Shown here one piece after another: positions 1-64,000 of a DNA stretch of 64,000 nt. Under the pieces are notes generated by a model, which was not told the origin of the DNA, did not search any database, and saw only the letters and a program-made list of their open reading frames with translations. The DNA comes from Gracilaria domingensis. Its lineage: Eukaryota > Rhodophyta > Florideophyceae > Gracilariales > Gracilariaceae. Made by a program: the position numbers and the translations under genes. The stretch spans positions 147,056 to 211,055 of the forward strand of contig VCMS01000059.1 of NCBI GenBank assembly GCA_022539475.1, written 5' to 3'. Position 1 is the first letter of the stretch. Each line of letters begins with the position of its first letter.

Positions 1-2
1 TG

Positions 3-3000
3 GACGATCACCTCGAACATGTTCGGGAGATAATGACCGCTTTGCGGGATGCTGGAATTACTCTCAAATTGAGGAAGTGTGAGTTTTTCACTGACTCAGT
101 GAAGTATCTGGGCCATGTCATACGTCCAGGACGGTTACTGATCGAGGAAGCTCGCGTGAAGTCCCTCAAAGAGGCGAAGCACCCCACTACACAGACAGAG
201 CTACGCTCCTTTCTGGGGCTATGCAACGTTTATAGACGGTTCATTTCTCGCTTCGCAAAGATCGCGGGACCGCTCAACGAACTCCTGAAGAAGGGACAAC
301 CGCCCAAATTGGGACCATTTACCCCCACGCAAGTGGAGGCCTTCAACTCTCTTAAAGAGGCTGTTACCACGGCACCCGTGTTAGCGTTACCAAAGAACGG
401 GTTGCCGTACACCGTGGATACGGATTCGAGCAATTACCAAATTGGCTGCGCTCTCTTTCAGACTACACCCGAAGGGGAACGCAAACCAATTGGCTATTGG
501 TCTCGTACACTCAACGTGCACGAGCGCAATTACTCGGTATCCGAGAAGGAGTGTCTCGCCATGGTATGGGCTTTGCAGACTCTACGACCATATCTTATGG
601 GTGTGCACTTTACCGTCAATACGGATCATTCCGCCTTGCGTTGGTTAATGTCAGTCACGGAGCCTTCCGGACGCTTAATGCGTTGGCGTCTTCGGCTTGC
701 CGAGTTTGACTACGAGGTCACCTATAAGAAGGGTTGTTTAAACGCGCAAGCGGATGCTCTTTCACGTCTAGGAACGGAAGGTGAAGCCTTACCCGTCGAT
801 GACGAGGATGAAGATATCCCCTGTTTCCTCATGGAGGAGGGTTATGAAGACTACGACATCGTGTCGGACGATATCTGTGATGATTTGCTCGTCGCAGACC
901 GTGAAGACCCGGAATCCGGTACATTCGTCCCCATTACTCCAGAAGAGCTGGTGCGGGAACAGCAATCTGACCCGTTCTGTACGAGGATACGCTCCCAAAT
1001 TAATGGTGGTGCTAACATCCCGTTCGGGGTCAACACACAAGGTTACCTCGTCAGAGTGGTTCGTTCTGCCCCACAGATTGTGGTTCCTCACTCCTTACAA
1101 ACAAGGGTATTGCATCTCTCGCATCACTCGCGGATGGCTTCCCATCCGGGTGCTAAGCGGTTATACACGACACTGCGTCGGGATTTCTACTGGCCCGCGT
1201 TAGCGTTGGACTGCTACACCACCGTGAAGGCGTGTACACATTGTGCTCGCGAGCGAGTTAAACACCGTCGCCATGCGAAGAAACTAACACTTTTCCCCGC
1301 AAGGGCGCCGTTGGAGTTTATTGCCATCGATATACTCGGTGAGTTCTTGCGTACTTCCCGAGGAAATCGGTTCTTACTCGTTATTACGGATAGATTCAGT
1401 AAGCTAGTCCGGACCGTTCCGTTGAAGTCGATTACAGCACGCAGTGTTGCGGAGGCATTCGTTCGCCATTGGGTTATGGTCTACGGTCCCCCGGTCAATC
1501 TCCTCTCAGATAATGGTCCGCAGTTTACTGCACGTTTCTTCCAGGATGTCTGTCGGATACTCGACGTGAAGAATCTCTTCACGACGACGTATCATCCCCA
1601 ATGCAATGGGCAAGTCGAACGGTTTAACCGGACAATGCTCTCCGCGTTGCGGGCTTATACAGTTGAACACCCGAAAACTTGGGATCTCTACACGGATACC
1701 GTGACGTATGCGTATAATACGCAAGTTCACAGAGTAACTGGTTTATCGCCCTTTGAGCTCGTGCTCTCACGGACACCACCGCCAGTTGCGGTTGAACCAT
1801 CAGCAAAGCTGGATACGTCACCGTCAATACGGGATCACTACTTGCAATGGAAGCAGTGGTTATCCGCAATGGTACCTGTCGCCAGGTCGTCAATGGCGAA
1901 AGCACAACACGCTTACAAGCGGAACTTTGATGCCCGGGTACGGAGACCACTACCGCCACTGAAAGTGGGAAACCTCGCCTTTGTCAGGAAGGAGTACTAC
2001 AACCCTGAAAAGGAGCGGCGCCACAAGCTTTCACCCATCGCTGATGGTCCGTACCGCGTTGTCAGCGTGAACAAGGACACTGTCGTACTGGAAGTTGGTG
2101 ACGCTCATGAGCGTTTCTCCCGCGATCGCGTGGTAAGAGGTCCAACCGTTCACACGGAAGTACTTTCGGACACACAGCAGGAAGCTGGACAGACAGAGAA
2201 CCGAGGAACCTCGTCGCAGAACACTACACCCACTGTGGGGCTCCGTCACCCAACACGGGGTCTCGCAGATGTACCGATTATATCGTCGCAAGCCGAGGTA
2301 TCGGAACATACACCGCTGGTGAAATCGCGTTTCACAGCGTCTGTTACACCGTCAACTGACGTGATGACTGCTCCCCATAACGCTCCACCTAAGGAGGGGG
2401 AGGGGAATTCACGCGTTGTCGCGGAGAGTGAGTCACCGGTGTCGCTACCGTCGCAGCACCGTGATTCACGGGAAAGTAATGAAGCAGAGGCAGAGTCGCC
2501 TCAGGACACCGTCGAAGACGTAGTTGCTACGGACACCACTGTCAGTGGGAAGGATCACCCGCTGTCGCGTGTTGAAGTCGCGAAGGACGCGCCGCAGTCG
2601 GCCGCTGTCGCGCAGAACTCTGCGGAGGATACACAACCTTCCACGAAGGATCGCGACCTTCAGGAAGGACACCGCACGCAACGAACGGACTCAAGGTTGT
2701 CCCAGGATACTGGTATTGCTCACCCATCTGGGGAATTGTCACAGGAACACGCGCCCATCGTCGCACGGACGCAGGACGCGGAGCATGCTCTCGTTCGCGA
2801 AGTTTCCACGGCAAGGCCGGAAGTTGATCAAGAACACCCGACTTCTCGGCAGAGCAAGGCTACAGCGAAGCTGGATACTGTATCACGGAGTATTCCGGAC
2901 GCGCAGTCGCCGCATTCCGCCGCTGACGACCGCCGCAAACCGCCTTCGCAGGCGCGCTGTAGGGTAGTCACGGCAGATCCCGGTATCGTTGACACTGCAG

Positions 3001-3782
3001 AGCAGAAAGAAGAGAAGACGCTCGCTGAAGCGAAGATCAAGCACCCCGGTTCGGGTAATGGTAGTGCACCGTTGCACCCAGCCGTGGGGAAGTCGCAAGT
3101 CGCACGTCATGACGTTTCGCTAAGTCATGACGGCGCACCGCTCGTTGGAGATACGGATTACAGCCCTGATTTAGGGAAAACGCACACTGCAGCTGCAGGA
3201 GCGCTTGCGCACCACAAATCTTGGGGTGCGCAGCGCGCGCCACACAATGGGCCAATCACAGCTCGTGGCAGCGCTGCCACCACGAACCGTCGCGCGCCGT
3301 CACGTGAACCGGCACGTGCCGTGGTGAACAATCCGCCTCCGCGTTCGCCTTCACCGTCAGGACGGGAACTACCGCATGAACTAGCCGTTCGCGGACCCGC
3401 CGAAGCGGCGAAGCTGCTTGAGAAGACCCGGATTCCGGAAGCGACCACTCAGCGGAGGACACACTTACCGCCGAAGGCGTCAGGAGAAACTCACAGCACC
3501 GCTGGTGACTATGTAACGGCACCGCCGCGGCACGCTGACGACCCTTCGCAGGAAGAGCTCGAGCGGGGAGTTTACTCGAAAGAGTTCGTTGTCGACCACA
3601 TAGTGGGGCACAGTTGGAACCCGAAGGGGTATGTTCAGTACCAGGTACGCTGGTATGGCTATCCGCCGTCGCGGGACTCGGACGAACCCGTGGAGCACCT
3701 ACCCCGATCGAAGATCGTGCAGTACCACCGTCGTACTAACACGGCGTTGCCGGCTAATCTACATCAAGCGATGGTCGGTTAA
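3..3782 (+). CDS. pol: Ty3/gypsy chromovirus Pol, 3' part (element A), cut by window start
   Basis: The reading frame is already open at base 3, so the protein continues to the left of the window. It begins in the end of the reverse transcriptase (LKLRKCEFF, YLGHVI). It then has the RT-linked RNase H (DTDSSNYQIGCALF, NTDHSALRWL), the HHCC zinc site of integrase (about 1110-1250) and the integrase core with catalytic D (AIDILGEF), D (SDNGPQF) and E (NGQVERFN); the last two are spaced D-35-E. A poorly conserved, charged linker of about 450 residues follows (2130-3560). The C-terminus is a chromodomain (VDHIVGH, YQVRWYGYP), as in chromoviruses that target heterochromatin. There is no stop in the visible 1,260 codons. 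The protein is clearly related to Pol of elements B and C but forms a separate lineage. Confidence 0.95.
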   Translation, partial: DDHLEHVREIMTALRDAGITLKLRKCEFFTDSVKYLGHVIRPGRLLIEEARVKSLKEAKHPTTQTELRSFLGLCNVYRRFISRFAKIAGPLNELLKKGQPPKLGPFTPTQVEAFNSLKEAVTTAPVLALPKNGLPYTVDTDSSNYQIGCALFQTTPEGERKPIGYWSRTLNVHERNYSVSEKECLAMVWALQTLRPYLMGVHFTVNTDHSALRWLMSVTEPSGRLMRWRLRLAEFDYEVTYKKGCLNAQADALSRLGTEGEALPVDDEDEDIPCFLMEEGYEDYDIVSDDICDDLLVADREDPESGTFVPITPEELVREQQSDPFCTRIRSQINGGANIPFGVNTQGYLVRVVRSAPQIVVPHSLQTRVLHLSHHSRMASHPGAKRLYTTLRRDFYWPALALDCYTTVKACTHCARERVKHRRHAKKLTLFPARAPLEFIAIDILGEFLRTSRGNRFLLVITDRFSKLVRTVPLKSITARSVAEAFVRHWVMVYGPPVNLLSDNGPQFTARFFQDVCRILDVKNLFTTTYHPQCNGQVERFNRTMLSALRAYTVEHPKTWDLYTDTVTYAYNTQVHRVTGLSPFELVLSRTPPPVAVEPSAKLDTSPSIRDHYLQWKQWLSAMVPVARSSMAKAQHAYKRNFDARVRRPLPPLKVGNLAFVRKEYYNPEKERRHKLSPIADGPYRVVSVNKDTVVLEVGDAHERFSRDRVVRGPTVHTEVLSDTQQEAGQTENRGTSSQNTTPTVGLRHPTRGLADVPIISSQAEVSEHTPLVKSRFTASVTPSTDVMTAPHNAPPKEGEGNSRVVAESESPVSLPSQHRDSRESNEAEAESPQDTVEDVVATDTTVSGKDHPLSRVEVAKDAPQSAAVAQNSAEDTQPSTKDRDLQEGHRTQRTDSRLSQDTGIAHPSGELSQEHAPIVARTQDAEHALVREVSTARPEVDQEHPTSRQSKATAKLDTVSRSIPDAQSPHSAADDRRKPPSQARCRVVTADPGIVDTAEQKEEKTLAEAKIKHPGSGNGSAPLHPAVGKSQVARHDVSLSHDGAPLVGDTDYSPDLGKTHTAAAGALAHHKSWGAQRAPHNGPITARGSAATTNRRAPSREPARAVVNNPPPRSPSPSGRELPHELAVRGPAEAAKLLEKTRIPEATTQRRTHLPPKASGETHSTAGDYVTAPPRHADDPSQEELERGVYSKEFVVDHIVGHSWNPKGYVQYQVRWYGYPPSRDSDEPVEHLPRSKIVQYHRRTNTALPANLHQAMVG

Positions 3783-4274
3783 CACACGTCGCTGGAGACG
3801 GAAGCTTATCGCGTACCGCGCACGAACGGTTCTACGAACCACAACACTCAATCGAGGAACGCTGCGACAACCTCCGGAGGAGTACGGTACCGCTACTCGC
3901 GTGGTGAGGAGACACTCTATTGAGAGGACAGTTGAAGTTCGAATAGTAACGCCCTCAGGAAGAGGAGAAGTTAAGAAGCACTCGCAAGAGGAAGAAGACT
4001 CTATGAAGAGGAAAAGGAAGCTCAGAGGAGAAGAAGCACTCGTAAGAGGAAGATGAACTCGTAAGAGGAAGAAGCACTCGTAAGAGGAAGATCACCCCGG
4101 AAGGGAGAAGTTAAGAAGTATACACCTTGGAAGAAGGGAAGAAGTCTTGAGATCAAGAGAAGTTCACAGTTTACTGGTCAATGTTACTATGTTGTGGCTC
4201 GCTAGTCGAGCACACAACGGCCAAGTTATTGGGTATCAGCTAGGAAGGACTCCCTAGAGGAGAAGCTGCACGAG
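3783..4274. other. Element A spacer between pol and the antisense gene, GA-rich
   Basis: No gene is seen. From about 3940 to 4160 the + strand is strongly purine-rich with degenerate repeats around GAAGAGGAAG and ACTCGTAAGAGGAAG. The stretch separates the end of pol from the end of the convergent antisense ORF. Confidence 0.6.
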
Positions 4275-6320
4275 TTACTCGGATTCCTGCTGGTCTCCAG
4301 CGTTCGCAAGCTGCGCAATTAGCGCGTCGCGCATCTGCGAGACGTCGCCAGATGTCGAGTCGGAGATACCAGCCTCGCTGAGGAATTGAGCTATCACGGC
4401 AGCCCGTGCTTCGTCGGTAAGTCCCGCGTTCGCGGCTTCGTTCGGCGTAGCCGACGCCGCCATCGCAGGCGAAGCAACATTCTCCGCTGGAGTCGGAACC
4501 GCCACAGGCGTAGGAACAGGAGCCACTACGGGCCCAGGAGCCGCTAGAGGCGCAGAGGGAACATTCACCGGAGTCGGGAAGATCGCGTCGACACCCGCTT
4601 GGGGACCTGGCACTGCTGAAGCAGGTACTGCCCCCTCCACCGGAGCTGCTGCGAAGTTGTCATCGCCATAGTCGTCACCGTCATCGGGAGCGTCATCAAC
4701 CATGATGTTTTGATCCCCGACAGGGTGAAAGAACTCATCAGTCATGATGAAACCCGTTGGGTGCCCCGGAGGGATGACTCGCTCGGCATTCCGAAGAAGT
4801 TCCGCCTCGGCGTTGGTAATCGGCACCCGTGTCCAGGGGTCGTAGTAGATGTAATCACCCGACAGTGGGGACCTGCGACCCGGAGACCGGTCAATGGCAA
4901 GATCGCCTTCGTCGCGCGCGCTCTGCGAACGAGGAACCTGGTTCCAGTCGACTCCATCAATCACTCGCAAGAGGCACATGACTTCCGAGAAGTTTCCATT
5001 ACCGCCAAGCGGGATAGTGAGATCCAAGGCTCGGATGAGTTGCCGCAAGCGCGGGGGAATGAACCACAGTCGATACTGGTCATATACCTCGTTGAGGAGA
5101 TACACCGCTGTTCGCGCCGCCCACTCCGTGAGGACAACGCTCCACCATCCCGTAAACGGGTTTGTCACGAGCCTACTACCCACATACGTGAGACAGGGGG
5201 GGAGTTCCACGTAACAGCCACGGCAGACCTCCACGGACGCCCACACAAAGGGGAGAGGAACATATCTCCCACGCATGTGGCGCGGACGAATCCGGTTTGA
5301 CTCCGTGTTTTGATACGGGATAAGGTAACCCCATCGGGAGCGGGCACGTCGTTCGGGACGGATCATTGTTTGAAGGTAGTTGGACCGCGGTACGCGTGGG
5401 AGATATCGAAATTCTGCACGCAGAAGCGGACGGGTCCAGCACAGGAGATCCTGGTGAACGGGGACGTTCTGGTAACGCTCCACCACACCGGCGAGCCGGG
5501 CAAGATTCTCTCCATATTGGATTTCGCCGAGTGTTCGGAAGAAGGCCACGTCGAAACGGAAGTCCGCCGGAATCGGGCGCTCTGAGTACGTGCGAAACAT
5601 GCGCATGTGCGCTACGCGAACCATGGCCGCTCGGGCGGAGTTGTGCGACTGACCACGATGGTGGACGAGCGCGTTGGTAGGCACGGTAATCCGGTAATGC
5701 CAGTCGAACGTCACCGTCATCCAGACGTGCACGCCTCCTGGGAGGTGACCACTGCCATCGGCATACGCCTCGACGAGGGAACGATTGGTCACGCCTTGCG
5801 GATGAAACCACGGAGCCCGTAAGAACGGTGTGGGATTGCTGCGAGAGTCGACGTTGTCGAGTTCGTCATACGACGCCCACGCGCCCGCATACGGGTTGAC
5901 TACCGGTTGGACCGGAACAGCAGGAGCGATCCAGTTCCACTGCGGTACAGACGCCGGGGGCGGAAGTTGACCACCCGTCTGGGGAAGAGGAGCCGTGTGA
6001 AATCCCGGATTGACCGGTTGCGGAAACGGAACGCCAGCGGAAGACGGCTGTGAGAGAGGCACTCCAGAGGAGGAAGGGTGTGAAGGCCCAGCGAAACCAC
6101 CAACGTATTGGTTCTGAGACCCGCCAGGCGGTTGGTTGCTACCCTGATTCGGGTTCGGCATCGCGGAAGCGGCGCTAGGAAGAGAAGAAAGCGCTGGAAG
6201 CGAGAGAGGAGGAAGCGAACGCCGAGGTATCGGAGGAGACACTACCGCAGTACGCGTGGAGAGGGGTGGACCGGAGTCGCCGTTAGAAGAGACCGGGGAG
6301 GCTGGATTGGGGACCGTCAT
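4275..6320 (-). CDS. Antisense accessory protein of element A, unknown family
   Basis: An intact ORF of 681 codons from the first ATG (6318-6320); the frame stays open to 6383. It lies on the strand opposite to pol, between pol and the 3' LTR, and converges on pol. I do not recognise the family. The first ~150 residues are rich in Pro, Ser and Gln and probably disordered. A central block of ~380 residues is rich in Trp, Tyr and Arg, with motifs such as FLRAPWF, LPGG, FRTLGEIQYG, LRAEFRYL, ELPPCLTYVGS, LIRALDL and YYDPW. An Asp-rich stretch (DDAPDDGDDYGDD) and a Pro/Ala-rich tail ending in RAAVIAQFL follow. The same block order recurs in the antisense ORF of element B (8756-10555), which strongly argues for a real, selected gene. 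No catalytic motif, signal peptide or membrane segment is obvious. Some plant gypsy elements also carry antisense ORFs, but I see no sequence link to them. Confidence 0.8.
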   Translation of the reverse strand: MTVPNPASPVSSNGDSGPPLSTRTAVVSPPIPRRSLPPLSLPALSSLPSAASAMPNPNQGSNQPPGGSQNQYVGGFAGPSHPSSSGVPLSQPSSAGVPFPQPVNPGFHTAPLPQTGGQLPPPASVPQWNWIAPAVPVQPVVNPYAGAWASYDELDNVDSRSNPTPFLRAPWFHPQGVTNRSLVEAYADGSGHLPGGVHVWMTVTFDWHYRITVPTNALVHHRGQSHNSARAAMVRVAHMRMFRTYSERPIPADFRFDVAFFRTLGEIQYGENLARLAGVVERYQNVPVHQDLLCWTRPLLRAEFRYLPRVPRSNYLQTMIRPERRARSRWGYLIPYQNTESNRIRPRHMRGRYVPLPFVWASVEVCRGCYVELPPCLTYVGSRLVTNPFTGWWSVVLTEWAARTAVYLLNEVYDQYRLWFIPPRLRQLIRALDLTIPLGGNGNFSEVMCLLRVIDGVDWNQVPRSQSARDEGDLAIDRSPGRRSPLSGDYIYYDPWTRVPITNAEAELLRNAERVIPPGHPTGFIMTDEFFHPVGDQNIMVDDAPDDGDDYGDDNFAAAPVEGAVPASAVPGPQAGVDAIFPTPVNVPSAPLAAPGPVVAPVPTPVAVPTPAENVASPAMAASATPNEAANAGLTDEARAAVIAQFLSEAGISDSTSGDVSQMRDALIAQLANAGDQQESE

Positions 6321-6386
6321 GCCGACGTGCTTAAATACACTCCAGAGGAGGAAAGCGAAACCGCTCGCGTGGTCGTCTCGCACCCT

Positions 6387-6399
6387 AAGGAGGGGGAAA
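6387..6399 (+). other. Polypurine tract of element A
   Basis: The tract AAGGAGGGGGAAA ends right where the 3' LTR starts (TGTAGTGC). This is the position and composition expected of the plus-strand primer. The same core (AAGGAGGGGGAG) also occurs inside pol at 2392-2403. Confidence 0.8.
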
Positions 6400-7215
6400 T
6401 GTAGTGCAACGCGATTGCGGGACTCCTTCGCTGATGCGATTCATAACATGCACGGCGATGCCGGGAGGTGGTGGCACACAGTATGAGTAACTGGTGAGAT
6501 CAGCCCATTCTTGGGTATACTTAATATTAGAATTAGTGTTATGAGGCGCACGGCTTAGCCGGTGAGTCACACACGTGTGGGAAGTTTGCACCCATTAGTT
6601 GGGGTATTTTAGATGTTTATTCTAGATATTTTCGCTACAACGCTTGACAGTGGGTTGGCACTCTACACTACTTAGTAGGTTGAGCTGCACCCATTGTCGG
6701 GGAAGTAAACGGAACAACCGAGTGTTCGGCTCTGATGTTTCACCCTTGGTGACCGATATCCTCCTCCCGGAGAGTCGACACCTTGTGCAGGGTTCATCAT
6801 CCGCCTCGCGGCATCATTAACACCACTACCGCTTTCGCGTGTTTACTTTGTGTGTGTTTTCTTTATTTCTGTCCCTGTTCTACAGGTAGCACTACTTGGT
6901 GTACCGGTGCATACCGTTCGTGGCTCGACAGACTCGCGTGGGCTACTACCACTCTCGCGTGTCATCGCCACACTCGTGGGTACCGTGTGCTACACACGTG
7001 ACGCTACTGCCGACTTGTGTCGTGTGCTCTCTACCGCTGGACGCGTCTTCTTCGCCGCTTCGCTCCCTCCATTACTTGGGAAGGGTCGACCCCGGTCTTA
7101 CACCCGGCATTGCCGTGTCGTACCTGTGGGAGCGCTCTACTGCTGTGCTCGCCTCTTGAGAGAGGGTCTGAACCGCCTTTGCGTGTCTTTCCCCATCGCT
7201 GGGTTTTGCACAACA
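6400..7215 (+). repeat. 3' LTR of element A (816 bp)
   Basis: It starts TGTAGTGC after the polypurine tract and ends TTTTGCACAACA, with TG...CA termini. The last bases match the end of the B-family LTR (TTTTGCACCACA), but the rest is different. It holds the palindrome CACACGTGTG near 6570 and the mini-hairpin CCGCCTCGCGG near 6800. The right flank is GAGAT; the matching flank lies outside the window. Short ORFs inside are taken as spurious. Confidence 0.85.
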
Positions 7216-7845
7216 GAGATCCTGAGATTATTACTGTCCCAGCTGGAGTCGGAGTATGTTCTTTTGTTGCCGAAGCAACAGCTGTACGATGTGCCTTCCA
7301 AAACTTATGGGAGAGAATAGCACTTGGTTGGAGAGGAAGGGTACGTTTGTTGTTGGATTCACAGAGTTTGCTATTGGCACTGCAGTCAGCTGTGAGAAAG
7401 CAGTCATTCCTTGTGCAACAAATTTCGAAGCTTCTGGTTCAGATTGGAAACACATGCCCAGTTGACATGTTATGGGTACCAAGTCATTGTGGACTGGAAA
7501 AAAATGAATTGGTCGACAACGTAGCTGGAAATGGATTAAACCTACCAATGGAGTTACAAGTTAGAGTTGCTATCGATTATTCCGATGTGTCAAGACGACT
7601 GAAGGAGCGTGAAGAAAAGCACTCTTTATTGAAAATGGTACCGCCTGGGTTAGCAAGTTCTGTTTCATTGCGTGAAGCAGAAACCACTTTAGCACAGTTA
7701 TTTGTGGGACATTCGTTGTTACTGCACCCCCTAGGCACCCATTTACAAGGAAAGAGGCTGGTTTGTTCTTGTAGGCCGGGTGTGCTGAATACTGTTGAGC
7801 ACTATATGCTGCGTTGCCCAATGAGAACGTTATCGAGACGCCTCT
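7216..7845 (+). pseudogene. LINE (non-LTR retrotransposon) RNase H and C-terminal zinc region, cut at both ends
   Basis: One open frame shows a late RNase H domain: a VPAG...AEA start, the catalytic-type block LLLDSQSLLLALQ, then WVPSHCGLEKNELVDNVAG. A LINE tail with a Cys/His cluster (CSC...EH...RCP) follows. Residues after TLSRRL are lost because element B is inserted at 7846; the part before the RNase H is lost because element A ends at 7215. The missing C-terminus lies at 46696-46829 on the other strand, and joining the two keeps the frame (see findings). Two further copies of this tail occur at 45.8-46.1 kb and 46.4-46.65 kb. Confidence 0.85.
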
Positions 7846-8702
7846 TGTGGTGCAAAACCCTTGACGGGAAAACAGCAAACCGCGTCGCGGACGAGCACCT
7901 CAGGGTGTTCAGGCCCTGCTCCCTGTGAAGGGCAGTCGAGCGGCAGAACCCTCCGATAGGGCCAACACGAGCCGGGTGTAAATCCGGGTGGCCCCGATCT
8001 GGGCGTGCAGTCGGAGGTAGAAGGGGTAGAATCGGCGTAGGTATCCGGATGGTTCCGGCGAGCCACAGCGAGTGGGGGTATCCAGCCCAACGGTATGGGA
8101 CGACAAAAGATCAACAAACGAGCCGCACTGCGGGGCACTGACTCGCGATAAGCGGGAAAACTCCCGAGACAAATAAAACAAACCTACAATGTAGGGCAGA
8201 GTAGCGAAAGCCGTAAGACGGAAATGAAAACAATAAAATAGATAAGAAAAGTGCCGTGACGACGGATTAGTACTCCTCAGGGACGGAGGTTGGTTGATCA
8301 GCCCGGAATTGCGGCGGTATTCCCCAGGATGGGGCTGGTGACCGTGCGCAAGCGGCAAGAAGATCAGAGCCAAAGGCCTCGTTGAGGTTTACTTCCCGTA
8401 CAGTGGCGGCAAGTGCCGCCACTTATATACGGCACTTGAAAATATCAATTAAAATATCTAACTATCCGGCGCTGCCGGCCAATACACTACAGGTGTGCAA
8501 CCGTGGCAGGCTTGCCACGGCGCACCCGCTATCGGGTCAACTTGGCACACGTGTGCAGAAATACTACCCTTCCTAGGCATAACCCAAAATAGGGCACTAC
8601 CCCAGTAGCCTCTCATAACCTGAGGTGTCGAAGCCGATGACGGATCAACAAACTATGAAAAGCACCTCGGTGCATCCCCACAAAAGGGCGTTTTGCTCTA
8701 CA
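7846..8702 (-). repeat. 3' LTR of element B (857 bp)
   Basis: On the minus strand it starts TGTAGAGCAAAACG and ends GGTTTTGCACCACA. I found one difference from the 5' LTR: G at 8669 against A at 19559. The minus strand has a TATATAAG box followed at once by a perfect GTGGCGGC-ACTT-GCCGCCAC hairpin. The 154-codon ORF inside the LTR is present in every LTR copy and overlaps R-U5; I do not call it a gene. Confidence 0.93.
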
Positions 8703-8718
8703 TCTCCCCCTTCTCAGG
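8703..8718 (-). other. Polypurine tract of element B
   Basis: On the minus strand it reads CCTGAGAAGGGGGAGA and abuts the LTR start. On the plus strand the same bases form a pyrimidine tract ending in CAG, which could act as a splice acceptor for an antisense transcript entering the ORF at 8756; this is speculation. Confidence 0.8.
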
Positions 8719-8755
8719 CTGAGACACCGACTCCGTCGGCTCGATACGCCTCGCG

Positions 8756-10555
8756 ATGGAGGGATATAAGGAAGTCTCCCAAGACGGGTCTGCCGAGAAC
8801 TGTTCGGAGCCACCAACACCTCCGGTGTCAGTAGCGAACCTCGTCATCTCGAGCCCCTCCGCGATGTCCAACGCACCGAACGGCCCTCCGTCCTCGACGG
8901 CACGCATGCAAGTATCGAACCCGCCGTTCCGGTCTGTTCCTCTCCCGCAGTCGGCGGCTGCCTCCCAGCCGGGTTCTTCCGGACAAGATCACGCTCCAGC
9001 CCAGGCTGGTCCCGCGCCCGTGTGGGATTGGTTCAACGCCGAGATGCCAGCTACGCTGGGTGGATGGCCTACCGCAGGCGCGTTACGCATCCGGGATCCG
9101 CACCGGCACAGTTTCCTTTTTGCCCAGGCTCCCTGGTTTGACGCCGAAGCCGTTCGGGATACGGAGCTCGTCGACTCGTACGCTGTCGACGGTCAACTCC
9201 CTGGTGGGCTTCCTGCTGACGTTACCCGTTCATGGGACTGGATCGCCCGCGTTGCGGTTATACCGAGCTGCCTGTTTGTAGGTCGAAACGAGACGAGACA
9301 ATTCGCTCGCAATGAGATGGCCCGCATTGGGTACGCGCGACACTTCCGAGCTCCGAACGAACATCCGGTGCCGGCACAGTACCAGTACGATGTGGCACGT
9401 TACCGAACTTTCGGCGAGGTCGGCTACGGCGACCATCTAGCCAACGCGTTGGACGAAATTGACCGATATTCGGATACCGTTCAGCCGCAGCAGGAGTTGA
9501 TCCTGTGGGCGCGGCCGATCCTTCGCGCCGAGTTCCGGTTCCTTCGCCGTCCTGGACGGTCTCAATTTCATGAAGGCCTCCGCTTCGAGAGGAAATGGCG
9601 TTCCCGCTTCGGGGTACTGGTGCCGTACCAGTGCACGGAGGTGGAACGCATTGCGCGTCATTCCCATACTGGGCGATACCTGCCGCTGCCGTCATTCTGG
9701 CCTGCGGTCGAAGTCCCACGAGAGTGTCACGTAGAGCTACCGCCCTGCCTAACTTACATAGGCTCGTACTTCATGAATGATCCGCCTCGCGGCCTGTGGA
9801 GCATCCTGGCAACAGAATGGACCGTCCGCGTTGCGGCTTTCCTCCTCATCGAGGCATATGACTCATACCGAGTTTGGTTCATCCCGGAACTCATCCGGCA
9901 AGCGATCCGAGCGTTGGATCTCTCCGAAGTGCTCGGCTCGGTCCGCAATGCGCGCGAAGCCACCGCGTTGGTGGACGTCATTGACCAGATTGACTGGAAT
10001 GAGGTGCCTGCTAGTCAGGTTTCCGACGGGGTCCGTCGGCAGTCGGACCGTTCCCCCGGACGGAACGTCAACGCCGGCGACTTCGTATACTTTGACCCAT
10101 GGATTTGGGAGGTAATTGGTCCCGCTGAGGCGGCTGGTCGCCGCCGAGAGGAGCGATATATCCCGGAAGGGCACCCGCGTGGGTTCGTATACGTCGACGA
10201 TGACGGTGATGACCCTGCAGAGGGAGGAAGTCCCATGGATGAGGGGAGCCCAGTGGGGGTTGCCTCGGAGCCCGACGCTACGGGAGATGACGACGAAGTC
10301 GTGATCGTTGACCCGCCCGCTGTAGCGGCTCCCGCTCCGACCGGCCCGTGGGCTCAGGATGTAGCATCCGCCGTGGGCGGCAGTTCTTCTCTCACTCCGC
10401 GAGCGGCGGTCATTCGCGACTTCCTTCGAGGCGTGGGAGTGGCCGTTCCCGATACGGTGACCGACGAGTCGGAGTTGCAGGCAATAGCGGCACAGCGCTT
10501 CTCCGGGGCTCCCGGTAGTGGGGGCACCCCAGGTGCTGGACCGTCCGGCGCGTAA
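8756..10555 (+). CDS. Antisense accessory protein of element B, homologous to 4275-6320
   Basis: An intact 599-codon ORF starting 38 bp inside the polypurine tract, convergent with pol. Its layout matches the element A protein: a Pro/Ser/Gln-rich start, then FAQAPWF, LPGGLP, YRTFGEVGYGDHLA, LRAEFRFLRR, ELPPCLTYIGS, WFIPE, IRALDL, FVYFDPW, IPEGHPRGFVYVDDD, an acidic Pro/Ala-rich segment and a C-terminal PRAAVIRDFL block. Identity over the central ~380 residues is roughly 40% by eye, so the two have diverged for a long time yet both stay open. In element B, gag and pol are broken and this gene is not. The family is unknown to me; a retroelement accessory or RNA/DNA-binding role is only a guess. 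Confidence 0.82.
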   Translation: MEGYKEVSQDGSAENCSEPPTPPVSVANLVISSPSAMSNAPNGPPSSTARMQVSNPPFRSVPLPQSAAASQPGSSGQDHAPAQAGPAPVWDWFNAEMPATLGGWPTAGALRIRDPHRHSFLFAQAPWFDAEAVRDTELVDSYAVDGQLPGGLPADVTRSWDWIARVAVIPSCLFVGRNETRQFARNEMARIGYARHFRAPNEHPVPAQYQYDVARYRTFGEVGYGDHLANALDEIDRYSDTVQPQQELILWARPILRAEFRFLRRPGRSQFHEGLRFERKWRSRFGVLVPYQCTEVERIARHSHTGRYLPLPSFWPAVEVPRECHVELPPCLTYIGSYFMNDPPRGLWSILATEWTVRVAAFLLIEAYDSYRVWFIPELIRQAIRALDLSEVLGSVRNAREATALVDVIDQIDWNEVPASQVSDGVRRQSDRSPGRNVNAGDFVYFDPWIWEVIGPAEAAGRRREERYIPEGHPRGFVYVDDDGDDPAEGGSPMDEGSPVGVASEPDATGDDDEVVIVDPPAVAAPAPTGPWAQDVASAVGGSSSLTPRAAVIRDFLRGVGVAVPDTVTDESELQAIAAQRFSGAPGSGGTPGAGPSGA

Positions 10556-11043
10556 TTCCCCGGCTCGCGGTCCCCGACGGGCTGCGGTAGTCCGCAATAG
10601 ACCCCGATGATGAGGGGCGACTCAATAGTTAGAGGTAAACTTCTCCAGCCGTGCTGGCTTGGCTCAACTCTTCGTCTTGCTCTCCCCCTTCTCAGTGGGC
10701 AATACCTCGTTTGAGGCTGTTGCGAATGGCCCACAAGAGAGGGGTAACTTTTCCGCACAAGCGGCTGTAGCGATAAAACTTCTTAGTCTTCCTTCCAGTG
10801 TCCTGGCTTCTTTCTTCTTTATCTTCTTCTCCACTGTAAGTGGCTTCCGCATTTCGCGGCATGTTTGTTCAGCGAAAAGCTGTCCGCTTAGAGCGGCCTG
10901 GTCCGCCTGAGGCGGCTGAGTGATCTCGAGTTAACTTCAAGTTGCATCCGCTTGACGCGGCATATTCTTGCGTAATGCAATACTGTCCGCATGACGCGGC
11001 ATATTCCGTCTGGGACGGCTGTGCTCAATAGAGACGTGGGTGG
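10556..11043. other. Element B spacer between antisense gene and pol, rich in mini-hairpins
   Basis: There is no ORF of note. A second PPT-like tract sits at about 10686-10699. A run of short hairpins follows: CCACT-GTA-AGTGG, CCGCT-TAG-AGCGG (10884-10896), CCGCC-TGA-GGCGG (10903-10915), CCGC-TTGAC-GCGG, CCGC-ATGAC-GCGG and CCGTC-TGG-GACGG. The part from about 10648 on is shared with element C (54290-54704). Confidence 0.65.
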
Positions 11044-14000
11044 TCAACCCACTTGGGCCTTGTCCAGCGTAGCCGGTATCGGTGTCCGTGTGCGACGGTG
11101 GTACTGCAAGACCTTCGAGCGAGGCAAGTGCTCAATGGGCTCGTGCGTATCCTCTGAAGAGGCGTAGCCGTACCAACGGACTCGATACAGTAGTTCCCCG
11201 TCAGGGGCGTAGCCGTGACTTATCAGACGGTCAATGACATACTCCTCATCGAGGACCTTCCGCGCAGGATGCGGCTTTGTCGATGTATCCTCTCTCGAGG
11301 TGTCGTTGTTACCTCTCCCGTCGTGGGCTTCATTGGTTACTTTCGGCTTCCGTCCTGACGGCAAGACATCCTGTACGCCAGGCGAGAGCCATTTTGACCA
11401 TGGTGTTTCCATGTCATTCCGGCTTCCAGAGTTCTGGCTTTCCTTCCCGTATTGTCGGGCTGTTACCGAGCTTCGGTGTTCTCGAATAGCGAGCTTCCGG
11501 CGTTCCGGCAAGATCTCCCGAAGTGAGGGTGAACGGTCCGCAATGCGGTGTGCCAGCGAGTGGTGCCGTGGCACGTGCCGAGGCGACGCCTTGCCAAGCA
11601 TTGCTGGCGGTGGGGCCTGCGCCGTTGCACGGCTGTGCGTTGCCGATTCAAATTCGGAATTTCCGTTTCCGGCGGCCGCAAGCCTTACAGCGGGCACGTG
11701 CCCGGCTCGTGTGTTGTCACCCTCCACTGGAGGCGGATCGCCGGCGAAGCCAGACACTTGGCGCAGCGTGCGCGCGTGTGCAGCGTTGGGCTGCTGCCCA
11801 CCTACTGTGGCATGTCGACCTGCTGTTGCGGCGGTTGCCTCCGTGTTTTCAACGGCTTCATCACTCGATGCCTCAATAAAATCTCCCGAAATCGGGTCTG
11901 CCGTAACAACACGGTCTTTCTGGACAGGCTTCTTTTCCGGTCTTCCGGCTTCTTCTGACGCGAGTGCGCTGCCGCTGCCGGGCTCCGACTGCGGCGGGCA
12001 TGTACTTTCCGCATTCGACGTGGCTGCTGCGGTGGTTACCACCCTCTTTTCCGGCGTAGCGGTCTCACGCTGCACAGCTGGGGCAGGCTCTTGTCCTTCC
12101 GTCTGTGACGGCCGTACAGTGCTATCCGCGGGCGAAGCGGCGACTTCTGCAGCAGCTACATCCTGGTGTTCTTCTGGTTCTCCGGCTTCGTGCTCCACCG
12201 AAGTGGTGCGTTCCTCTTTAGGCTTCCGCGATGACTGCGCGTTTCTCGCTTCTTTCCGAATCTTCGGCTGTACGTCGCGCGTCCGCGTGCTTTCACCACG
12301 ACTTGCGTGCGGCCCGGAGGCCTGCAAAGGCACTTCCGTCGACGACGGCGACAACGAAATCGAGCGACTTACCTCCTCCTCCCCCTCCTCAGTTGGAGCG
12401 TCGGGGGTGGTGGTGAGTATCCCCTGAGGGGCCAGTATCCGCGTGTGGACATGTGCGGCGTTCGAGACTGGCGGGTTAGCTTCCGGCTTTGCCGGCAAAT
12501 CAGCAAGTCCGCGGCTAGGATGCGGCAGGACTGACAACGAAGCGCGCTCTCCCGCTGTCGCGGCTGGGTCCACAGTAGGCGTAGCGCTGTCCGGCGTTTC
12601 CGGTTGCTTTTCCTGACGAACAGGCTGTGGCGCAGGCGTTACGCGATCGCGCGAAAAACGCTCGTGTTCACCCTCAATATCGAGGACAACCGTTGTATCG
12701 GTGATAGAAATAACCCTGTAGGGGCCGTCCGCGATAGGAGAGAGCTTATGCCTCTTCTCCTTTTCCGGGTTATAGTATTCCTTCCGTAGGAAGGCGTAGT
12801 TACCTTCCCTGATCTGAGGGGCATCCCTGCGCATTCGTGCGTCGAAATTCCGCTTGTACGCGGCTTGTGCCTTATCGATGTTTTGCCTAACTGTAGGAAT
12901 GATGTTCTTAAGCCAGGCCTTCCAGGCGTCCCTGTGTAGACGAGGCGAGGGGAACTTATCCAAAGTTGGCTGTGGCTCGATAGCCACCGAAGGTGGAACG
13001 CGTGATAGCACAAGCTCGAACGGCGAGATCTGAGTAGTGCGATGAACCTGCGTATTGTAGGCATATGTCACCGCATCGGTGTATTGATCCCACTCCGACG
13101 GATGTTCGGCAACGAATGTCCGTAATGCATTGAGCATTGTGCGGTTAAAACGTTCAACCTGCCCATTACTCTGGGGGTGGTATGTTGTCGTAAACCAGTT
13201 TTGGATCCGCAAGATGCGGCAAACGTCCTGAAAGAACTTAGCCGTAAACTGCGGTCCATTGTCCGATAACAGGTCCATCGGCGGTCCGTAGACAAAAACC
13301 CAGTGTGTAACGAAAGCTTGGGCGACCGCACTGGCGGTAACCTTCGTCAAAGGCACAGTCCGTACCAGTTTAGAAAAACGGTCGGTGATCACAAGTAGAA
13401 ACCGGTTTCCCCGGCGAGTGCGGATAAACTCGCCGAGCAAGTCAATTGCCACGAATTCAAGTGGAGCCCTAGCAGGGAAGAGTACCAACTTCTTGGAGTA
13501 CTTCCGCAGTTTGACGCGGTTCTTCGCGCAGTCAGAACATCCACGAACAGTGGCATACGCGTCGAAAGCCATTGCTGGCCAGTAAAAGTCCTTCCGTAAG
13601 GTGTAGTACAACTTCCTGCCACCAGGGTGGGCTGACAACTTCGCGTAGTGCGACAAATGCAGTACTCGTGACTGAAGTGAGTGCGGAACCACAATCTGTG
13701 GCCTGTTTCCGACGGTTAGGATTAGAAATCCTTGGTCGTTCTCGACGAAAGGCAACTGTGCTCCACCGTTTAGGCGACTACGAATCTCCGTACAAAAACG
13801 GTCGGTGTGCTGCTCCCGGATGAGTTCCTCCGGCTTGATCGGTACGAAAGAGCCCGGTTCGGGTTGCGTGTCAGACACGGCTAAAACAGCATCGTAGATG
13901 TCCCATCCTTCCGATTCTTCATCGGCATCGCTCGAGCCGTCTTCCACGAGGAAGCACGGTATCTCCAGATCATCGACTGGCGCAGCTTCAGCCGCTGTTT

Positions 14001-16448
14001 CCAAGCGGGACAGTGCATCAGCCTGAGTGTTCAGGAGTCCTTTCTTGTAACGGATTTCGAAGTCGAATTCCGACAAGCGAAGTCTCCACCGCATCAAGCG
14101 GCCAGATGGCTCTGCTATAGAGAGTAGCCAGCGTAATGCCGAATGATCGGTATGGACAATGAAGCGGGTCCCCATAAGATAGGGCCGCAGTGTCTGTAAC
14201 GCCCAGACAACTGCCAAGCACTCCTTCTCGGATACCGAGTAATTCCTCTCGTGAACGTTGAGGCTCCTTGACCAATACCCAATTGGCAATCGCTCGCCAT
14301 CATTGGTGGTCTGGAATAGGGCACAGCCGACTTGGTAGTCGCTCGCATCCGTATCTACTGCATATGGCAGACCAGCCCTAGGCAGGGATAAAACAGGTGG
14401 CGATGTCACCGCGTCCACGAGCGACGAGAAAGCCGCGACCTTGCGGTCATCAAATTCTTCCAGGTCGACTGGCTGGCCTTTGCGAAGAAGCTCGTTCAGA
14501 GGTGCAGCGATATCCGCGAAGTTCGGAATGAAGCGGCGATACACATTGCACAAGCCGAGAAAAGATCGGAGTTCCGTCTGCGTCCTCGGATGCCTAGCCT
14601 CTTTGAGGGATTTCACGCGTACTTCGTCAATCGAAAGCCGTCCCGGACGGATAACATGGCCGAGATACCTGACGGTTTCGGTAAAGAACTCACACTTCTT
14701 GAGCTTGAGCGTAATGCCTGCATCGCGTAGGACTCGCATCACATCCCGTACGTGGGTCAAGTGCTCATCCAGGTTGCTGGAGTAGACAATGATGTCATCC
14801 AGGTATACCAGGCAAGTCTTCTACTTAAAGCGGGCTAGCAAAATATCCACAGCTCGTTGAAAAGTGGCTGGCGCGTTCGTTAACCCAAAGGGCATCCGAT
14901 TGAATCGGTACAATCCTTCATGACAAACGAAGGCTGTCTTGTCACGATCCTCAGCCCTCACGGGTACTTGCCAATAGCCCCAATTCGCGTCTAGGGTTGT
15001 GAACACTTTCGCGTCGCCCAATGAATCGATGCATTCATCCATTCGTGGGATAGGATACACATCCTTGACCGTAGCCGCGTTTAGCTTGCGGTAATCGATG
15101 CAAAATCGCCAAGACCCATCAGCTTTGGGCGCGAGCACCACCGGCGATGCCCAAGGTGACTGAGCCGGCTCGATAACTCCAGCGCGGAGCATCTTCTCAA
15201 CTTGAGCTTTCTCCTCCTGCCGAGCTGTCGGTCCTGCCCTGTAAGGGTGCTGTGAAATGGGCCGATTATTCGGTAGCAAATCAATCCGATGTTCGGTAAT
15301 ACCAATCTTACCCAGAGTGCCATCCCACATGGGCGTGAACTCCTCAAGCATGTGCCGCAATTTATCGCGGTGAGTCTCTGGGACATGTTCAAGATCCAGA
15401 GACTCCAGTTCCTGTACTGCCTTATCCTTCGTGTCAGCAGCACTCAGGTCCGTATCATTACTGTCCGACGAGGTCGGCATTGCCTCCTTCGACAGGCTGC
15501 GGTTATTTGCATCCGACGAAGTCGGCGTAGCATCTTCCGACGAACTGTTCGGTCCAGTCGTTTCGGAATTGTTCCGTTCCGCCTCCCCCTCCTCAGCTTC
15601 GAGGATTCCGAGAACCTCGGCAATAGAAACCTGAGTAGGCACTATAGCCGCAGGATGCGGAAGCAACGAACCAATAACTTGGCTCCTAACCAACCGTTGA
15701 GAAAAACGGCTGAAGTTCGCAACCAGCACCTGAAAAGGCTTCTCGGGTTCGACGAAAACAATCCCATTAGCGAGGGCAAGCTGATGCTTCTCCTGTAACG
15801 CAGGCAACGGTTGTACCGTTTGTAAGCCACATTGTGGGGAGGTCACAGTAACCCAGACCTGTGATTCGGCGGGATGGAAATGGGCCGAGCTACTCGGAGC
15901 TTTGTAGACTTCCGTTCATCGGCTGTAGGCTTCTGCGCAGCAGGCAATGGCACTTGCTTCTTCAGAGCCCTTCTAAGGGGTCGCCGAACGATCGGTACAG
16001 TAGTCCCATCTTCCATCTCGATGGTTCGCTTCCGCGGTCGAATTGCATCGACGAAGCGGTCACAGAAGTCGCAGCCGAGGATAACCGGCGCAGCGAGTTG
16101 CTTGCAAACCAAGAAATCGAGCTTCGCCACGTAGCGGCCAAGCCTGACGAGCAGGTCTATTACTCCCACAGTCGAAAGTGGCCGATTGTTCGCATCCGCT
16201 ATATCAATCTGCGGCGCCGCACGAACGCGAGACCGCAAGTGCGGCGGAATCATAGACTCAACCAAAAAGTTTGGCCCAGCTCCTGTATCGAGCACGGACA
16301 ACTGCCGAACCATGTACTGGTCGGAAACACCTAGGTCGGCGTAAACTTTGTAGTTACGTTTCGCCATGACCAGGACTCTATCCGGGAACCGGCTGTTCTT
16401 AGACCGTATCCACGGGCGACGCAAGACACCAAGGTGCTCAGAGTCCAC
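11044..16448 (-). pseudogene. pol: Pol of element B: protease-RT-RNase H-integrase-chromodomain, broken
   Basis: The order is protease (LDTGAG), reverse transcriptase (FCIDYRKLN, YLDDIIVYS), RNase H, HHCC integrase (DLLGEF, SDNGPQF, NGQVERFN), a long variable linker, and a chromodomain (YVIDRLISHGY, YRVRWYGYAS). Compared with the intact copy in element C there are two breaks: a missing base near 15869 just after the protease, and a Trp-to-stop change at 14821-14823 three codons before the CLVYLDD block. Open segments are 16448-15843, 15846-14821 and 14760-11044. From about 12650 upward it is nearly identical to C; the linker (11.2-12.6 kb) is much more diverged. Confidence 0.93.
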
Positions 16449-16562
16449 GTCTGTAGTGGCCAGTTTCCTCGAAAGGATTGTGACCGGGGAGCGAGGCTTC
16501 GCAGCCTCAGGCGCACTAAACCCCGTCGCTGAGGGCGCCTCTCCATTGCTGGAGGCTCCCTT

Positions 16563-16579
16563 GCTCAGTTTTTCTGAGC
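16563..16579 (-). promoter_or_regulatory. Hairpin over the gag stop, possible -1 frameshift site (element B)
   Basis: On the minus strand the stop of gag lies inside GCTCAG-AAAAA-CTGAGC, a 6-bp stem with an A5 loop. pol is open in the -1 frame across it, so a slip on the A run would give Gag-Pol. The A run is not a perfect X-XXY-YYZ site. The identical element is at 60234-60250. Confidence 0.5.
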
Positions 16580-18571
16580 GTCGCCGCCAATCTGCGGAGG
16601 TTGCGGTTCCGCAGGGGCGGCTACAGTTCCACCATTCGATGGCACCGTTTCCTGGTTTCCAGGCTGAGTCTCCGCCTTCGCACGAAGGTACGATTTGTCG
16701 GGAACACGTTCCCGCTCGGCGGGCGTCAACGACTCATACTGAGGCACTATCTTCGCCATATCCCGTATGGGCATTAAGCAATTCGGAGCGATGTGCCCTG
16801 GCCTGTAACAGGTATGACAAATAAGGTGACGAAGAAGATCCGCGTTGGGCGGCCGGCGCTCCTGTCGAGGAGGATACGGGTCCCTCCATCCAGGGCGTTG
16901 GCTTCGATATCCGCCAGAGTGCGGCACGGGCAATGCCGGGACTTGACGTCCGGCGTACAGAGCGGGGTCTGCATCCACTGTAGACTGCTCCGTCGTCGAC
17001 GGCAATTCCGAACTCGGCATTGAACCATCGTCCTGTAACAGGTGCAGGTTATCATAACCCCCTTGAACAGAACCTCGCGAATGAGGCAGTGAGGAGTCTC
17101 GGCCTTCTACATGAAGGAGTCGGCGCGTGCGCGCCTTGATGCCAGTGCGTGCTCGAGCTGCATCTCCCTCCGCTTGGGCAAATTGAACGAGTCCAGATAG
17201 GTAATCCGGCGTTTGTTCTCCCGATAATGGGCTACCAACGTCCGAATTGATCGGTCCAGTCCATCAACAAACATCGTACACCGCTCGGCTGCGGAGAACA
17301 CGTTGCACATCTGTGGAAAGCCTTATTGAGGCGGGTCGAATAAACGGTTTCCGACTCTTCGGCTCCTTGCTTCGTGTCTCGTAGCGCGAGTATGGCACCT
17401 TGTATCGCATTGCCTGTCGCGTAAGAGCGCAGGAGATATTGTACCGCTTCCGGCCAGCACGTAACTCCTCCTTCGGAGGCGCGAGACGACCCACGAACCG
17501 AATTGAATTGATCTTCGGCTACACCCGTCAAAAAGTACGGCAGCGCGATGTAGGCCTGTGCCTCACTCATCCGAAGTACATCGGCTTCCGCTACGAAGCG
17601 GCTAAGAAAATCCAAGACCAGAATTGGATCTTCCCCAGAGAACTTGTGGGGCTTTAGCGTGAGCTCCATTTGTCGGAGATGATTTCGCACTTTGCCAGTC
17701 CCACGTGGGGTCCTCTGTGGCGTCGTGTCATCAAGCCGATAATATCGGTAAGATAGCAGCTTCCGATACAGTAAGTTTGTCGGCTTCAACTCCTTCAATC
17801 CGAGGTGTCTCCGTCCTTTGTACGGCCTCGTGCAACGCCAGAAGTGGCTTCAGTAGCCCGCGAACGGGATGCACGATAGCGAGAGCGCTCTTCCGCGCTG
17901 TCCGAAGAGTCGGTAGACGATCCCTTTTTGGGGCCCTCCTCATCAGAAGAGGATGAAGAAGACGAGTCAGACTCAACCTTGACCTTCTTCTTTGCCGGAC
18001 GATCCCGGGAACGGCGCGAGTGCTGAGAACCCTCAGAAACCGGGGCTCCCGGCGCAACAGCATCAGATACGATGATTTGCTCGACCGTCTCCAGACGGGT
18101 AGCCAGGCGGTCCAGGCGTGCGGCAGCCTGCTCGTGCAGACCAGCCGACACCTGTCGGTGTTCCATAATCTGGTTGACATCAGACCGTAAAACACGGACG
18201 TCGCTCGAAACATCCCGGACACCGGCTTCATCGAGCCGTTGCCGGAGCTTCGTAATATCCCGGATGAGGCCCACTTGGGAGTTCTGCAGGATGCGAACCT
18301 GAGCCTCTAATTCACGGAGGGTATACTCGTCGGACCGCGACGACATAACGTCAACCGCTGCGGCGGCATCAGCCGCAGGTGCGGTTTCAGTTGGCCCACG
18401 AGTGGGTGGGGTCCCGTTATCAGAACGGCGGCCCCGGGAAGCCGGTTTCGGGTCGCCATTGCCTGGGACCTCCAGTGCGTCCTTCGGCAACGGAGGCAAA
18501 CTTGCCGGCAAGCCGGACGAACCGGGCACAGAAGCGGCACGTGGCGCGCCACTCCTGCGACGGGAGGACAT
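16565..18571 (-). pseudogene. gag: Gag of element B, broken by three frameshifts
   Basis: The first ATG is at 18571. The N-terminal ~260 residues hold a basic start, a probable coiled coil (LRELEAQVRILQN, LRQRLDEAG, LDRLATRLETVEQII) and a KKKVKVES-(S)n-DEEGPKK stretch. A capsid-like part follows (LLYRKLLSYRYYRL, LDFLSRFVAEADVLRM). The C-terminus has a CCHC zinc knuckle (CHTCYRPGHIAPNC). Relative to C, single bases are missing near 17820, 17306 and 17191, so the ORF is split. The length without breaks is about 670 residues. Confidence 0.88.
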
Positions 18572-18718
18572 CGTTCACCGACACAGTCGGCCAATGGGCA
18601 ACCAAAACAACTTCCGAAAACGGACAATGAGAGAACCGTAAGAACGGATATTCCCAACTATCTGGGCTCTAATCAAACGAACCAGCTCCAACGATTGTTG
18701 GCCAATAAAGCCGATTCT

Positions 18719-18732
18719 AAGTCGGGAGACCA
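18719..18732 (-). other. Primer-binding site of element B
   Basis: Three bases after the 5' LTR the minus strand reads TGGTCTCCCGACTT. A start with TGG pairs with the CCA end of a tRNA. I cannot name the tRNA from memory with certainty. Confidence 0.65.
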
Positions 18733-18735
18733 GTT

Positions 18736-19592
18736 TGTGGTGCAAAACCCTTGACGGGAAAACAGCAAACCGCGTCGCGGACGAGCACCTCAGGGTGTTC
18801 AGGCCCTGCTCCCTGTGAAGGGCAGTCGAGCGGCAGAACCCTCCGATAGGGCCAACACGAGCCGGGTGTAAATCCGGGTGGCCCCGATCTGGGCGTGCAG
18901 TCGGAGGTAGAAGGGGTAGAATCGGCGTAGGTATCCGGATGGTTCCGGCGAGCCACAGCGAGTGGGGGTATCCAGCCCAACGGTATGGGACGACAAAAGA
19001 TCAACAAACGAGCCGCACTGCGGGGCACTGACTCGCGATAAGCGGGAAAACTCCCGAGACAAATAAAACAAACCTACAATGTAGGGCAGAGTAGCGAAAG
19101 CCGTAAGACGGAAATGAAAACAATAAAATAGATAAGAAAAGTGCCGTGACGACGGATTAGTACTCCTCAGGGACGGAGGTTGGTTGATCAGCCCGGAATT
19201 GCGGCGGTATTCCCCAGGATGGGGCTGGTGACCGTGCGCAAGCGGCAAGAAGATCAGAGCCAAAGGCCTCGTTGAGGTTTACTTCCCGTACAGTGGCGGC
19301 AAGTGCCGCCACTTATATACGGCACTTGAAAATATCAATTAAAATATCTAACTATCCGGCGCTGCCGGCCAATACACTACAGGTGTGCAACCGTGGCAGG
19401 CTTGCCACGGCGCACCCGCTATCGGGTCAACTTGGCACACGTGTGCAGAAATACTACCCTTCCTAGGCATAACCCAAAATAGGGCACTACCCCAGTAGCC
19501 TCTCATAACCTGAGGTGTCGAAGCCGATGACGGATCAACAAACTATGAAAAGCACCTCAGTGCATCCCCACAAAAGGGCGTTTTGCTCTACA
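18736..19592 (-). repeat. 5' LTR of element B (857 bp), probably chimeric
   Basis: It has the same length as the 3' LTR, with one base different near its outer (U3) end at 19559. The right flank is GTTTG, whose complement CAAAC is also the right flank of the lone LTR at 46835-47691. The inversion breakpoint most likely lies in this LTR, between about 19135 and 19559. Confidence 0.9.
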
Positions 19593-20053
19593 GTTTGGGG
19601 AGCAATTTTGTTATATAGACTATCTGAAATAATGTTTTTGGATGGAAAGCAGAATTCGGAGAAGTATTGTGAGACGGGGAAGATTGATTTGCTTTCTGTT
19701 GTTGCTGATACGTTTGGAGAAACTAATTTTTTTATCTTTCAACAGGATAACGCGCCGATGCATCCATTCCACTGCACTCATAATTGGTTGACTTCGAATC
19801 ACGTCAGGATTCTGACCTGGCCCCCACGTTCGTCAAGTCTCAAAATTGTTGAGAATGTGTGGGCCTATCTGGGTAGAAACGTGTAGATGGGTCACAGGAC
19901 GTTTGAAAATGTTGAGGATCTAAAAAGTGCTATCTGCGAGGCTTGGGCGGCACTTTCGAACGATTATCTATTTAAACTATATATAATAGCATCAAGAGAA
20001 GATGCTTGGTTGTCATGGACAGCAAAGGTTTTGCTACAAAGTACTAAAGATAG
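19593..20053 (+). pseudogene. Tc1/mariner transposase, C-terminal half
   Basis: Right of the LTR a frame reads VWGAILLYRL, then the DDE motif segment FQQDNAPMHPF (second Asp), then WPPRSSSLKIVENVWAYL (third acidic residue, a Glu). A TAG at 19884-19886 is followed in frame by the usual C-terminal end (FENVEDLKSAICEAW ... IASREDAWLS) up to 20053. The N-terminal half, with the first Asp (FSDG), lies at 47692-48189 on the minus strand; the two halves are separated by the inversion. Confidence 0.85.
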
Positions 20054-20076
20054 CTAGCTACGCAATAAAACTTTTC

Positions 20077-20104
20077 TTGTGCGCGTTAAATTTTTGCGCT
20101 CTTT
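20077..20104 (+). repeat. Tc1/mariner terminal repeat, 3' end
   Basis: The 28-mer TTGTGCGCGTT...TTTGCGCTCTTT matches 48313-48340 at 24 of 28 positions. In an intact element the two would be inverted; here they are in direct orientation because of the inversion. Confidence 0.75.
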
Positions 20105-20482
20105 ATAGTAGACAAAACCTGTGTTTTATTGATATGTAGCTATAGACTCCGTGTCGTACAAGTAACGCTTTTTGATCTGCAACGTCGTTGCTGTAGCTAC
20201 AGATTGCCGTGTCTTTTATTGACGTGCAAAAACTACAATCGCTCAAACGCGTTTTTGGCGCTTCCCTGCGCTTTGAATTTCGCGGACTGTATCTTGAAGT
20301 AGACACTGCCGTAGGCGAAACAGAGCTCGGCTTCTTGCGCGGGATTCGAAGAGATTTCGAAATAAACAGCACCCTTTTGAACCTCGGAAAGCATGGCCGG
20401 ATAACAAGGCACAACTTCTCTTCGCAGCTGGCGGCTACTAGGGAATAAACAGTTAACGGCTACTGGAATCCTGCGCACACAA
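20105..20482. other. Intergenic, nothing recognised
   Basis: No convincing ORF or repeat. It probably holds the promoter of the coiled-coil gene that follows. Confidence 0.4.
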
Positions 20483-22045
20483 TTGGTTGCGCGGGGCTTG
20501 CATTGCCGTTGGCAACGAGCCCTCTCTCACGTCAGACGTTCAAAGGGTACAAAGTTAAGCCACCGTCGGCAACCTTTTGAAGCAACCGCGTCCTTCTCCA
20601 CACACCACCAACCCACAGCCCTCGCGCCTTGTGGCGCCACCGCCCCTTTCGCTGCCTTTCCTAAGCTATTTCGTACTCGCCCCATGCAGACGCTCGCGCC
20701 GTGCGAAGGACCACAAAGCCCAGTTCTTACAAGTCTTCGAGAAGTGCCCAAACGGCCTCGCCACTTCGTCTATTCGTCGTCTGCAGTCATGCCGGTTGCA
20801 GACACTGGTCTGGTTTCAGATGATAGTTTTGGAGGCACTTCTTCTGCAATGGAGGCGCCGGATTCATCACTTCCGCTAAAAAGCGAGTATGATGAATATG
20901 AGCATGTTCAACCGCCATCAGAAAACATCGCGGAGACTACAAAGGAGACACCGCAAGCACATTTTGAGGACGAAGCCGTAGAATCAGCGGGATACGAACC
21001 CCAACTAAATGATTCTCACCAATTTTCTCTGCAACCCGATACTCCCATGATTTCGCTGTCAACAACGACAGACACTAGTGAATCGCAGATTCCGGAAGAT
21101 GCCCTCGAACAGGCAGAGCAAGATTTGAGTTTAAACGAGGCAGACTTGCGTACACCTTTGACTTCAATTCCTCAGGCTCCAGCCTCTGATCTCGCGGCGT
21201 CACTCAATCCTCAGGAAGATGCTTGTTCAACATGTCAAGTTATGAGTAACGATAACGATCGACTCACTCGTCTCGTCGCACGCTTACGGATGCGGATTAT
21301 TGAAATTCGAGCAACTTCACAAACCCATGGACAGCGTCTTCTACGAGCAGCATACCAGGATAGGATGCGTGATATGAACAATGAACATGCGCAGAAGACG
21401 GCCGAAATGCTCAACAAACAGAAGACCTGTTTCGAAGAAGAGCTCGAGGCTCTTGAGAAAGAGTCGCACGCCGCTATACACACACTTCACATTCAACTAG
21501 AACGGGAACGTATGGAAAAGGAGAGACTTAAACGCGCCTTCGAGAACGAACGAGATGAAGCGATTGAGAAGACTAATATAACTATGCAAGCTGTGCAACG
21601 AAAAATGGCTCATTTGCATGCTAAGGTTATCCGGTTGGAACGAGAAAACGCTGTCCTTTCAGCCTCCCAGAAGGAAAAACAAGTAATGGTGGAAGTGTTG
21701 GCATCGGCTAGTGCTGCCAGAGATGTCGAACGTCGTGAAAGAGAAATGATTTCAAAGGCTGAACAAGAGGAGCGAAATCGTAAGAATATGTTAATCGACA
21801 ACATGCATGCCGAGATCAAACAGCTGCGTGCCCGCCTCTTTGAAGAGACTGAGTGCAGGAGAGCTCTGCTTAACAAGATAGAAGAAATGCACGACGAAAG
21901 GGAGGATGAGAAAGATAAGCATGCAGAAGATCTCGCCCACTGCAAGAAGCAATCAAAGAAAGAAAACGACCGTCTTGGACGCCTGTTTGCAAGCGTCATC
22001 CAGGATTTCGCCAATGTTCAATCTGACGTATCCACGAATGACTAG
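20483..22045 (+). CDS. Coiled-coil protein, function unknown
   Basis: An ORF of 520 codons; the start is uncertain. The first ~100 residues are Pro/His/Arg-rich and may be 5' UTR. ATGs at 20684 and 20789 (MPVADTGL) are good alternatives. Residues ~110-250 are acidic, Ser/Thr/Pro-rich and look disordered. From ~260 to 505 the protein is a long, almost continuous coiled coil (LERERMEKERLKRAFENE, RLERENAVLSASQKEK, IKQLRARLFEETECRR, HDEREDEKDKHAEDL), with no proline over ~240 residues. There is no motor or catalytic domain. A cytoskeletal or scaffold role is plausible but not shown. No family is recognised. Confidence 0.7.
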   Translation: MVARGLHCRWQRALSHVRRSKGTKLSHRRQPFEATASFSTHHQPTALAPCGATAPFAAFPKLFRTRPMQTLAPCEGPQSPVLTSLREVPKRPRHFVYSSSAVMPVADTGLVSDDSFGGTSSAMEAPDSSLPLKSEYDEYEHVQPPSENIAETTKETPQAHFEDEAVESAGYEPQLNDSHQFSLQPDTPMISLSTTTDTSESQIPEDALEQAEQDLSLNEADLRTPLTSIPQAPASDLAASLNPQEDACSTCQVMSNDNDRLTRLVARLRMRIIEIRATSQTHGQRLLRAAYQDRMRDMNNEHAQKTAEMLNKQKTCFEEELEALEKESHAAIHTLHIQLERERMEKERLKRAFENERDEAIEKTNITMQAVQRKMAHLHAKVIRLERENAVLSASQKEKQVMVEVLASASAARDVERREREMISKAEQEERNRKNMLIDNMHAEIKQLRARLFEETECRRALLNKIEEMHDEREDEKDKHAEDLAHCKKQSKKENDRLGRLFASVIQDFANVQSDVSTND

Positions 22046-22737
22046 CAATACTCGAAAGTTTTTTGAACGTTCTCACTCGAGGATTTTGGAAGTGGATAAG
22101 CTTTTGTTGAAATGAGTTTGTTGTGCTCATACGACGAAGCACTAGAGATGGACGAAGCGCCTGTAAATCAGTAGATTAGAGCTTAACAAGTCTGTGACGA
22201 CTAGGTAACTTGTGTATAGACTTTCTGCCTTTGGAGCGCTCTTCCACGGAGGATCCTAAACCGAGTTTTACGCTCCCAGCCGAAAACAGCACGAAATGGC
22301 CTTTAAGCATATATTCTTTTGGTCCTTGCTCGGCCCATGTAGAACGTCCCATTTTTGTTTTGTTCATTAGAGACCCCTGTTCCAGAACACGACATGGCAT
22401 TCTACTTGCGGGCTTTTGGGGCATATTCACCAAGATCACATCACGGTGTTCAATTCTTTTCCCGATGTGACACCCGAAAACACCAGTGGGGCCTATGTTG
22501 AAAGCGGAGACAAAACGAGCAGATCTTGAGTTTAATAACTGTATACCCAAGGGTACACTGCTTTAGGTGATTGACACTCTGGATTCAGTCGTTGCGATCT
22601 CCGATGTGAATTTAGATAAAGGCAAAATCCCCCTGAGAGGTTTACTGTGAAACGCATATTCCGGAGCGTTTGAAAGTGCTAAACCCAGTTTCCTATCGCG
22701 TGAAGCAATCATCAGTTCGAAGAAAGTGTAACTCAAA
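22046..22737. other. Intergenic; a doubtful 124-codon minus-strand ORF
   Basis: A minus-strand ORF at 22176-22550 has a mixed, protein-like composition (VFGCHIGKRIEHRD, MLKGHFVLFSAG) but no recognised family. I leave it uncalled. The rest should hold the end of the coiled-coil gene and the promoter of the decarboxylase. Confidence 0.35.
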
Positions 22738-24374
22738 ATGAGTGCCTATAAGGTTCCTTCATTTCAGACAGCAATTCTCTTGAACTATCAGCGACAGAAG
22801 CTCGGTGGCCCATTCACTCGGCTTCGAGCGTGTGCTCGTAGTGCAACCGATACGGAAACTGTGAGCTCTCGAAAGGGCAAGCGGGAAGTAGACACGCCGC
22901 TCATCTCAACTCTTCACCAAGAGTCAAGCCGTGTGCGCGCCAATTTTTTCTGCCCCGGCCACAAGCAGGGAAGGAGATTGCATTCTTCTTGAGAAGTTAA
23001 CGTACTCCAATGTTCTGAGAGCTGACCTTCCAGAATTGCCTGCTCTAGATAACCTCTTCGCCCCGGACGGAGTAATTGAAGATGCCCAGAGAAGGGCCGC
23101 AGATACTTTTACGAAGGATGGATCGCGAATATGGCAAACTCACTTCCTCGTGAACGGAACTACGTGCGGTATAGAAGCAGCTATTCTCGCGTGCTCAAGG
23201 CCTGGCAGAAAGGTGGTCTTACCTCGGAATGCCCATCAGTCTGCAGTGCATGCCTTGGTGTTATCTGGTGCAATACCAGTTTTGGGTAGCTCCTCGCTAT
23301 GACTCAAAATATGATCTTGTACATGGCGTAAGCGCAGATGATGTTGCAGAAGCACTGGAGCAGCACATAGGCGAAGTGGATGCAGTGTTACTGGTTTCAC
23401 CTACGTATCACGGAGTATGTTCTGATATTGAGGCAGTGGCAATGGTTACCCATGAATTTGGAGCCAGACTCATCGTAGACGAAGCTCATGGGGCCCACTT
23501 AGCCTTTCATACCCTCTTACCAAAGTCTGCAACCGACGAACATGCTGATATTGTCATTCAGAGTACTCACAAAACTTTAATGGCAATGTCGCAAGCGGCC
23601 ATGATGCATGTTCGAAGATCATCAGTAGATGTGCGTAGAATCCGCACTGCACTACAACTGGTCCAAAGCACAAGCCCAAACTATTTGCTGCTTGCGTCTT
23701 TAGATGGCACTCGTGCATTAATGGAGGAACAAGGAGAAGAGCTGATGTTTCAAACTATTTGCCTTGCCCGGAATTGTGCAATACGAGTCGCAAATATAGA
23801 AGGATTCGAAGTATTAGGTATCAACGGGTCGGGTATGGGGAACACCACATCTTTGCTTCATGACTTAGACCCTACTAGAGTTACAGTGCTGTTACCGACA
23901 GGAATACAAGGCTACGACCTTGATGAATACCTGATTGCTCACTTTGGTGTCTATGCTGAACTTCCATCCTTCCGCCATCTAACATTCGTATTCTCTCCCG
24001 GAAATACACAAAGAGAGGTTGACGTATTGGTATCAGCATTATCAGCGTATGAAATCCAAACCCACGCTACCAGCACTCCAAGGCTGATATCCAAAATGAC
24101 CTGGAGCAGGAATGGTACAGCAGGCCGAACAAACGGGATAACTCCACGCCAGGCGTTCTTTGCTGATTATGCGAAGGTGAGCATGCAAGAGGCTATCGGT
24201 TGCATCAGTGTCGAGACGCTTTGTCCTTATCCTCCCGGAATCCCCATGATTGTTGCCGGGGAACGAATCTCTCGCGAAAGCGTCGATATTCTGCAAGCAA
24301 TTTTGAAGGCGGGAGGTAGCATATCTGGAGCAAGTGATGAAACCCTTGCCTCAATTCGAGTCGTTGCCCAGTAG
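22738..24374 (+). pseudogene. Orn/Lys/Arg decarboxylase (PLP, fold type I) with two frameshifts
   Basis: Three overlapping frames together make one protein of about 545 residues. Frame 1 (22738 to ~22975): a basic, Ser/Thr-rich N-terminus that could be a plastid transit peptide, then FFCPGHKQG. Frame 2 (~22976-23285): LRADLPELPALDNLFAP, NGTTCGIEAAI, PRNAHQSAVHALVLSG. Frame 3 (~23286-24374): PRYDSKYDLVHGVS, VSPTYHGVCSDIE, DEAHGAHL, then STHKTL with the PLP-binding Lys, and a shorter C-terminal part ending in ASIRVVAQ. This is the short form found in cyanobacteria and plastids; it would make cadaverine, putrescine or agmatine. The substrate cannot be told. Both breaks need a +1 shift and neither leaves room for an intron. 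Everything else is well conserved, so recent decay or sequence errors are both possible. Confidence 0.88.
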
Positions 24375-24420
24375 TATAGAACCAACTTAAGATAACAAAG
24401 AAGGCACAAGATTGCTCCTG

Positions 24421-24930
24421 TTACAAAGCACTTACTTTATCAGCGGTTCCTCTCTTTTCATCCTTGTACGCAGACGCCCTCTGGTTTTCAGAGGGCTTTT
24501 CCACTTCGATGCCGCAGCTTCTGGCGGTAGTCATAATACATTTACACAATGCTTCCAAAGAGAGATGTGAAAGATGTATATCATCTTGTTTCAATTTGGC
24601 AATCTCATAAACGTGCTTGAGGCTAACAGATCCAACAACTTCATTCCCAGGATTTGAAGCCCCCTTGTTCACCCCCGCAGCTCTTTTCAAGAGATACGAG
24701 ACAGGAGGAGAACGGATCTTGAACGAAGCGGACCTATCTGTATATGCAGTGACCTTTGTGGTTAGCGGAGTTCCGTCAACGTAATGCGCAGTTGCAGCGT
24801 TGAAGTCCTTGCAGAATTGCATGATGTTCACTCCCATCTGTCCTAGGCGCGGACCGACTGGCGGTGCTGGGGCAGCCTTGCCAGCTGGCAATGTAAACTT
24901 TGAGACCTGCTTCACAACTCTTCGTGCCAT
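24421..24930 (-). CDS. MRPL11: Mitochondrial ribosomal protein uL11m
   Basis: A 169-codon gene starting at ATG 24928-24930. It has the uL11 N-terminal domain (KFTLPAGKAAPAPPVGPRLG, MGVNIMQFCKDFNA) and the RNA-binding C-terminal domain (VSYLLKRAAG, GSVSLKHVYEIAKLK, SLEALCKCIMTTARSCGIEV). The basic start MARRVVKQVSK is short; bacterial-type uL11 in a nuclear gene is either mitochondrial or plastid, and the lack of a long transit peptide favours mitochondria. uL11 forms the stalk base of the large subunit with 23S rRNA. A basic tail of ~20 residues follows the usual end. It converges on the decarboxylase with about 46 bp between the stops. Confidence 0.92.
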   Translation of the reverse strand: MARRVVKQVSKFTLPAGKAAPAPPVGPRLGQMGVNIMQFCKDFNAATAHYVDGTPLTTKVTAYTDRSASFKIRSPPVSYLLKRAAGVNKGASNPGNEVVGSVSLKHVYEIAKLKQDDIHLSHLSLEALCKCIMTTARSCGIEVEKPSENQRASAYKDEKRGTADKVSAL

Positions 24931-25227
24931 GACAGACAAAATACTTCACCTCTTTCGAGCTTCTTGTCTAGATGAAGTCAAGATTGTTGAGCAGATCATC
25001 CACCAATACAGGTTAGCCCTTTATCAAAGAGTATTGATGTGGTCTTTGGTGCCATCCCTCCCTCATAGTATGCACTGCATACGCGGAAATACAGAAGCTG
25101 GATCTTAAAATATAATCAAGTACAGTATCCTCGGTATCCCTGTCGTCCATCGCCTCCAGATTCGGGAGTGCAGAAACATTCATGATCATCATCATGATGA
25201 GGCCCTGTCTTAACAAGCGTTGACGAC
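24931..25227. other. Promoter side of uL11m, no gene seen
   Basis: No convincing ORF. An ATCATGAT-type near-palindrome lies around 25180-25200 next to the long palindrome that follows. Confidence 0.35.
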
Positions 25228-25296
25228 GAGTCGGCTTTGACATTGCCCCTCTCCTCTTCATGATGAAGAGGAGAGGGGCAATGTCAAAGCCGACTC
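25228..25296. repeat. Perfect 34-bp palindrome with 1-bp spacer
   Basis: Left arm 25228-25261 (starts GAGTCGGCTTTGACATTG), centre G at 25262, right arm 25263-25296. All 34 positions pair. No gene spans it. Confidence 0.95.
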
Positions 25297-25299
25297 ATG

Positions 25300-25936
25300 C
25301 TACCTTCGCAGTCTAACGGCGAAGGTAAAACGGAAACAAAAGGCAAGCGGCGCCTTTTGGTTTCTCAACCTCCTGCAAAAATGCTGGCGGGAGTTGCTGC
25401 CTTCATTGCTTTTTGCCGGCTCTGGCAAAGCCTATGACAAATATGATTCTCTTAACCTGGGAAATTCCAAGGTCGTCAAACAGTAATGTGCAACATTAAC
25501 AATCCCAAAAACGCATCAACGAAAGGTGTGTTTAAGAAACCACCCCGTCTTTCGCCGCTTTCCGATTCCACGATGGGCTGCTGCAACCATTCTCACGAAG
25601 ATTGGACTCTCAAACCCCACAACCGCTCCAAGAATGATTCAAACCCATTTTCCATCTGTTTCTCACCTTTCTCCTCAACTTCACGGCCGCATCGCCTGTG
25701 TCTTCCGACATAAGCTGCTCTACCGTAATGCCTGTCACTTTGAAAGTGACAGAGTGAGGGAGACTCAGAAATTAGTCGTGAAGGAAATGAAGTAGAGGTG
25801 GATGTGAAGAGTTATGACAAGCAAGGAAAGAATTGGAGCTCACTCACCGAGGATCTCGTCGCTCTTGCTGTTTTCCGACGTACGACTTGTGAGCGCTAGT
25901 ACCGAGTTGTCAGCTATTTAAGCGCCTCCTCGTTGA
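25300..25936. other. Intergenic with a series of short hairpins
   Basis: Stems seen: CCTTCGC...GCGAAGG (~25303), AAAAGGC...GCCTTTT (~25339), TTTGCC-GGCTCT-GGCAAA (~25413) and CTGTCACTTT-G-AAAGTGACAG (25732-25752, 10-bp stem). Small ORFs here are not convincing. Confidence 0.6.
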
Positions 25937-26665
25937 GTGCATCCAGCTCGGGCTCCGCTCGTCTTTGTGCTCATCTACTACTCAACTTTATATTTCTTCT
26001 GCACTATAGGCGCTTATCTAACAATGTTCCAAACATATCACGTACTTGAGGCCACTATGGTAGTTGGACTAGCTGCCATGATTTTGGGAAGGTCTTCGGG
26101 GTCGAAGGAAAGTGGTGGTGAAAACAGACAGGACAACTGGAAGGGAAGTCGCATTTTCAATGCGAATGGTTCCGCCGTTTGCGGCTTAGAGGACGTGGCC
26201 GGGGTAGGGACATCATTTGAAGGTTGCTTGACGAGATGGGAATGCGGCTCCAAGCCCCGCAATGTAACCGAGACGCCGGCTAATGGATCCAGTTCTACTC
26301 ATGGTCAACAGCCGTGCGTCGGTCACGGAGTTGCGGGGCCTCTGGAACAACGCAGAGGGGACAATGAAGCGCCAGACCGTGTGGACCGGAATAGGAGAGC
26401 AAGACGGCGCCCGAGTCCAGTGCTGGCATTGGCAGACGAGGTCACACTCGCCAAGAGAGTTGGTATTTTAGGAGAAGAGCCAATCATTGGCAGCATCAAA
26501 TGCCAATGTAGTAACTCTGACAAATCAGAACGTAGATATGGCACCAAAGAAGAGAGTCAGGCGGCTCTTCGTCGTCCTCAGACCTTCCCTGATCGCGAAT
26601 CGCAGCGATCAGGCGCCTTTATAGCACACTCAGGCTCCCATCCAGGCCAAGCCTGTTCTAATTAA
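25937..26665 (+). CDS. Hypothetical ORF, 242 codons
   Basis: Open from an ATG at 25937. There are two hydrophobic stretches near the start (VFVLIYYSTLYFFCTIGAYL, VVGLAAMIL), then a Gly/Ser/Arg-rich, low-complexity remainder with clustered cysteines (GLEDVAGVG, CLTRWECGS). No family is recognised. A CCGC-CGTTT-GCGG hairpin near 26172 and a 9-bp-stem hairpin at 26588-26613 lie inside the ORF, which is unusual for a real coding sequence. It may be a chance ORF or part of a decayed mobile element. Confidence 0.3.
   Translation: MHPARAPLVFVLIYYSTLYFFCTIGAYLTMFQTYHVLEATMVVGLAAMILGRSSGSKESGGENRQDNWKGSRIFNANGSAVCGLEDVAGVGTSFEGCLTRWECGSKPRNVTETPANGSSSTHGQQPCVGHGVAGPLEQRRGDNEAPDRVDRNRRARRRPSPVLALADEVTLAKRVGILGEEPIIGSIKCQCSNSDKSERRYGTKEESQAALRRPQTFPDRESQRSGAFIAHSGSHPGQACSN
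26588..26613. repeat. Hairpin, 9-bp stem
   Basis: CCTGATCGC, an 8-base loop, then GCGATCAGG. Confidence 0.7.
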
Positions 26666-27522
26666 ACCATGGAGCACTACGCTGGCTCCACTAGTTGCTA
26701 ATTAAAGCCCTAGCCTACGCTGTTAATCGTTATTGTAGAGGAGCGTTCTCACCAAGAACAGTCCGTCTGTGGGTATTTGGCTAAACAGAGATAAGTGTTG
26801 GATGCCCATTGGGACGTGAATTGCTGACTAAGACTGCAAGGGATACGCAGCAGAAGCCAAGGCGGCTGGAGCAGACGTTCAAAGCACTTGACGAGAGCAC
26901 ATTTCTTAGCGTGGTGGCTAATTTCGTGAGCAGATTGGTAGCACAAGCGGTCGCGGTGTCGAAGAATGCGGGTGAAGATTAGGGTGGCTTCACCCAAAAG
27001 TAGGCGAGTGCACCAAGAAGTAGGTGAGCTCACCTTAAACTTGGGAGTCCTCCCATGCCTTCCCACACTCCAGGAGTCGGTTCAGACGACATCCAGGGAT
27101 GGGAATCACTGCTTTATCCGAGACTGATACGTCCATAGCAAAATGTTTGGCCATTAGATCTCTCGCTTACTTCAGCTAATGAACCAAACAAAGGAATGGA
27201 GCATTTCTAAAACATGTCTCCCATAAAGGGCCAGAGATATTGAGTTTAAATCTTCGCTTCGGCTATCATCCATGTATGTCCAGATACCTCGTACAATACT
27301 GCTACCGTTGGTACCCATGGTAGTAATACACTAAACAGTTCGAGATCCATCCTTCATACAAATTCATATGTTTCGGAATCCCCAATCGGCCTCCCTCGGT
27401 CATCTCTACAAACCCTTCGCTCTTTGGGTTGAAGATTGACGTGATCACAATCTGCTCCCATTCGTTCTGCATAGTGAAGGCTGAAGGTATCTGTCTTCTC
27501 AAAATTGATGGTAGATAAGCAA
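26666..27522. other. Intergenic downstream of SurE, nothing recognised
   Basis: Minus-strand ORFs at 26749-27066 and 27302-27580 are open but match nothing I know. The second overlaps the end of SurE in another frame. Confidence 0.35.
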
Positions 27523-28743
27523 CTACAAATTGTTCATTGTCATATCCTTCTGTAGTACCGCAGAGTTTTTCGGTATCCAATCAACCCCATCCTGAACGAC
27601 GTCATTCAAGAGCTGCTCTGATATTGCCAGCGGATGCGGGTAAGGCCAAGTGCCGACTGCCGTCACGGACGTATACCCACGCCTCACAGCATCCAAATCC
27701 GATCCTTTGGAAAACATACCATCTGGAGAGGCGCTCCACATCTTAATGCCAACCGTATCTTCAGCATGACCATCTTCCCCGCTGGGAACATACTCAAGCT
27801 GAACCACAGAACGATACAACAATGAGTCTAATCGAGTCATCTCATACTTTTCGTTCCAGACCTTAGGAACGTTGATGTTGAACACGACATCCCCTCGTGC
27901 GAAAGCATCCCGAACGCGCTCATTTATGCTTCGTGTCTTGTTGCGAGCAATTGTACGAGAAGATAATGCCGCCTCAGGATTGAGTCGTCCCATATCCGGA
28001 GGAACTCTGGGTAGGCTCTTAAGCAAAACTTCAGTCATTTCGACAGTGGCAGCAATCGCTCGAGCGAACACCTTCTTTTGAGAAGTAACACTTGAGTCTC
28101 TCTTGTGCAGGTCTACAGATGAAGCCACGGCAGGGATGCCATACATAGCGGCCTGACGCGCCCCAGCGAATGTTCCAGAATACAATACATCACTACCCAT
28201 GTTCTGACCATAGTTCACACCAGAAAGTGTCAGACAGGGGTACACTCCTAACTTTGCGAGCAAGCCAGTGTGTGGCTCAATTGCAGTTATGATACAATCT
28301 GCAGGGGTTCCTTTGTCGACTGAGAACACTTTCAGTATTCCCTTTATTGTACCGTTTTTCTCGGCGTGTCCATACCGCTTTTCGTACTCAGGGTGTCGCC
28401 GTAATGTAAGAGGCCTTCCAAGAGTTATACGCTGGCTGCAGGCAGAATTGTTCTGCCCAGGAGCAACAACAATGACATTGTGACCATTCGCAACGAGAGT
28501 TTGCGCGAGTGGGAGTATTAACGCATCTTCGGGATGAATTCCATCGTCGTTAGTAAGTAGGACAGCCCGTTCAGGGCCATATCGGGTTATTGGGTCAGCC
28601 GACATTGTCAAAGAGAAGTTGCTGCTCACGATCGGAGGACGCGTTCGGGAGAGCTTATAGTTGCTTCTTGAAGTCAAACGACTTTCAAGTATGTCTTTGA
28701 TCGAAGGGCTTCGAAAAGCAAAACAGCCAATCGCAGAAGTCAT
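27523..28743 (-). CDS. SurE-like 5'-nucleotidase / acid phosphatase
   Basis: A 406-codon ORF. The SurE fold is clear: the metal site LLTNDDGIHPE near residues 61-71, VVAPGQNNSACSQRITL (the Ser/Asn ligands), the block LSGVNYGQNMGSDVLYSGTF, then GARQAAMYGIPAVASS. The enzyme removes phosphate from nucleoside 5'- or 3'-monophosphates with a divalent metal. About 46 residues precede an internal Met (MSADPITRYGPERAV). This stretch is Ser/Arg-rich (SRLTSRSNYKLSRTRP) and could be an organelle transit peptide. The C-terminal ~100 residues are longer than in bacterial SurE and resemble the eukaryotic and plant forms (TSVTAVGTWPY). It diverges from SEC11. Confidence 0.92.
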   Translation of the reverse strand: MTSAIGCFAFRSPSIKDILESRLTSRSNYKLSRTRPPIVSSNFSLTMSADPITRYGPERAVLLTNDDGIHPEDALILPLAQTLVANGHNVIVVAPGQNNSACSQRITLGRPLTLRRHPEYEKRYGHAEKNGTIKGILKVFSVDKGTPADCIITAIEPHTGLLAKLGVYPCLTLSGVNYGQNMGSDVLYSGTFAGARQAAMYGIPAVASSVDLHKRDSSVTSQKKVFARAIAATVEMTEVLLKSLPRVPPDMGRLNPEAALSSRTIARNKTRSINERVRDAFARGDVVFNINVPKVWNEKYEMTRLDSLLYRSVVQLEYVPSGEDGHAEDTVGIKMWSASPDGMFSKGSDLDAVRRGYTSVTAVGTWPYPHPLAISEQLLNDVVQDGVDWIPKNSAVLQKDMTMNNL

Positions 28744-29494
28744 GCGTTGGCAAAAATGTATCGCACTCTCGTAGATACAGTACTGTTATATCGGAAGCTG
28801 GAAGGAGTCATGCAAATACTCTTCATTCTTGAATCAACGTCACAAGCGCTTTCCAACCTCTTAGCCGTGCCTGAGGACACTCGCGATTAAGATAAGCCCC
28901 ATCTCTCCAGTTCGTTCCTCAATGACTGGCGACTGTGCACGTCACAGGTGTTGAGTACCGTCGGTAGATATCGACGGTGGATAGTGTAGCGTTGACAAGC
29001 ATGGAATGAAGGTAATCACGGCCTCGATGGAACTACCACACGATGTGGCATTACATCTGTTCAAGATGGACATCCACGTGTTTTTGTGTACAAGTGGCGT
29101 CCGTTGCAACTTAATTTTGACAATAGCGCCGTCAATCCAAATGATGTCAGTAGATAGAGCTGGCACTCTCCAGATCCCAGCGTCTCCGACGATTGACGCG
29201 GCACGAAGCGTCTAAAAGTCTACGACGAAAGACGAAAGGTTGCGTACGTAGGGGAAAAGCACTGAAAGCTATCGAAACGGGGAGGACGGTTCCGCCTTCA
29301 AGTACGAGTTTCAGCTCTAAACACCACAGATTTTCCAAACCGTCCTTTCCCTTGTCATCAGCTTAAGTGTGGAAGACTTCCGCATATCCGTGGTACCCAG
29401 CTTCGATAGCTTGAGGAGCAACGGACGAGAAGCGGAGACGCGTAGCACATTGAGAACGGGACGAGTATTCCTTTGACGGTCTTTCTTTGTTACA
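28744..29494. other. Region between SurE and SEC11
   Basis: This holds two divergent promoters. A minus-strand frame at 28942-29166 (DIIWIDGAIVKIKL) looks slightly like a transposase fragment, but I cannot assign it. Confidence 0.35.
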
Positions 29495-30152
29495 ATGATA
29501 GAAATGCTTCAAACTTTCCTCTTTTACTGGCGGAGATTCAAAGATCTCAAGAAGCGGCAGGTAAGCAAGTGTTCTCCTGCACCTGATCTTGGTTTGCTCC
29601 TTCTCTGCGTCAAATAGATTTTAACATTGTGCTCGTGAATTTGGTCGAAACCGGCTGCAGATGTTGCTTCAAGTGGTTAACTTGGGGATGCTTCTTTCTG
29701 CTGCTTTGATCATGTACAAGACATTCATGCTTGTATCCAATTCCGAGAGCCCTATAGTTGTCGTCCTGAGCGGAAGCATGGAGCCCGGTGTTCATCGCGG
29801 TGATCTACTACTTCTGACAAACTACGACAAAACTGATAGGCTAGTATCGGGGGATATTGTAGTGTACAAATTACCGGAGAGACCTGTCCCTATCGTACAT
29901 CGCATAATCAAAATTCACGAAAGTGCAGATCGGAGCATTGACGTTCTCTCGAAAGGTGACAACAACATTCCCGACGACCGTGATCTTTACGGACCATATC
30001 GCAAGTGGCTCACTCGCCCTATGATCGCGGGAAGAGCATTCGCTTTCTTGCCCTACGCTGGGATGCTGACAATTATCATGAATGACTACCCTCAAGTCAA
30101 GTACGTGCTGTTAGCCAGTCTCTCACTCTTTGCTTTGGTTGGGGCCGATTAA
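29495..30152 (+). CDS. SEC11: Signal peptidase complex catalytic subunit SEC11, two exons
   Basis: Exon 1 is 29495-29560 (22 codons ending FKDLKKRQ), intron 29561-29660, exon 2 29661-30152; 185 residues with the stop removed. The spliced N-terminus aligns with the usual ...KRQ-..QVLNFGM start of SEC11. Features: one N-terminal membrane segment (VNLGMLLSAALIMYKTFMLV), then SESPIVVVLSGSMEPGVHRGD with the catalytic Ser, IVHRI with the His that replaces Lys in the ER type, and KGDNNIPDDR with the acidic residues. A C-terminal hydrophobic stretch ends it. It cleaves signal peptides at the ER membrane. It converges on SufE-BolA, with about 150 bp between them. A second in-frame ATG (29504) could also be the start. 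Confidence 0.94.
29561..29660 (+). other. Intron of SEC11 (100 bp, GT-AG)
   Basis: Donor CAG|GTAAGC, acceptor CTGCAG|ATG. Removal restores the conserved N-terminus in frame. Confidence 0.85.
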
Positions 30153-30306
30153 GCCCAAACTTTGTGTGTACCCGTTTCCGCAATGAAGTGCTTCTTCTGA
30201 CCCTTTCCAAGAAAGGATTACAACGACGAAAATGCACCAAGAAGAGAATAATGATCAGCATGAACCGTGGTCATTTCGGCTTTGTCCCTATATGCGAGAA
30301 CCACAA

Positions 30307-31251
30307 TTAAGTTTCTTGAACTTCTTCGGGGGTTTTCGCGTTGATTTGGATTGCGTGAATGTATCCTGCGCTCATCTCATCTGCTAACAAAGTATAAATG
30401 ATCCGATGTCTTTTCACTTGGCTCAAAGACTTAAACGCATCTGAAACGATATAAACGGCGAAATGTGACTCCCCATTGTATCCCTTTGAACCAGCGTGCC
30501 CTGCATGCTGAGCAGAGTCATCACGAACGTGCACGTCAGTGGGCTTCAACGTCTGTAGCTTTTTCATGATCGCTGAATAGACTGGACGATTTGGATCGGG
30601 TGAAACCCCATTTCCTCTCTTTGAGTCTTCCAACGGGATATCTTGTGAGGAGTTCTCGCTTTCTTGTGACAATGCCGCCACGTCTTTCTTAATCTTCGCC
30701 AACATATTGATAAAACCGTTATTCCTACTCGGCGTTAGTGATACTGCGAGGCCAGAAACAGATATAAAAGTGGGACTGACGGCTTGTATTTCGCTTGGGG
30801 TTGCACCATCAAGGCCATTAATGAGCAGCGAAAGGAGTCCTTTGGTTAATTGCGAATCAGAATCGCCTTGCAATCGAATCAATCCCTGATTATCCATAGA
30901 AACTTTAACGTGGACAACGCTAGTACAGCCATGAACTCTGTTTTCATCAACTTTGAGGGATGAGTCCATAGGTGGTAGCTGCTTTGCGAAAAAGAGTAAC
31001 TGCTGGTACCGCAGCTTAGGATCGGGTACCATGGCGAAGGAATTAACATACTTTTGAAGGGCAGGTGGAAGATCCAAAGATTCTCTCTGTGCCACCATCC
31101 TGACCGTCACGTAAGCAGGCCTACCGCACCGAAAGCCTTTCCGTGGCCGGTTGCGGCTGACCGAGGACAATTTAGAATGCTTTGACCAAAGTGACGTCAC
31201 AGGTGCTGACACGAAAGCATGGAGACGAGAGCCTCGTAATATGTTATCCAT
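30307..31251 (-). CDS. SUFE1: SufE-BolA fusion, plastid Fe-S cluster assembly
   Basis: A 314-codon gene. Residues 1-55 are basic and Ser-rich (plastid or dual transit peptide). The SufE domain (about 60-195) has LRYQQLLFFAKQLPPM and VHGCTS with the sulfur-accepting Cys at about residue 109. A linker rich in Ser, Asp and Asn follows. The BolA domain (about 225-305) carries VHVRDDSAQHAGHAG, ESHFAVYIVSDAF and VKRHRIIYTLL. SufE takes persulfide sulfur from the cysteine desulfurase and activates it; the BolA part binds monothiol glutaredoxins. This fusion is typical of Archaeplastida, which supports a photosynthetic host. Confidence 0.94.
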   Translation of the reverse strand: MDNILRGSRLHAFVSAPVTSLWSKHSKLSSVSRNRPRKGFRCGRPAYVTVRMVAQRESLDLPPALQKYVNSFAMVPDPKLRYQQLLFFAKQLPPMDSSLKVDENRVHGCTSVVHVKVSMDNQGLIRLQGDSDSQLTKGLLSLLINGLDGATPSEIQAVSPTFISVSGLAVSLTPSRNNGFINMLAKIKKDVAALSQESENSSQDIPLEDSKRGNGVSPDPNRPVYSAIMKKLQTLKPTDVHVRDDSAQHAGHAGSKGYNGESHFAVYIVSDAFKSLSQVKRHRIIYTLLADEMSAGYIHAIQINAKTPEEVQET

Positions 31252-32075
31252 GTCTGACTAAGTCTGCAAAAGCCAATTCGATGCGAGTAACTCTGGGTTT
31301 GTGATTGATATTCACCTCCACAAAATGCTTCCGCGTGAAAAGAGTAAAGGGGCACGTGTAGAAGCACGGCTACGTTGAAAATGAAGCAGTGAGTTTCTTT
31401 CTATCGTAGGAGGGCGACCGAATGTTTTACGTCTTAACCTTAACCATCCGTCAATTGAGACCCTCCTCGTCCATCTTCAAACCGCCAGGAGCGCGGGACA
31501 ATTCGCCAAAATGTTACTGCGAGAGATCATGCCTGTCACAGGCAGCCTGTGTGGCGCTGGGCATTCATCGTGATGTCCACATGTAGAAAAAGATGCGGTT
31601 TGGCCCAAACCGTTTGGGCCACGTACTCTTCCCTTTCTCATATTTGTTTTTTCTATGAAGAGCTGCATATCTCCCTTGGTCTTTCAGCAGTCCACTGTAC
31701 TCAGTACAGTGTACTGTATGTATTTCGATCTATTTCGTTTTACCTTCTCCAAACAAGAATTCCAGGAATTGGAGTGTCTTTGGACTTCATATCTATACAT
31801 AAAGTAAACATACGTCTCTCTCTCATATCTATAGATACTTATACGCGGGCAATGTACTACACCCGCAGGATCCTTGGAAGGAAACTCTTAAAGAGTTGTA
31901 AGAAAATACTTCCTGTTGTGTATTGGTGAGAAGTGTCACAAGCTGTAAATTTTACCGTTGAATAACGTCGTCTTTTGTCTCTTCTCTCAAGAACAGGTGT
32001 GGCAATCCGTATTCTTGAGTGAATCTCACACGAAGAACATCCACTATATAATGACGAACCCAACGGCAAATCAAG
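31252..32075. other. Intergenic, nothing recognised
   Basis: AT-richer than the surroundings. A GTACTCAGTAC-like palindromic patch lies near 31695-31720. No convincing gene. Confidence 0.4.
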
Positions 32076-34199
32076 CTATGCTGTCCTCATGGTACTCGAT
32101 AGATTTGGTATATGCTTGTTCCGAATGTTTGTATTGGCAAGTATAACATCTCTTAGTCGGACTTGGTGCCTCTCGATTTTCCTCACAATTGGGAGCTTCC
32201 GCATGAAGCTTCCCCAGCGCAAGTTCTCGTAATAAAAACGGTCGCCATCTCGGAGCCTCTCAAACTGAGCAGCCACTACCTTGTGGAAAAATGGTCCCAA
32301 GAGTGACCCAGGCAGAGGCTTCTCTGCCAGACCACCGATAAACGGATCAATTCTAGATGAAGAACTGTACAGGCGAAGGAGTCGAGTTCTGAGTGAATCT
32401 GGAATGTCTCCCAGACCTTGACCGTTATTCTTCAACCCATATGCCTCTCGTGCCGCAGTATAGGATGGCAAAGTGTGATCCCGCCCTCTTTGAATGTTCA
32501 GCGCGGGCAGGTCCAGAATCCCTCTTTTGCCAGGATTGAAAAGGAAATCCCGCACAGAGTCAGTATGTTCTAGATCCACCGCCAAAGCTGGTTGGTCCAT
32601 AGCCCCAAGCAACCAACTTTCAACGTCAAACTCAGAAAACTTATCCGGGTTGAAAAATAAGTCTTGCAGTCGATGACTTCTTCTATTGTTTTCCACGTCG
32701 CGAGTATGGATAATGTCGCGTATCGTTGTATGACCCCAACGAAATGCTGCCGTTGAGAACATAATATCGATGGATGTATCTTCAAATGGGTTATATCCTT
32801 TGTACGGTTTCAACGCTCGGCGTCCCAGCACCAAGGGGAGGTATTCGTTGTACAAAATGTTTTGTATCTCTGCGATAACTATGCGACGTGCTTGTTGGTA
32901 TAGCCATTCATCCGTTTGTCTTACCTTCCTCTCTTGACGCAGGGCCTCAATCAACTCGTCACATACTCTATTGTGTTCTCGAGCAAACAGGGTGTGCATT
33001 GAAGTCAAGACAGCGTTCTCATTAGCTCTGATATCACCCGCAGCGAAAAGCTTTGTGTTCTTATGTTGATTTGCATTCTCGATGATGTACGGCAGAAAAG
33101 CTTTGGAATTCCTTGGCAAGTTCTCTTGACCATCACTGACATCCATTTGAAGCTTTCCATCTTTAAACGCTCTTAACGCCAGCGCACGATCGTTATCAGA
33201 ACCATAGATACCGCTTCCATCGATGAGAGAGGTTATCCTGTTGAATTGCCGTTTCTCCCCACCACTCGGTTTGTATTTCTGGTTGCAGCACTCTCTCGGA
33301 AGCAGTGGAATAGGATCTGAACGCAAGAAGTGCATTCTTCCATTTCCAGCATCACTTGGAGGCATTTCGAAACTACCGTTCTTGAGAGAAGTCTCCCCAG
33401 ATGGTGTGAGAACAATATCGTGGTCAATGAATTGACCGAATATGACAAGCAGGAAGTTGACTTTGTTTGGGGCGAAGTTAGTCTGAGCTACTTTGTTCGA
33501 TCTTGCCTTGCAAAGAGTATTGCTAATAAGCCTTGGATTGGGAAGGCCATCCGATATGCTCATACCAGGGGCCTTCCACGGGCGTTGTTGAAGCGAGTTC
33601 GTTATTCCGGCAGTTAGCCGATGAGGATTGTTGCAAACACCCGTAATTGTCGCGACCGTGCGGCTGCAACGACCTGGACGAAGCACCACTTGTGCATTTT
33701 CTAACATAGTTCTAACAAGAGCTGTAGCATAGATATTCCTGGCTCGATTCAACTTTGTTGAGGTCCGAATGCTCTTCCCCTCAAACGTCATGACCAAGAA
33801 TCTTCTTCTCTGTCGAGTGTGTGTCTGAACCGTAAACTTGGCACCTTTCATCGGCACAGGAAATGTAGCTGCGTCATGGTCAAGAATTTCGAGTTCAATG
33901 TAATCTCGTCTGGGGTTATGTCGAACAAGACGAATTCGGGCCTTATGAGACCTGCCTCTGGTGATCTCGGCTTCATTCTTGCCAACGAGTTCATATCGGC
34001 TTATATAGTTTGCAAACAAGAGCGGTATTCCCTGAGGGAAACGCATGTAGACGTTGGGCATGTTTCCATTTGCAATACGGCGGCGGTAGGTAAACGAATT
34101 CACCAGAAACCCGGGGGTTAGAAGAGCTCCATTTGAGCACGCAGAAAGATAGAGAATGAACGCTGTGCACAAGACAAAGAAGTCCCGTTTTAGCTGCAT
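32076..34199 (-). CDS. Animal-type haem peroxidase (peroxinectin-like), secreted
   Basis: The ORF is open to 34331, but the ATG at 34197-34199 begins a classic signal peptide (MQLKRDFFVLCTAFILYLSA), so I choose it (707 residues). Distal haem site FGQFIDHDI (His about residue 260), SLIDGSGIYGS, catalytic Arg region LFAREHNRV, proximal His FRWGHTTI (about residue 491), LNIQRGRDH near the C-terminus. It belongs to the peroxidase-cyclooxygenase superfamily and would use H2O2 to oxidise halides or phenols, outside the cell or in the secretory route. The ~190 residues before the peroxidase domain are basic and have no recognised domain. No membrane anchor follows. Candidate roles: oxidative defence, cell-wall cross-linking or halogenation; the sequence does not decide. 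Confidence 0.92.
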   Translation of the reverse strand: MQLKRDFFVLCTAFILYLSACSNGALLTPGFLVNSFTYRRRIANGNMPNVYMRFPQGIPLLFANYISRYELVGKNEAEITRGRSHKARIRLVRHNPRRDYIELEILDHDAATFPVPMKGAKFTVQTHTRQRRRFLVMTFEGKSIRTSTKLNRARNIYATALVRTMLENAQVVLRPGRCSRTVATITGVCNNPHRLTAGITNSLQQRPWKAPGMSISDGLPNPRLISNTLCKARSNKVAQTNFAPNKVNFLLVIFGQFIDHDIVLTPSGETSLKNGSFEMPPSDAGNGRMHFLRSDPIPLLPRECCNQKYKPSGGEKRQFNRITSLIDGSGIYGSDNDRALALRAFKDGKLQMDVSDGQENLPRNSKAFLPYIIENANQHKNTKLFAAGDIRANENAVLTSMHTLFAREHNRVCDELIEALRQERKVRQTDEWLYQQARRIVIAEIQNILYNEYLPLVLGRRALKPYKGYNPFEDTSIDIMFSTAAFRWGHTTIRDIIHTRDVENNRRSHRLQDLFFNPDKFSEFDVESWLLGAMDQPALAVDLEHTDSVRDFLFNPGKRGILDLPALNIQRGRDHTLPSYTAAREAYGLKNNGQGLGDIPDSLRTRLLRLYSSSSRIDPFIGGLAEKPLPGSLLGPFFHKVVAAQFERLRDGDRFYYENLRWGSFMRKLPIVRKIERHQVRLRDVILANTNIRNKHIPNLSSTMRTA

Positions 34200-35139
34200 G
34201 TTTGGGGATAAGCAAGATACGCTCGATATTCGTGGAGCAGGGACCGGTAGGTGTTCACAGCTGTGAAGGGCAATCGCGCTACACGAGTTATCCGGGATGT
34301 TATGTTTACTATGTACATTGTATGAAGGCACTAGGTTTGCATTTGATACTAGGGAACATTAATGTATTAAGGCAGAAGTAGTACAGGAATAGGAATAGGA
34401 CGGCAGGTGGTTCTGCACTAGAGAAATATGTACGTAAGAAGGAGTGCATGCACGTCAAAAGTATTGTTTATAGTATAAACAATACTTTGTACCTGCGTTA
34501 AGAGGATGCATTCTGGAAACACGCTGGGGTGAAACAGGTAGGGACGTGGGAGGTTTAGGTGCGGGCTAGTGGCGCCGTGTCGTTTACACATGTTTAGTGC
34601 ACGCTGATACTATCTTACAATTCAATGTGTTGGCTTTGCAACGTTGCCCAAGTTGTTAGTGGATTCGTCGAAGCGAATACCAGCGCACGACGCTTGGATC
34701 ATTTAAAAACAAAGGACGTTGGACGCAGTTTCGACGTATTTTATGAAGTGATCGCAGGGTTTGATGGGTTAATGCAAGGTTAAAGGAGGGCTAACATGTT
34801 AGCAGTCAAGGCAATGCTAAATGTGCGGAGCGCTCGCAGAGAAGCGCGGTAGTGGAGGTACTGCAGCTGAACTGTACAATGTTGGTTGCTTTGAAGCAAT
34901 TGAGTGCAAGGGTTGGATTGATCGGACACTGCTGCCGGTATGAGTATGGGGCAGTGCTAAGAACTGAATTGTTAGAAGGGTGGTGAGAAATGATGACGAC
35001 GTGTCTCTTGTGTGTTTCGCAGGGGATGCGAAAGAGCCAAAGCGAACAATGGAAGATGTGTTTTTCTTTTCTTGTCGCGGTGAGCTGCCAAGGGCGTCGA
35101 CGGCGAACGCAAGGCAGGGCGGTGGCAGGTGTGGGTTGT
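34200..35139. other. Intergenic, nothing recognised
   Basis: Upstream of the peroxidase. A TATTGTTTATAGTATAAACAATA palindrome lies near 34461-34485. No gene seen. Confidence 0.4.
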
Positions 35140-35795
35140 GTCAGGCGGCACGACTGAGAGATATTGGTAAGGTAAGCGGGAGCGTTTTAGCGGCGGCAAC
35201 GCACGCGTTTGCGAGATATATCAGATACGCGTGTGGGTCGCCAGCCGGAGTATGATAGATGAATGATTCAGAAGGGCTACAAGGAGGGTATGTATGGTGC
35301 AAGATTGCGGGGGGCGTGAAGGATGGAGAGCGGTTGGACATAATGTTTCTCAACAAGGCGGGAACCACGACACGCGCGCTAATTGGCTCCATCACGCGGC
35401 GGAGATGGGCGCTAGGCGCAAAGCGGCGATGAGACGTTTGCTCGCCACTGCGGCTAGCGGGGGGGGTATAGCCGGCCATGCGGCGCGGCGCGCGGCGGCG
35501 GCGGTGAAAGGCATGGCGGGCCGCAGCGCTGGCGCGAAGACGCTGGCGCGAAGCCAGCGAGCGCGTGATCATTGCGGAAAGGTCAGCAGCTTCGGCGCTT
35601 GCTCCGGTGTCGCGCGCCACGCGTGCCGGCGCGTACGCGCCGCGCCAAAAAAAGCGGCACGAAAACGCGCCGCACGCGGCGCGCCCAATCACGTTCACCG
35701 CGCGCGCTGACAGCGCCGCGCTGACAGCGCGCGCCTGGGTGGACGGCCGTCGCGCGACACGTCACGTGGCGCGAGCTGCGGCGCGCCGCGCGCGC

Positions 35796-35844
<49 letters not shown>

Positions 35845-36451
35845 CGTCGTGCTCGCCCGCGGCCGCGGCGGGGAAGAAGACGGCGGCGGCGCGCCGCTTC
35901 CCGCACGTTACGAAGGCGCGCCGCCCAACGCGCGGCGCCGCGGCCAGTGCGGGCCCGAACAGTCGCGCCCGCGCGCGCCGCCGCTTACAACAGCCATCCG
36001 CATGCGCCATGCGCGCCGCGCGCCCGCACGGCTGCCGCATGCAAAAAAGTTACCGTTCGCTTTTGTGCACCGATGCGCCGCACCGGTGCCAGCCGACCCC
36101 CCCCCCCTCCCAGCGCTCGCCGCGCCAAACTGCAGTGCGTTGCGGCGCAATCGCGCGCCACCCCCCCCCAACGCGCTGCGCCAGCCCCCCCCCCCAAAAC
36201 CTCGCTAGCCTTCCTAGCGCCTTACGAAGGTACATAGCTTTCATACGCACGCGCGCCACCCACGTCCTGCCTGCGCCGCGCGACGTGCCCTGTTCACGTC
36301 CATCTCCTCGTCTCGCTCCCCGCCCTGCTTCATCGCCTCGCTTGAGACCTTCGCCTCCCCCCTTCCCCCCGCTCCCCTCCCCCCCCGCTCCCCTCCCCCC
36401 CTCGCGTAACTCGCCTAGTTGCGCCCCTCCCTTCCACCGCCCGTCAACACC
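35140..36451. other. Very GC-rich region upstream of the kinase gene
   Basis: From about 35390 the base composition jumps to GCGC- and CGCC-rich sequence. There is a GCC/CGC microsatellite, CpG-dense blocks and poly-C runs of 8-9. Many long ORFs open here in several frames only because stop codons are rare. It probably includes the kinase promoter and 5' UTR. Confidence 0.7.
35798..35849. repeat. (GCC)n microsatellite, about 15 units
   Basis: An unbroken GCC run followed by three GTC/TCG units. Confidence 0.95.
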
Positions 36452-39400
36452 ATGCATGCTGTACATCGAGCTTCTCTCGCTACAGTGCCGCCCGAGCTTC
36501 CGCCGCTCATGCCGCCGCATCCCACCCAGGGCGGTCCGCCTTCTTCCGCTGCGCACGCGCCTTCTTCCGCCGCTCGCGCTTCCAATGCTGTCCATAACGC
36601 CGATCCAAATGCCGCTTCCGACCCGCCGCACCAATCAGGCCAGGAGTCTTACACCACCGCCAAGACCAAACCGAACGATGATATCCTCAAGAACTTGAAG
36701 TTGCATCCCATTCCGGGAGCCCTCTACGGACCTCCTGAAGGCGCCCTCCCGAATACCTATGTGGGCAGCTATACCGTGTACGGACTTATTGGCGAAGGTG
36801 CATTTGGAAAGTAAGTGTGCCCCCGCATTCTAGACAGCTCCCCTATCATTGCCGTTCTCGGGTTCCTTCGCGTGCTAACCTCGTTTGTTCCTCGCCCTCT
36901 CCCTCTCGTGTCTCACTCAGGGTAAAAGTGGCTGTACACAAGCCCACAGGCATGCGCGTTGCAATCAAGATTATGGAGAAGAGCGAAATCCGCGCTCACG
37001 AACTCGCTCATCAAGTGCGCCGCGAAATCTATATTATGCGCAGCTTGAAGCATCGTCACATCGTCAGAATGTTTGAAGTGCTCACCTCCGACAAGAGATT
37101 GTACATTGTCATGGAGCTTGTCAACGGTGGCGAATTATTCGAGCGCATCGCCAAAGGTCGTCTGGATGAAAATATTGCCCGCCATTACTTTCAACAACTT
37201 GTGGATGGTGTTCACTTTTGCCACAAGAAGGGCATTGTTCATCGCGACCTCAAGCCAGAGAACCTTCTCGTCGACGAGAGTGGCAATATTAAGATTACCG
37301 ACTTCGGTTTCTCCTCCATGAAGGGTATGGATGTGCACACAGGCCTGCTGCATACCCAGTGCGGAACGCCTGACTACTGCGCCCCAGAGATCATTGACAT
37401 TGCACAGGAAGGCTACACTGGATCCAAGGTTGACGCGTGGTCATGCGGTATTATTTTGTACGCTCTACTTTGCGGTCGTCTTCCTTTCTTGGAGCAAGAC
37501 ACTGAGAAGCTTTACGATTTGATTCTTGCTTGCAAGGTCAAGTATCCGTCTTACATTTCTCGAAACGCCCGCGACCTGCTCGAAAATCTGCTCATTCGAG
37601 ATCCCAACAAGCGTTTTGACCTTCCTGACGTGAAACGTCATCCCTGGTTTTTGGTCGACTACGATGGCGATGATGCCCGATTTTTGAAGAAGACTCCATT
37701 TTTCAGAAGGTCTAGGAAGGACACATCCACCTCTAGGTCCACGTCGCCACTTACGAGTGCAACTGGTACAGATTCCTCTGGAGGACCTTCTACGAGTAAC
37801 ACCGCCCCCACTACCAGTGCCTCAAGATACTCATCGGGCTCCGACAGTCGAGATATTGCTGGTAGTCAGTCACGAACCGAGCCGCTGACCTCTAATGAGA
37901 GAAGAAGGGCACAAGGCTCTCCTATGCATTTGGTGGACGCTGGCAACCCCCGAAACATTTATTCACAGAGTCGACCGCCATCTGGGTCAACTAGATATAG
38001 AGACGAGCAGCCTTACGGGCCGCCCTCTCCATCGCCGCTCTCATCGCTACACGAACAAATGCGAGCACCAACTCCTCCGAGTCAGGAGGTCTTCACCAGA
38101 GTACACGACCGACCAGTCACTCCCGCTAGGCGGCAAGCACCGGCTTCGACTGCTGCCGCGTTCAAGGCTGCAGCTGCTGCAGCTGCTAGGTATGCCCCTG
38201 AAAATATGCCACAGTCACCCAATCTAGGAGGCGGCAAGACATATCATTCGCATTCTCCCAGCCGAAGATCTCCGGCATCTGGTTCACTGACCCCAATTGT
38301 GCCTACCGACGCTGCCAATTCGCATCAACAGCCATTGGCTGGCTCCTATTTGCTGAACAGAGCAGCCCCTACTGCTTATCCGGGTTCAGAAATGCCACCT
38401 CGTCGCATAGAAGAAGGGTCCACAAGTGAAGAGGATAGCGTCGAGGATTATGAAGAAAAACCTGCTCTTCCCTTGGAGATGCCTCTCGACCCCCGTCAGG
38501 CGTTGTATGGAAAGAATAGTGATCGTCATCATTTACCGGCATTGCCTCAGCACGTAGCAGCTCGCCAGAGATCCGAACTCGTGGGCGCAACGAGGCAGAG
38601 TCCAATTCCGGCGTTTGCTAATCCTCTTGAGAACGGTAGCTCTTCGCTGTCTGCTCTCCCACGGCCCCATAGGTATGGACGGGAGCCTCCAAACCATGGT
38701 AGTTTGAACGATCCGAGGCCTCCCCGAGCGGCCCGGACTCCAGATGTACCTTCATCTCCCTCGATTGTATATTCTCCGTCAACCGTGAGTGGTCCGTCGT
38801 CTTTCGACCGTTTTCGTTCGGTTTCTCCGGGCTTTGGGAACATCAGACCTGGTGCGCCGAATGAAGGGGTACCAACCAGTCCTGATTTGCTTCGTGGAGG
38901 TCTTGGTGGCGGAAGTGCAGCATGGTATTCTGCCGGACGCTCCACACCAAACGGATATTCCGCCCCAAGAGAGGAATCCAGCGCTCCGTCTTTGAGTGCA
39001 AAGTCTCTCCAAGCTGAGATTATTCTTCGACATCATTGGGGAATGCTCACGAAGTGGAGAGGGTCATCAGAACCTGTGCCCAGAGAATTGGCCATGGAAC
39101 TTCGAAAGGACATGATGCTGACAGTTGAGGAACTGAAGCAAGTAACGAATTTGGAAGACAGAGCTAACCTATTTAGCAGTTTTCTGCACATGTTCGAGCA
39201 GTTAGCCTTGGGCGAAGCACTGCCTCAAAGTGGCGACAGTCGTCGACTTCATGCTGAGGGAGATGGGGAAGGGCGAGATGAAGGGCACACGAATATGGGA
39301 GATGGTCGTGTTGGAAACATTCGTCTGGCAGCTACTGATATATCTAGCGAAGAAGAGCCAATGTCATGGAGCCCGGTAGTGGTGGAGGCAAGTGGACCGC

Positions 39401-40614
39401 GTGGTAGTGACATTATGCGCCGTCGTGAGATGTCAGATTTGCTTAACCAATGGATTCACCGCACTGACTACTACACTTCTGGTGGGGCAGAAAATCTAGA
39501 AGGCGAAGATGGGAACCTGGGTTATGACCTGTCCGATTTACAACGAATGATGCGAGATCATCACAGTGGACGAGACGAATCAAATCTTGCGGACGAAATG
39601 CTCCGCATGATGAGCAACGCGGAGGACAATGCAGCATTCGTTCCCCCATATGGATCAGGAAATGGCCCCACTTCTTCGACTTCGAATTCTGCTACTCATA
39701 CCCAGCGACATGGTGATCAATACAACTGGAGGTATGGTGGGAGCGGGGCGACTGCGAACTGGAACAGCCAAAGCAATGGAAGAGCTGCGGGTACGGGGGC
39801 CATTCGAAATATATCGAACAATTCCTCTCTTCCCCCAGAATATGTACCTGGTAGGTTCAGGGAATCCAGCACCAATGTTTCCAGAAGGGGGCGCAGCAAC
39901 AACGAATATGCGAATCAGGGTTCCGTTGTGAATGGCAACGAGGGTTTGCGAAGGAACGTAGGAGTGGAACATTTTGACGGCCCCGGTGGAGATGACGGCT
40001 CACATGAGATATCCGGAGGCGGTGGCAGATCAAGTCTTGACCACAGAAAACGAAAGAGTAATATGGCGAATTCGATGGGCATGCATGACGTGGAATACTA
40101 CACCTCTGATCGCCGGAACGGCATGGCCCACAAACTATTAGGTGTCCTTCACAACATGAAGGCGAAGAACCACCGATTAGGGGAGCACCATGCGCAATTC
40201 CGCTCACCGTTACCAACCGATGCTATAATAAGAATACTAGCAACGGTTTTAAGAAACATGGGAGCTGATGTGAAAGTGAACAAAGATACAAGGAAGAAGA
40301 TCAAATGTGAGAAATCCATGGGTGGGTGGAAGCTTCACGCAGGTATAGAGGTTATCGAGTCTGAGGACGGTCTTCGCACTGTGGCGTTCAGACGTTCCAA
40401 GGCGGACCGAGGCAAAACGGATACCGAATCCTTCCATAGATTTTACCAGCAAGTTCGCTTGGATTTTGTACACGAAGCAGGGATTCAGTTTCCATCGAGC
40501 AGACTTCAAACGTCAAGCACTGCCAGGCGAAAGCGTGGTAAGATGGTAGATCGGGAACGTAGTGCTCAGCACCCAGACCCTGTCCCCAGCGGTTCTAACA
40601 AGAATACGGGATGA
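36452..40614 (+). CDS. Large SNF1/AMPK-type Ser/Thr kinase with KA1-like tail, two exons
   Basis: Exons 36452-36810 and 36921-40614 encode 1,350 residues. The N-terminal ~100 residues are Pro/Ala/Ser-rich. The kinase domain (about 105-365) has LIGEGAFGKV, VAIKIMEK (ATP Lys), HRDLKPENLL (catalytic loop), DFGFSS and a T-loop QCGTPDYCAPE with the LKB1-type Thr just before Cys-Gly. A Ser/Pro/Gly-rich linker of ~750 residues follows, with a helical block in the middle (LRHHWGMLTKWRG, ELRKDMMLTVEELKQVT). The end (about 1215-1315) resembles the KA1/AMPK C-terminal domain (ILATVLRNMGADVKV, WKLHAGIEVIES, FYQQVRLDFV). Such kinases sense energy or stress. The linker is far longer than in plant SnRK1 or animal AMPK alpha, so orthology is open. 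Confidence 0.92.
36811..36920 (+). other. Intron of the SNF1-type kinase (110 bp, GT-AG)
   Basis: Donor GGAAA|GTAAGT inside the glycine-rich loop, acceptor TCACTCAG|GGTAAAA. Splicing gives the expected GEGAFGKVKVA. Confidence 0.93.
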
Positions 40615-41213
40615 GCTGAGCATTGATGAATATCGCGATTTCGTTTTTGAGTTTTGTTTGCATGGATTGTTCTTTCGAGTTCGTCGGAAGTCACCTTTAC
40701 AGGTTCACCTCACAGTTTATTGGCTGCTTCATTTTGGCAATGTTCAGGGTCGGTGTGGAGAAGCGTGCGTTTTGCGGCGCTGCACCTTTTTTGTACGGCG
40801 GTCGTTTACTTATGTGTAAAAGAAATTGTGAATTGTATGTTAGTTAAACCAAGATCGTTCTAGCATCTACGGCTCCGATACGGGCCTTCTTCAAAGAGCA
40901 GACCTGTTCCTTAAGGTCATGAACTGTAGTGGGCATTCTGGAGTTCAAATCCACTCTTGAAAGAGTGGCACTCCCTGCTACTAGAGCATGTCTAGAGAGT
41001 CTGGCTGCCGGACGAATGTTCCCTTTAGATGTCCCTCTGTTCATAAGCGCACAATTAGGCTTTCCCCAGGAAATCCTGACTTAAAGCGGAACCTTTTCCT
41101 GGAAGAAGAGCCGTTCCCTCAAAAAGCCTTCCAGGCCAATATCTTTTGATATTGCCCTTTAAAGGTCTGCTTCGTTCGTACAATATCTTTTGAGGATATT
41201 TGTTCACTCTACC
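40615..41213. other. Kinase 3' region and possible LINE debris
   Basis: 40615-40850 is the likely 3' UTR. 40850-41213 borders the copia insertion and probably belongs to the same LINE remnant as 45800-46110, but the homology is too weak to call a frame. Confidence 0.4.
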
Positions 41214-41218
41214 GACAA

Positions 41219-41316
41219 TGTTATCACGCCATCGAGTGGCCACGTAGCAACCCCTAATAAAGGGCTTGCCCGCCGGCGACCGCCGGCAGGGCGGCCATCG
41301 ATCTTGCCTCTTCTCA
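41219..41316 (+). repeat. 5' LTR of the copia element (98 bp, internal deletion)
   Basis: TGTTATCACG...CCTCTTCTCA. It is identical to the 3' LTR except that 75 bp are missing, between two ACGC tetramers. Confidence 0.9.
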
Positions 41317-41326
41317 GGTTATGGGC
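41317..41326 (+). other. Copia primer-binding site, matching the initiator tRNA anticodon arm
   Basis: GGTTATGGGC directly follows the LTR. Its complement GCCCATAACC is the anticodon region of eukaryotic initiator tRNA-Met, as used for half-tRNA priming by Drosophila copia. The ATG of the ORF lies inside it. Confidence 0.75.
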
Positions 41327-44300
41327 ACCAGCGCGCCACAGCGCAACACCTCTACAAGTCAAAGCTCGATCCACGGTCCGAGCATCGCTCCCGTGTCCAC
41401 AGAGCATTGCTCCCAATCCACGCCGCTCACTACACGCCAAAAACGCTACCACTACCGCGAAACGCGCACGATCTGGCTTGATCTTTGGCGTCAAGTACAA
41501 CAAGAGATTGGTCACTCGCCACACCCGTCAACACTGCCAAGAAAAATGGAATCGAGTTCGATTCCCCACACACAAGGGTCCCTATCCTACCCTAAGTGGC
41601 GATTTACAGAGGAACTCATTGAACTGACAACGGAAAACTACTACCAGTGGTGGCAAAACTTGCAAGATATTCTAACAGAACACGACTATATTGAGCTCAT
41701 CAATGACTCATTCACCCCGCAAACAGCGGAAGAACAGAAGGCAATTGCCAGTATACGACGAGTTATCACAAAGAGCATCACACAAGACGTCCTTAATATG
41801 ATTGCCGACCCTACAATCTTTACATGCTCACCATCACAAATTGTTAAGACGATTAAGGACACATTCGACTCTCAAGCCACGAAAGACTACTACAGCCTTT
41901 CCCTCGAAGCCACGAATCTACGCAGGACAGGCACCATCACGGAGTACATTAATCAACACATTGCCATCCGCCGCAAACAAATCGTAGCACAAACGCCAGG
42001 AATCTCCGACGAAAGGATGACAGTCACTTTTATCTTACAAGGCCTGGTATCGGACGACAGGTTCTCGCAGAGAGCTATTTCCATGATGATCGACAACCCG
42101 CCTCGAACCATTCGCGAAACCCAACACCGCCTCGAACAATATGAAAACCTTCTTTCTCAGCAAACCCCAATGGACCTCTCTGGCACACGACCGTCATCCA
42201 CACAGCACCGCCCGAGCGGCAGTTCTTATCGGGGAGGGCGCGGTCGTGGTCGCGGACGATATGGAGGATCCAGCGCGCGAAGTCTTCGCAATGCTATACT
42301 CGACCTAACCAAGAAAATCGATGATATCAAACCACCTCGGCCACGCAACACGCGTGGTCGTTCCACCGCGAAGCAGGCCTCCGCCGCAGACGACGCTATC
42401 GCCGCTGAAATCGCTCAGGCCATGAAAGCACTCGAGACCCTTCCCGAAACCGACACTCCAGACCCCCAACAGTGTACGTACTCACTGGACTCGGGCGCTC
42501 ACCCGAGCATCGTATCGCACTGCACAGAAGACGAAACTGACCTCGAAACCCCAATTCTGACACACACCGCATCACCCACACCCTTACAGACAACGAAGAG
42601 GGGCACTCTTCGAATGATCAGTGATTTGGGGGCCTCCGTCAACATCCCCACACTCATCAACCGAAATGTTAATGGAAACCTCATTTCCGTCCACTCGATC
42701 ACGCAAAACCTCGGTCCCGTCATATTTACACCACACAATGCATACATTCTCAGTCGCACCATCCCAATTAAAGTACTTGGCACCGCTTCCTGGAACAACA
42801 ACACCTACACACTCAATCTAAGATCCCCTTCCAGCACCGCCAAAACCGTCCACTCCGAAAGCTCCGAAACGCATATTCCGCTCCACAACTCCAAACCAGA
42901 GACCATACCAGCCCCACTACCCCGCAGTCAAAACAACCGCGTCACCTCAACCCCGAAAACCCGTTCCAAGCGCTCATTCCGTCCGCATCCCATGGCGCTC
43001 ATCACGACACCTTCCCAAAACGAACAACCATCCGACCCCGAGCTCCACAAATGGCATTTGATATATAACCACGCCCCGCCCACAAAACTGGCACGACTTG
43101 CCTCCCTCAAAATCATTCCCAACCCGCGCCTTCGACATGTTGGCCAACGAACCATCACATGTAGCGGATGCAAGCAAGGACGCCTCAAACGCCAACCGCA
43201 CAAGAAAGCCAAACACCAGTACCCCCTCGGGAAAGCACTAACATCCGACATATGCGGCCCCATGCCACACACGTCAACACACCACAACCTCTACTTCATC
43301 ACATTTCTTGAATTATACAGTCGATACCTGCTTCTCTACTTCAGCCAAAACCGACAAGGTTTGTCCAAAATCCTCGCGTTCGCCCTACGCTTCTTCAAAA
43401 ACGCAACAGGTACGTCCCCCACCATATTCCTCTCCGACAACGCGAAAGAGTACTTGAGCAAAACGCTGCGACACGTACTTTCCGAACATGGCACAACCCA
43501 AGTTACCTCCACCGCTTATACACCGCAACAGAATGGCATTGCAGAGCGTGTCAATCAAACACTCTGCTCCGTTGCGAGAGCCAACCTCATCCACAGCGGC
43601 CTTAGCGATGAGTTCTGGGAAGACGCAATCCGCGACACGGCTTTCAAGTACAACCTGACCCCACACTCAGCCACCGGCAAAACCCCATACGCAGCCATAT
43701 TCGGCTCCACGGCCAAACCTCGAGCACTGCATGCCTTTGGCCAGCTCGGCTACGCCTTACTCCCCACCAGTACTCAGTTACAGTCCAAGCTCGACAGCAG
43801 GGGAATACCCTGCCGATACATGTATGGAGTGACTCCCCAGAACATAGTCGTGATGGCACTCGGCACCGGCCAATACATACAAATACCCGCACACAACTTT
43901 CATCCTTACTCCCGAACCACAGACCCCGTGGCATCACAGTCCAACGCGTTTAAAAACCACGTGCCGCATCGCACACCAAACAAAGTAACAAACACCACCC
44001 CCGCACCAACGAGCAGAAAGCAGGCCACCAAATACCCGGACGCACGAGCATGGTCACTAGCACACAACACAGAGCTCGAAAAGCTCGACAAGCTGCAAGC
44101 CATAAAATGGCTGCCACAGTCACAGCTCCCAAAACGACTGATCCCATTAACCATGACCTACAAATACAAACGCACACCAGAAGGAGACATTATCAGTCGC
44201 AAGGCCCGATGCTCCGTACGCGGAGATAGAATGATACCGTACAAGGACTTCAATCCAGAAGAAACAGCTGCACACCTCTCCCAAAAAGCCACGGTCCGAC

Positions 44301-45595
44301 TGCTCTTCGCTATCGCTGCACAACACGGACTGGAACTCGAACACTTCGATATAACTTCCGCCTTCACGCACGAAAAGTACCGACACACGAGTCCAGTCTA
44401 CGTTAGACAACATCCAAAATTTGATGGCACGTACACACATCCAGAACCAGGCGGGCAGCTCATCTTAAATCTATATGGCACCCCTCCAGCCGGCCACTAC
44501 TATCTCGAAGAAGCATGGAAGTACTTACAGTCACTCGGATTTGAACAATCGCCCGACGATCCAGCCCTTTTTGCTGCCCGCGACCCTCACAATCAATACA
44601 CTTTTGTAGTGCTGAACATCGACGACTTCGTTATTGCTGCTACAAGCAAACATAGAATCGATAAGCTGTTCTCACAACTCCAGCAAAAATACACCATCAA
44701 ACGACTAGGCACTCCCGCCCAATATCTCGGATGGAAAATCACCAAAGACGACAACGGCGCAATCGCTATCTCGCAACCACACACTGTGCAGCAGATCCTC
44801 ACACTGCTGGGCCTCGAAAAGGCCAATGGCAAACGCACTCCATACACGTCCGGTGTCGGCTACCACCCGCCCGACGCAAATGACGTTCCGTCGACGAAGT
44901 CAAAAAGTCTATATGCCCAGGTGGTCGGCTCCCTCCGATGGCTTTCAGACTGCACAAGGCCTGACATTGCATTCGTCACCTCCAAATTGGCCCTTGCATT
45001 AACCAACCCTACTGCACGCCATTGGCAACATCTCAAGTCTGTAGGCCGATATCTCAAAGCAACTGCTACCCTCGGGCTGTACTACCCACGTAGTGTCTCA
45101 GTGAACCAACTAACGTCATACTCCGACGCAGACTTTGCGGCCGACACAACCACGCGCTGCTCCACATCGGGGGCCACGCATTTCTTGAACGACAGTCTTG
45201 TCGATTGGACATCTAAAAAGCAGTCTGTCCCCGCTCTCTCTACGTGCGAGGCTGAATACTATGCAGCCACTGCTGCAACTCGGGACGCTGTGATGTTCAG
45301 AAGAATCCTTCAATTCTTGGGCTTTGCCATGAGAAATCCAACGCCAATGAAAGTGGACAACCAAGCAGCAATAGGCGCCGCTCTCCAACAAGGCTCGACA
45401 AAGCGGCGAAAGTACCTTGACCTCAGGCACCACTTTCTGCGACACCACATTCGCAAAAGAAACATCAAGCCAGAACACGTCCCGTCTGCTGCACAACGAT
45501 CGGACATCATGACAAAGCCACTCCGACCACAACAATTCGAGCACAACATACGCTTGCTGAACTTACGGCCCGTGCGACACATCCGCAAGCCCTGA
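41321..45595 (+). CDS. Copia Gag-Pol polyprotein, intact (1,424 aa)
   Basis: Gag-like region (about 90-300) with YYQWWQNLQDIL and TITEYINQHI; then an RGGRGRGRGRYGG basic stretch in place of a clear CCHC knuckle. Protease YSLDSGAHPS. Integrase zinc site (HKWHLIYNH...CSGCKQGR) and core D (SDICGP), D (SDNAKEYL), E (NGIAERVNQ). Reverse transcriptase with DITSAFTHEKY and VLNIDDFVIA (NIDD instead of the usual YVDD). RNase H with SYSDADFAADTTTR, STCEAEYYAA and KVDNQAAIGAA. Domain order integrase-RT-RNase H defines copia. There is no stop or frameshift. The ORF begins 5 bp after the LTR, so there is no real 5' leader. Confidence 0.96.
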   Translation: MGTSAPQRNTSTSQSSIHGPSIAPVSTEHCSQSTPLTTRQKRYHYRETRTIWLDLWRQVQQEIGHSPHPSTLPRKMESSSIPHTQGSLSYPKWRFTEELIELTTENYYQWWQNLQDILTEHDYIELINDSFTPQTAEEQKAIASIRRVITKSITQDVLNMIADPTIFTCSPSQIVKTIKDTFDSQATKDYYSLSLEATNLRRTGTITEYINQHIAIRRKQIVAQTPGISDERMTVTFILQGLVSDDRFSQRAISMMIDNPPRTIRETQHRLEQYENLLSQQTPMDLSGTRPSSTQHRPSGSSYRGGRGRGRGRYGGSSARSLRNAILDLTKKIDDIKPPRPRNTRGRSTAKQASAADDAIAAEIAQAMKALETLPETDTPDPQQCTYSLDSGAHPSIVSHCTEDETDLETPILTHTASPTPLQTTKRGTLRMISDLGASVNIPTLINRNVNGNLISVHSITQNLGPVIFTPHNAYILSRTIPIKVLGTASWNNNTYTLNLRSPSSTAKTVHSESSETHIPLHNSKPETIPAPLPRSQNNRVTSTPKTRSKRSFRPHPMALITTPSQNEQPSDPELHKWHLIYNHAPPTKLARLASLKIIPNPRLRHVGQRTITCSGCKQGRLKRQPHKKAKHQYPLGKALTSDICGPMPHTSTHHNLYFITFLELYSRYLLLYFSQNRQGLSKILAFALRFFKNATGTSPTIFLSDNAKEYLSKTLRHVLSEHGTTQVTSTAYTPQQNGIAERVNQTLCSVARANLIHSGLSDEFWEDAIRDTAFKYNLTPHSATGKTPYAAIFGSTAKPRALHAFGQLGYALLPTSTQLQSKLDSRGIPCRYMYGVTPQNIVVMALGTGQYIQIPAHNFHPYSRTTDPVASQSNAFKNHVPHRTPNKVTNTTPAPTSRKQATKYPDARAWSLAHNTELEKLDKLQAIKWLPQSQLPKRLIPLTMTYKYKRTPEGDIISRKARCSVRGDRMIPYKDFNPEETAAHLSQKATVRLLFAIAAQHGLELEHFDITSAFTHEKYRHTSPVYVRQHPKFDGTYTHPEPGGQLILNLYGTPPAGHYYLEEAWKYLQSLGFEQSPDDPALFAARDPHNQYTFVVLNIDDFVIAATSKHRIDKLFSQLQQKYTIKRLGTPAQYLGWKITKDDNGAIAISQPHTVQQILTLLGLEKANGKRTPYTSGVGYHPPDANDVPSTKSKSLYAQVVGSLRWLSDCTRPDIAFVTSKLALALTNPTARHWQHLKSVGRYLKATATLGLYYPRSVSVNQLTSYSDADFAADTTTRCSTSGATHFLNDSLVDWTSKKQSVPALSTCEAEYYAATAATRDAVMFRRILQFLGFAMRNPTPMKVDNQAAIGAALQQGSTKRRKYLDLRHHFLRHHIRKRNIKPEHVPSAAQRSDIMTKPLRPQQFEHNIRLLNLRPVRHIRKP

Positions 45596-45612
45596 CGACG
45601 ACCTGCGCTCAT

Positions 45613-45621
45613 CAGGGGGCG
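45613..45621 (+). other. Copia polypurine tract
   Basis: CAGGGGGCG directly before the 3' LTR. Confidence 0.7.
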
Positions 45622-45794
45622 TGTTATCACGCACCGAACGGTGCGCTCATGCCAGATAAGCGCCGATCGCCGCCAGCCAAACATTTGTTCTCACGCTGTC
45701 ACCACGCCATCGAGTGGCCACGTAGCAACCCCTAATAAAGGGCTTGCCCGCCGGCGACCGCCGGCAGGGCGGCCATCGATCTTGCCTCTTCTCA
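45622..45794 (+). repeat. 3' LTR of the copia element (173 bp)
   Basis: TGTTATCACG...CCTCTTCTCA, followed by the duplication GACAA. Contains CGCCGGCGACCGCCGGCAGGGCG hairpin-like sequence and an AATAAAG signal. Confidence 0.93.
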
Positions 45795-45799
45795 GACAA

Positions 45800-46165
45800 T
45801 AACCCGTGATGCGCTAAAGGGAGTGAATGACATATTCTCACTGAGGCAAAAATGGCGCAATTCTTCACAGGACATGTGCCATCACTTCACCCTGTGGCCT
45901 CTTATCTGAATCATAAAACGTTGCGGTGCACCTGTGGTACGAACGTTAAGAAAGACTGCAACCATGTGGTCTTACGATGCCCATTATCGAACATGTCTCG
46001 ACGATTCCTCCTGGCTGGACAGCCAAACGAAGCCAAATCATGAGTGCAGTACCTGATAAGACATAAGCCACAGAACTTCTTGGCCTTTCTAAAGAGAGAG
46101 AACCTCCTCTGAGGCTCTGCTGTAGTTTAGGAATAAGAAACTACTGTCCAAAATGAAGAAGAAGA
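45800..46165 (+). pseudogene. LINE 3' end, copy 1, with GAA tail
   Basis: The frame LTEAKMAQFFTGH ... CTCGTNVKKDCNHVVLRCP matches the LINE tail at 7.7 kb. After a frameshift near 46040, YLIRHKPQNFLAFLKREN follows. The element ends in a (GAA)n tail around 46153-46165. The copia insertion (GACAA) removed its left part. Confidence 0.8.
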
Positions 46166-46393
46166 AGACATATTCTCGTCAAAAACATCTTTTTGAAAAA
46201 GCAGTTAAACTTTATTGTGGAACGTTTCGTTTGAAGAAAAGCATTCTCTCAGGAGGTGGACGTCACTTTCTTAAACACAATCTCTTTGGGCAACTTGTGT
46301 CACAACGCGATCATTGTCGTTCAACATCCGCAAGCTAACTGTTTCTCTCCGGAACAAACGATTCCACGCGGTGCAAACCTGTCTGCCTGTTTC
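46166..46393. other. Spacer between two LINE ends, nothing recognised
   Basis: A 61-codon plus-strand ORF is open (46153-46338) but is unlikely to be a gene. Confidence 0.35.
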
Positions 46394-46653
46394 CTTCTTC
46401 TTCTTCTTCTTCTTCTTTAATGCGGACAACATCCTCTAATTTCTAGGATGTAGTAAAACTATCCTTACAGGAAGTTTTCTCTCGTCAGGAAGGCCAACAA
46501 TCTATGTGGGTTTTGTCTAATCAAGTCGGAAAGAGTAAGGTTTTGACGCTCAGCTACGGGTGGAAGCGTTTCTCGACGTGTAGCATTTGTCAAGGGACAG
46601 CGCAGGACTACGTGGTCTGCATCCCGTTTGACGTTTGTGCCGCATGTGCACCG
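46394..46653 (-). pseudogene. LINE 3' end, copy 2, with GAA tail
   Basis: On the minus strand: RCTCGTNVKRDADHVVLRCP, then LIRQNPHRLLAFLTRENFL and a TAA at 46465-46467. A short 3' UTR and a (GAA)n tail (46394-46417, CTT on the plus strand) follow. It is open for all visible codons. Confidence 0.82.
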
Positions 46654-46660
46654 TTCAGTT

Positions 46661-46677
46661 CTCTCTCTCTCTCTCTC
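46661..46677. repeat. (CT)n microsatellite
   Basis: Uninterrupted CT units between two LINE ends. Confidence 0.85.
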
Positions 46678-46695
46678 TTTTATAGGTATCCTAGC

Positions 46696-46829
46696 CTAAT
46701 TACGGCATAGTATAGAGCGTTTCTGATGAAAGTAACGCTCTCTCACTAAGAAGGCCAGTACCCTTTCAGGCCATTTTCTAATGATATCTTCAACAGCTAA
46801 GCCCAGACGTTCTCGCAGAGCAGGCAGAC
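46696..46829 (-). pseudogene. LINE C-terminus displaced from 7216-7845 by the inversion
   Basis: On the minus strand a frame of 44 codons ends at TAG 46698-46696 and includes DIIRKWPERVLAFLVRERYF, matching the ends of LINE copies 1 and 2. It starts directly at the AGAGG flank of the lone LTR. Joined to 7845 with one copy of CCTCT, it continues the LINE frame exactly. Confidence 0.88.
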
Positions 46830-46834
46830 AGAGG

Positions 46835-47691
46835 TGTAGAGCAAAACGCCCTTTTGTGGGGATGCACCGAGGTGCTTTTCATAGTTTGTTGATCCGTCAT
46901 CGGCTTCGACACCTCAGGTTATGAGAGGCTACTGGGGTAGTGCCCTATTTTGGGTTATGCCTAGGAAGGGTAGTATTTCTGCACACGTGTGCCAAGTTGA
47001 CCCGATAGCGGGTGCGCCGTGGCAAGCCTGCCACGGTTGCACACCTGTAGTGTATTGGCCGGCAGCGCCGGATAGTTAGATATTTTAATTGATATTTTCA
47101 AGTGCCGTATATAAGTGGCGGCACTTGCCGCCACTGTACGGGAAGTAAACCTCAACGAGGCCTTTGGCTCTGATCTTCTTGCCGCTTGCGCACGGTCACC
47201 AGCCCCATCCTGGGGAATACCGCCGCAATTCCGGGCTGATCAACCAACCTCCGTCCCTGAGGAGTACTAATCCGTCGTCACGGCACTTTCCGTATCTATT
47301 TTATTGTTTTCATTTCCGTCTTACGGCTTTCGCTACTCTGCCCTACATTGTAGGTTTGTTTTATTTGTCTCGGGAGTTTTCCCGCTTATCGCGAGTCAGT
47401 GCCCCGCAGTGCGGCTCGTTTGTTGATCTTTTGTCGTCCCATACCGTTGGGCTGGATACCCCCACTCGCTGTGGCTCGCCGGAACCATCCGGATACCTAC
47501 GCCGATTCTACCCCTTCTACCTCCGACTGCACGCCCAGATCGGGGCCACCCGGATTTACACCCGGCTCGTGTTGGCCCTATCGGAGGGTTCTGCCGCTCG
47601 ACTGCCCTTCACAGGGAGCAGGGCCTGAACACCCTGAGGTGCTCGTCCGCGACGCGGCTTGTTGTTTTCCCGTCGAGGGTTTTGCACCACA
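46835..47691 (+). repeat. Lone LTR of the element B family (857 bp)
   Basis: TGTAGAGCAAAACG...GGTTTTGCACCACA, same length as both LTRs of B, opposite orientation. Flanks AGAGG and CAAAC. TATATAAG at 47108-47115, then the hairpin 47115-47134. The U3 half equals element B; from about 47290 on it carries variants (also seen in the LTR of element C at the U5 end), so it is chimeric. Confidence 0.95.
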
Positions 47692-48189
47692 CAAACCATA
47701 AACGAACCTCGCACATTTTGACGCGTCGAAAACCTGCGTGGGTCACGACGAATATCGTGCTAGTATTGTGAAAACCCATCGGGGCCATCAAGATTGAACT
47801 TTGCCCGTCAGAAAATATAACTTTTATCCAGAACCAATATTCTTTGATGATATGACGCCGAGCCCAAGTCATACGATTTTACATGTGCTTAAGAGTGAGC
47901 TGTGGAACCTTGTTGTAGCGGCGGTGTCGCAAATGGCGGTCATCATGAAGAACTTGTAGTTACTTGTACGAACGAGGGGAAGTGGAAGGGTTGTGCTTCT
48001 CTGGCTGAGTTGTTCTGCGTTTGATCGCTTTGTGTAGCCACTGGACGAGTTTTGAAGTTTCAAAAACAGAGATATGGTTGAGAATGCGCGATCAAGCTGC
48101 TCAGAAATGTTTCTAATGGGAACTAATGCACGGCTGAGAGCTAAAATTTGTTCGTTCTCGACCTCTGTCACATAGACTTCTGATGACAT
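47692..48189 (-). pseudogene. Tc1/mariner transposase, N-terminal half
   Basis: ATG at 48187-48189. The N-terminal helix-turn-helix part reads ALVPIRNISEQLDRAFSTIS; after a frameshift near 47870 WFWIKVIFSDGQSSIL follows, with the first catalytic Asp. Another frameshift comes just before the junction: one frame ends in RGSFMV, which continues as VWGAIL at 19593. The gene has several frameshifts and is dead. Confidence 0.82.
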
Positions 48190-48312
48190 GATCCGGCAAA
48201 GTCAAGGCGGTTTGAAAACATCCCACGTGATGCAAAGATCAAATATGATCTATGAGGTACGCGGGAGATGCTTTAATACCATGTCTGTCGGGGCGAGCGC
48301 ATCGATAATTGT

Positions 48313-48340
48313 TTGTGCGCGTTGTATATTTGCGTTCTTT
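48313..48340 (+). repeat. Tc1/mariner terminal repeat, 5' end
   Basis: TTGTGCGCGTT...TTTGCGTTCTTT; 24 of 28 positions match 20077-20104. Confidence 0.75.
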
Positions 48341-49316
48341 TTGGCAAATTCATACGTGTTTAACGTTAGAAACTGGTACGCACGGGCTCTAGGCTTGAAG
48401 CTTTCATAAAATGGTTGGGATAAAGAATCTTTTTATTGTATGTAAAGCGTATCTACACTACCGACTACATGGTTGAGATATGGTACTTTGCCCAGCCGTT
48501 GCATTTCGTTTTTCGGGGACTGTAAGATAGATACGACAGACCAAAAAGCCAGAAGGCTCGAGTGTGACTCGAGACGAGCAGTGTGCACTGCACACCAGCG
48601 AAACCCAACTTCAATAAATTTATTGCTCCCGAAGAAAATTTTCTCCCACTTACCGTCGTCCGTTTCGTGCGTGACAGCGAGAGCTACACGCTAAATACTG
48701 TGCCACTTTATAGCGGTACGAGCTTAATTTTCAGCGTCCATTGAATATTGACGCTATTCATTGCCTCCGATGCTTCTGATTCTCCACTTACGATACGTTA
48801 GATTCTCCCACGTTGCAGCTGTTGCACACTCAAACAGAACCGTGGAATGCGCTCGTACGTCTTTGCAGGACAACACGATTTGCAATTGCGTTCCACAAAA
48901 CGCGCCACAAAAACGCGCCACAAAAACGCGCCATGATAACCTAGGTCAAAGAAAGTTTACTGGTGCTAATCTGGCCTATTTTGCTGGAGTTCTCAGCGAG
49001 AACAAGTTCACTCAAATGGCGCCAACTCACCCCATGTGTTCTATTCCAGTTCCGTTCGTTGAAGGTTCAACAAGCTTGGTTCCTACTCTCCGGACCTCCA
49101 CTCTCGCGTACTTAGAGCCACCTGCAGCCGTTTGTCGTCGCCATACTCATCTCTCAAACCAGTTGCGTCTCGTCAACCCGCCCGACTACCCGCATACCCA
49201 AATCTATGCCGCTCTTCGTAGTCCTTGTTCAACGCAACTCAAGATTTTACGACCCGCATACACAAGTCATCGTGCAATTATCTGAAAAGTCACCTGCTTA
49301 GCGCTCTCAGAATTAT
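48341..49316. other. Intergenic; upstream part of the hAT element
   Basis: A plus-strand ORF of 174 codons (48761-49285) is of doubtful status. Inside it AACGCGCCACAAA is repeated nearly three times at 48899-48932, possibly a subterminal transposase-binding motif of the hAT element. Element ends were not found. Confidence 0.4.
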
Positions 49317-51725
49317 ATGTCGACAAATAACAATACCGAAGCGCATAATTCTGAGTCGTCTACCACCCGCAAGGTAGGACGTAAACGCAGCTGATGGCTG
49401 AGAGAATGCTTCTCGTTACAGCAAGACAGCGATCCTGCTATTCAAACGGAGAACGTCTACACCACCTGCAACGGCTGCGGGTGGCAGACGAAGGCGGAGA
49501 CACCAAACGAGACTCAACTGGGAAACCACCTGCTGCAGTGCAACTTCACATCCTCTGACACCCTAACCAGGCTGCTCAAGTCTCCCTCGCTCCTACGCGC
49601 ATATCGCAGATTGGGTTCATCTTCCGAATGTTTCGAGATACCAATAACTCCTTCCAAGGTTAGTCGCCAGGAAGGTGTCAGCTCAACTGCCAGAGCTGTT
49701 GCGCTGAGAAACGAAAGAACTCAGGCGGAAGCAAGAGGCGAGATAGATCAGAAAGCTTTCGCGAAGAAGGTGTCACGATTGCATGATCTACTTACACGAC
49801 TTATCGTGCACAATATGTTGCCGTTCAGCATCTTAAGTAGAAACGAAGATAAGAATGAGCTCATCAAAATTATTAAGCTGCTTGACCCTCGACTTGAACG
49901 CCATGTACCAACTATCGAACGTATGGCTACAAAAAACATAGAAGGATATTACGAGACTCAATTGAAATTGGTTAAGTCATCAATAGCTTCCTCTCTCCGT
50001 CAGACATATGGTACTCTGATTTTTGACGGTTGGACAGACTGTAACTCTGAGAGTGTTGTGAATGTCCTCCTGACAATTACTGGGGTTAACCGTTCGAGAC
50101 TTACTTATTTTCTAAGATCAGTGTATACGGGATCTACGAGCTGCGACGCTATGTTTTATGCTGACATTGTTGACTCTGTATTCAGGGACTTTGGGGATAT
50201 GAAGCGAATTACGGGAGTCGTGAGTGACAACACTGCCTCTTGTGTGAAGGCGAAGGAAGAAATTGTGAGGAGGTACAACCACGTTATTGCTGGGCAGGAC
50301 CAGACCCATGTTGCTAATCTCCTTATGCAAGATGTAGGTGGGCTACAGTGGGTATCTGATATACTAGTTACAGTTTCTGGGGTGGTGAATGATTTGCGCA
50401 AACATTCAAAGCTGTATTTTCGCTTTAAACAGTTGAAGGATCAGTTCAACGTGGGTCTCCGTAATTCTGGGTACCTCACAAGTAATAGGAAGTTGGATCA
50501 GTACGGAAGAGTGGCTCCAATAAGAACGGCCGTCCTGCCCATGAAGATGGCCTCCACGCGTTTCGCAAGCGCGGAAGGAATGCTACACTCCTTTATCAGA
50601 GGTAAGCCTATATACCAACAGTTAGTGGACTGTACTGACTTTCATAGTAGTCTTTATGGCAACAGAAACACCCGCCGGCGAGAAAACTTTGAAGCTATCG
50701 TTCGAGACAACACTTTATTTGAGAAGTGCGGGGACATATATTATGTACTTCGAATCATGCGGCAATACCTGCGCGTATTCGATGACGATAGTTCCGTCAT
50801 ATCTGAAGTTTTTCCTGCCACACGACAGCTTGAGCAGAAACTACGAGTTCTGCCACTGACGTCGTTCTTCACATTAGAGCGAAGGGAGGAAGTTCTGGCC
50901 TGCTTCAGCAGTCGAATGAAGGAGGAAACGCGAAGGATTCCTTTACTGACATCTCTTCACTTGGTAGCGTACTTCCTGGACATCCGCAGCGTAAACGACG
51001 ACGTCACCGATTATAACGCGCAGGTGTTGAAGCAAATCCGCGCGTTCGTTTGCTCAGAGGTGTTCCCGCCGACGCAAAAACTGCCCAGTTCGGGCGGTGT
51101 CGACGGCGCTGTTCACCGGATGTTTGAAGAATTTAGCTTTACCCGGTTGTCTTGGCGGTCTCAGGCCGATAACCCCACGCAAAGGGAATCACTCATGGCA
51201 TTCAAGAACATTCCTGTGCTGTATTGGATGCAGTTCAGAGGTAATTCCTGTCTAAGAGAGTTTTCTCTTCGGGTTTTGTCCGTAAGCCCGTCATCGGCAA
51301 GTGTAGAAAGGAGCTTCAGCCTTCAAGGAAGGATTAGAACTCCTTCCCGCAACAGGCTTCACCCACTTAAAGTGGAGAAAATGATCTTCTGCGCCTTTAA
51401 TCGGGCTCTGGACTCCCAGAAACGACAGCCTCAGAAGCGCGCAATGAGGCCTACTTGCACTCGCGTTGCCGATCCGAGAGTATCGGACACTCAAGAGCAC
51501 ACAGCCCCGACACCACTAGAAATGACAGTAACGGATCCTGGTGGAACAGAAGACTTCGTTTCTTATTTTGATATGGAACCAACTGTTGAAGATATCAACG
51601 AAGACGTCAATGATGAGGAGGCCGTAACAGAGGTCATTATTGAGTCGGCGTTCTCGGATGTAGAGAATGAACAAAGCGAAGCTCACCTTCCTGACTCAAA
51701 TATTATGCGCAGCCTGTTTGCATAA
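49317..51725 (+). pseudogene. hAT-family transposase with one in-frame TGA
   Basis: The frame starts at ATG 49317 (MSTNNNTEAHNS), meets a TGA at 49392-49394 and is then open to 51725, about 800 codons. Just after the stop lies a BED-type zinc finger (CNGCG...H-x4-C: GNHLLQC). The catalytic region includes LIFDGWTDCNSESVV and GVVSDNTASC. The C-terminal hAT dimerisation motif is typical (SVSPSSASVERSFSLQ, RTPSRNRLHPLKVEKM). If translation starts later, the downstream ORF lacks only the first ~26 residues, so activity cannot be excluded. Confidence 0.88.
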
Positions 51726-51950
51726 ATAACTTCAATGATACTTACCTTTGTTGTGTCCACGCGGTCGTGCCGAAGCAAAAAATGTTCAGATGGTGAGCGT
51801 TTTGTCTTCAGGGGTACTCACAAGGTTCAACTCTGAGCTCATAATAATGTGGTAAGGCTAGAGTTCCTTTTCTCACTCTTCTTCTTGTTTCCTTCTTCCC
51901 CTTTGAAGGTAGAAACGATCTGCGTCTGGTGCTGCGTGCTGGCCTTGACC
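51726..51950. other. Likely 5' UTR of the GDT1-like gene, possible intron
   Basis: GTAAGG at 51853 and TTTGAAG|GTAG near 51907 could be the ends of a ~55-bp 5' UTR intron. Confidence 0.3.
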
Positions 51951-52175
51951 ATGGTTAGTTATGTCGTCAGTCGTGGTGCTATGAATGCCACGTCCACCGG
52001 TATTGCCACTGTCTCTGCGCCGGCTTTGCCGGCTTTGCCGGCTTTGCCGCAGTTTCCGTCCAAGGTGCAGCTTCCTGAACGATTTCAGTCGTTCGTGAGA
52101 CCGTTCACTCAGTCGTTTGGAGTGGTATTTTTGTCCGAGTTTGGTGATAAGAGTATGTTTGCCACTGCTCTTATG
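51951..52175 (+). pseudogene. GDT1/UPF0016 cation transporter, 5' fragment cut by element C
   Basis: 75 codons from ATG 51951. An N-terminal Ala/Pro/Thr-rich stretch with three PAL repeats (GCTTTGCCG triplication) precedes FVRPFTQSFGVVFLSEFGDKS, the first transmembrane helix with the family signature E-x-G-D-K-S. GDT1/TMEM165 proteins move Mn2+/Ca2+ in Golgi or plastid membranes. The LTR of element C follows directly after ALM. The remaining gene (second E-x-G-D-(K/R)-(T/S) repeat) is not in the window because C is truncated on the far side. Confidence 0.78.
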
Positions 52176-52919
52176 TGTGGTGCAAAACCCTCGACGGGAA
52201 AACAACAAGCCGCGTCGCGGACGAGCACCTCAGGGTGTTCAGGCCCTGCTCCCTGTGAAGGGCAGTCGAGCGGCAGAACCCTCCGATAGGGCCAACACGA
52301 GCCGGGTGTAAATCCGGGTGGCCCCGATCTGGGCGTGCAGTCGGAGGTAGAAGGGGCAGAATCGGCGTAGGTATCCGGATGGTTCCGGCGAGCCACAGCG
52401 AGTGGGGGTATCCAGCCCAACGGTATGGGACGACAAAAGATTAACAAACGAGCCGCACTGCGGGGCACTGACTCGCGATAAGCGGGAAAACTCCCGAGAC
52501 AAATGGGACAAACCTACAATGTAGGGCAGAGTAGTGAAAGCCGTAAGACGGAAATGAAAACAATAAAATGGATAAGAAAAGTGCCTTGACGACGGATTAG
52601 TACTCCTCAGGGACGGAGGTTGGTTGATCAGCCCGGAATTGCGGCGGTATTCCCCCAGGATGGGGCTGGTGACCGTGCGCAAGCGGCAAGAAGATCAGAG
52701 CCAAAGGCCTCGTTGAGGTTTACTGAGTGAAGCTGGCGCGCAGTCGGCACACCTAAGTACTGTGGAGGCCGAGGCGTGCGAGTGTAAATTCCTAAAATAT
52801 TAGGCAAAATAAATTACTAATTCTAAGAAATGTGCCAGCAGGCCGGGGTCCAGCAATGGACACCCGGTGCATAATATGCACTGTAAAATGCGCATAATAT
52901 TGGCGCAATTTGCACTACA
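52176..52919 (-). repeat. 3' LTR of element C (744 bp), different U3
   Basis: 52176-52724 is about 97% like the R-U5 side of B. From 52725 to 52919 the sequence is unrelated; the LTR starts (minus strand) TGTAGTGCAAATTGCGCC. Confidence 0.88.
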
Positions 52920-52935
52920 TCTCCCCCTCCTCAGG
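52920..52935 (-). other. Polypurine tract of element C
   Basis: Minus strand CCTGAGGAGGGGGAGA, next to the LTR start. Confidence 0.8.
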
Positions 52936-54290
52936 ACGAGGCACAACGCGCAAAGATGCGGTTGACGAGCCCGGAACCCGGCAATCCATCCTCGCAAGCC
53001 GAACTCCTCGGTCGAATCGTCCCAGATCCCCCAGGGGGCTTCTCGCGTAGGGCAGTGACCACGAGCCTCCTGGTCGAGGTGTCGACAACGTCAACGACGG
53101 GTCCGGACTGCCCGCAGGTTTCTCAGGTCGTTCGCGAAAATTCCCAGTGTTGGGCTTCCCTTCCGCATCCTAGCGGCTGTACGTGTCTCCTACACAAGCG
53201 ACAATGAGTCCTACATCCTCCTCAAAGAGGCTCCCGTCCACGACGGTGGGCGTCATTGAGCGATAATCCCCGACTGATATCGGCTACAGTACGTCCTTCA
53301 CCAGTTTCGGCACTTCCGAGTTTTCGGCTTGCCGTCAAGTACGGAGCAAACCGGCTAGTCGGATATTTCTCCTGCGTCGTACAAGACGATCGAGCCCAAA
53401 AAAGTTGGATTTGAAGACCGGGAAGTGCCTCAAACGAGGTCTTTTCGGTTCAGGTATACTGTAAACAACCGAAATTCGGCAAACTGACCATCTCCGCTGA
53501 GCGGCTTGAACGATACCCGAACTCGGCATTCCCTCGCATTCCTTGTAGCCCTGCCAAATCTCTATTTGGATGGCAGTTTCCGTCTCAATCCGCTGCCGCG
53601 TTGCGGAGATAGCGCTGTCCCAAGTTGTGCTAAAAATAGCCTGACAGGGGGTGTTTTCGCGAGCGCCATAACTCCACAACCGTTGAAGACGGCAATAAGC
53701 CATTCAACTCAAGTTTAAGTCTCTCTAGGTAGAGTCAATGTACGCCGAAAGATCGGAATTTGCTCCCGATTAAGTGGGTCAAACGCGATCGTTCCAGTTC
53801 GGACATCCCAAAAGGGCAAGTTGATTGACCGACCGAGATGAGTTCGGAACTTCGCGTCCAGCCTTCCCCCAAGGAAAGGGATCTCCCAGAGGCGCTTCGT
53901 ACCATCCAAAGAGTTGGTCTAGCGATGCCGAGATCTTCGGGAATGCCGTGTGACGGATACAGCACATGTCCGATCCAGCGTACTGGAAGTACTGTAGTGC
54001 TCAAACCTTCGTCACAAATGAAGGCGTACCGTCAACAAACGGACTTCGAACATGCCGTAGAACGGTTCAAAAGATGCCAGACACCCATGAGCGTGCATAT
54101 AACTCAAGAACACTGGGCTATGAAACCGTGAAAAGCGAGAACGGTCGAGAGCAATTTTCCAGTAATGGCGAATGTAAATCCGTCTTTGCGGCAAAGAAAC
54201 CGACGGGACTCGGCACTGTGCGATATGTATTGGCACCAGAAGGTGGTATAGATGATGGGGCATGACCAGGATAGTAGTGGTAATTCATCC
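52936..54290. other. Accessory region of element C, decayed
   Basis: No homologue of the antisense genes of A and B is visible on the plus strand. On the minus strand (same as pol) there are broken but protein-like frames: 53703-53335 (TWDSAISATRQRIETETA) and 54004-53715 (RWIGHVLYPSHGIPEDLGIA; then, in another frame, TGTIAFDPLNREQIPIFRR, faintly like a retroviral-type protease end). I take it as a different, decayed accessory module. Confidence 0.45.
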
Positions 54291-54704
54291 AGCCGTTGCC
54301 GGCTTGGCTCAAAATTTCTCTTCTGCTCTCCCCTTCTCAGTGGGCAATACCTCATTCAAGGCTGTTGCGAATGACCCGCGAGAGAGAGGCTAGCCTTCCG
54401 CAGTGAGCGGCTGTAGAATCATAACTTCATAGTCTTCATTCCAGTATCCTGGCTTCTTTTCGTTCTTCTAGGCTTCTTTCTTCTTCTTCTTCTCCACTGT
54501 AAGTGGCTTCCGCATTTCGCGGCATGTTTGTTCAGCAAAAAGCTGTCCGCTTAGAGCGGCCTGGTCCGCCTGAGGCGGCTGAGTGGTATCAAGTTAACTT
54601 AGTTACACCCGCTTGACGCGGCATATTCTTGCGTAATGCAATACTGTCCGCATGAGGCGGCATATTCCGTCCGAGACGGCTGCGCTCAATAGGAACGTGG
54701 GTGG

Positions 54705-57700
54705 TCAACCCACTTGGGCCTTGTCAAGCCTAGCCGGTATCGGTGTCCGTGTGCGACGGTGGTACTGCAAGACCTTCGAGCGAGGCAAGTGCTCAATGGG
54801 CTCGTGCGTATCCTCTGAGGAGGCGTAGCCGTACCAACGGACTCGATACAGTAGTTCCCCGTCAGGGGCGTAGCCGTGACTTACCAGACGGTCAATGACA
54901 TATTCCTCATCGAGAACACTCCGCTCTGTATGCGGCTTACTTGAAGAATCCTCTTTCGAGGCGTAGTCGTCGCTTCTCCCGTCGTGGGCATCGTCGTTCG
55001 TGATCGGCTTCCGTCCTGACGGCAGTACATCCTGTACGCCAGGCTTTGGTCTCCGTGACCATGGTACTTTCCTGACCATCATGCTTCCAGATTCCTGGTT
55101 CTTCTCCCCATGCTGCTGGGCTGTGACCGTGCTTCGGTCTTCTCGAATAGCGAGCTTCCGGCGTTCCGGCACAATCTCCCGTTGCGACGGTGAACGGTCC
55201 GCAGAGCGGTGAGCCAGCGAGTGGTGTTCTGGCACGTGCCGTGGCGGCGGTTCGCCGCGCGCTGCGGTTTGCGACACCTGCGCCTTTGCATGGCTGTCAA
55301 GAGCCGATTCAAATTCGGAATTTTTTGAACCGTTTTTAGGCGGCGCCAGGTCTGTGGCTGGCGCGTGCCCGGCTTGCGCACTGTAATCCTCGGTTGGAGG
55401 CGGATCTCCCACGGAGCTCGACACTTGGCGCGACGTGCACGCGTCGTCAGTGCTTGAGTGCTGCCCACTTGCTGTGGCTTGACTGTTCGCCACACTGGTG
55501 GTTGGTTCCGTCTTTTTGACGGCTTTGGCACTCGGTGCTGCACCAAAATCTCCCGAAGTCGGGTCTGCCGTAACAGCACGGTTTTTTCGAACTAACTCTT
55601 CTTTCTCCGGACTTCCGGCTTTGCGATTCACCATAGTGGTGCCTTCCACCTCAGCCTTCCGTGGTAACGGCGCGTCCTTCTCTTCCGGTCTTCCGGCTGC
55701 AATCGTCACCGAGGTGGCGTCCTTCTCAGAAGGCCTCCGCGAAACTGTGCGATCCCTCCGGCTTTCCGGCTGCAAATCACGTACCACATCGGTACTGTGT
55801 TCCCGTTCTTGGGCCTGCAAACGTAACTCCGTTCGCGACGGCGGTGGTGAGCAAGAGTGATCTTCCTCTTCTTGAGGCTTCCGCGGTAGCCGCGCGTCGT
55901 TCTCTTCTTTCCGGCTCTCCGGCTGTGTGTCGCGCGTTGACGCGCCTTCATCACGACTCGCGTGCGATACAGAGGCCTGCGAAGGCGACTCCGTCGACGA
56001 CGGCGACAACGAAAAAGAACGACCTGCCTCCTCCCCCTCCTCAGTGGGAGTGTCGGGGGTGGCGGCGAGTATCCCCATAGGGGCCCTCATCCGCGTGTGC
56101 ACATGTGCGGCATTGGAGACCGACCGGTCAGATTCCGGCTTAGCAGGCAAATGGGCAAGCCCGCGATCCGGATGCGGCAACACAGACGGTTGAGTGCGGG
56201 TACCCGCCGCGGCGTCTGTTTCCGTTTCGACGGCTGTTCCCACAGTGGGTGCGGTAGGGGCCGACGATGACGGTAGCGAATCCTGCGAAACAGGCTTTGG
56301 CGCAGGCGTTATGCGATCTAGCGACAAACGCTCGTGCTCTCCCTTGATATCAAGGACAACCGTTGTGTCGGTGACAGCAATAACCCGGAACGGGCCGTCC
56401 GCGATAGGAGAAAGCTTGTGGCGCTTCTCCTTTTCGGGGTTGTAGTACTCCTTCCGTACGAAGGCAAAGCTACCTTCCCTGATCTGAGGGGCATTCTTAC
56501 GCACTCTAGCGTCGAAATTCCGCTTGTATGCGGCCTGGGCCTTAGCGATATGCTGCCCAACTGTAGGGATAATGTTCTTAAGCCAGTCCTTCCAGGCGTC
56601 CCTGTGTAGACGGGGCGACGGAAACTTATCCAAAGTTGGCTGTGGCTCGATAGCCACCGAAGGTGGGACGCGTGATAGCACAAGCTCGAACGGCGAGATT
56701 CGAGTCGTGCGATGAACCTGCGTATTGTAGGCATAAGTCACCGCATCGGTGTACTGATCCCATTCCGACGGATGCTCGGCAACAAACGTCCGCAATGCGT
56801 TGAGCATCGTGCGGTTAAAACGCTCAACCTGCCCATTACTCTGGGGATGATATGTTGTCGTAAACCAGTTTTGGATCCGCAAGATGCGGCATACGTCCTG
56901 AAAGAACTTAGCCGTGAACTGCGGTCCATTATCCGATAGTAAGTCAATCGGCGGTCCGTAGACAAAAACCCAGTGAGTAACGAAAGCTTGGGCGACCGCA
57001 CTAGCAGTAACCTTCTTTAAAGGCACAGTCCGTACCAGCTTAGAAAAGCGGTCGGTGATAACAAGCAAAAACCGGTTTCCCCGGCGGGTGCGAATAAACT
57101 CGCCGAGTAGATCGATCGCCACAAACTCCAGTGGAGCCCTAGCAGGGAATAGTGCCAACTTCTTGGAATACTTATGGAGCTTGACGCGGTTCTTCGCGCA
57201 GTCAGAACATCCACGAACAGTGGCATACGCGTCGAAAGCCATTGCTGGCCAGTAAAAGTCCTTCCGTAAGGTGTAGTACAACTTCCTGCCACCAGGGTGG
57301 GCTGACAACTTCGCATAGTGCGACAAATGCAGTACTCGTGACTGAAGTGAGTGCGGAACCACAATCTGTGGCCTGTTTCCGACAGTTCGGATTAGAAATC
57401 CTTGGTCGTTCTCGACGAAAGGCAACTGTGCTCCACCGTTTAGACGACTACGGATCTCCGTACAAAAACGGTCGGTGTGCTGCTCCCGGATGAGTTCCTC
57501 CGGCTTGATCGGTACGAAAGAGCCCGGTTCGGGTTGCGTGTCTGACACGGCTAAAACAGCATCGTAGATGTCCCATCCTTCCGATTCTTCATCGGCATCG
57601 CTCGAGCCGTCTTCCACGAGGAAGCACGGTATCTCCAGATCATCGACTGGCGCAGCTTCAGCCGCTGTTTCTAAGCGGGACAGTGCATCAGCCTGAGTGT

Positions 57701-60119
57701 TCAGGAGTCCTTTCTTGTAACGGATTTCGAAGTCGAATTCCGACAAGCGAAGTCTCCACCGCATCAAGCGGCCAGATGGCTCTGCTATAGAGAGTAGCCA
57801 GCGTAATGCCGAATGATCGGTATGAACAATGAAGCGGGTCCCCATAAGATAGGGCCGCAGTGTCTGTAACGCCCAGACAACCGCCAAGCACTCCTTCTCG
57901 GATACCGAGTAATTCCTCTCGTGAACGTTGAGGCTCCTTGACCAATACCCAATTGGCAATCGCTTGCCATCATTCGTGGTCTGGAATAGGGCACAGCCGA
58001 CTTGGTAGTCGCTCGCATCCGTATCCACTGCATATGGCAAACCAGCCCTAGGCAGGGATAAAACAGGTGGCGATGTCACCGCGTCCACGAGCGACGAGAA
58101 AGCCGCGACCTTGCGGTCGTCGAATTCTTCCAGATCGACTGGCTGTCCTTTGCGAAGAAGCTCGTTCAGAGGTGCAGCGATATCCGCGAAGTTCGGAATG
58201 AAGCGGCGATACACATTGCACAAGCCGAGAAAAGATCGGAGTTCCGTCTGCGTCCTCGGATGCTTAGCCTCTTTGAGGGATTTAACGCGTACTTCGTCAA
58301 TCGAAAGCCGTCCTGGACGGATAACATGGCCGAGATACCTGACGGTTTCGGTAAAGAACTCACACTTCTTGAGCTTGAGCGTAATGCCTGCATCGCGTAG
58401 GACTCGCATCACATCCCGTACGTGGGTCAAGTGCTCATCCAGGTTGCTGGAGTAGACAATGATGTCATCCAGGTATACCAGGCAAGTCTTCCACTTAAAG
58501 CGGGCTAGCAAAATATCCACAGCTCGTTGAAAAGTGGGTGGCGCGTTCGTTAACCCAAAGGGCATCCGATTGAATCGGTACAATCCTTCATGACAAACGA
58601 AGGCTGTCTTGTCACGATCCTCAGCCCTCACGGGAACTTGCCAATAGCCCCAATTCGCGTCTAGGGTTGTGAACACTTTCGCGTCGCCCAATGAATCGAT
58701 GCATTCATCCATTCGTGGGATAGGATACACATCCTTGACCGTAGCCGCGTTTAGCTTGCGGTAATCGATGCAAAATCGCCAAGACCCATCAGCTTTGGGC
58801 GCGAGCACCACCGGCGATGCCCAAGGTGACTGAGCCGGCTCGATAACTCCAGCGCGGAGCATCTTCTCAACTTGAGCTTTCTCCTCCTGCCGAGCTGTCG
58901 GTCCTGCCCTGTAAGGGTGTTGCGAAATGGGCCGAGTATTCGGTAGCAAATCAATCCGATGTTCGGTAATACCAATCTTACCCAGTGTGCCATCCCACAT
59001 GGGCGTGAACTCCTCAAGCATGTGCCGCAATTTATCGCGGTGAGTCTCTGGGACATGTTCAAGATCCAGAGACTCCAGTTCCTGTACTGCCTTATCCTTC
59101 GTGTCAGCAGCACTCAGGTCCGTATCATTACTGTCCGACGAGGTCGGCATTGCCTCCTTCGACAGGCTGCGGTTATTTGCATCCGACGAAGTCGGCGTAG
59201 CATCTTCCGACGAACTGTTCGGTCCAGTCGTTTCGGAATTGTTCCGTTCCGCCTCCCCCTCCTCAGCTTCGAGGATTCCGAGAACCTCGGCAATAGAAAC
59301 CTGAGTAGGCACTATAGCCGCAGGGTGCGGAAGCAACGAACCAATAACTTGGCTCCTAACCAACCGTTGAGAAAAACGGCTGAAGTTCGCAACCAGCACC
59401 TGAAAAGGCTTCTCGGGTTCGACGAAAACAATCCCATTAGCGAGGGCAAGCTGATGCCTCTCCTGTAACGCAGGCAACGGTTGTACCGTTTGTAAGCCAC
59501 ATTGTGGGGAGGTCACAGTAACCCAGACCTGTGATTCAGGCGGGATGGAAATGGGCCGAGCTACTCGGAGCTTTGTAGACTTCCGTTCATCGGCTGTAGG
59601 CTTCTGTGCCGCAGGCAAAGGGACTTGCTTCTTCAGAGCCCGGCGGAGGGGACGCCGAACGATCGGTACAGTAGTCCCATCTTCCATTTCGATGGTTCGC
59701 TTCCGCGGTCGAATTGCATCGACGAAGCGGTCACAAAAGTCGCAGCCGAGTATCACCGGCGCAGCGAGCTGCTTGTAAACCAAGAAATCGAGCTTCGCCA
59801 CGTAGCGGCCAAGCCTGACAAGCAGGTCTATCACTCCCACAGTCGAAAGTGGCCGATTGTTCGCATCCGCTATGTCAATCTGCGGCGCGGCACGAACGCG
59901 AGACCGCAAGTGCGGCGGAATCATCGATTCAACCAAGAAATTTGGCCCAGCTCCTGTGTCGAGCACGGACAACTGCCGAACCATGTACTGGTCGGAAACA
60001 CCCAGGTCGGCGTAAACTTTGTAGTTACGTTTCGCCATGACCAGGACTCTATCCGGGAACCGGCTGTTCTTAGACCGTATCCACGGGCGACGCAAGACAC
60101 CAAGGTGCTCAGAGTCCAC
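54705..60119 (-). CDS. pol: Pol of element C, intact (1,804 aa)
   Basis: Protease (VLDTGAGPNFLVE), reverse transcriptase (FCIDYRKLN, LVYLDDIIVYS), RNase H (DTDASDYQVG, EKECLAVVWAL), integrase zinc site and core (AIDLLGEF, SDNGPQF, NGQVERFN), a ~450-residue Ser/Pro/Glu-rich linker, and a chromodomain (YVIDRLVSHGY, YRVRWYGYAS). The frame is open back to and past the gag stop in the -1 register, so it is probably made as Gag-Pol by frameshifting; the Met at 60119 is not the true start. The linker is the most variable part against B. Confidence 0.95.
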   Translation of the reverse strand: MDSEHLGVLRRPWIRSKNSRFPDRVLVMAKRNYKVYADLGVSDQYMVRQLSVLDTGAGPNFLVESMIPPHLRSRVRAAPQIDIADANNRPLSTVGVIDLLVRLGRYVAKLDFLVYKQLAAPVILGCDFCDRFVDAIRPRKRTIEMEDGTTVPIVRRPLRRALKKQVPLPAAQKPTADERKSTKLRVARPISIPPESQVWVTVTSPQCGLQTVQPLPALQERHQLALANGIVFVEPEKPFQVLVANFSRFSQRLVRSQVIGSLLPHPAAIVPTQVSIAEVLGILEAEEGEAERNNSETTGPNSSSEDATPTSSDANNRSLSKEAMPTSSDSNDTDLSAADTKDKAVQELESLDLEHVPETHRDKLRHMLEEFTPMWDGTLGKIGITEHRIDLLPNTRPISQHPYRAGPTARQEEKAQVEKMLRAGVIEPAQSPWASPVVLAPKADGSWRFCIDYRKLNAATVKDVYPIPRMDECIDSLGDAKVFTTLDANWGYWQVPVRAEDRDKTAFVCHEGLYRFNRMPFGLTNAPPTFQRAVDILLARFKWKTCLVYLDDIIVYSSNLDEHLTHVRDVMRVLRDAGITLKLKKCEFFTETVRYLGHVIRPGRLSIDEVRVKSLKEAKHPRTQTELRSFLGLCNVYRRFIPNFADIAAPLNELLRKGQPVDLEEFDDRKVAAFSSLVDAVTSPPVLSLPRAGLPYAVDTDASDYQVGCALFQTTNDGKRLPIGYWSRSLNVHERNYSVSEKECLAVVWALQTLRPYLMGTRFIVHTDHSALRWLLSIAEPSGRLMRWRLRLSEFDFEIRYKKGLLNTQADALSRLETAAEAAPVDDLEIPCFLVEDGSSDADEESEGWDIYDAVLAVSDTQPEPGSFVPIKPEELIREQHTDRFCTEIRSRLNGGAQLPFVENDQGFLIRTVGNRPQIVVPHSLQSRVLHLSHYAKLSAHPGGRKLYYTLRKDFYWPAMAFDAYATVRGCSDCAKNRVKLHKYSKKLALFPARAPLEFVAIDLLGEFIRTRRGNRFLLVITDRFSKLVRTVPLKKVTASAVAQAFVTHWVFVYGPPIDLLSDNGPQFTAKFFQDVCRILRIQNWFTTTYHPQSNGQVERFNRTMLNALRTFVAEHPSEWDQYTDAVTYAYNTQVHRTTRISPFELVLSRVPPSVAIEPQPTLDKFPSPRLHRDAWKDWLKNIIPTVGQHIAKAQAAYKRNFDARVRKNAPQIREGSFAFVRKEYYNPEKEKRHKLSPIADGPFRVIAVTDTTVVLDIKGEHERLSLDRITPAPKPVSQDSLPSSSAPTAPTVGTAVETETDAAAGTRTQPSVLPHPDRGLAHLPAKPESDRSVSNAAHVHTRMRAPMGILAATPDTPTEEGEEAGRSFSLSPSSTESPSQASVSHASRDEGASTRDTQPESRKEENDARLPRKPQEEEDHSCSPPPSRTELRLQAQEREHSTDVVRDLQPESRRDRTVSRRPSEKDATSVTIAAGRPEEKDAPLPRKAEVEGTTMVNRKAGSPEKEELVRKNRAVTADPTSGDFGAAPSAKAVKKTEPTTSVANSQATASGQHSSTDDACTSRQVSSSVGDPPPTEDYSAQAGHAPATDLAPPKNGSKNSEFESALDSHAKAQVSQTAARGEPPPRHVPEHHSLAHRSADRSPSQREIVPERRKLAIREDRSTVTAQQHGEKNQESGSMMVRKVPWSRRPKPGVQDVLPSGRKPITNDDAHDGRSDDYASKEDSSSKPHTERSVLDEEYVIDRLVSHGYAPDGELLYRVRWYGYASSEDTHEPIEHLPRSKVLQYHRRTRTPIPARLDKAQVG

Positions 60120-60233
60120 GTCTGTAGTGGCCAGTTTCCTCGAAAGGATTGTGACCGGGGAGCGAGGCTTCTCAGCCTCAGGCGCACTAAACCCCGTCGC
60201 TGGGGGCGCCTCTCCATTGCTGGAGGCTCCCTT

Positions 60234-60250
60234 GCTCAGTTTTTCTGAGC
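60234..60250 (-). promoter_or_regulatory. Hairpin over the gag stop, possible -1 frameshift site (element C)
   Basis: Same GCTCAG-AAAAA-CTGAGC structure as at 16563-16579, with the gag TGA in its 3' arm. A second, weaker hairpin (CCTCC...GGAGAGG) lies just downstream. Confidence 0.5.
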
Positions 60251-61739
60251 GTCGCCGCCAATCTGCGGAGGTTGCGATTCCGCAGGGGCGGCTACAGTTC
60301 CACCATTCGATGGCACCGTTTCCTGGTTTCCAGGCTGAGTCTCCGCCTTCGCACGAAGGTACGATTTGTCGGGAACACGTTCCCGCTCGGCGGGCGTCAA
60401 CGACTCATACTGAGGCACTATCTTCGCCATATCCCGTATGGGCATTAAGCAATTCGGAGCGATGTGCCCTGGCCTGTAACAGGTATGACAAATAAGGTGA
60501 CGAAGAAGATCCGTGTTGGGCGGCCGGCGCTCCTGTCGAGGAGGGTACGGGTCCCTCCATCCAGGGCGTTGGCTTCGATATCCGCCAGAGTGCGGCACGG
60601 GCAATGCCGGGACTTGACGTCCGGCGTACAAAGCGGGGTCTCCGTCCACTGTAGACTGCTCCGTCGTCGACGGCAATTCCGAACTCGGCATTGAACCATC
60701 GTCCTGTAACAGGTGCAGGTTATCATAACCCCCTTGAACAGAACCTCGCGAGTGAGGCAGTGAGGAGTCTCGGCCTTCTACATGAAGGAGTCGGCGCGTG
60801 CGCGCCTTGATGCCAGTGCGTGCTCGAGCTGCATCTCCCTCCGCTTGGGCAAATTGAACGAGTTCCAGATAGGTAATCCGGCGTTTGTTCTCCCGATAAT
60901 GGGCTACCAACGTCCGAATTGATCGGTCCAGTCCATCAACAAACATCGTACACCGCTCAGCTGCGGAGAACACGTTGCCACATCTGTGGAAAGCCTTATT
61001 GAGGCGGGTCGAATAAACGGTTTCCGACTCTTCGGCTCCTTGCTTCGTGTCTCGCAGCGCGAGTATAGCACCTTGTATCGCATTGCCTGTCGCGTAAGAG
61101 CGCAGGAGATATTGTACCGCTTCCGGCCAGCACGTAACTCCTCCTTCGGAGGCGCGAGACGACCCACGAACCGAATTGAATTGATCTTCGGCTACACCCG
61201 TCAAAAAGTACGGCAGCGCGATGTAGGCCTGTGCCTCACTCATCCGAAGTACATCGGCTTCCGCTACGAAGCGGCTAAGAAAATCCAAGACCAGAATTGG
61301 ATCTTCCCCAGAGAACTTGTGGGGCTTTAGCGTGAGCTCCATTTGTCGGAGATGATTTCGCACTTTGCCAGTCCCACGTGGGGTCCTCTGTGGCGTCGTG
61401 TCATCAAGCCGATAATATCGGTAAGATAGCAGCTTCCGATACAGTAAGTTTGTCGGCTTCAACTCCTTCAATCCGAGGTGTCTCCGTCCTTTCGTACGGC
61501 CTCGTGCAACGCCAGAAGTGGCTTCAGTAGCCCGCGAACGGGATGCACGATAGCGAGAGCGCTCTTCCGCGCTGTCCGAAGAGTCGGTAGACGATCCCTT
61601 TTTGGGGCCCTCCTCATCAGAAGAGGATGAAGAAGACGAGTCAGACTCAACCTTGACCTTCTTCTTTGCCGGACGATCCCGGGAACGGCGCGAGTGCTGA
61701 GAACCCTCAGAAACCGGGGCTCCCGGCGCAACAGCATCA
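60236..61739 (-). CDS. gag: Gag of element C, lacks its N-terminus
   Basis: The frame runs without break from the truncation point at 61739 to the TGA at 60236-60238 (about 500 codons). It includes the acidic Ser tract (DSSSSSSSDEEG), the capsid-like part and the CCHC knuckle (CHTCYRPGHIAPNC). The first ~168 residues found in B are missing, so the coiled coil and the start codon are lost. Confidence 0.88.
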
Positions 61740-62013
61740 CGTCTGTCTCTTGCAGATGCTAGTTTTTGGCGAGGGTCGTCCAGTAAATTTTTTGAAAAAA
61801 TATCGAGATCAATTATTTCAAAATCTGCAGATAATTGCTTGGGTCGTCCAGAATCGCTGTGCAGTAAATACTGGTGGGTTTTCCACTCGTGCTAGTTCTT
61901 TAGTCGAGGGCTACCTGAACTGTATTTCGCGAAGTCTAGGTTCAGTTTCCATTAAGGTGCACATTACACGATACCTTCTGCGGAATGATACCCTGCAACG
62001 CATGGAATACTAG
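61740..62013 (+). pseudogene. Unknown protein fragment next to the element C truncation
   Basis: A protein-like frame (FLKKYRDQLFQNLQIIAW, NTGGFSTRASSLVEGYLN) ends at a stop at 62013. Its left part would lie across the junction with element C. I do not recognise the family; a decayed mobile-element enzyme is possible. Confidence 0.35.
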
Positions 62014-62150
62014 TGCTAGTACAGATGATGCCCATTATGAAATCATACCGTTTTATTCGTATCTATTCTTCTATCGACCTCTTTTGCTAACCACTACTTC
62101 GCTATATTACATGTACCATTTCCCCATGATGGATCGGGTGTAGGCGCAAT
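62014..62150. other. Spacer, nothing recognised
   Basis: AT-rich, no gene. Confidence 0.35.
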
Positions 62151-62302
62151 CTGCGGCAGATGCCGCAGAGGGCACCTGCACCATAGTGCTGGATCGGTAG
62201 AACACATACGCACTCCGAGAGGATGAGGCGCGAAGCGCCTCGTCCTCTCCGTTCCTCATGTAGGGAACCATGCCCAGATGCATGGTTCCCTACTTGAGGA
62301 AC
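62151..62302. repeat. Cluster of three strong hairpins
   Basis: 62151-62168: CTGCGGCA-GA-TGCCGCAG. 62217-62249: GAGAGGATGAGGCGC-GAA-GCGCCTCGTCCTCTC (one T-G pair). 62251-62302: 8 + 14 bp stem with one mismatch (outer GTTCCTCA/TGAGGAAC, inner GTAGGGAACCATGC) and a 6-base loop. Confidence 0.92.
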
Positions 62303-62574
62303 CTGCACCTGCAACTCGTGAGCTACGTACGCATCAAAAGTCATTTACCTGTATACGCAAGCAGAAAGTATCCATAAGTTAGTCAATGATCCGTTAGATA
62401 CATTTGAAATGCGATGGAACGTACCATTGATAAAACAAAACAGAAACGTTGCGCTAGAAAAGTCGAGGGACCTGGTAACTCGCAAACGGAAGAAGAAGCA
62501 GGAAAAGGGATCGGTTAGATTACAAGCCCACCATATCATCGTAAACCGCGAAAGGTGTCGAAGCGAGAACTCAC

Positions 62575-63040
62575 AAGCAACGACACCAAGAATACCCATG
62601 CAGCAAACATACCGCAAAATGCGATAAACGAGAGAGCAGCCTATGTCGCAACCAAGTACCAGAATCGACTATCCCGCAAGCCAGTCAACCAAGATCGCCA
62701 ATACAAGAAGATCAACGTAAGGCGCGAGAAGAGAGGCGAGTCTATGAGGCAACCAAGTCAAACCATATCGCCAATGCACCAAAAGTAACGCAAGACGCGA
62801 TAAGAGAGAGACCATCCTATGGCGCAACCTAGTCAACCAAGATTGCCAATGATGAACCTATCGCCCGAGCCAGTCAACCAATATCAACCAATATCGCCAA
62901 TACACCAAAAGCAGCGCAAGACGCGAGAAGAGAGAAGAGTCTATGGCGGAACCAAGATCGCCAACAAACCAAAAGTAGCGCAAGATGCGAGAAGCTAGAG
63001 ACGCCTATGGCGCAACAAAGTGAACCAAGATCGGCAATAC
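62575..63040. repeat. Degenerate minisatellite, unit about 74 bp
   Basis: CCAAGATCGCCAATAC-like starts recur at 62689, 62763, 62837, 62888, 62952 and 63025. Each is followed by (C)ACCAAAAGTAGCGCAAGA and GCGAGAAGAGAG. Steps of 51-74 bp indicate internal deletions. Confidence 0.8.
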
Positions 63041-63424
63041 CGCGTGATAGGTTACACGAGCAGTCAGAGATCGATCTTGAGAGACGAAATGAAACTGGTT
63101 GCGTACTTACAGTCGTTGTGGACGTCGGAAGAAATACAAAGGACGCACGTCAAATAGTGGTTACCTTCAATCACGTCAATGTTAGTAGCAAGACGTAGAA
63201 CAAGATGGAACATATCGTAAGCAGAACGTAGTTAAACAAATGGAACGAGTTGGAGGCTGAAAACGGGAACCCGGTAACCCAAAGCTTATTTTCTGCCGTT
63301 TACATGTCGAATAGCGCGAAAAAACGTGGTGAGGATGGGTTAGTTTAGAGCAAAGATACATAGAAGAATATGGAAGAGAACCTACGAAAAGACTGCACGG
63401 AATACATCCGTGAGATACGGATGA
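63041..63424. other. Intergenic, nothing recognised
   Basis: No convincing ORF. Confidence 0.4.
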
Positions 63425-63499
63425 CTCCGTCCTACTTTTTTCCGCCCTCTACTTTAAGGAACCTCCATAAAGTACAGGGAGGAAAAAAGAAGGACGGAG
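63425..63499. repeat. Imperfect 32-bp inverted repeat
   Basis: Left arm 63425-63456 (CTCCGTCCTACTTTTTTCC...), 11-base loop, right arm 63468-63499 (...GGAAAAAAGAAGGACGGAG); five mismatched positions. Confidence 0.85.
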
Positions 63500-63772
63500 C
63501 GGAGTATAACGCGAGGATGTGGATGGCACGGATCACGACGGTAAGGGAAGGTCGGACGTCGGAGGCGCGGCGGCGGCGGCGGAGGGAAGAGATTTATTTT
63601 TCTGTGCGAGATTGGACAGGTGTACAGCGTACAACGTTGCGAAACCACAGGTTTATAACCAGTGGTAGATAATACGAGAAGTACACCCTTGTGTTGAGGT
63701 CGACGTGTACCTACGTTCCTTTTTGAACGAAAGCACGTGATTTGAACTCAAAATATATTCTCCGTTCTCAGC
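63500..63772. other. Upstream region of the last ORF
   Basis: Contains a short GGCGGCGGCGG run near 63569; no gene. Confidence 0.4.
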
Positions 63773-64000
63773 ATGACGTCGATCTTGACTGTCGCTCGAC
63801 CTCCTTCTCCCTTCGGACGCCCTTCCCTTGCAGTCTTTGTCGTTGTTTCTCGTTCAGTTCTTCTTCCCATGGTCTACTACTGTACACATAAGAAGCGTGG
63901 GTGCCCCTTCGTTACTCGCCGAGGAGTCTTATCCCTTCAACAGCATGTCAACCATTGCCCGTTTCGTCTGAAAGCAGCGCTGGAAGACGACAATAAGCCG
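63773..64000 (+). CDS. N-terminus of a Cys/His zinc-finger ORF, runs off the window
   Basis: 76 codons are open from ATG 63773 to the last base. After ~33 residues a Cys/His pattern appears: YYCTHKKRGCPF, then LQQHVNHCPFR (C-x6-C ... H-x3-C). This resembles the single zinc finger at the start of many transposase genes. Identity cannot be told from this piece; MVYYCTHK (63870) is an alternative start. Confidence 0.5.
   Translation, partial: MTSILTVARPPSPFGRPSLAVFVVVSRSVLLPMVYYCTHKKRGCPFVTRRGVLSLQQHVNHCPFRLKAALEDDNKP

Follow-up and report, generated by a model that had tools for sequence, protein, structure and literature searches.

A 27,242-bp segment in the genome of this red alga has very probably been turned round by one crossover between two oppositely oriented LTRs, as judged from sequence, these being the 5′ LTR of a full-length Ty3-type retrotransposon (element B) and a lone LTR. 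The window analysed, by which we mean the whole 64-kb stretch of DNA, corresponds to positions 147056-211055 of contig 59 (C59) in a 77.9-Mb assembly of 680 contigs, and contains no N. In the course of events that we propose, element B, a young Ty3-type element, would have inserted into a LINE copy and generated a CCTCT duplication, and a second family member, now represented by the lone LTR, would have inserted in the opposite orientation into a Tc1/mariner copy with duplication of CAAAC. A crossover between the 5′ LTR of element B and that LTR would then have reversed the intervening 27,242 bp, swapping one 5-bp flank per insertion. The reading of the region as a single inversion, already put forward in a preliminary description of this DNA, is borne out by the agreement of the exchanged duplications, the opposite orientation of the LTRs and two independently repaired repeats.

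Results

Exchanged flanks and the elements that carry them

The 5-bp flanks of element B and of the lone LTR, read directly from the window, are mismatched when each insertion is taken singly and become perfect duplications after exchange (Table 1), and flipping 19593-46834 repairs both insertion sites. All four flanks had been given in the preliminary description exactly to the base, and its further claim that the flip yields two perfect 5-bp duplications is confirmed by the flanks together with a chance estimate, as the window's own 5-mer frequencies give a probability of about 1.1e-6 that both exchanged 5-mers match (0 of 1,000,000 random quadruples). The two breakpoints carry homologous copies that face opposite ways, their target-site duplications are exchanged, and the breakpoints are continuous after the flip without loss or gain beyond the duplication, as seen in paralogue alignments and register tests; these are among the features by which an inversion through ectopic recombination is recognised.

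Table 1. Features of the window, in window coordinates.
Feature	Position	Strand	Remarks
LINE left arm	7216-7845	+	RNase-H to C-terminal part of ORF; ends in CCTCT; abuts element A at 7215
Flank CCTCT	7841-7845		3′ side of element B; reverse complement of 46830-46834
Element B	7846-19592	-	full-length Ty3-type LTR retrotransposon with chromodomain; paired LTRs
Element B 3′ LTR	7846-8702	-	adjoins polypurine tract
Element B 5′ LTR	18736-19592	-	one of the two putatively recombined LTRs
Flank GTTTG	19593-19597		5′ side of element B; reverse complement of CAAAC at 47692-47696
Inverted segment (putative)	19593-46834		27242 bp; host gene island and Copia element inside
Tc1/mariner transposase, C-terminal half	19593-20053	+	decayed; starts at VWG block; end coordinate from earlier annotation
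Coiled-coil ORF	20483-22045		no Pfam family; name from earlier annotation
OKR decarboxylase	23229-24374		Pfam
SurE	27523-28743		Pfam
SufE-BolA	30307-31251		Pfam
Haem peroxidase, animal-type	32076-34331		Pfam
Protein kinase	36817-40614		Pfam
Copia-type pol	41321-45595		Pfam
LINE right arm	46662-46829	-	in-frame continuation of left arm, same LINE copy
Flank AGAGG	46830-46834		beside lone LTR
Lone LTR	46835-47691	+	857 bp; second putatively recombined LTR; not adjoined by any element interior
Predicted crossover interval	46869-47289	+	lone-LTR coordinates; LTR positions 35-455; 46868 edge weak
Flank CAAAC	47692-47696
Tc1/mariner transposase, N-terminal half	47692-48189	-	paralogues on C2, C174 and C6; end coordinate from earlier annotation

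Element B carries RT_RNaseH, Integrase_H2C2, rve and Chromo domains (Pfam) within 11044-14760, its RVT_1 match reaching only E 0.0028, under the cut-off for that family. RNase H, integrase and chromodomain lie in one pol frame and, with the paired LTRs and the 5-bp duplications of the family, identify it as a Ty3-type element, the two LTRs of which differ at one of 857 sites (position 34). The lone LTR has the same length, is inverted relative to both LTRs of element B while 99% alike, and is adjoined by neither a polypurine-tract nor a primer-binding side, as expected of a solo LTR; it had probably already reached this state when the crossover took place.

Two further elements are found nearby. 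Element A, a second Ty3-type element, occupies about 141968-154270 of the same contig and ends at window position 7215, its LTRs spanning, when counted from the start of the window, about -5088 to -4273 and 6400-7215. It has no matching duplication (TTTTG on the left, GAGAT on the right), and a search with two exact patterns gave 0 matches to a partner edge for these discordant flanks. Element C has a second type of LTR, at 52175 to about 52918 on the minus strand, the 3′ part of which is ~98% like that of element B and the U3 of which is unrelated.

Repair of two interrupted repeats

The restored left join, in which 7216-7845 leads into the reversed sequence running down from 46829 and one CCTCT is kept, aligns without gaps to a LINE copy on C53 at 99.7% over 798 bp (2 mismatches in the 630 bases of the left arm, 168 of 168 bases identical in the right arm), and to two copies on C36 at 98.3% (gapless) and 91.5% (gapped). 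When 13 registers are compared with C53, 160 of 160 bases agree at register 0, as against a fraction of at most 0.30 in the twelve neighbouring registers. The frame of the left arm, in which RNase_H is matched at E 0.0075, under the curated cut-off, is open through 7844, and the ORF is open across the restored join. The gapless C53 join and register 0 thus bear out the earlier claim that the LINE ORF cut at 7845 runs on in frame into the right arm. The right arm had also been likened to two other LINE copies of the window, and this stands at the level of protein, where it matches 46566-46468 at 48% (E 1e-7) and 46044-46100 at 53% over 19 aa (E 0.036); beside this second match, at 45840-46007, the left arm has a match of 41%. 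It does not stand at the level of DNA, where comparison finds no second copy in the window.

The restored right join, in which the sequence from 19593 on, reversed, leads into that from 47697 on, is spanned over 928-965 bp by Tc1/mariner copies on C2, C174 and C6, with 85-86% identity; a more remote copy, on C11, matches at 66% over 563 bp. Agreement with the C2 copy peaks at register 0 (0.68), falls to 0.51 at +1 and does not exceed 0.29 in the other registers. The DDE_3 match of 19593-19886 (E 0.00041) is under the curated cut-off; the joining of the two transposase halves at the VWG block, as described earlier, has the backing of the paralogues on all three contigs. In the paralogue alignments both restored junctions are gap-free within 40 bases on each side, and the LINE and Tc1/mariner paralogues align to the present joins only as far as the breakpoint.

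Target-site duplications across the family

A perfect 5-bp duplication is usual in the family of element B. Our tally covers 35 full-length copies from elsewhere in the genome, each read at its two outer edges. LTRs on one strand that lay about 10.2 to 12.5 kb apart were paired to make a copy, with interiors left unread, and a tandem pair on C30 was counted as one copy; copies with an unreadable partner edge, at C366 (38.9 kb), C355, C226 and C469 (no LTR edge found) and C308 (all N), were left out. Identical 5-mers flank 24 of the 35, among them the copies on C16 and C48, which have the same flanks and may represent one site. The flanks of the C204 copy and of element X on C232 agree once a 1-bp indel is tolerated, and nine copies are discordant even then, namely the second of those on C109 (4 of 5 bases match), elements X and Y on C541, and those on C21, C30, C37, C39, C651 and C525. 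Matching 5-mers also flank the solo LTRs (3 of 3), two of which (C16 and C6) have the same flank pair. Several discordant copies have a flank in common with another scaffold, and discordant and cross-scaffold flanks together suggest some assembly errors at this LTR family.

The full-length copies on C651 and C525 have the same upstream flank as each other and combine two U3 types, one in the 5′ LTR and the other in the 3′ LTR; they are either recombinant elements or misjoins. Three LTRs stand in a row on one strand at C30:149050-170282, ~10.2 and 11.0 kb apart, a tandem with a common LTR as unequal crossover would leave. A second reciprocal inversion, between C541 and C232, was considered and rejected, as element X in C541 is followed on its 3′ side by GTTGC where AAACT is predicted. 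The 5′ flank of element Y, AAACT (C541 and C232), is that found on the 3′ side of the C366 copy, the 3′ flank of element Y in C541 is like that of element X in C232, and C541 contains a 3.2-kb run of N; C541 is probably a chimeric scaffold, its flanks fitting the C232 and C366 copies better.

The LTRs that probably crossed over

The lone LTR differs from both LTRs of element B at positions 456, 458, 824, 828 and 841. The crossover had been placed between 46868 and about 47290 in the preliminary description, and the upper bound holds, with all five of these sites lying from 47290 on. The lower bound is weak because it is set by a single base, position 34, where T is found in the 5′ LTR of element B and in 0 of 37 other copies. 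Typing of the putative chimera uses five sites for the 3′ part and one informative base, position 34, for the U3 side, and the exact point of exchange would fall between them; un-crossing the LTRs would erase the single difference between the two LTRs of element B.

Position 569 is C in element B, the lone LTR and element C. Among exact 34-mers (n=216) the C allele is found at 6 places, 4 of them in this window, as against 210 for T, and in the copy nearest to the lone LTR, on C366, a T at 569 is the sole difference. One simple crossover is not enough to account for this site, since the closest copies of the lone LTR carry T; a small conversion patch or shared ancestry would explain the pattern. 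As the C allele is rare and also present in the LTR of element C, position 569 was dropped as a crossover marker.

Alternative explanations

Two perfect duplications would likewise result, by sequence logic, if the lone LTR had exchanged with the 3′ LTR of element B, inverting ~38.1 kb that includes the interior of element B, which would then originally have resided in the mariner copy and the solo LTR in the LINE copy. We regard this as very unlikely. The 3′ and 5′ LTRs of element B have in common all five alleles absent from the lone LTR, which confines a 38.1-kb crossover to the last 16 bp, as against 421 bp of crossover room under the 27.2-kb model, or ~26 to 1 against the larger exchange. 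Position 828, moreover, is C in both LTRs of element B and in 0 of 37 others. The 27.2-kb model is preferred because of these U5 variants.

Inverted repeats are a classic source of ambiguity in assembly, and the assembler may have crossed the segment between the inverted LTRs the wrong way in an organism that is itself non-inverted. At least one scaffold of this family, C541, looks chimeric with its run of N, 1-bp indels fail to account for the mismatched flanks of nine of the 35 other copies, and element A, on the same contig, is also without a matching duplication. However, one of the two joins crosses just 857 bp, and only 456 bp separate the unique flank from 47290, the first LTR base that firmly tells the copies apart; reads longer than ~0.5 kb could contradict the flip. 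The assembly of 11-kb near-identical elements without N suggests that long reads were used, and would sit poorly with absent or faulty reads over so short a distance, as a flip demands. A search of the assembly for an alternative haplotype found none with any of four probes. The SurE gene has 1 place in the assembly and no second, and for each mariner arm no further place of full length was found. With the left mariner arm, the next-best hit extends over 703 of 808 bases at 86% (shorter pieces elsewhere reach up to 91%, and one 27-base piece 100%); on the right mariner side one 98% match covers just 900-1304 of 1304. On the Copia/LINE side no second full-length place is present among the 40 of 331 candidates that were scored. 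An assembly flip is thus unlikely in our judgement, and we infer that the segment was turned round in the organism. A match of flanks by chance, or through the polypurine tract, with no exchange at all could draw on the partial likeness of the upstream flank of the lone LTR to the tract that precedes 3′ LTRs (9 of 20 bases), but both junctions restore independent repeats in register and the estimate given above for the 5-mers alone is so low that we consider its probability negligible.

Genes within the putatively inverted segment

The host gene island from the coiled-coil gene to the kinase had been described as turned round as a whole, which the proposed inversion of 19593-46834 supports. 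Its SufE-BolA protein has 80% identity to that of Agarophyton chilense and 77% to that of Gracilariopsis chorda, which points to a probable red algal host of the Gracilariaceae. Both breakpoints lie inside transposon copies, no host gene seems to be interrupted, and because of this position no functional consequence is seen; a phenotypic effect of the inversion is unlikely.

Discussion

Ectopic recombination between inverted transposon copies is a well-known mechanism, of which the present inversion is a clean new example, with an LTR crossover that would have reversed a block of host genes in a red alga resolved at the level of bases. Among the matches listed, no title or opening of an abstract presents a published LTR-mediated inversion in a red alga. 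Exchanged 5-bp duplications provide a simple test that is free of any reference, and would allow such events to be counted genome-wide and assembly errors to be flagged. A broader reading, in which this family is reshuffling the genome now and LTR crossovers are a main, possibly still segregating, source of gene-order change, arises from the nine of 35 copies with discordant flanks and from C232 and C541, between which one 1.5-kb segment may differ in its arrangement; we hold it to be unlikely.

In yeast, rearrangement through recombination between dispersed copies of the LTR retrotransposon Ty1 is described in two reports (PMC3102749, PMC9879454); the present case comes from a red alga. Inversions between human and chimpanzee are ascribed to retrotransposon copies in a further study (PMC2603318), as here, but the copies named are L1 and Alu and not LTRs. 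Inversion 2z3 of Drosophila buzzatii is reported to stem from ectopic recombination between opposite copies of Galileo, with exchanged duplications and chimeric copies (PMC2775673). Galileo belongs to the DNA transposons and makes 7-bp duplications, and there the non-inverted chromosome was sequenced (PMC2775673), whereas the present case concerns a Ty3-type LTR, 5-bp duplications and a 27-kb segment. The two are nonetheless alike in that opposite copies of an element stand at the breakpoints and the target duplications are exchanged between them.
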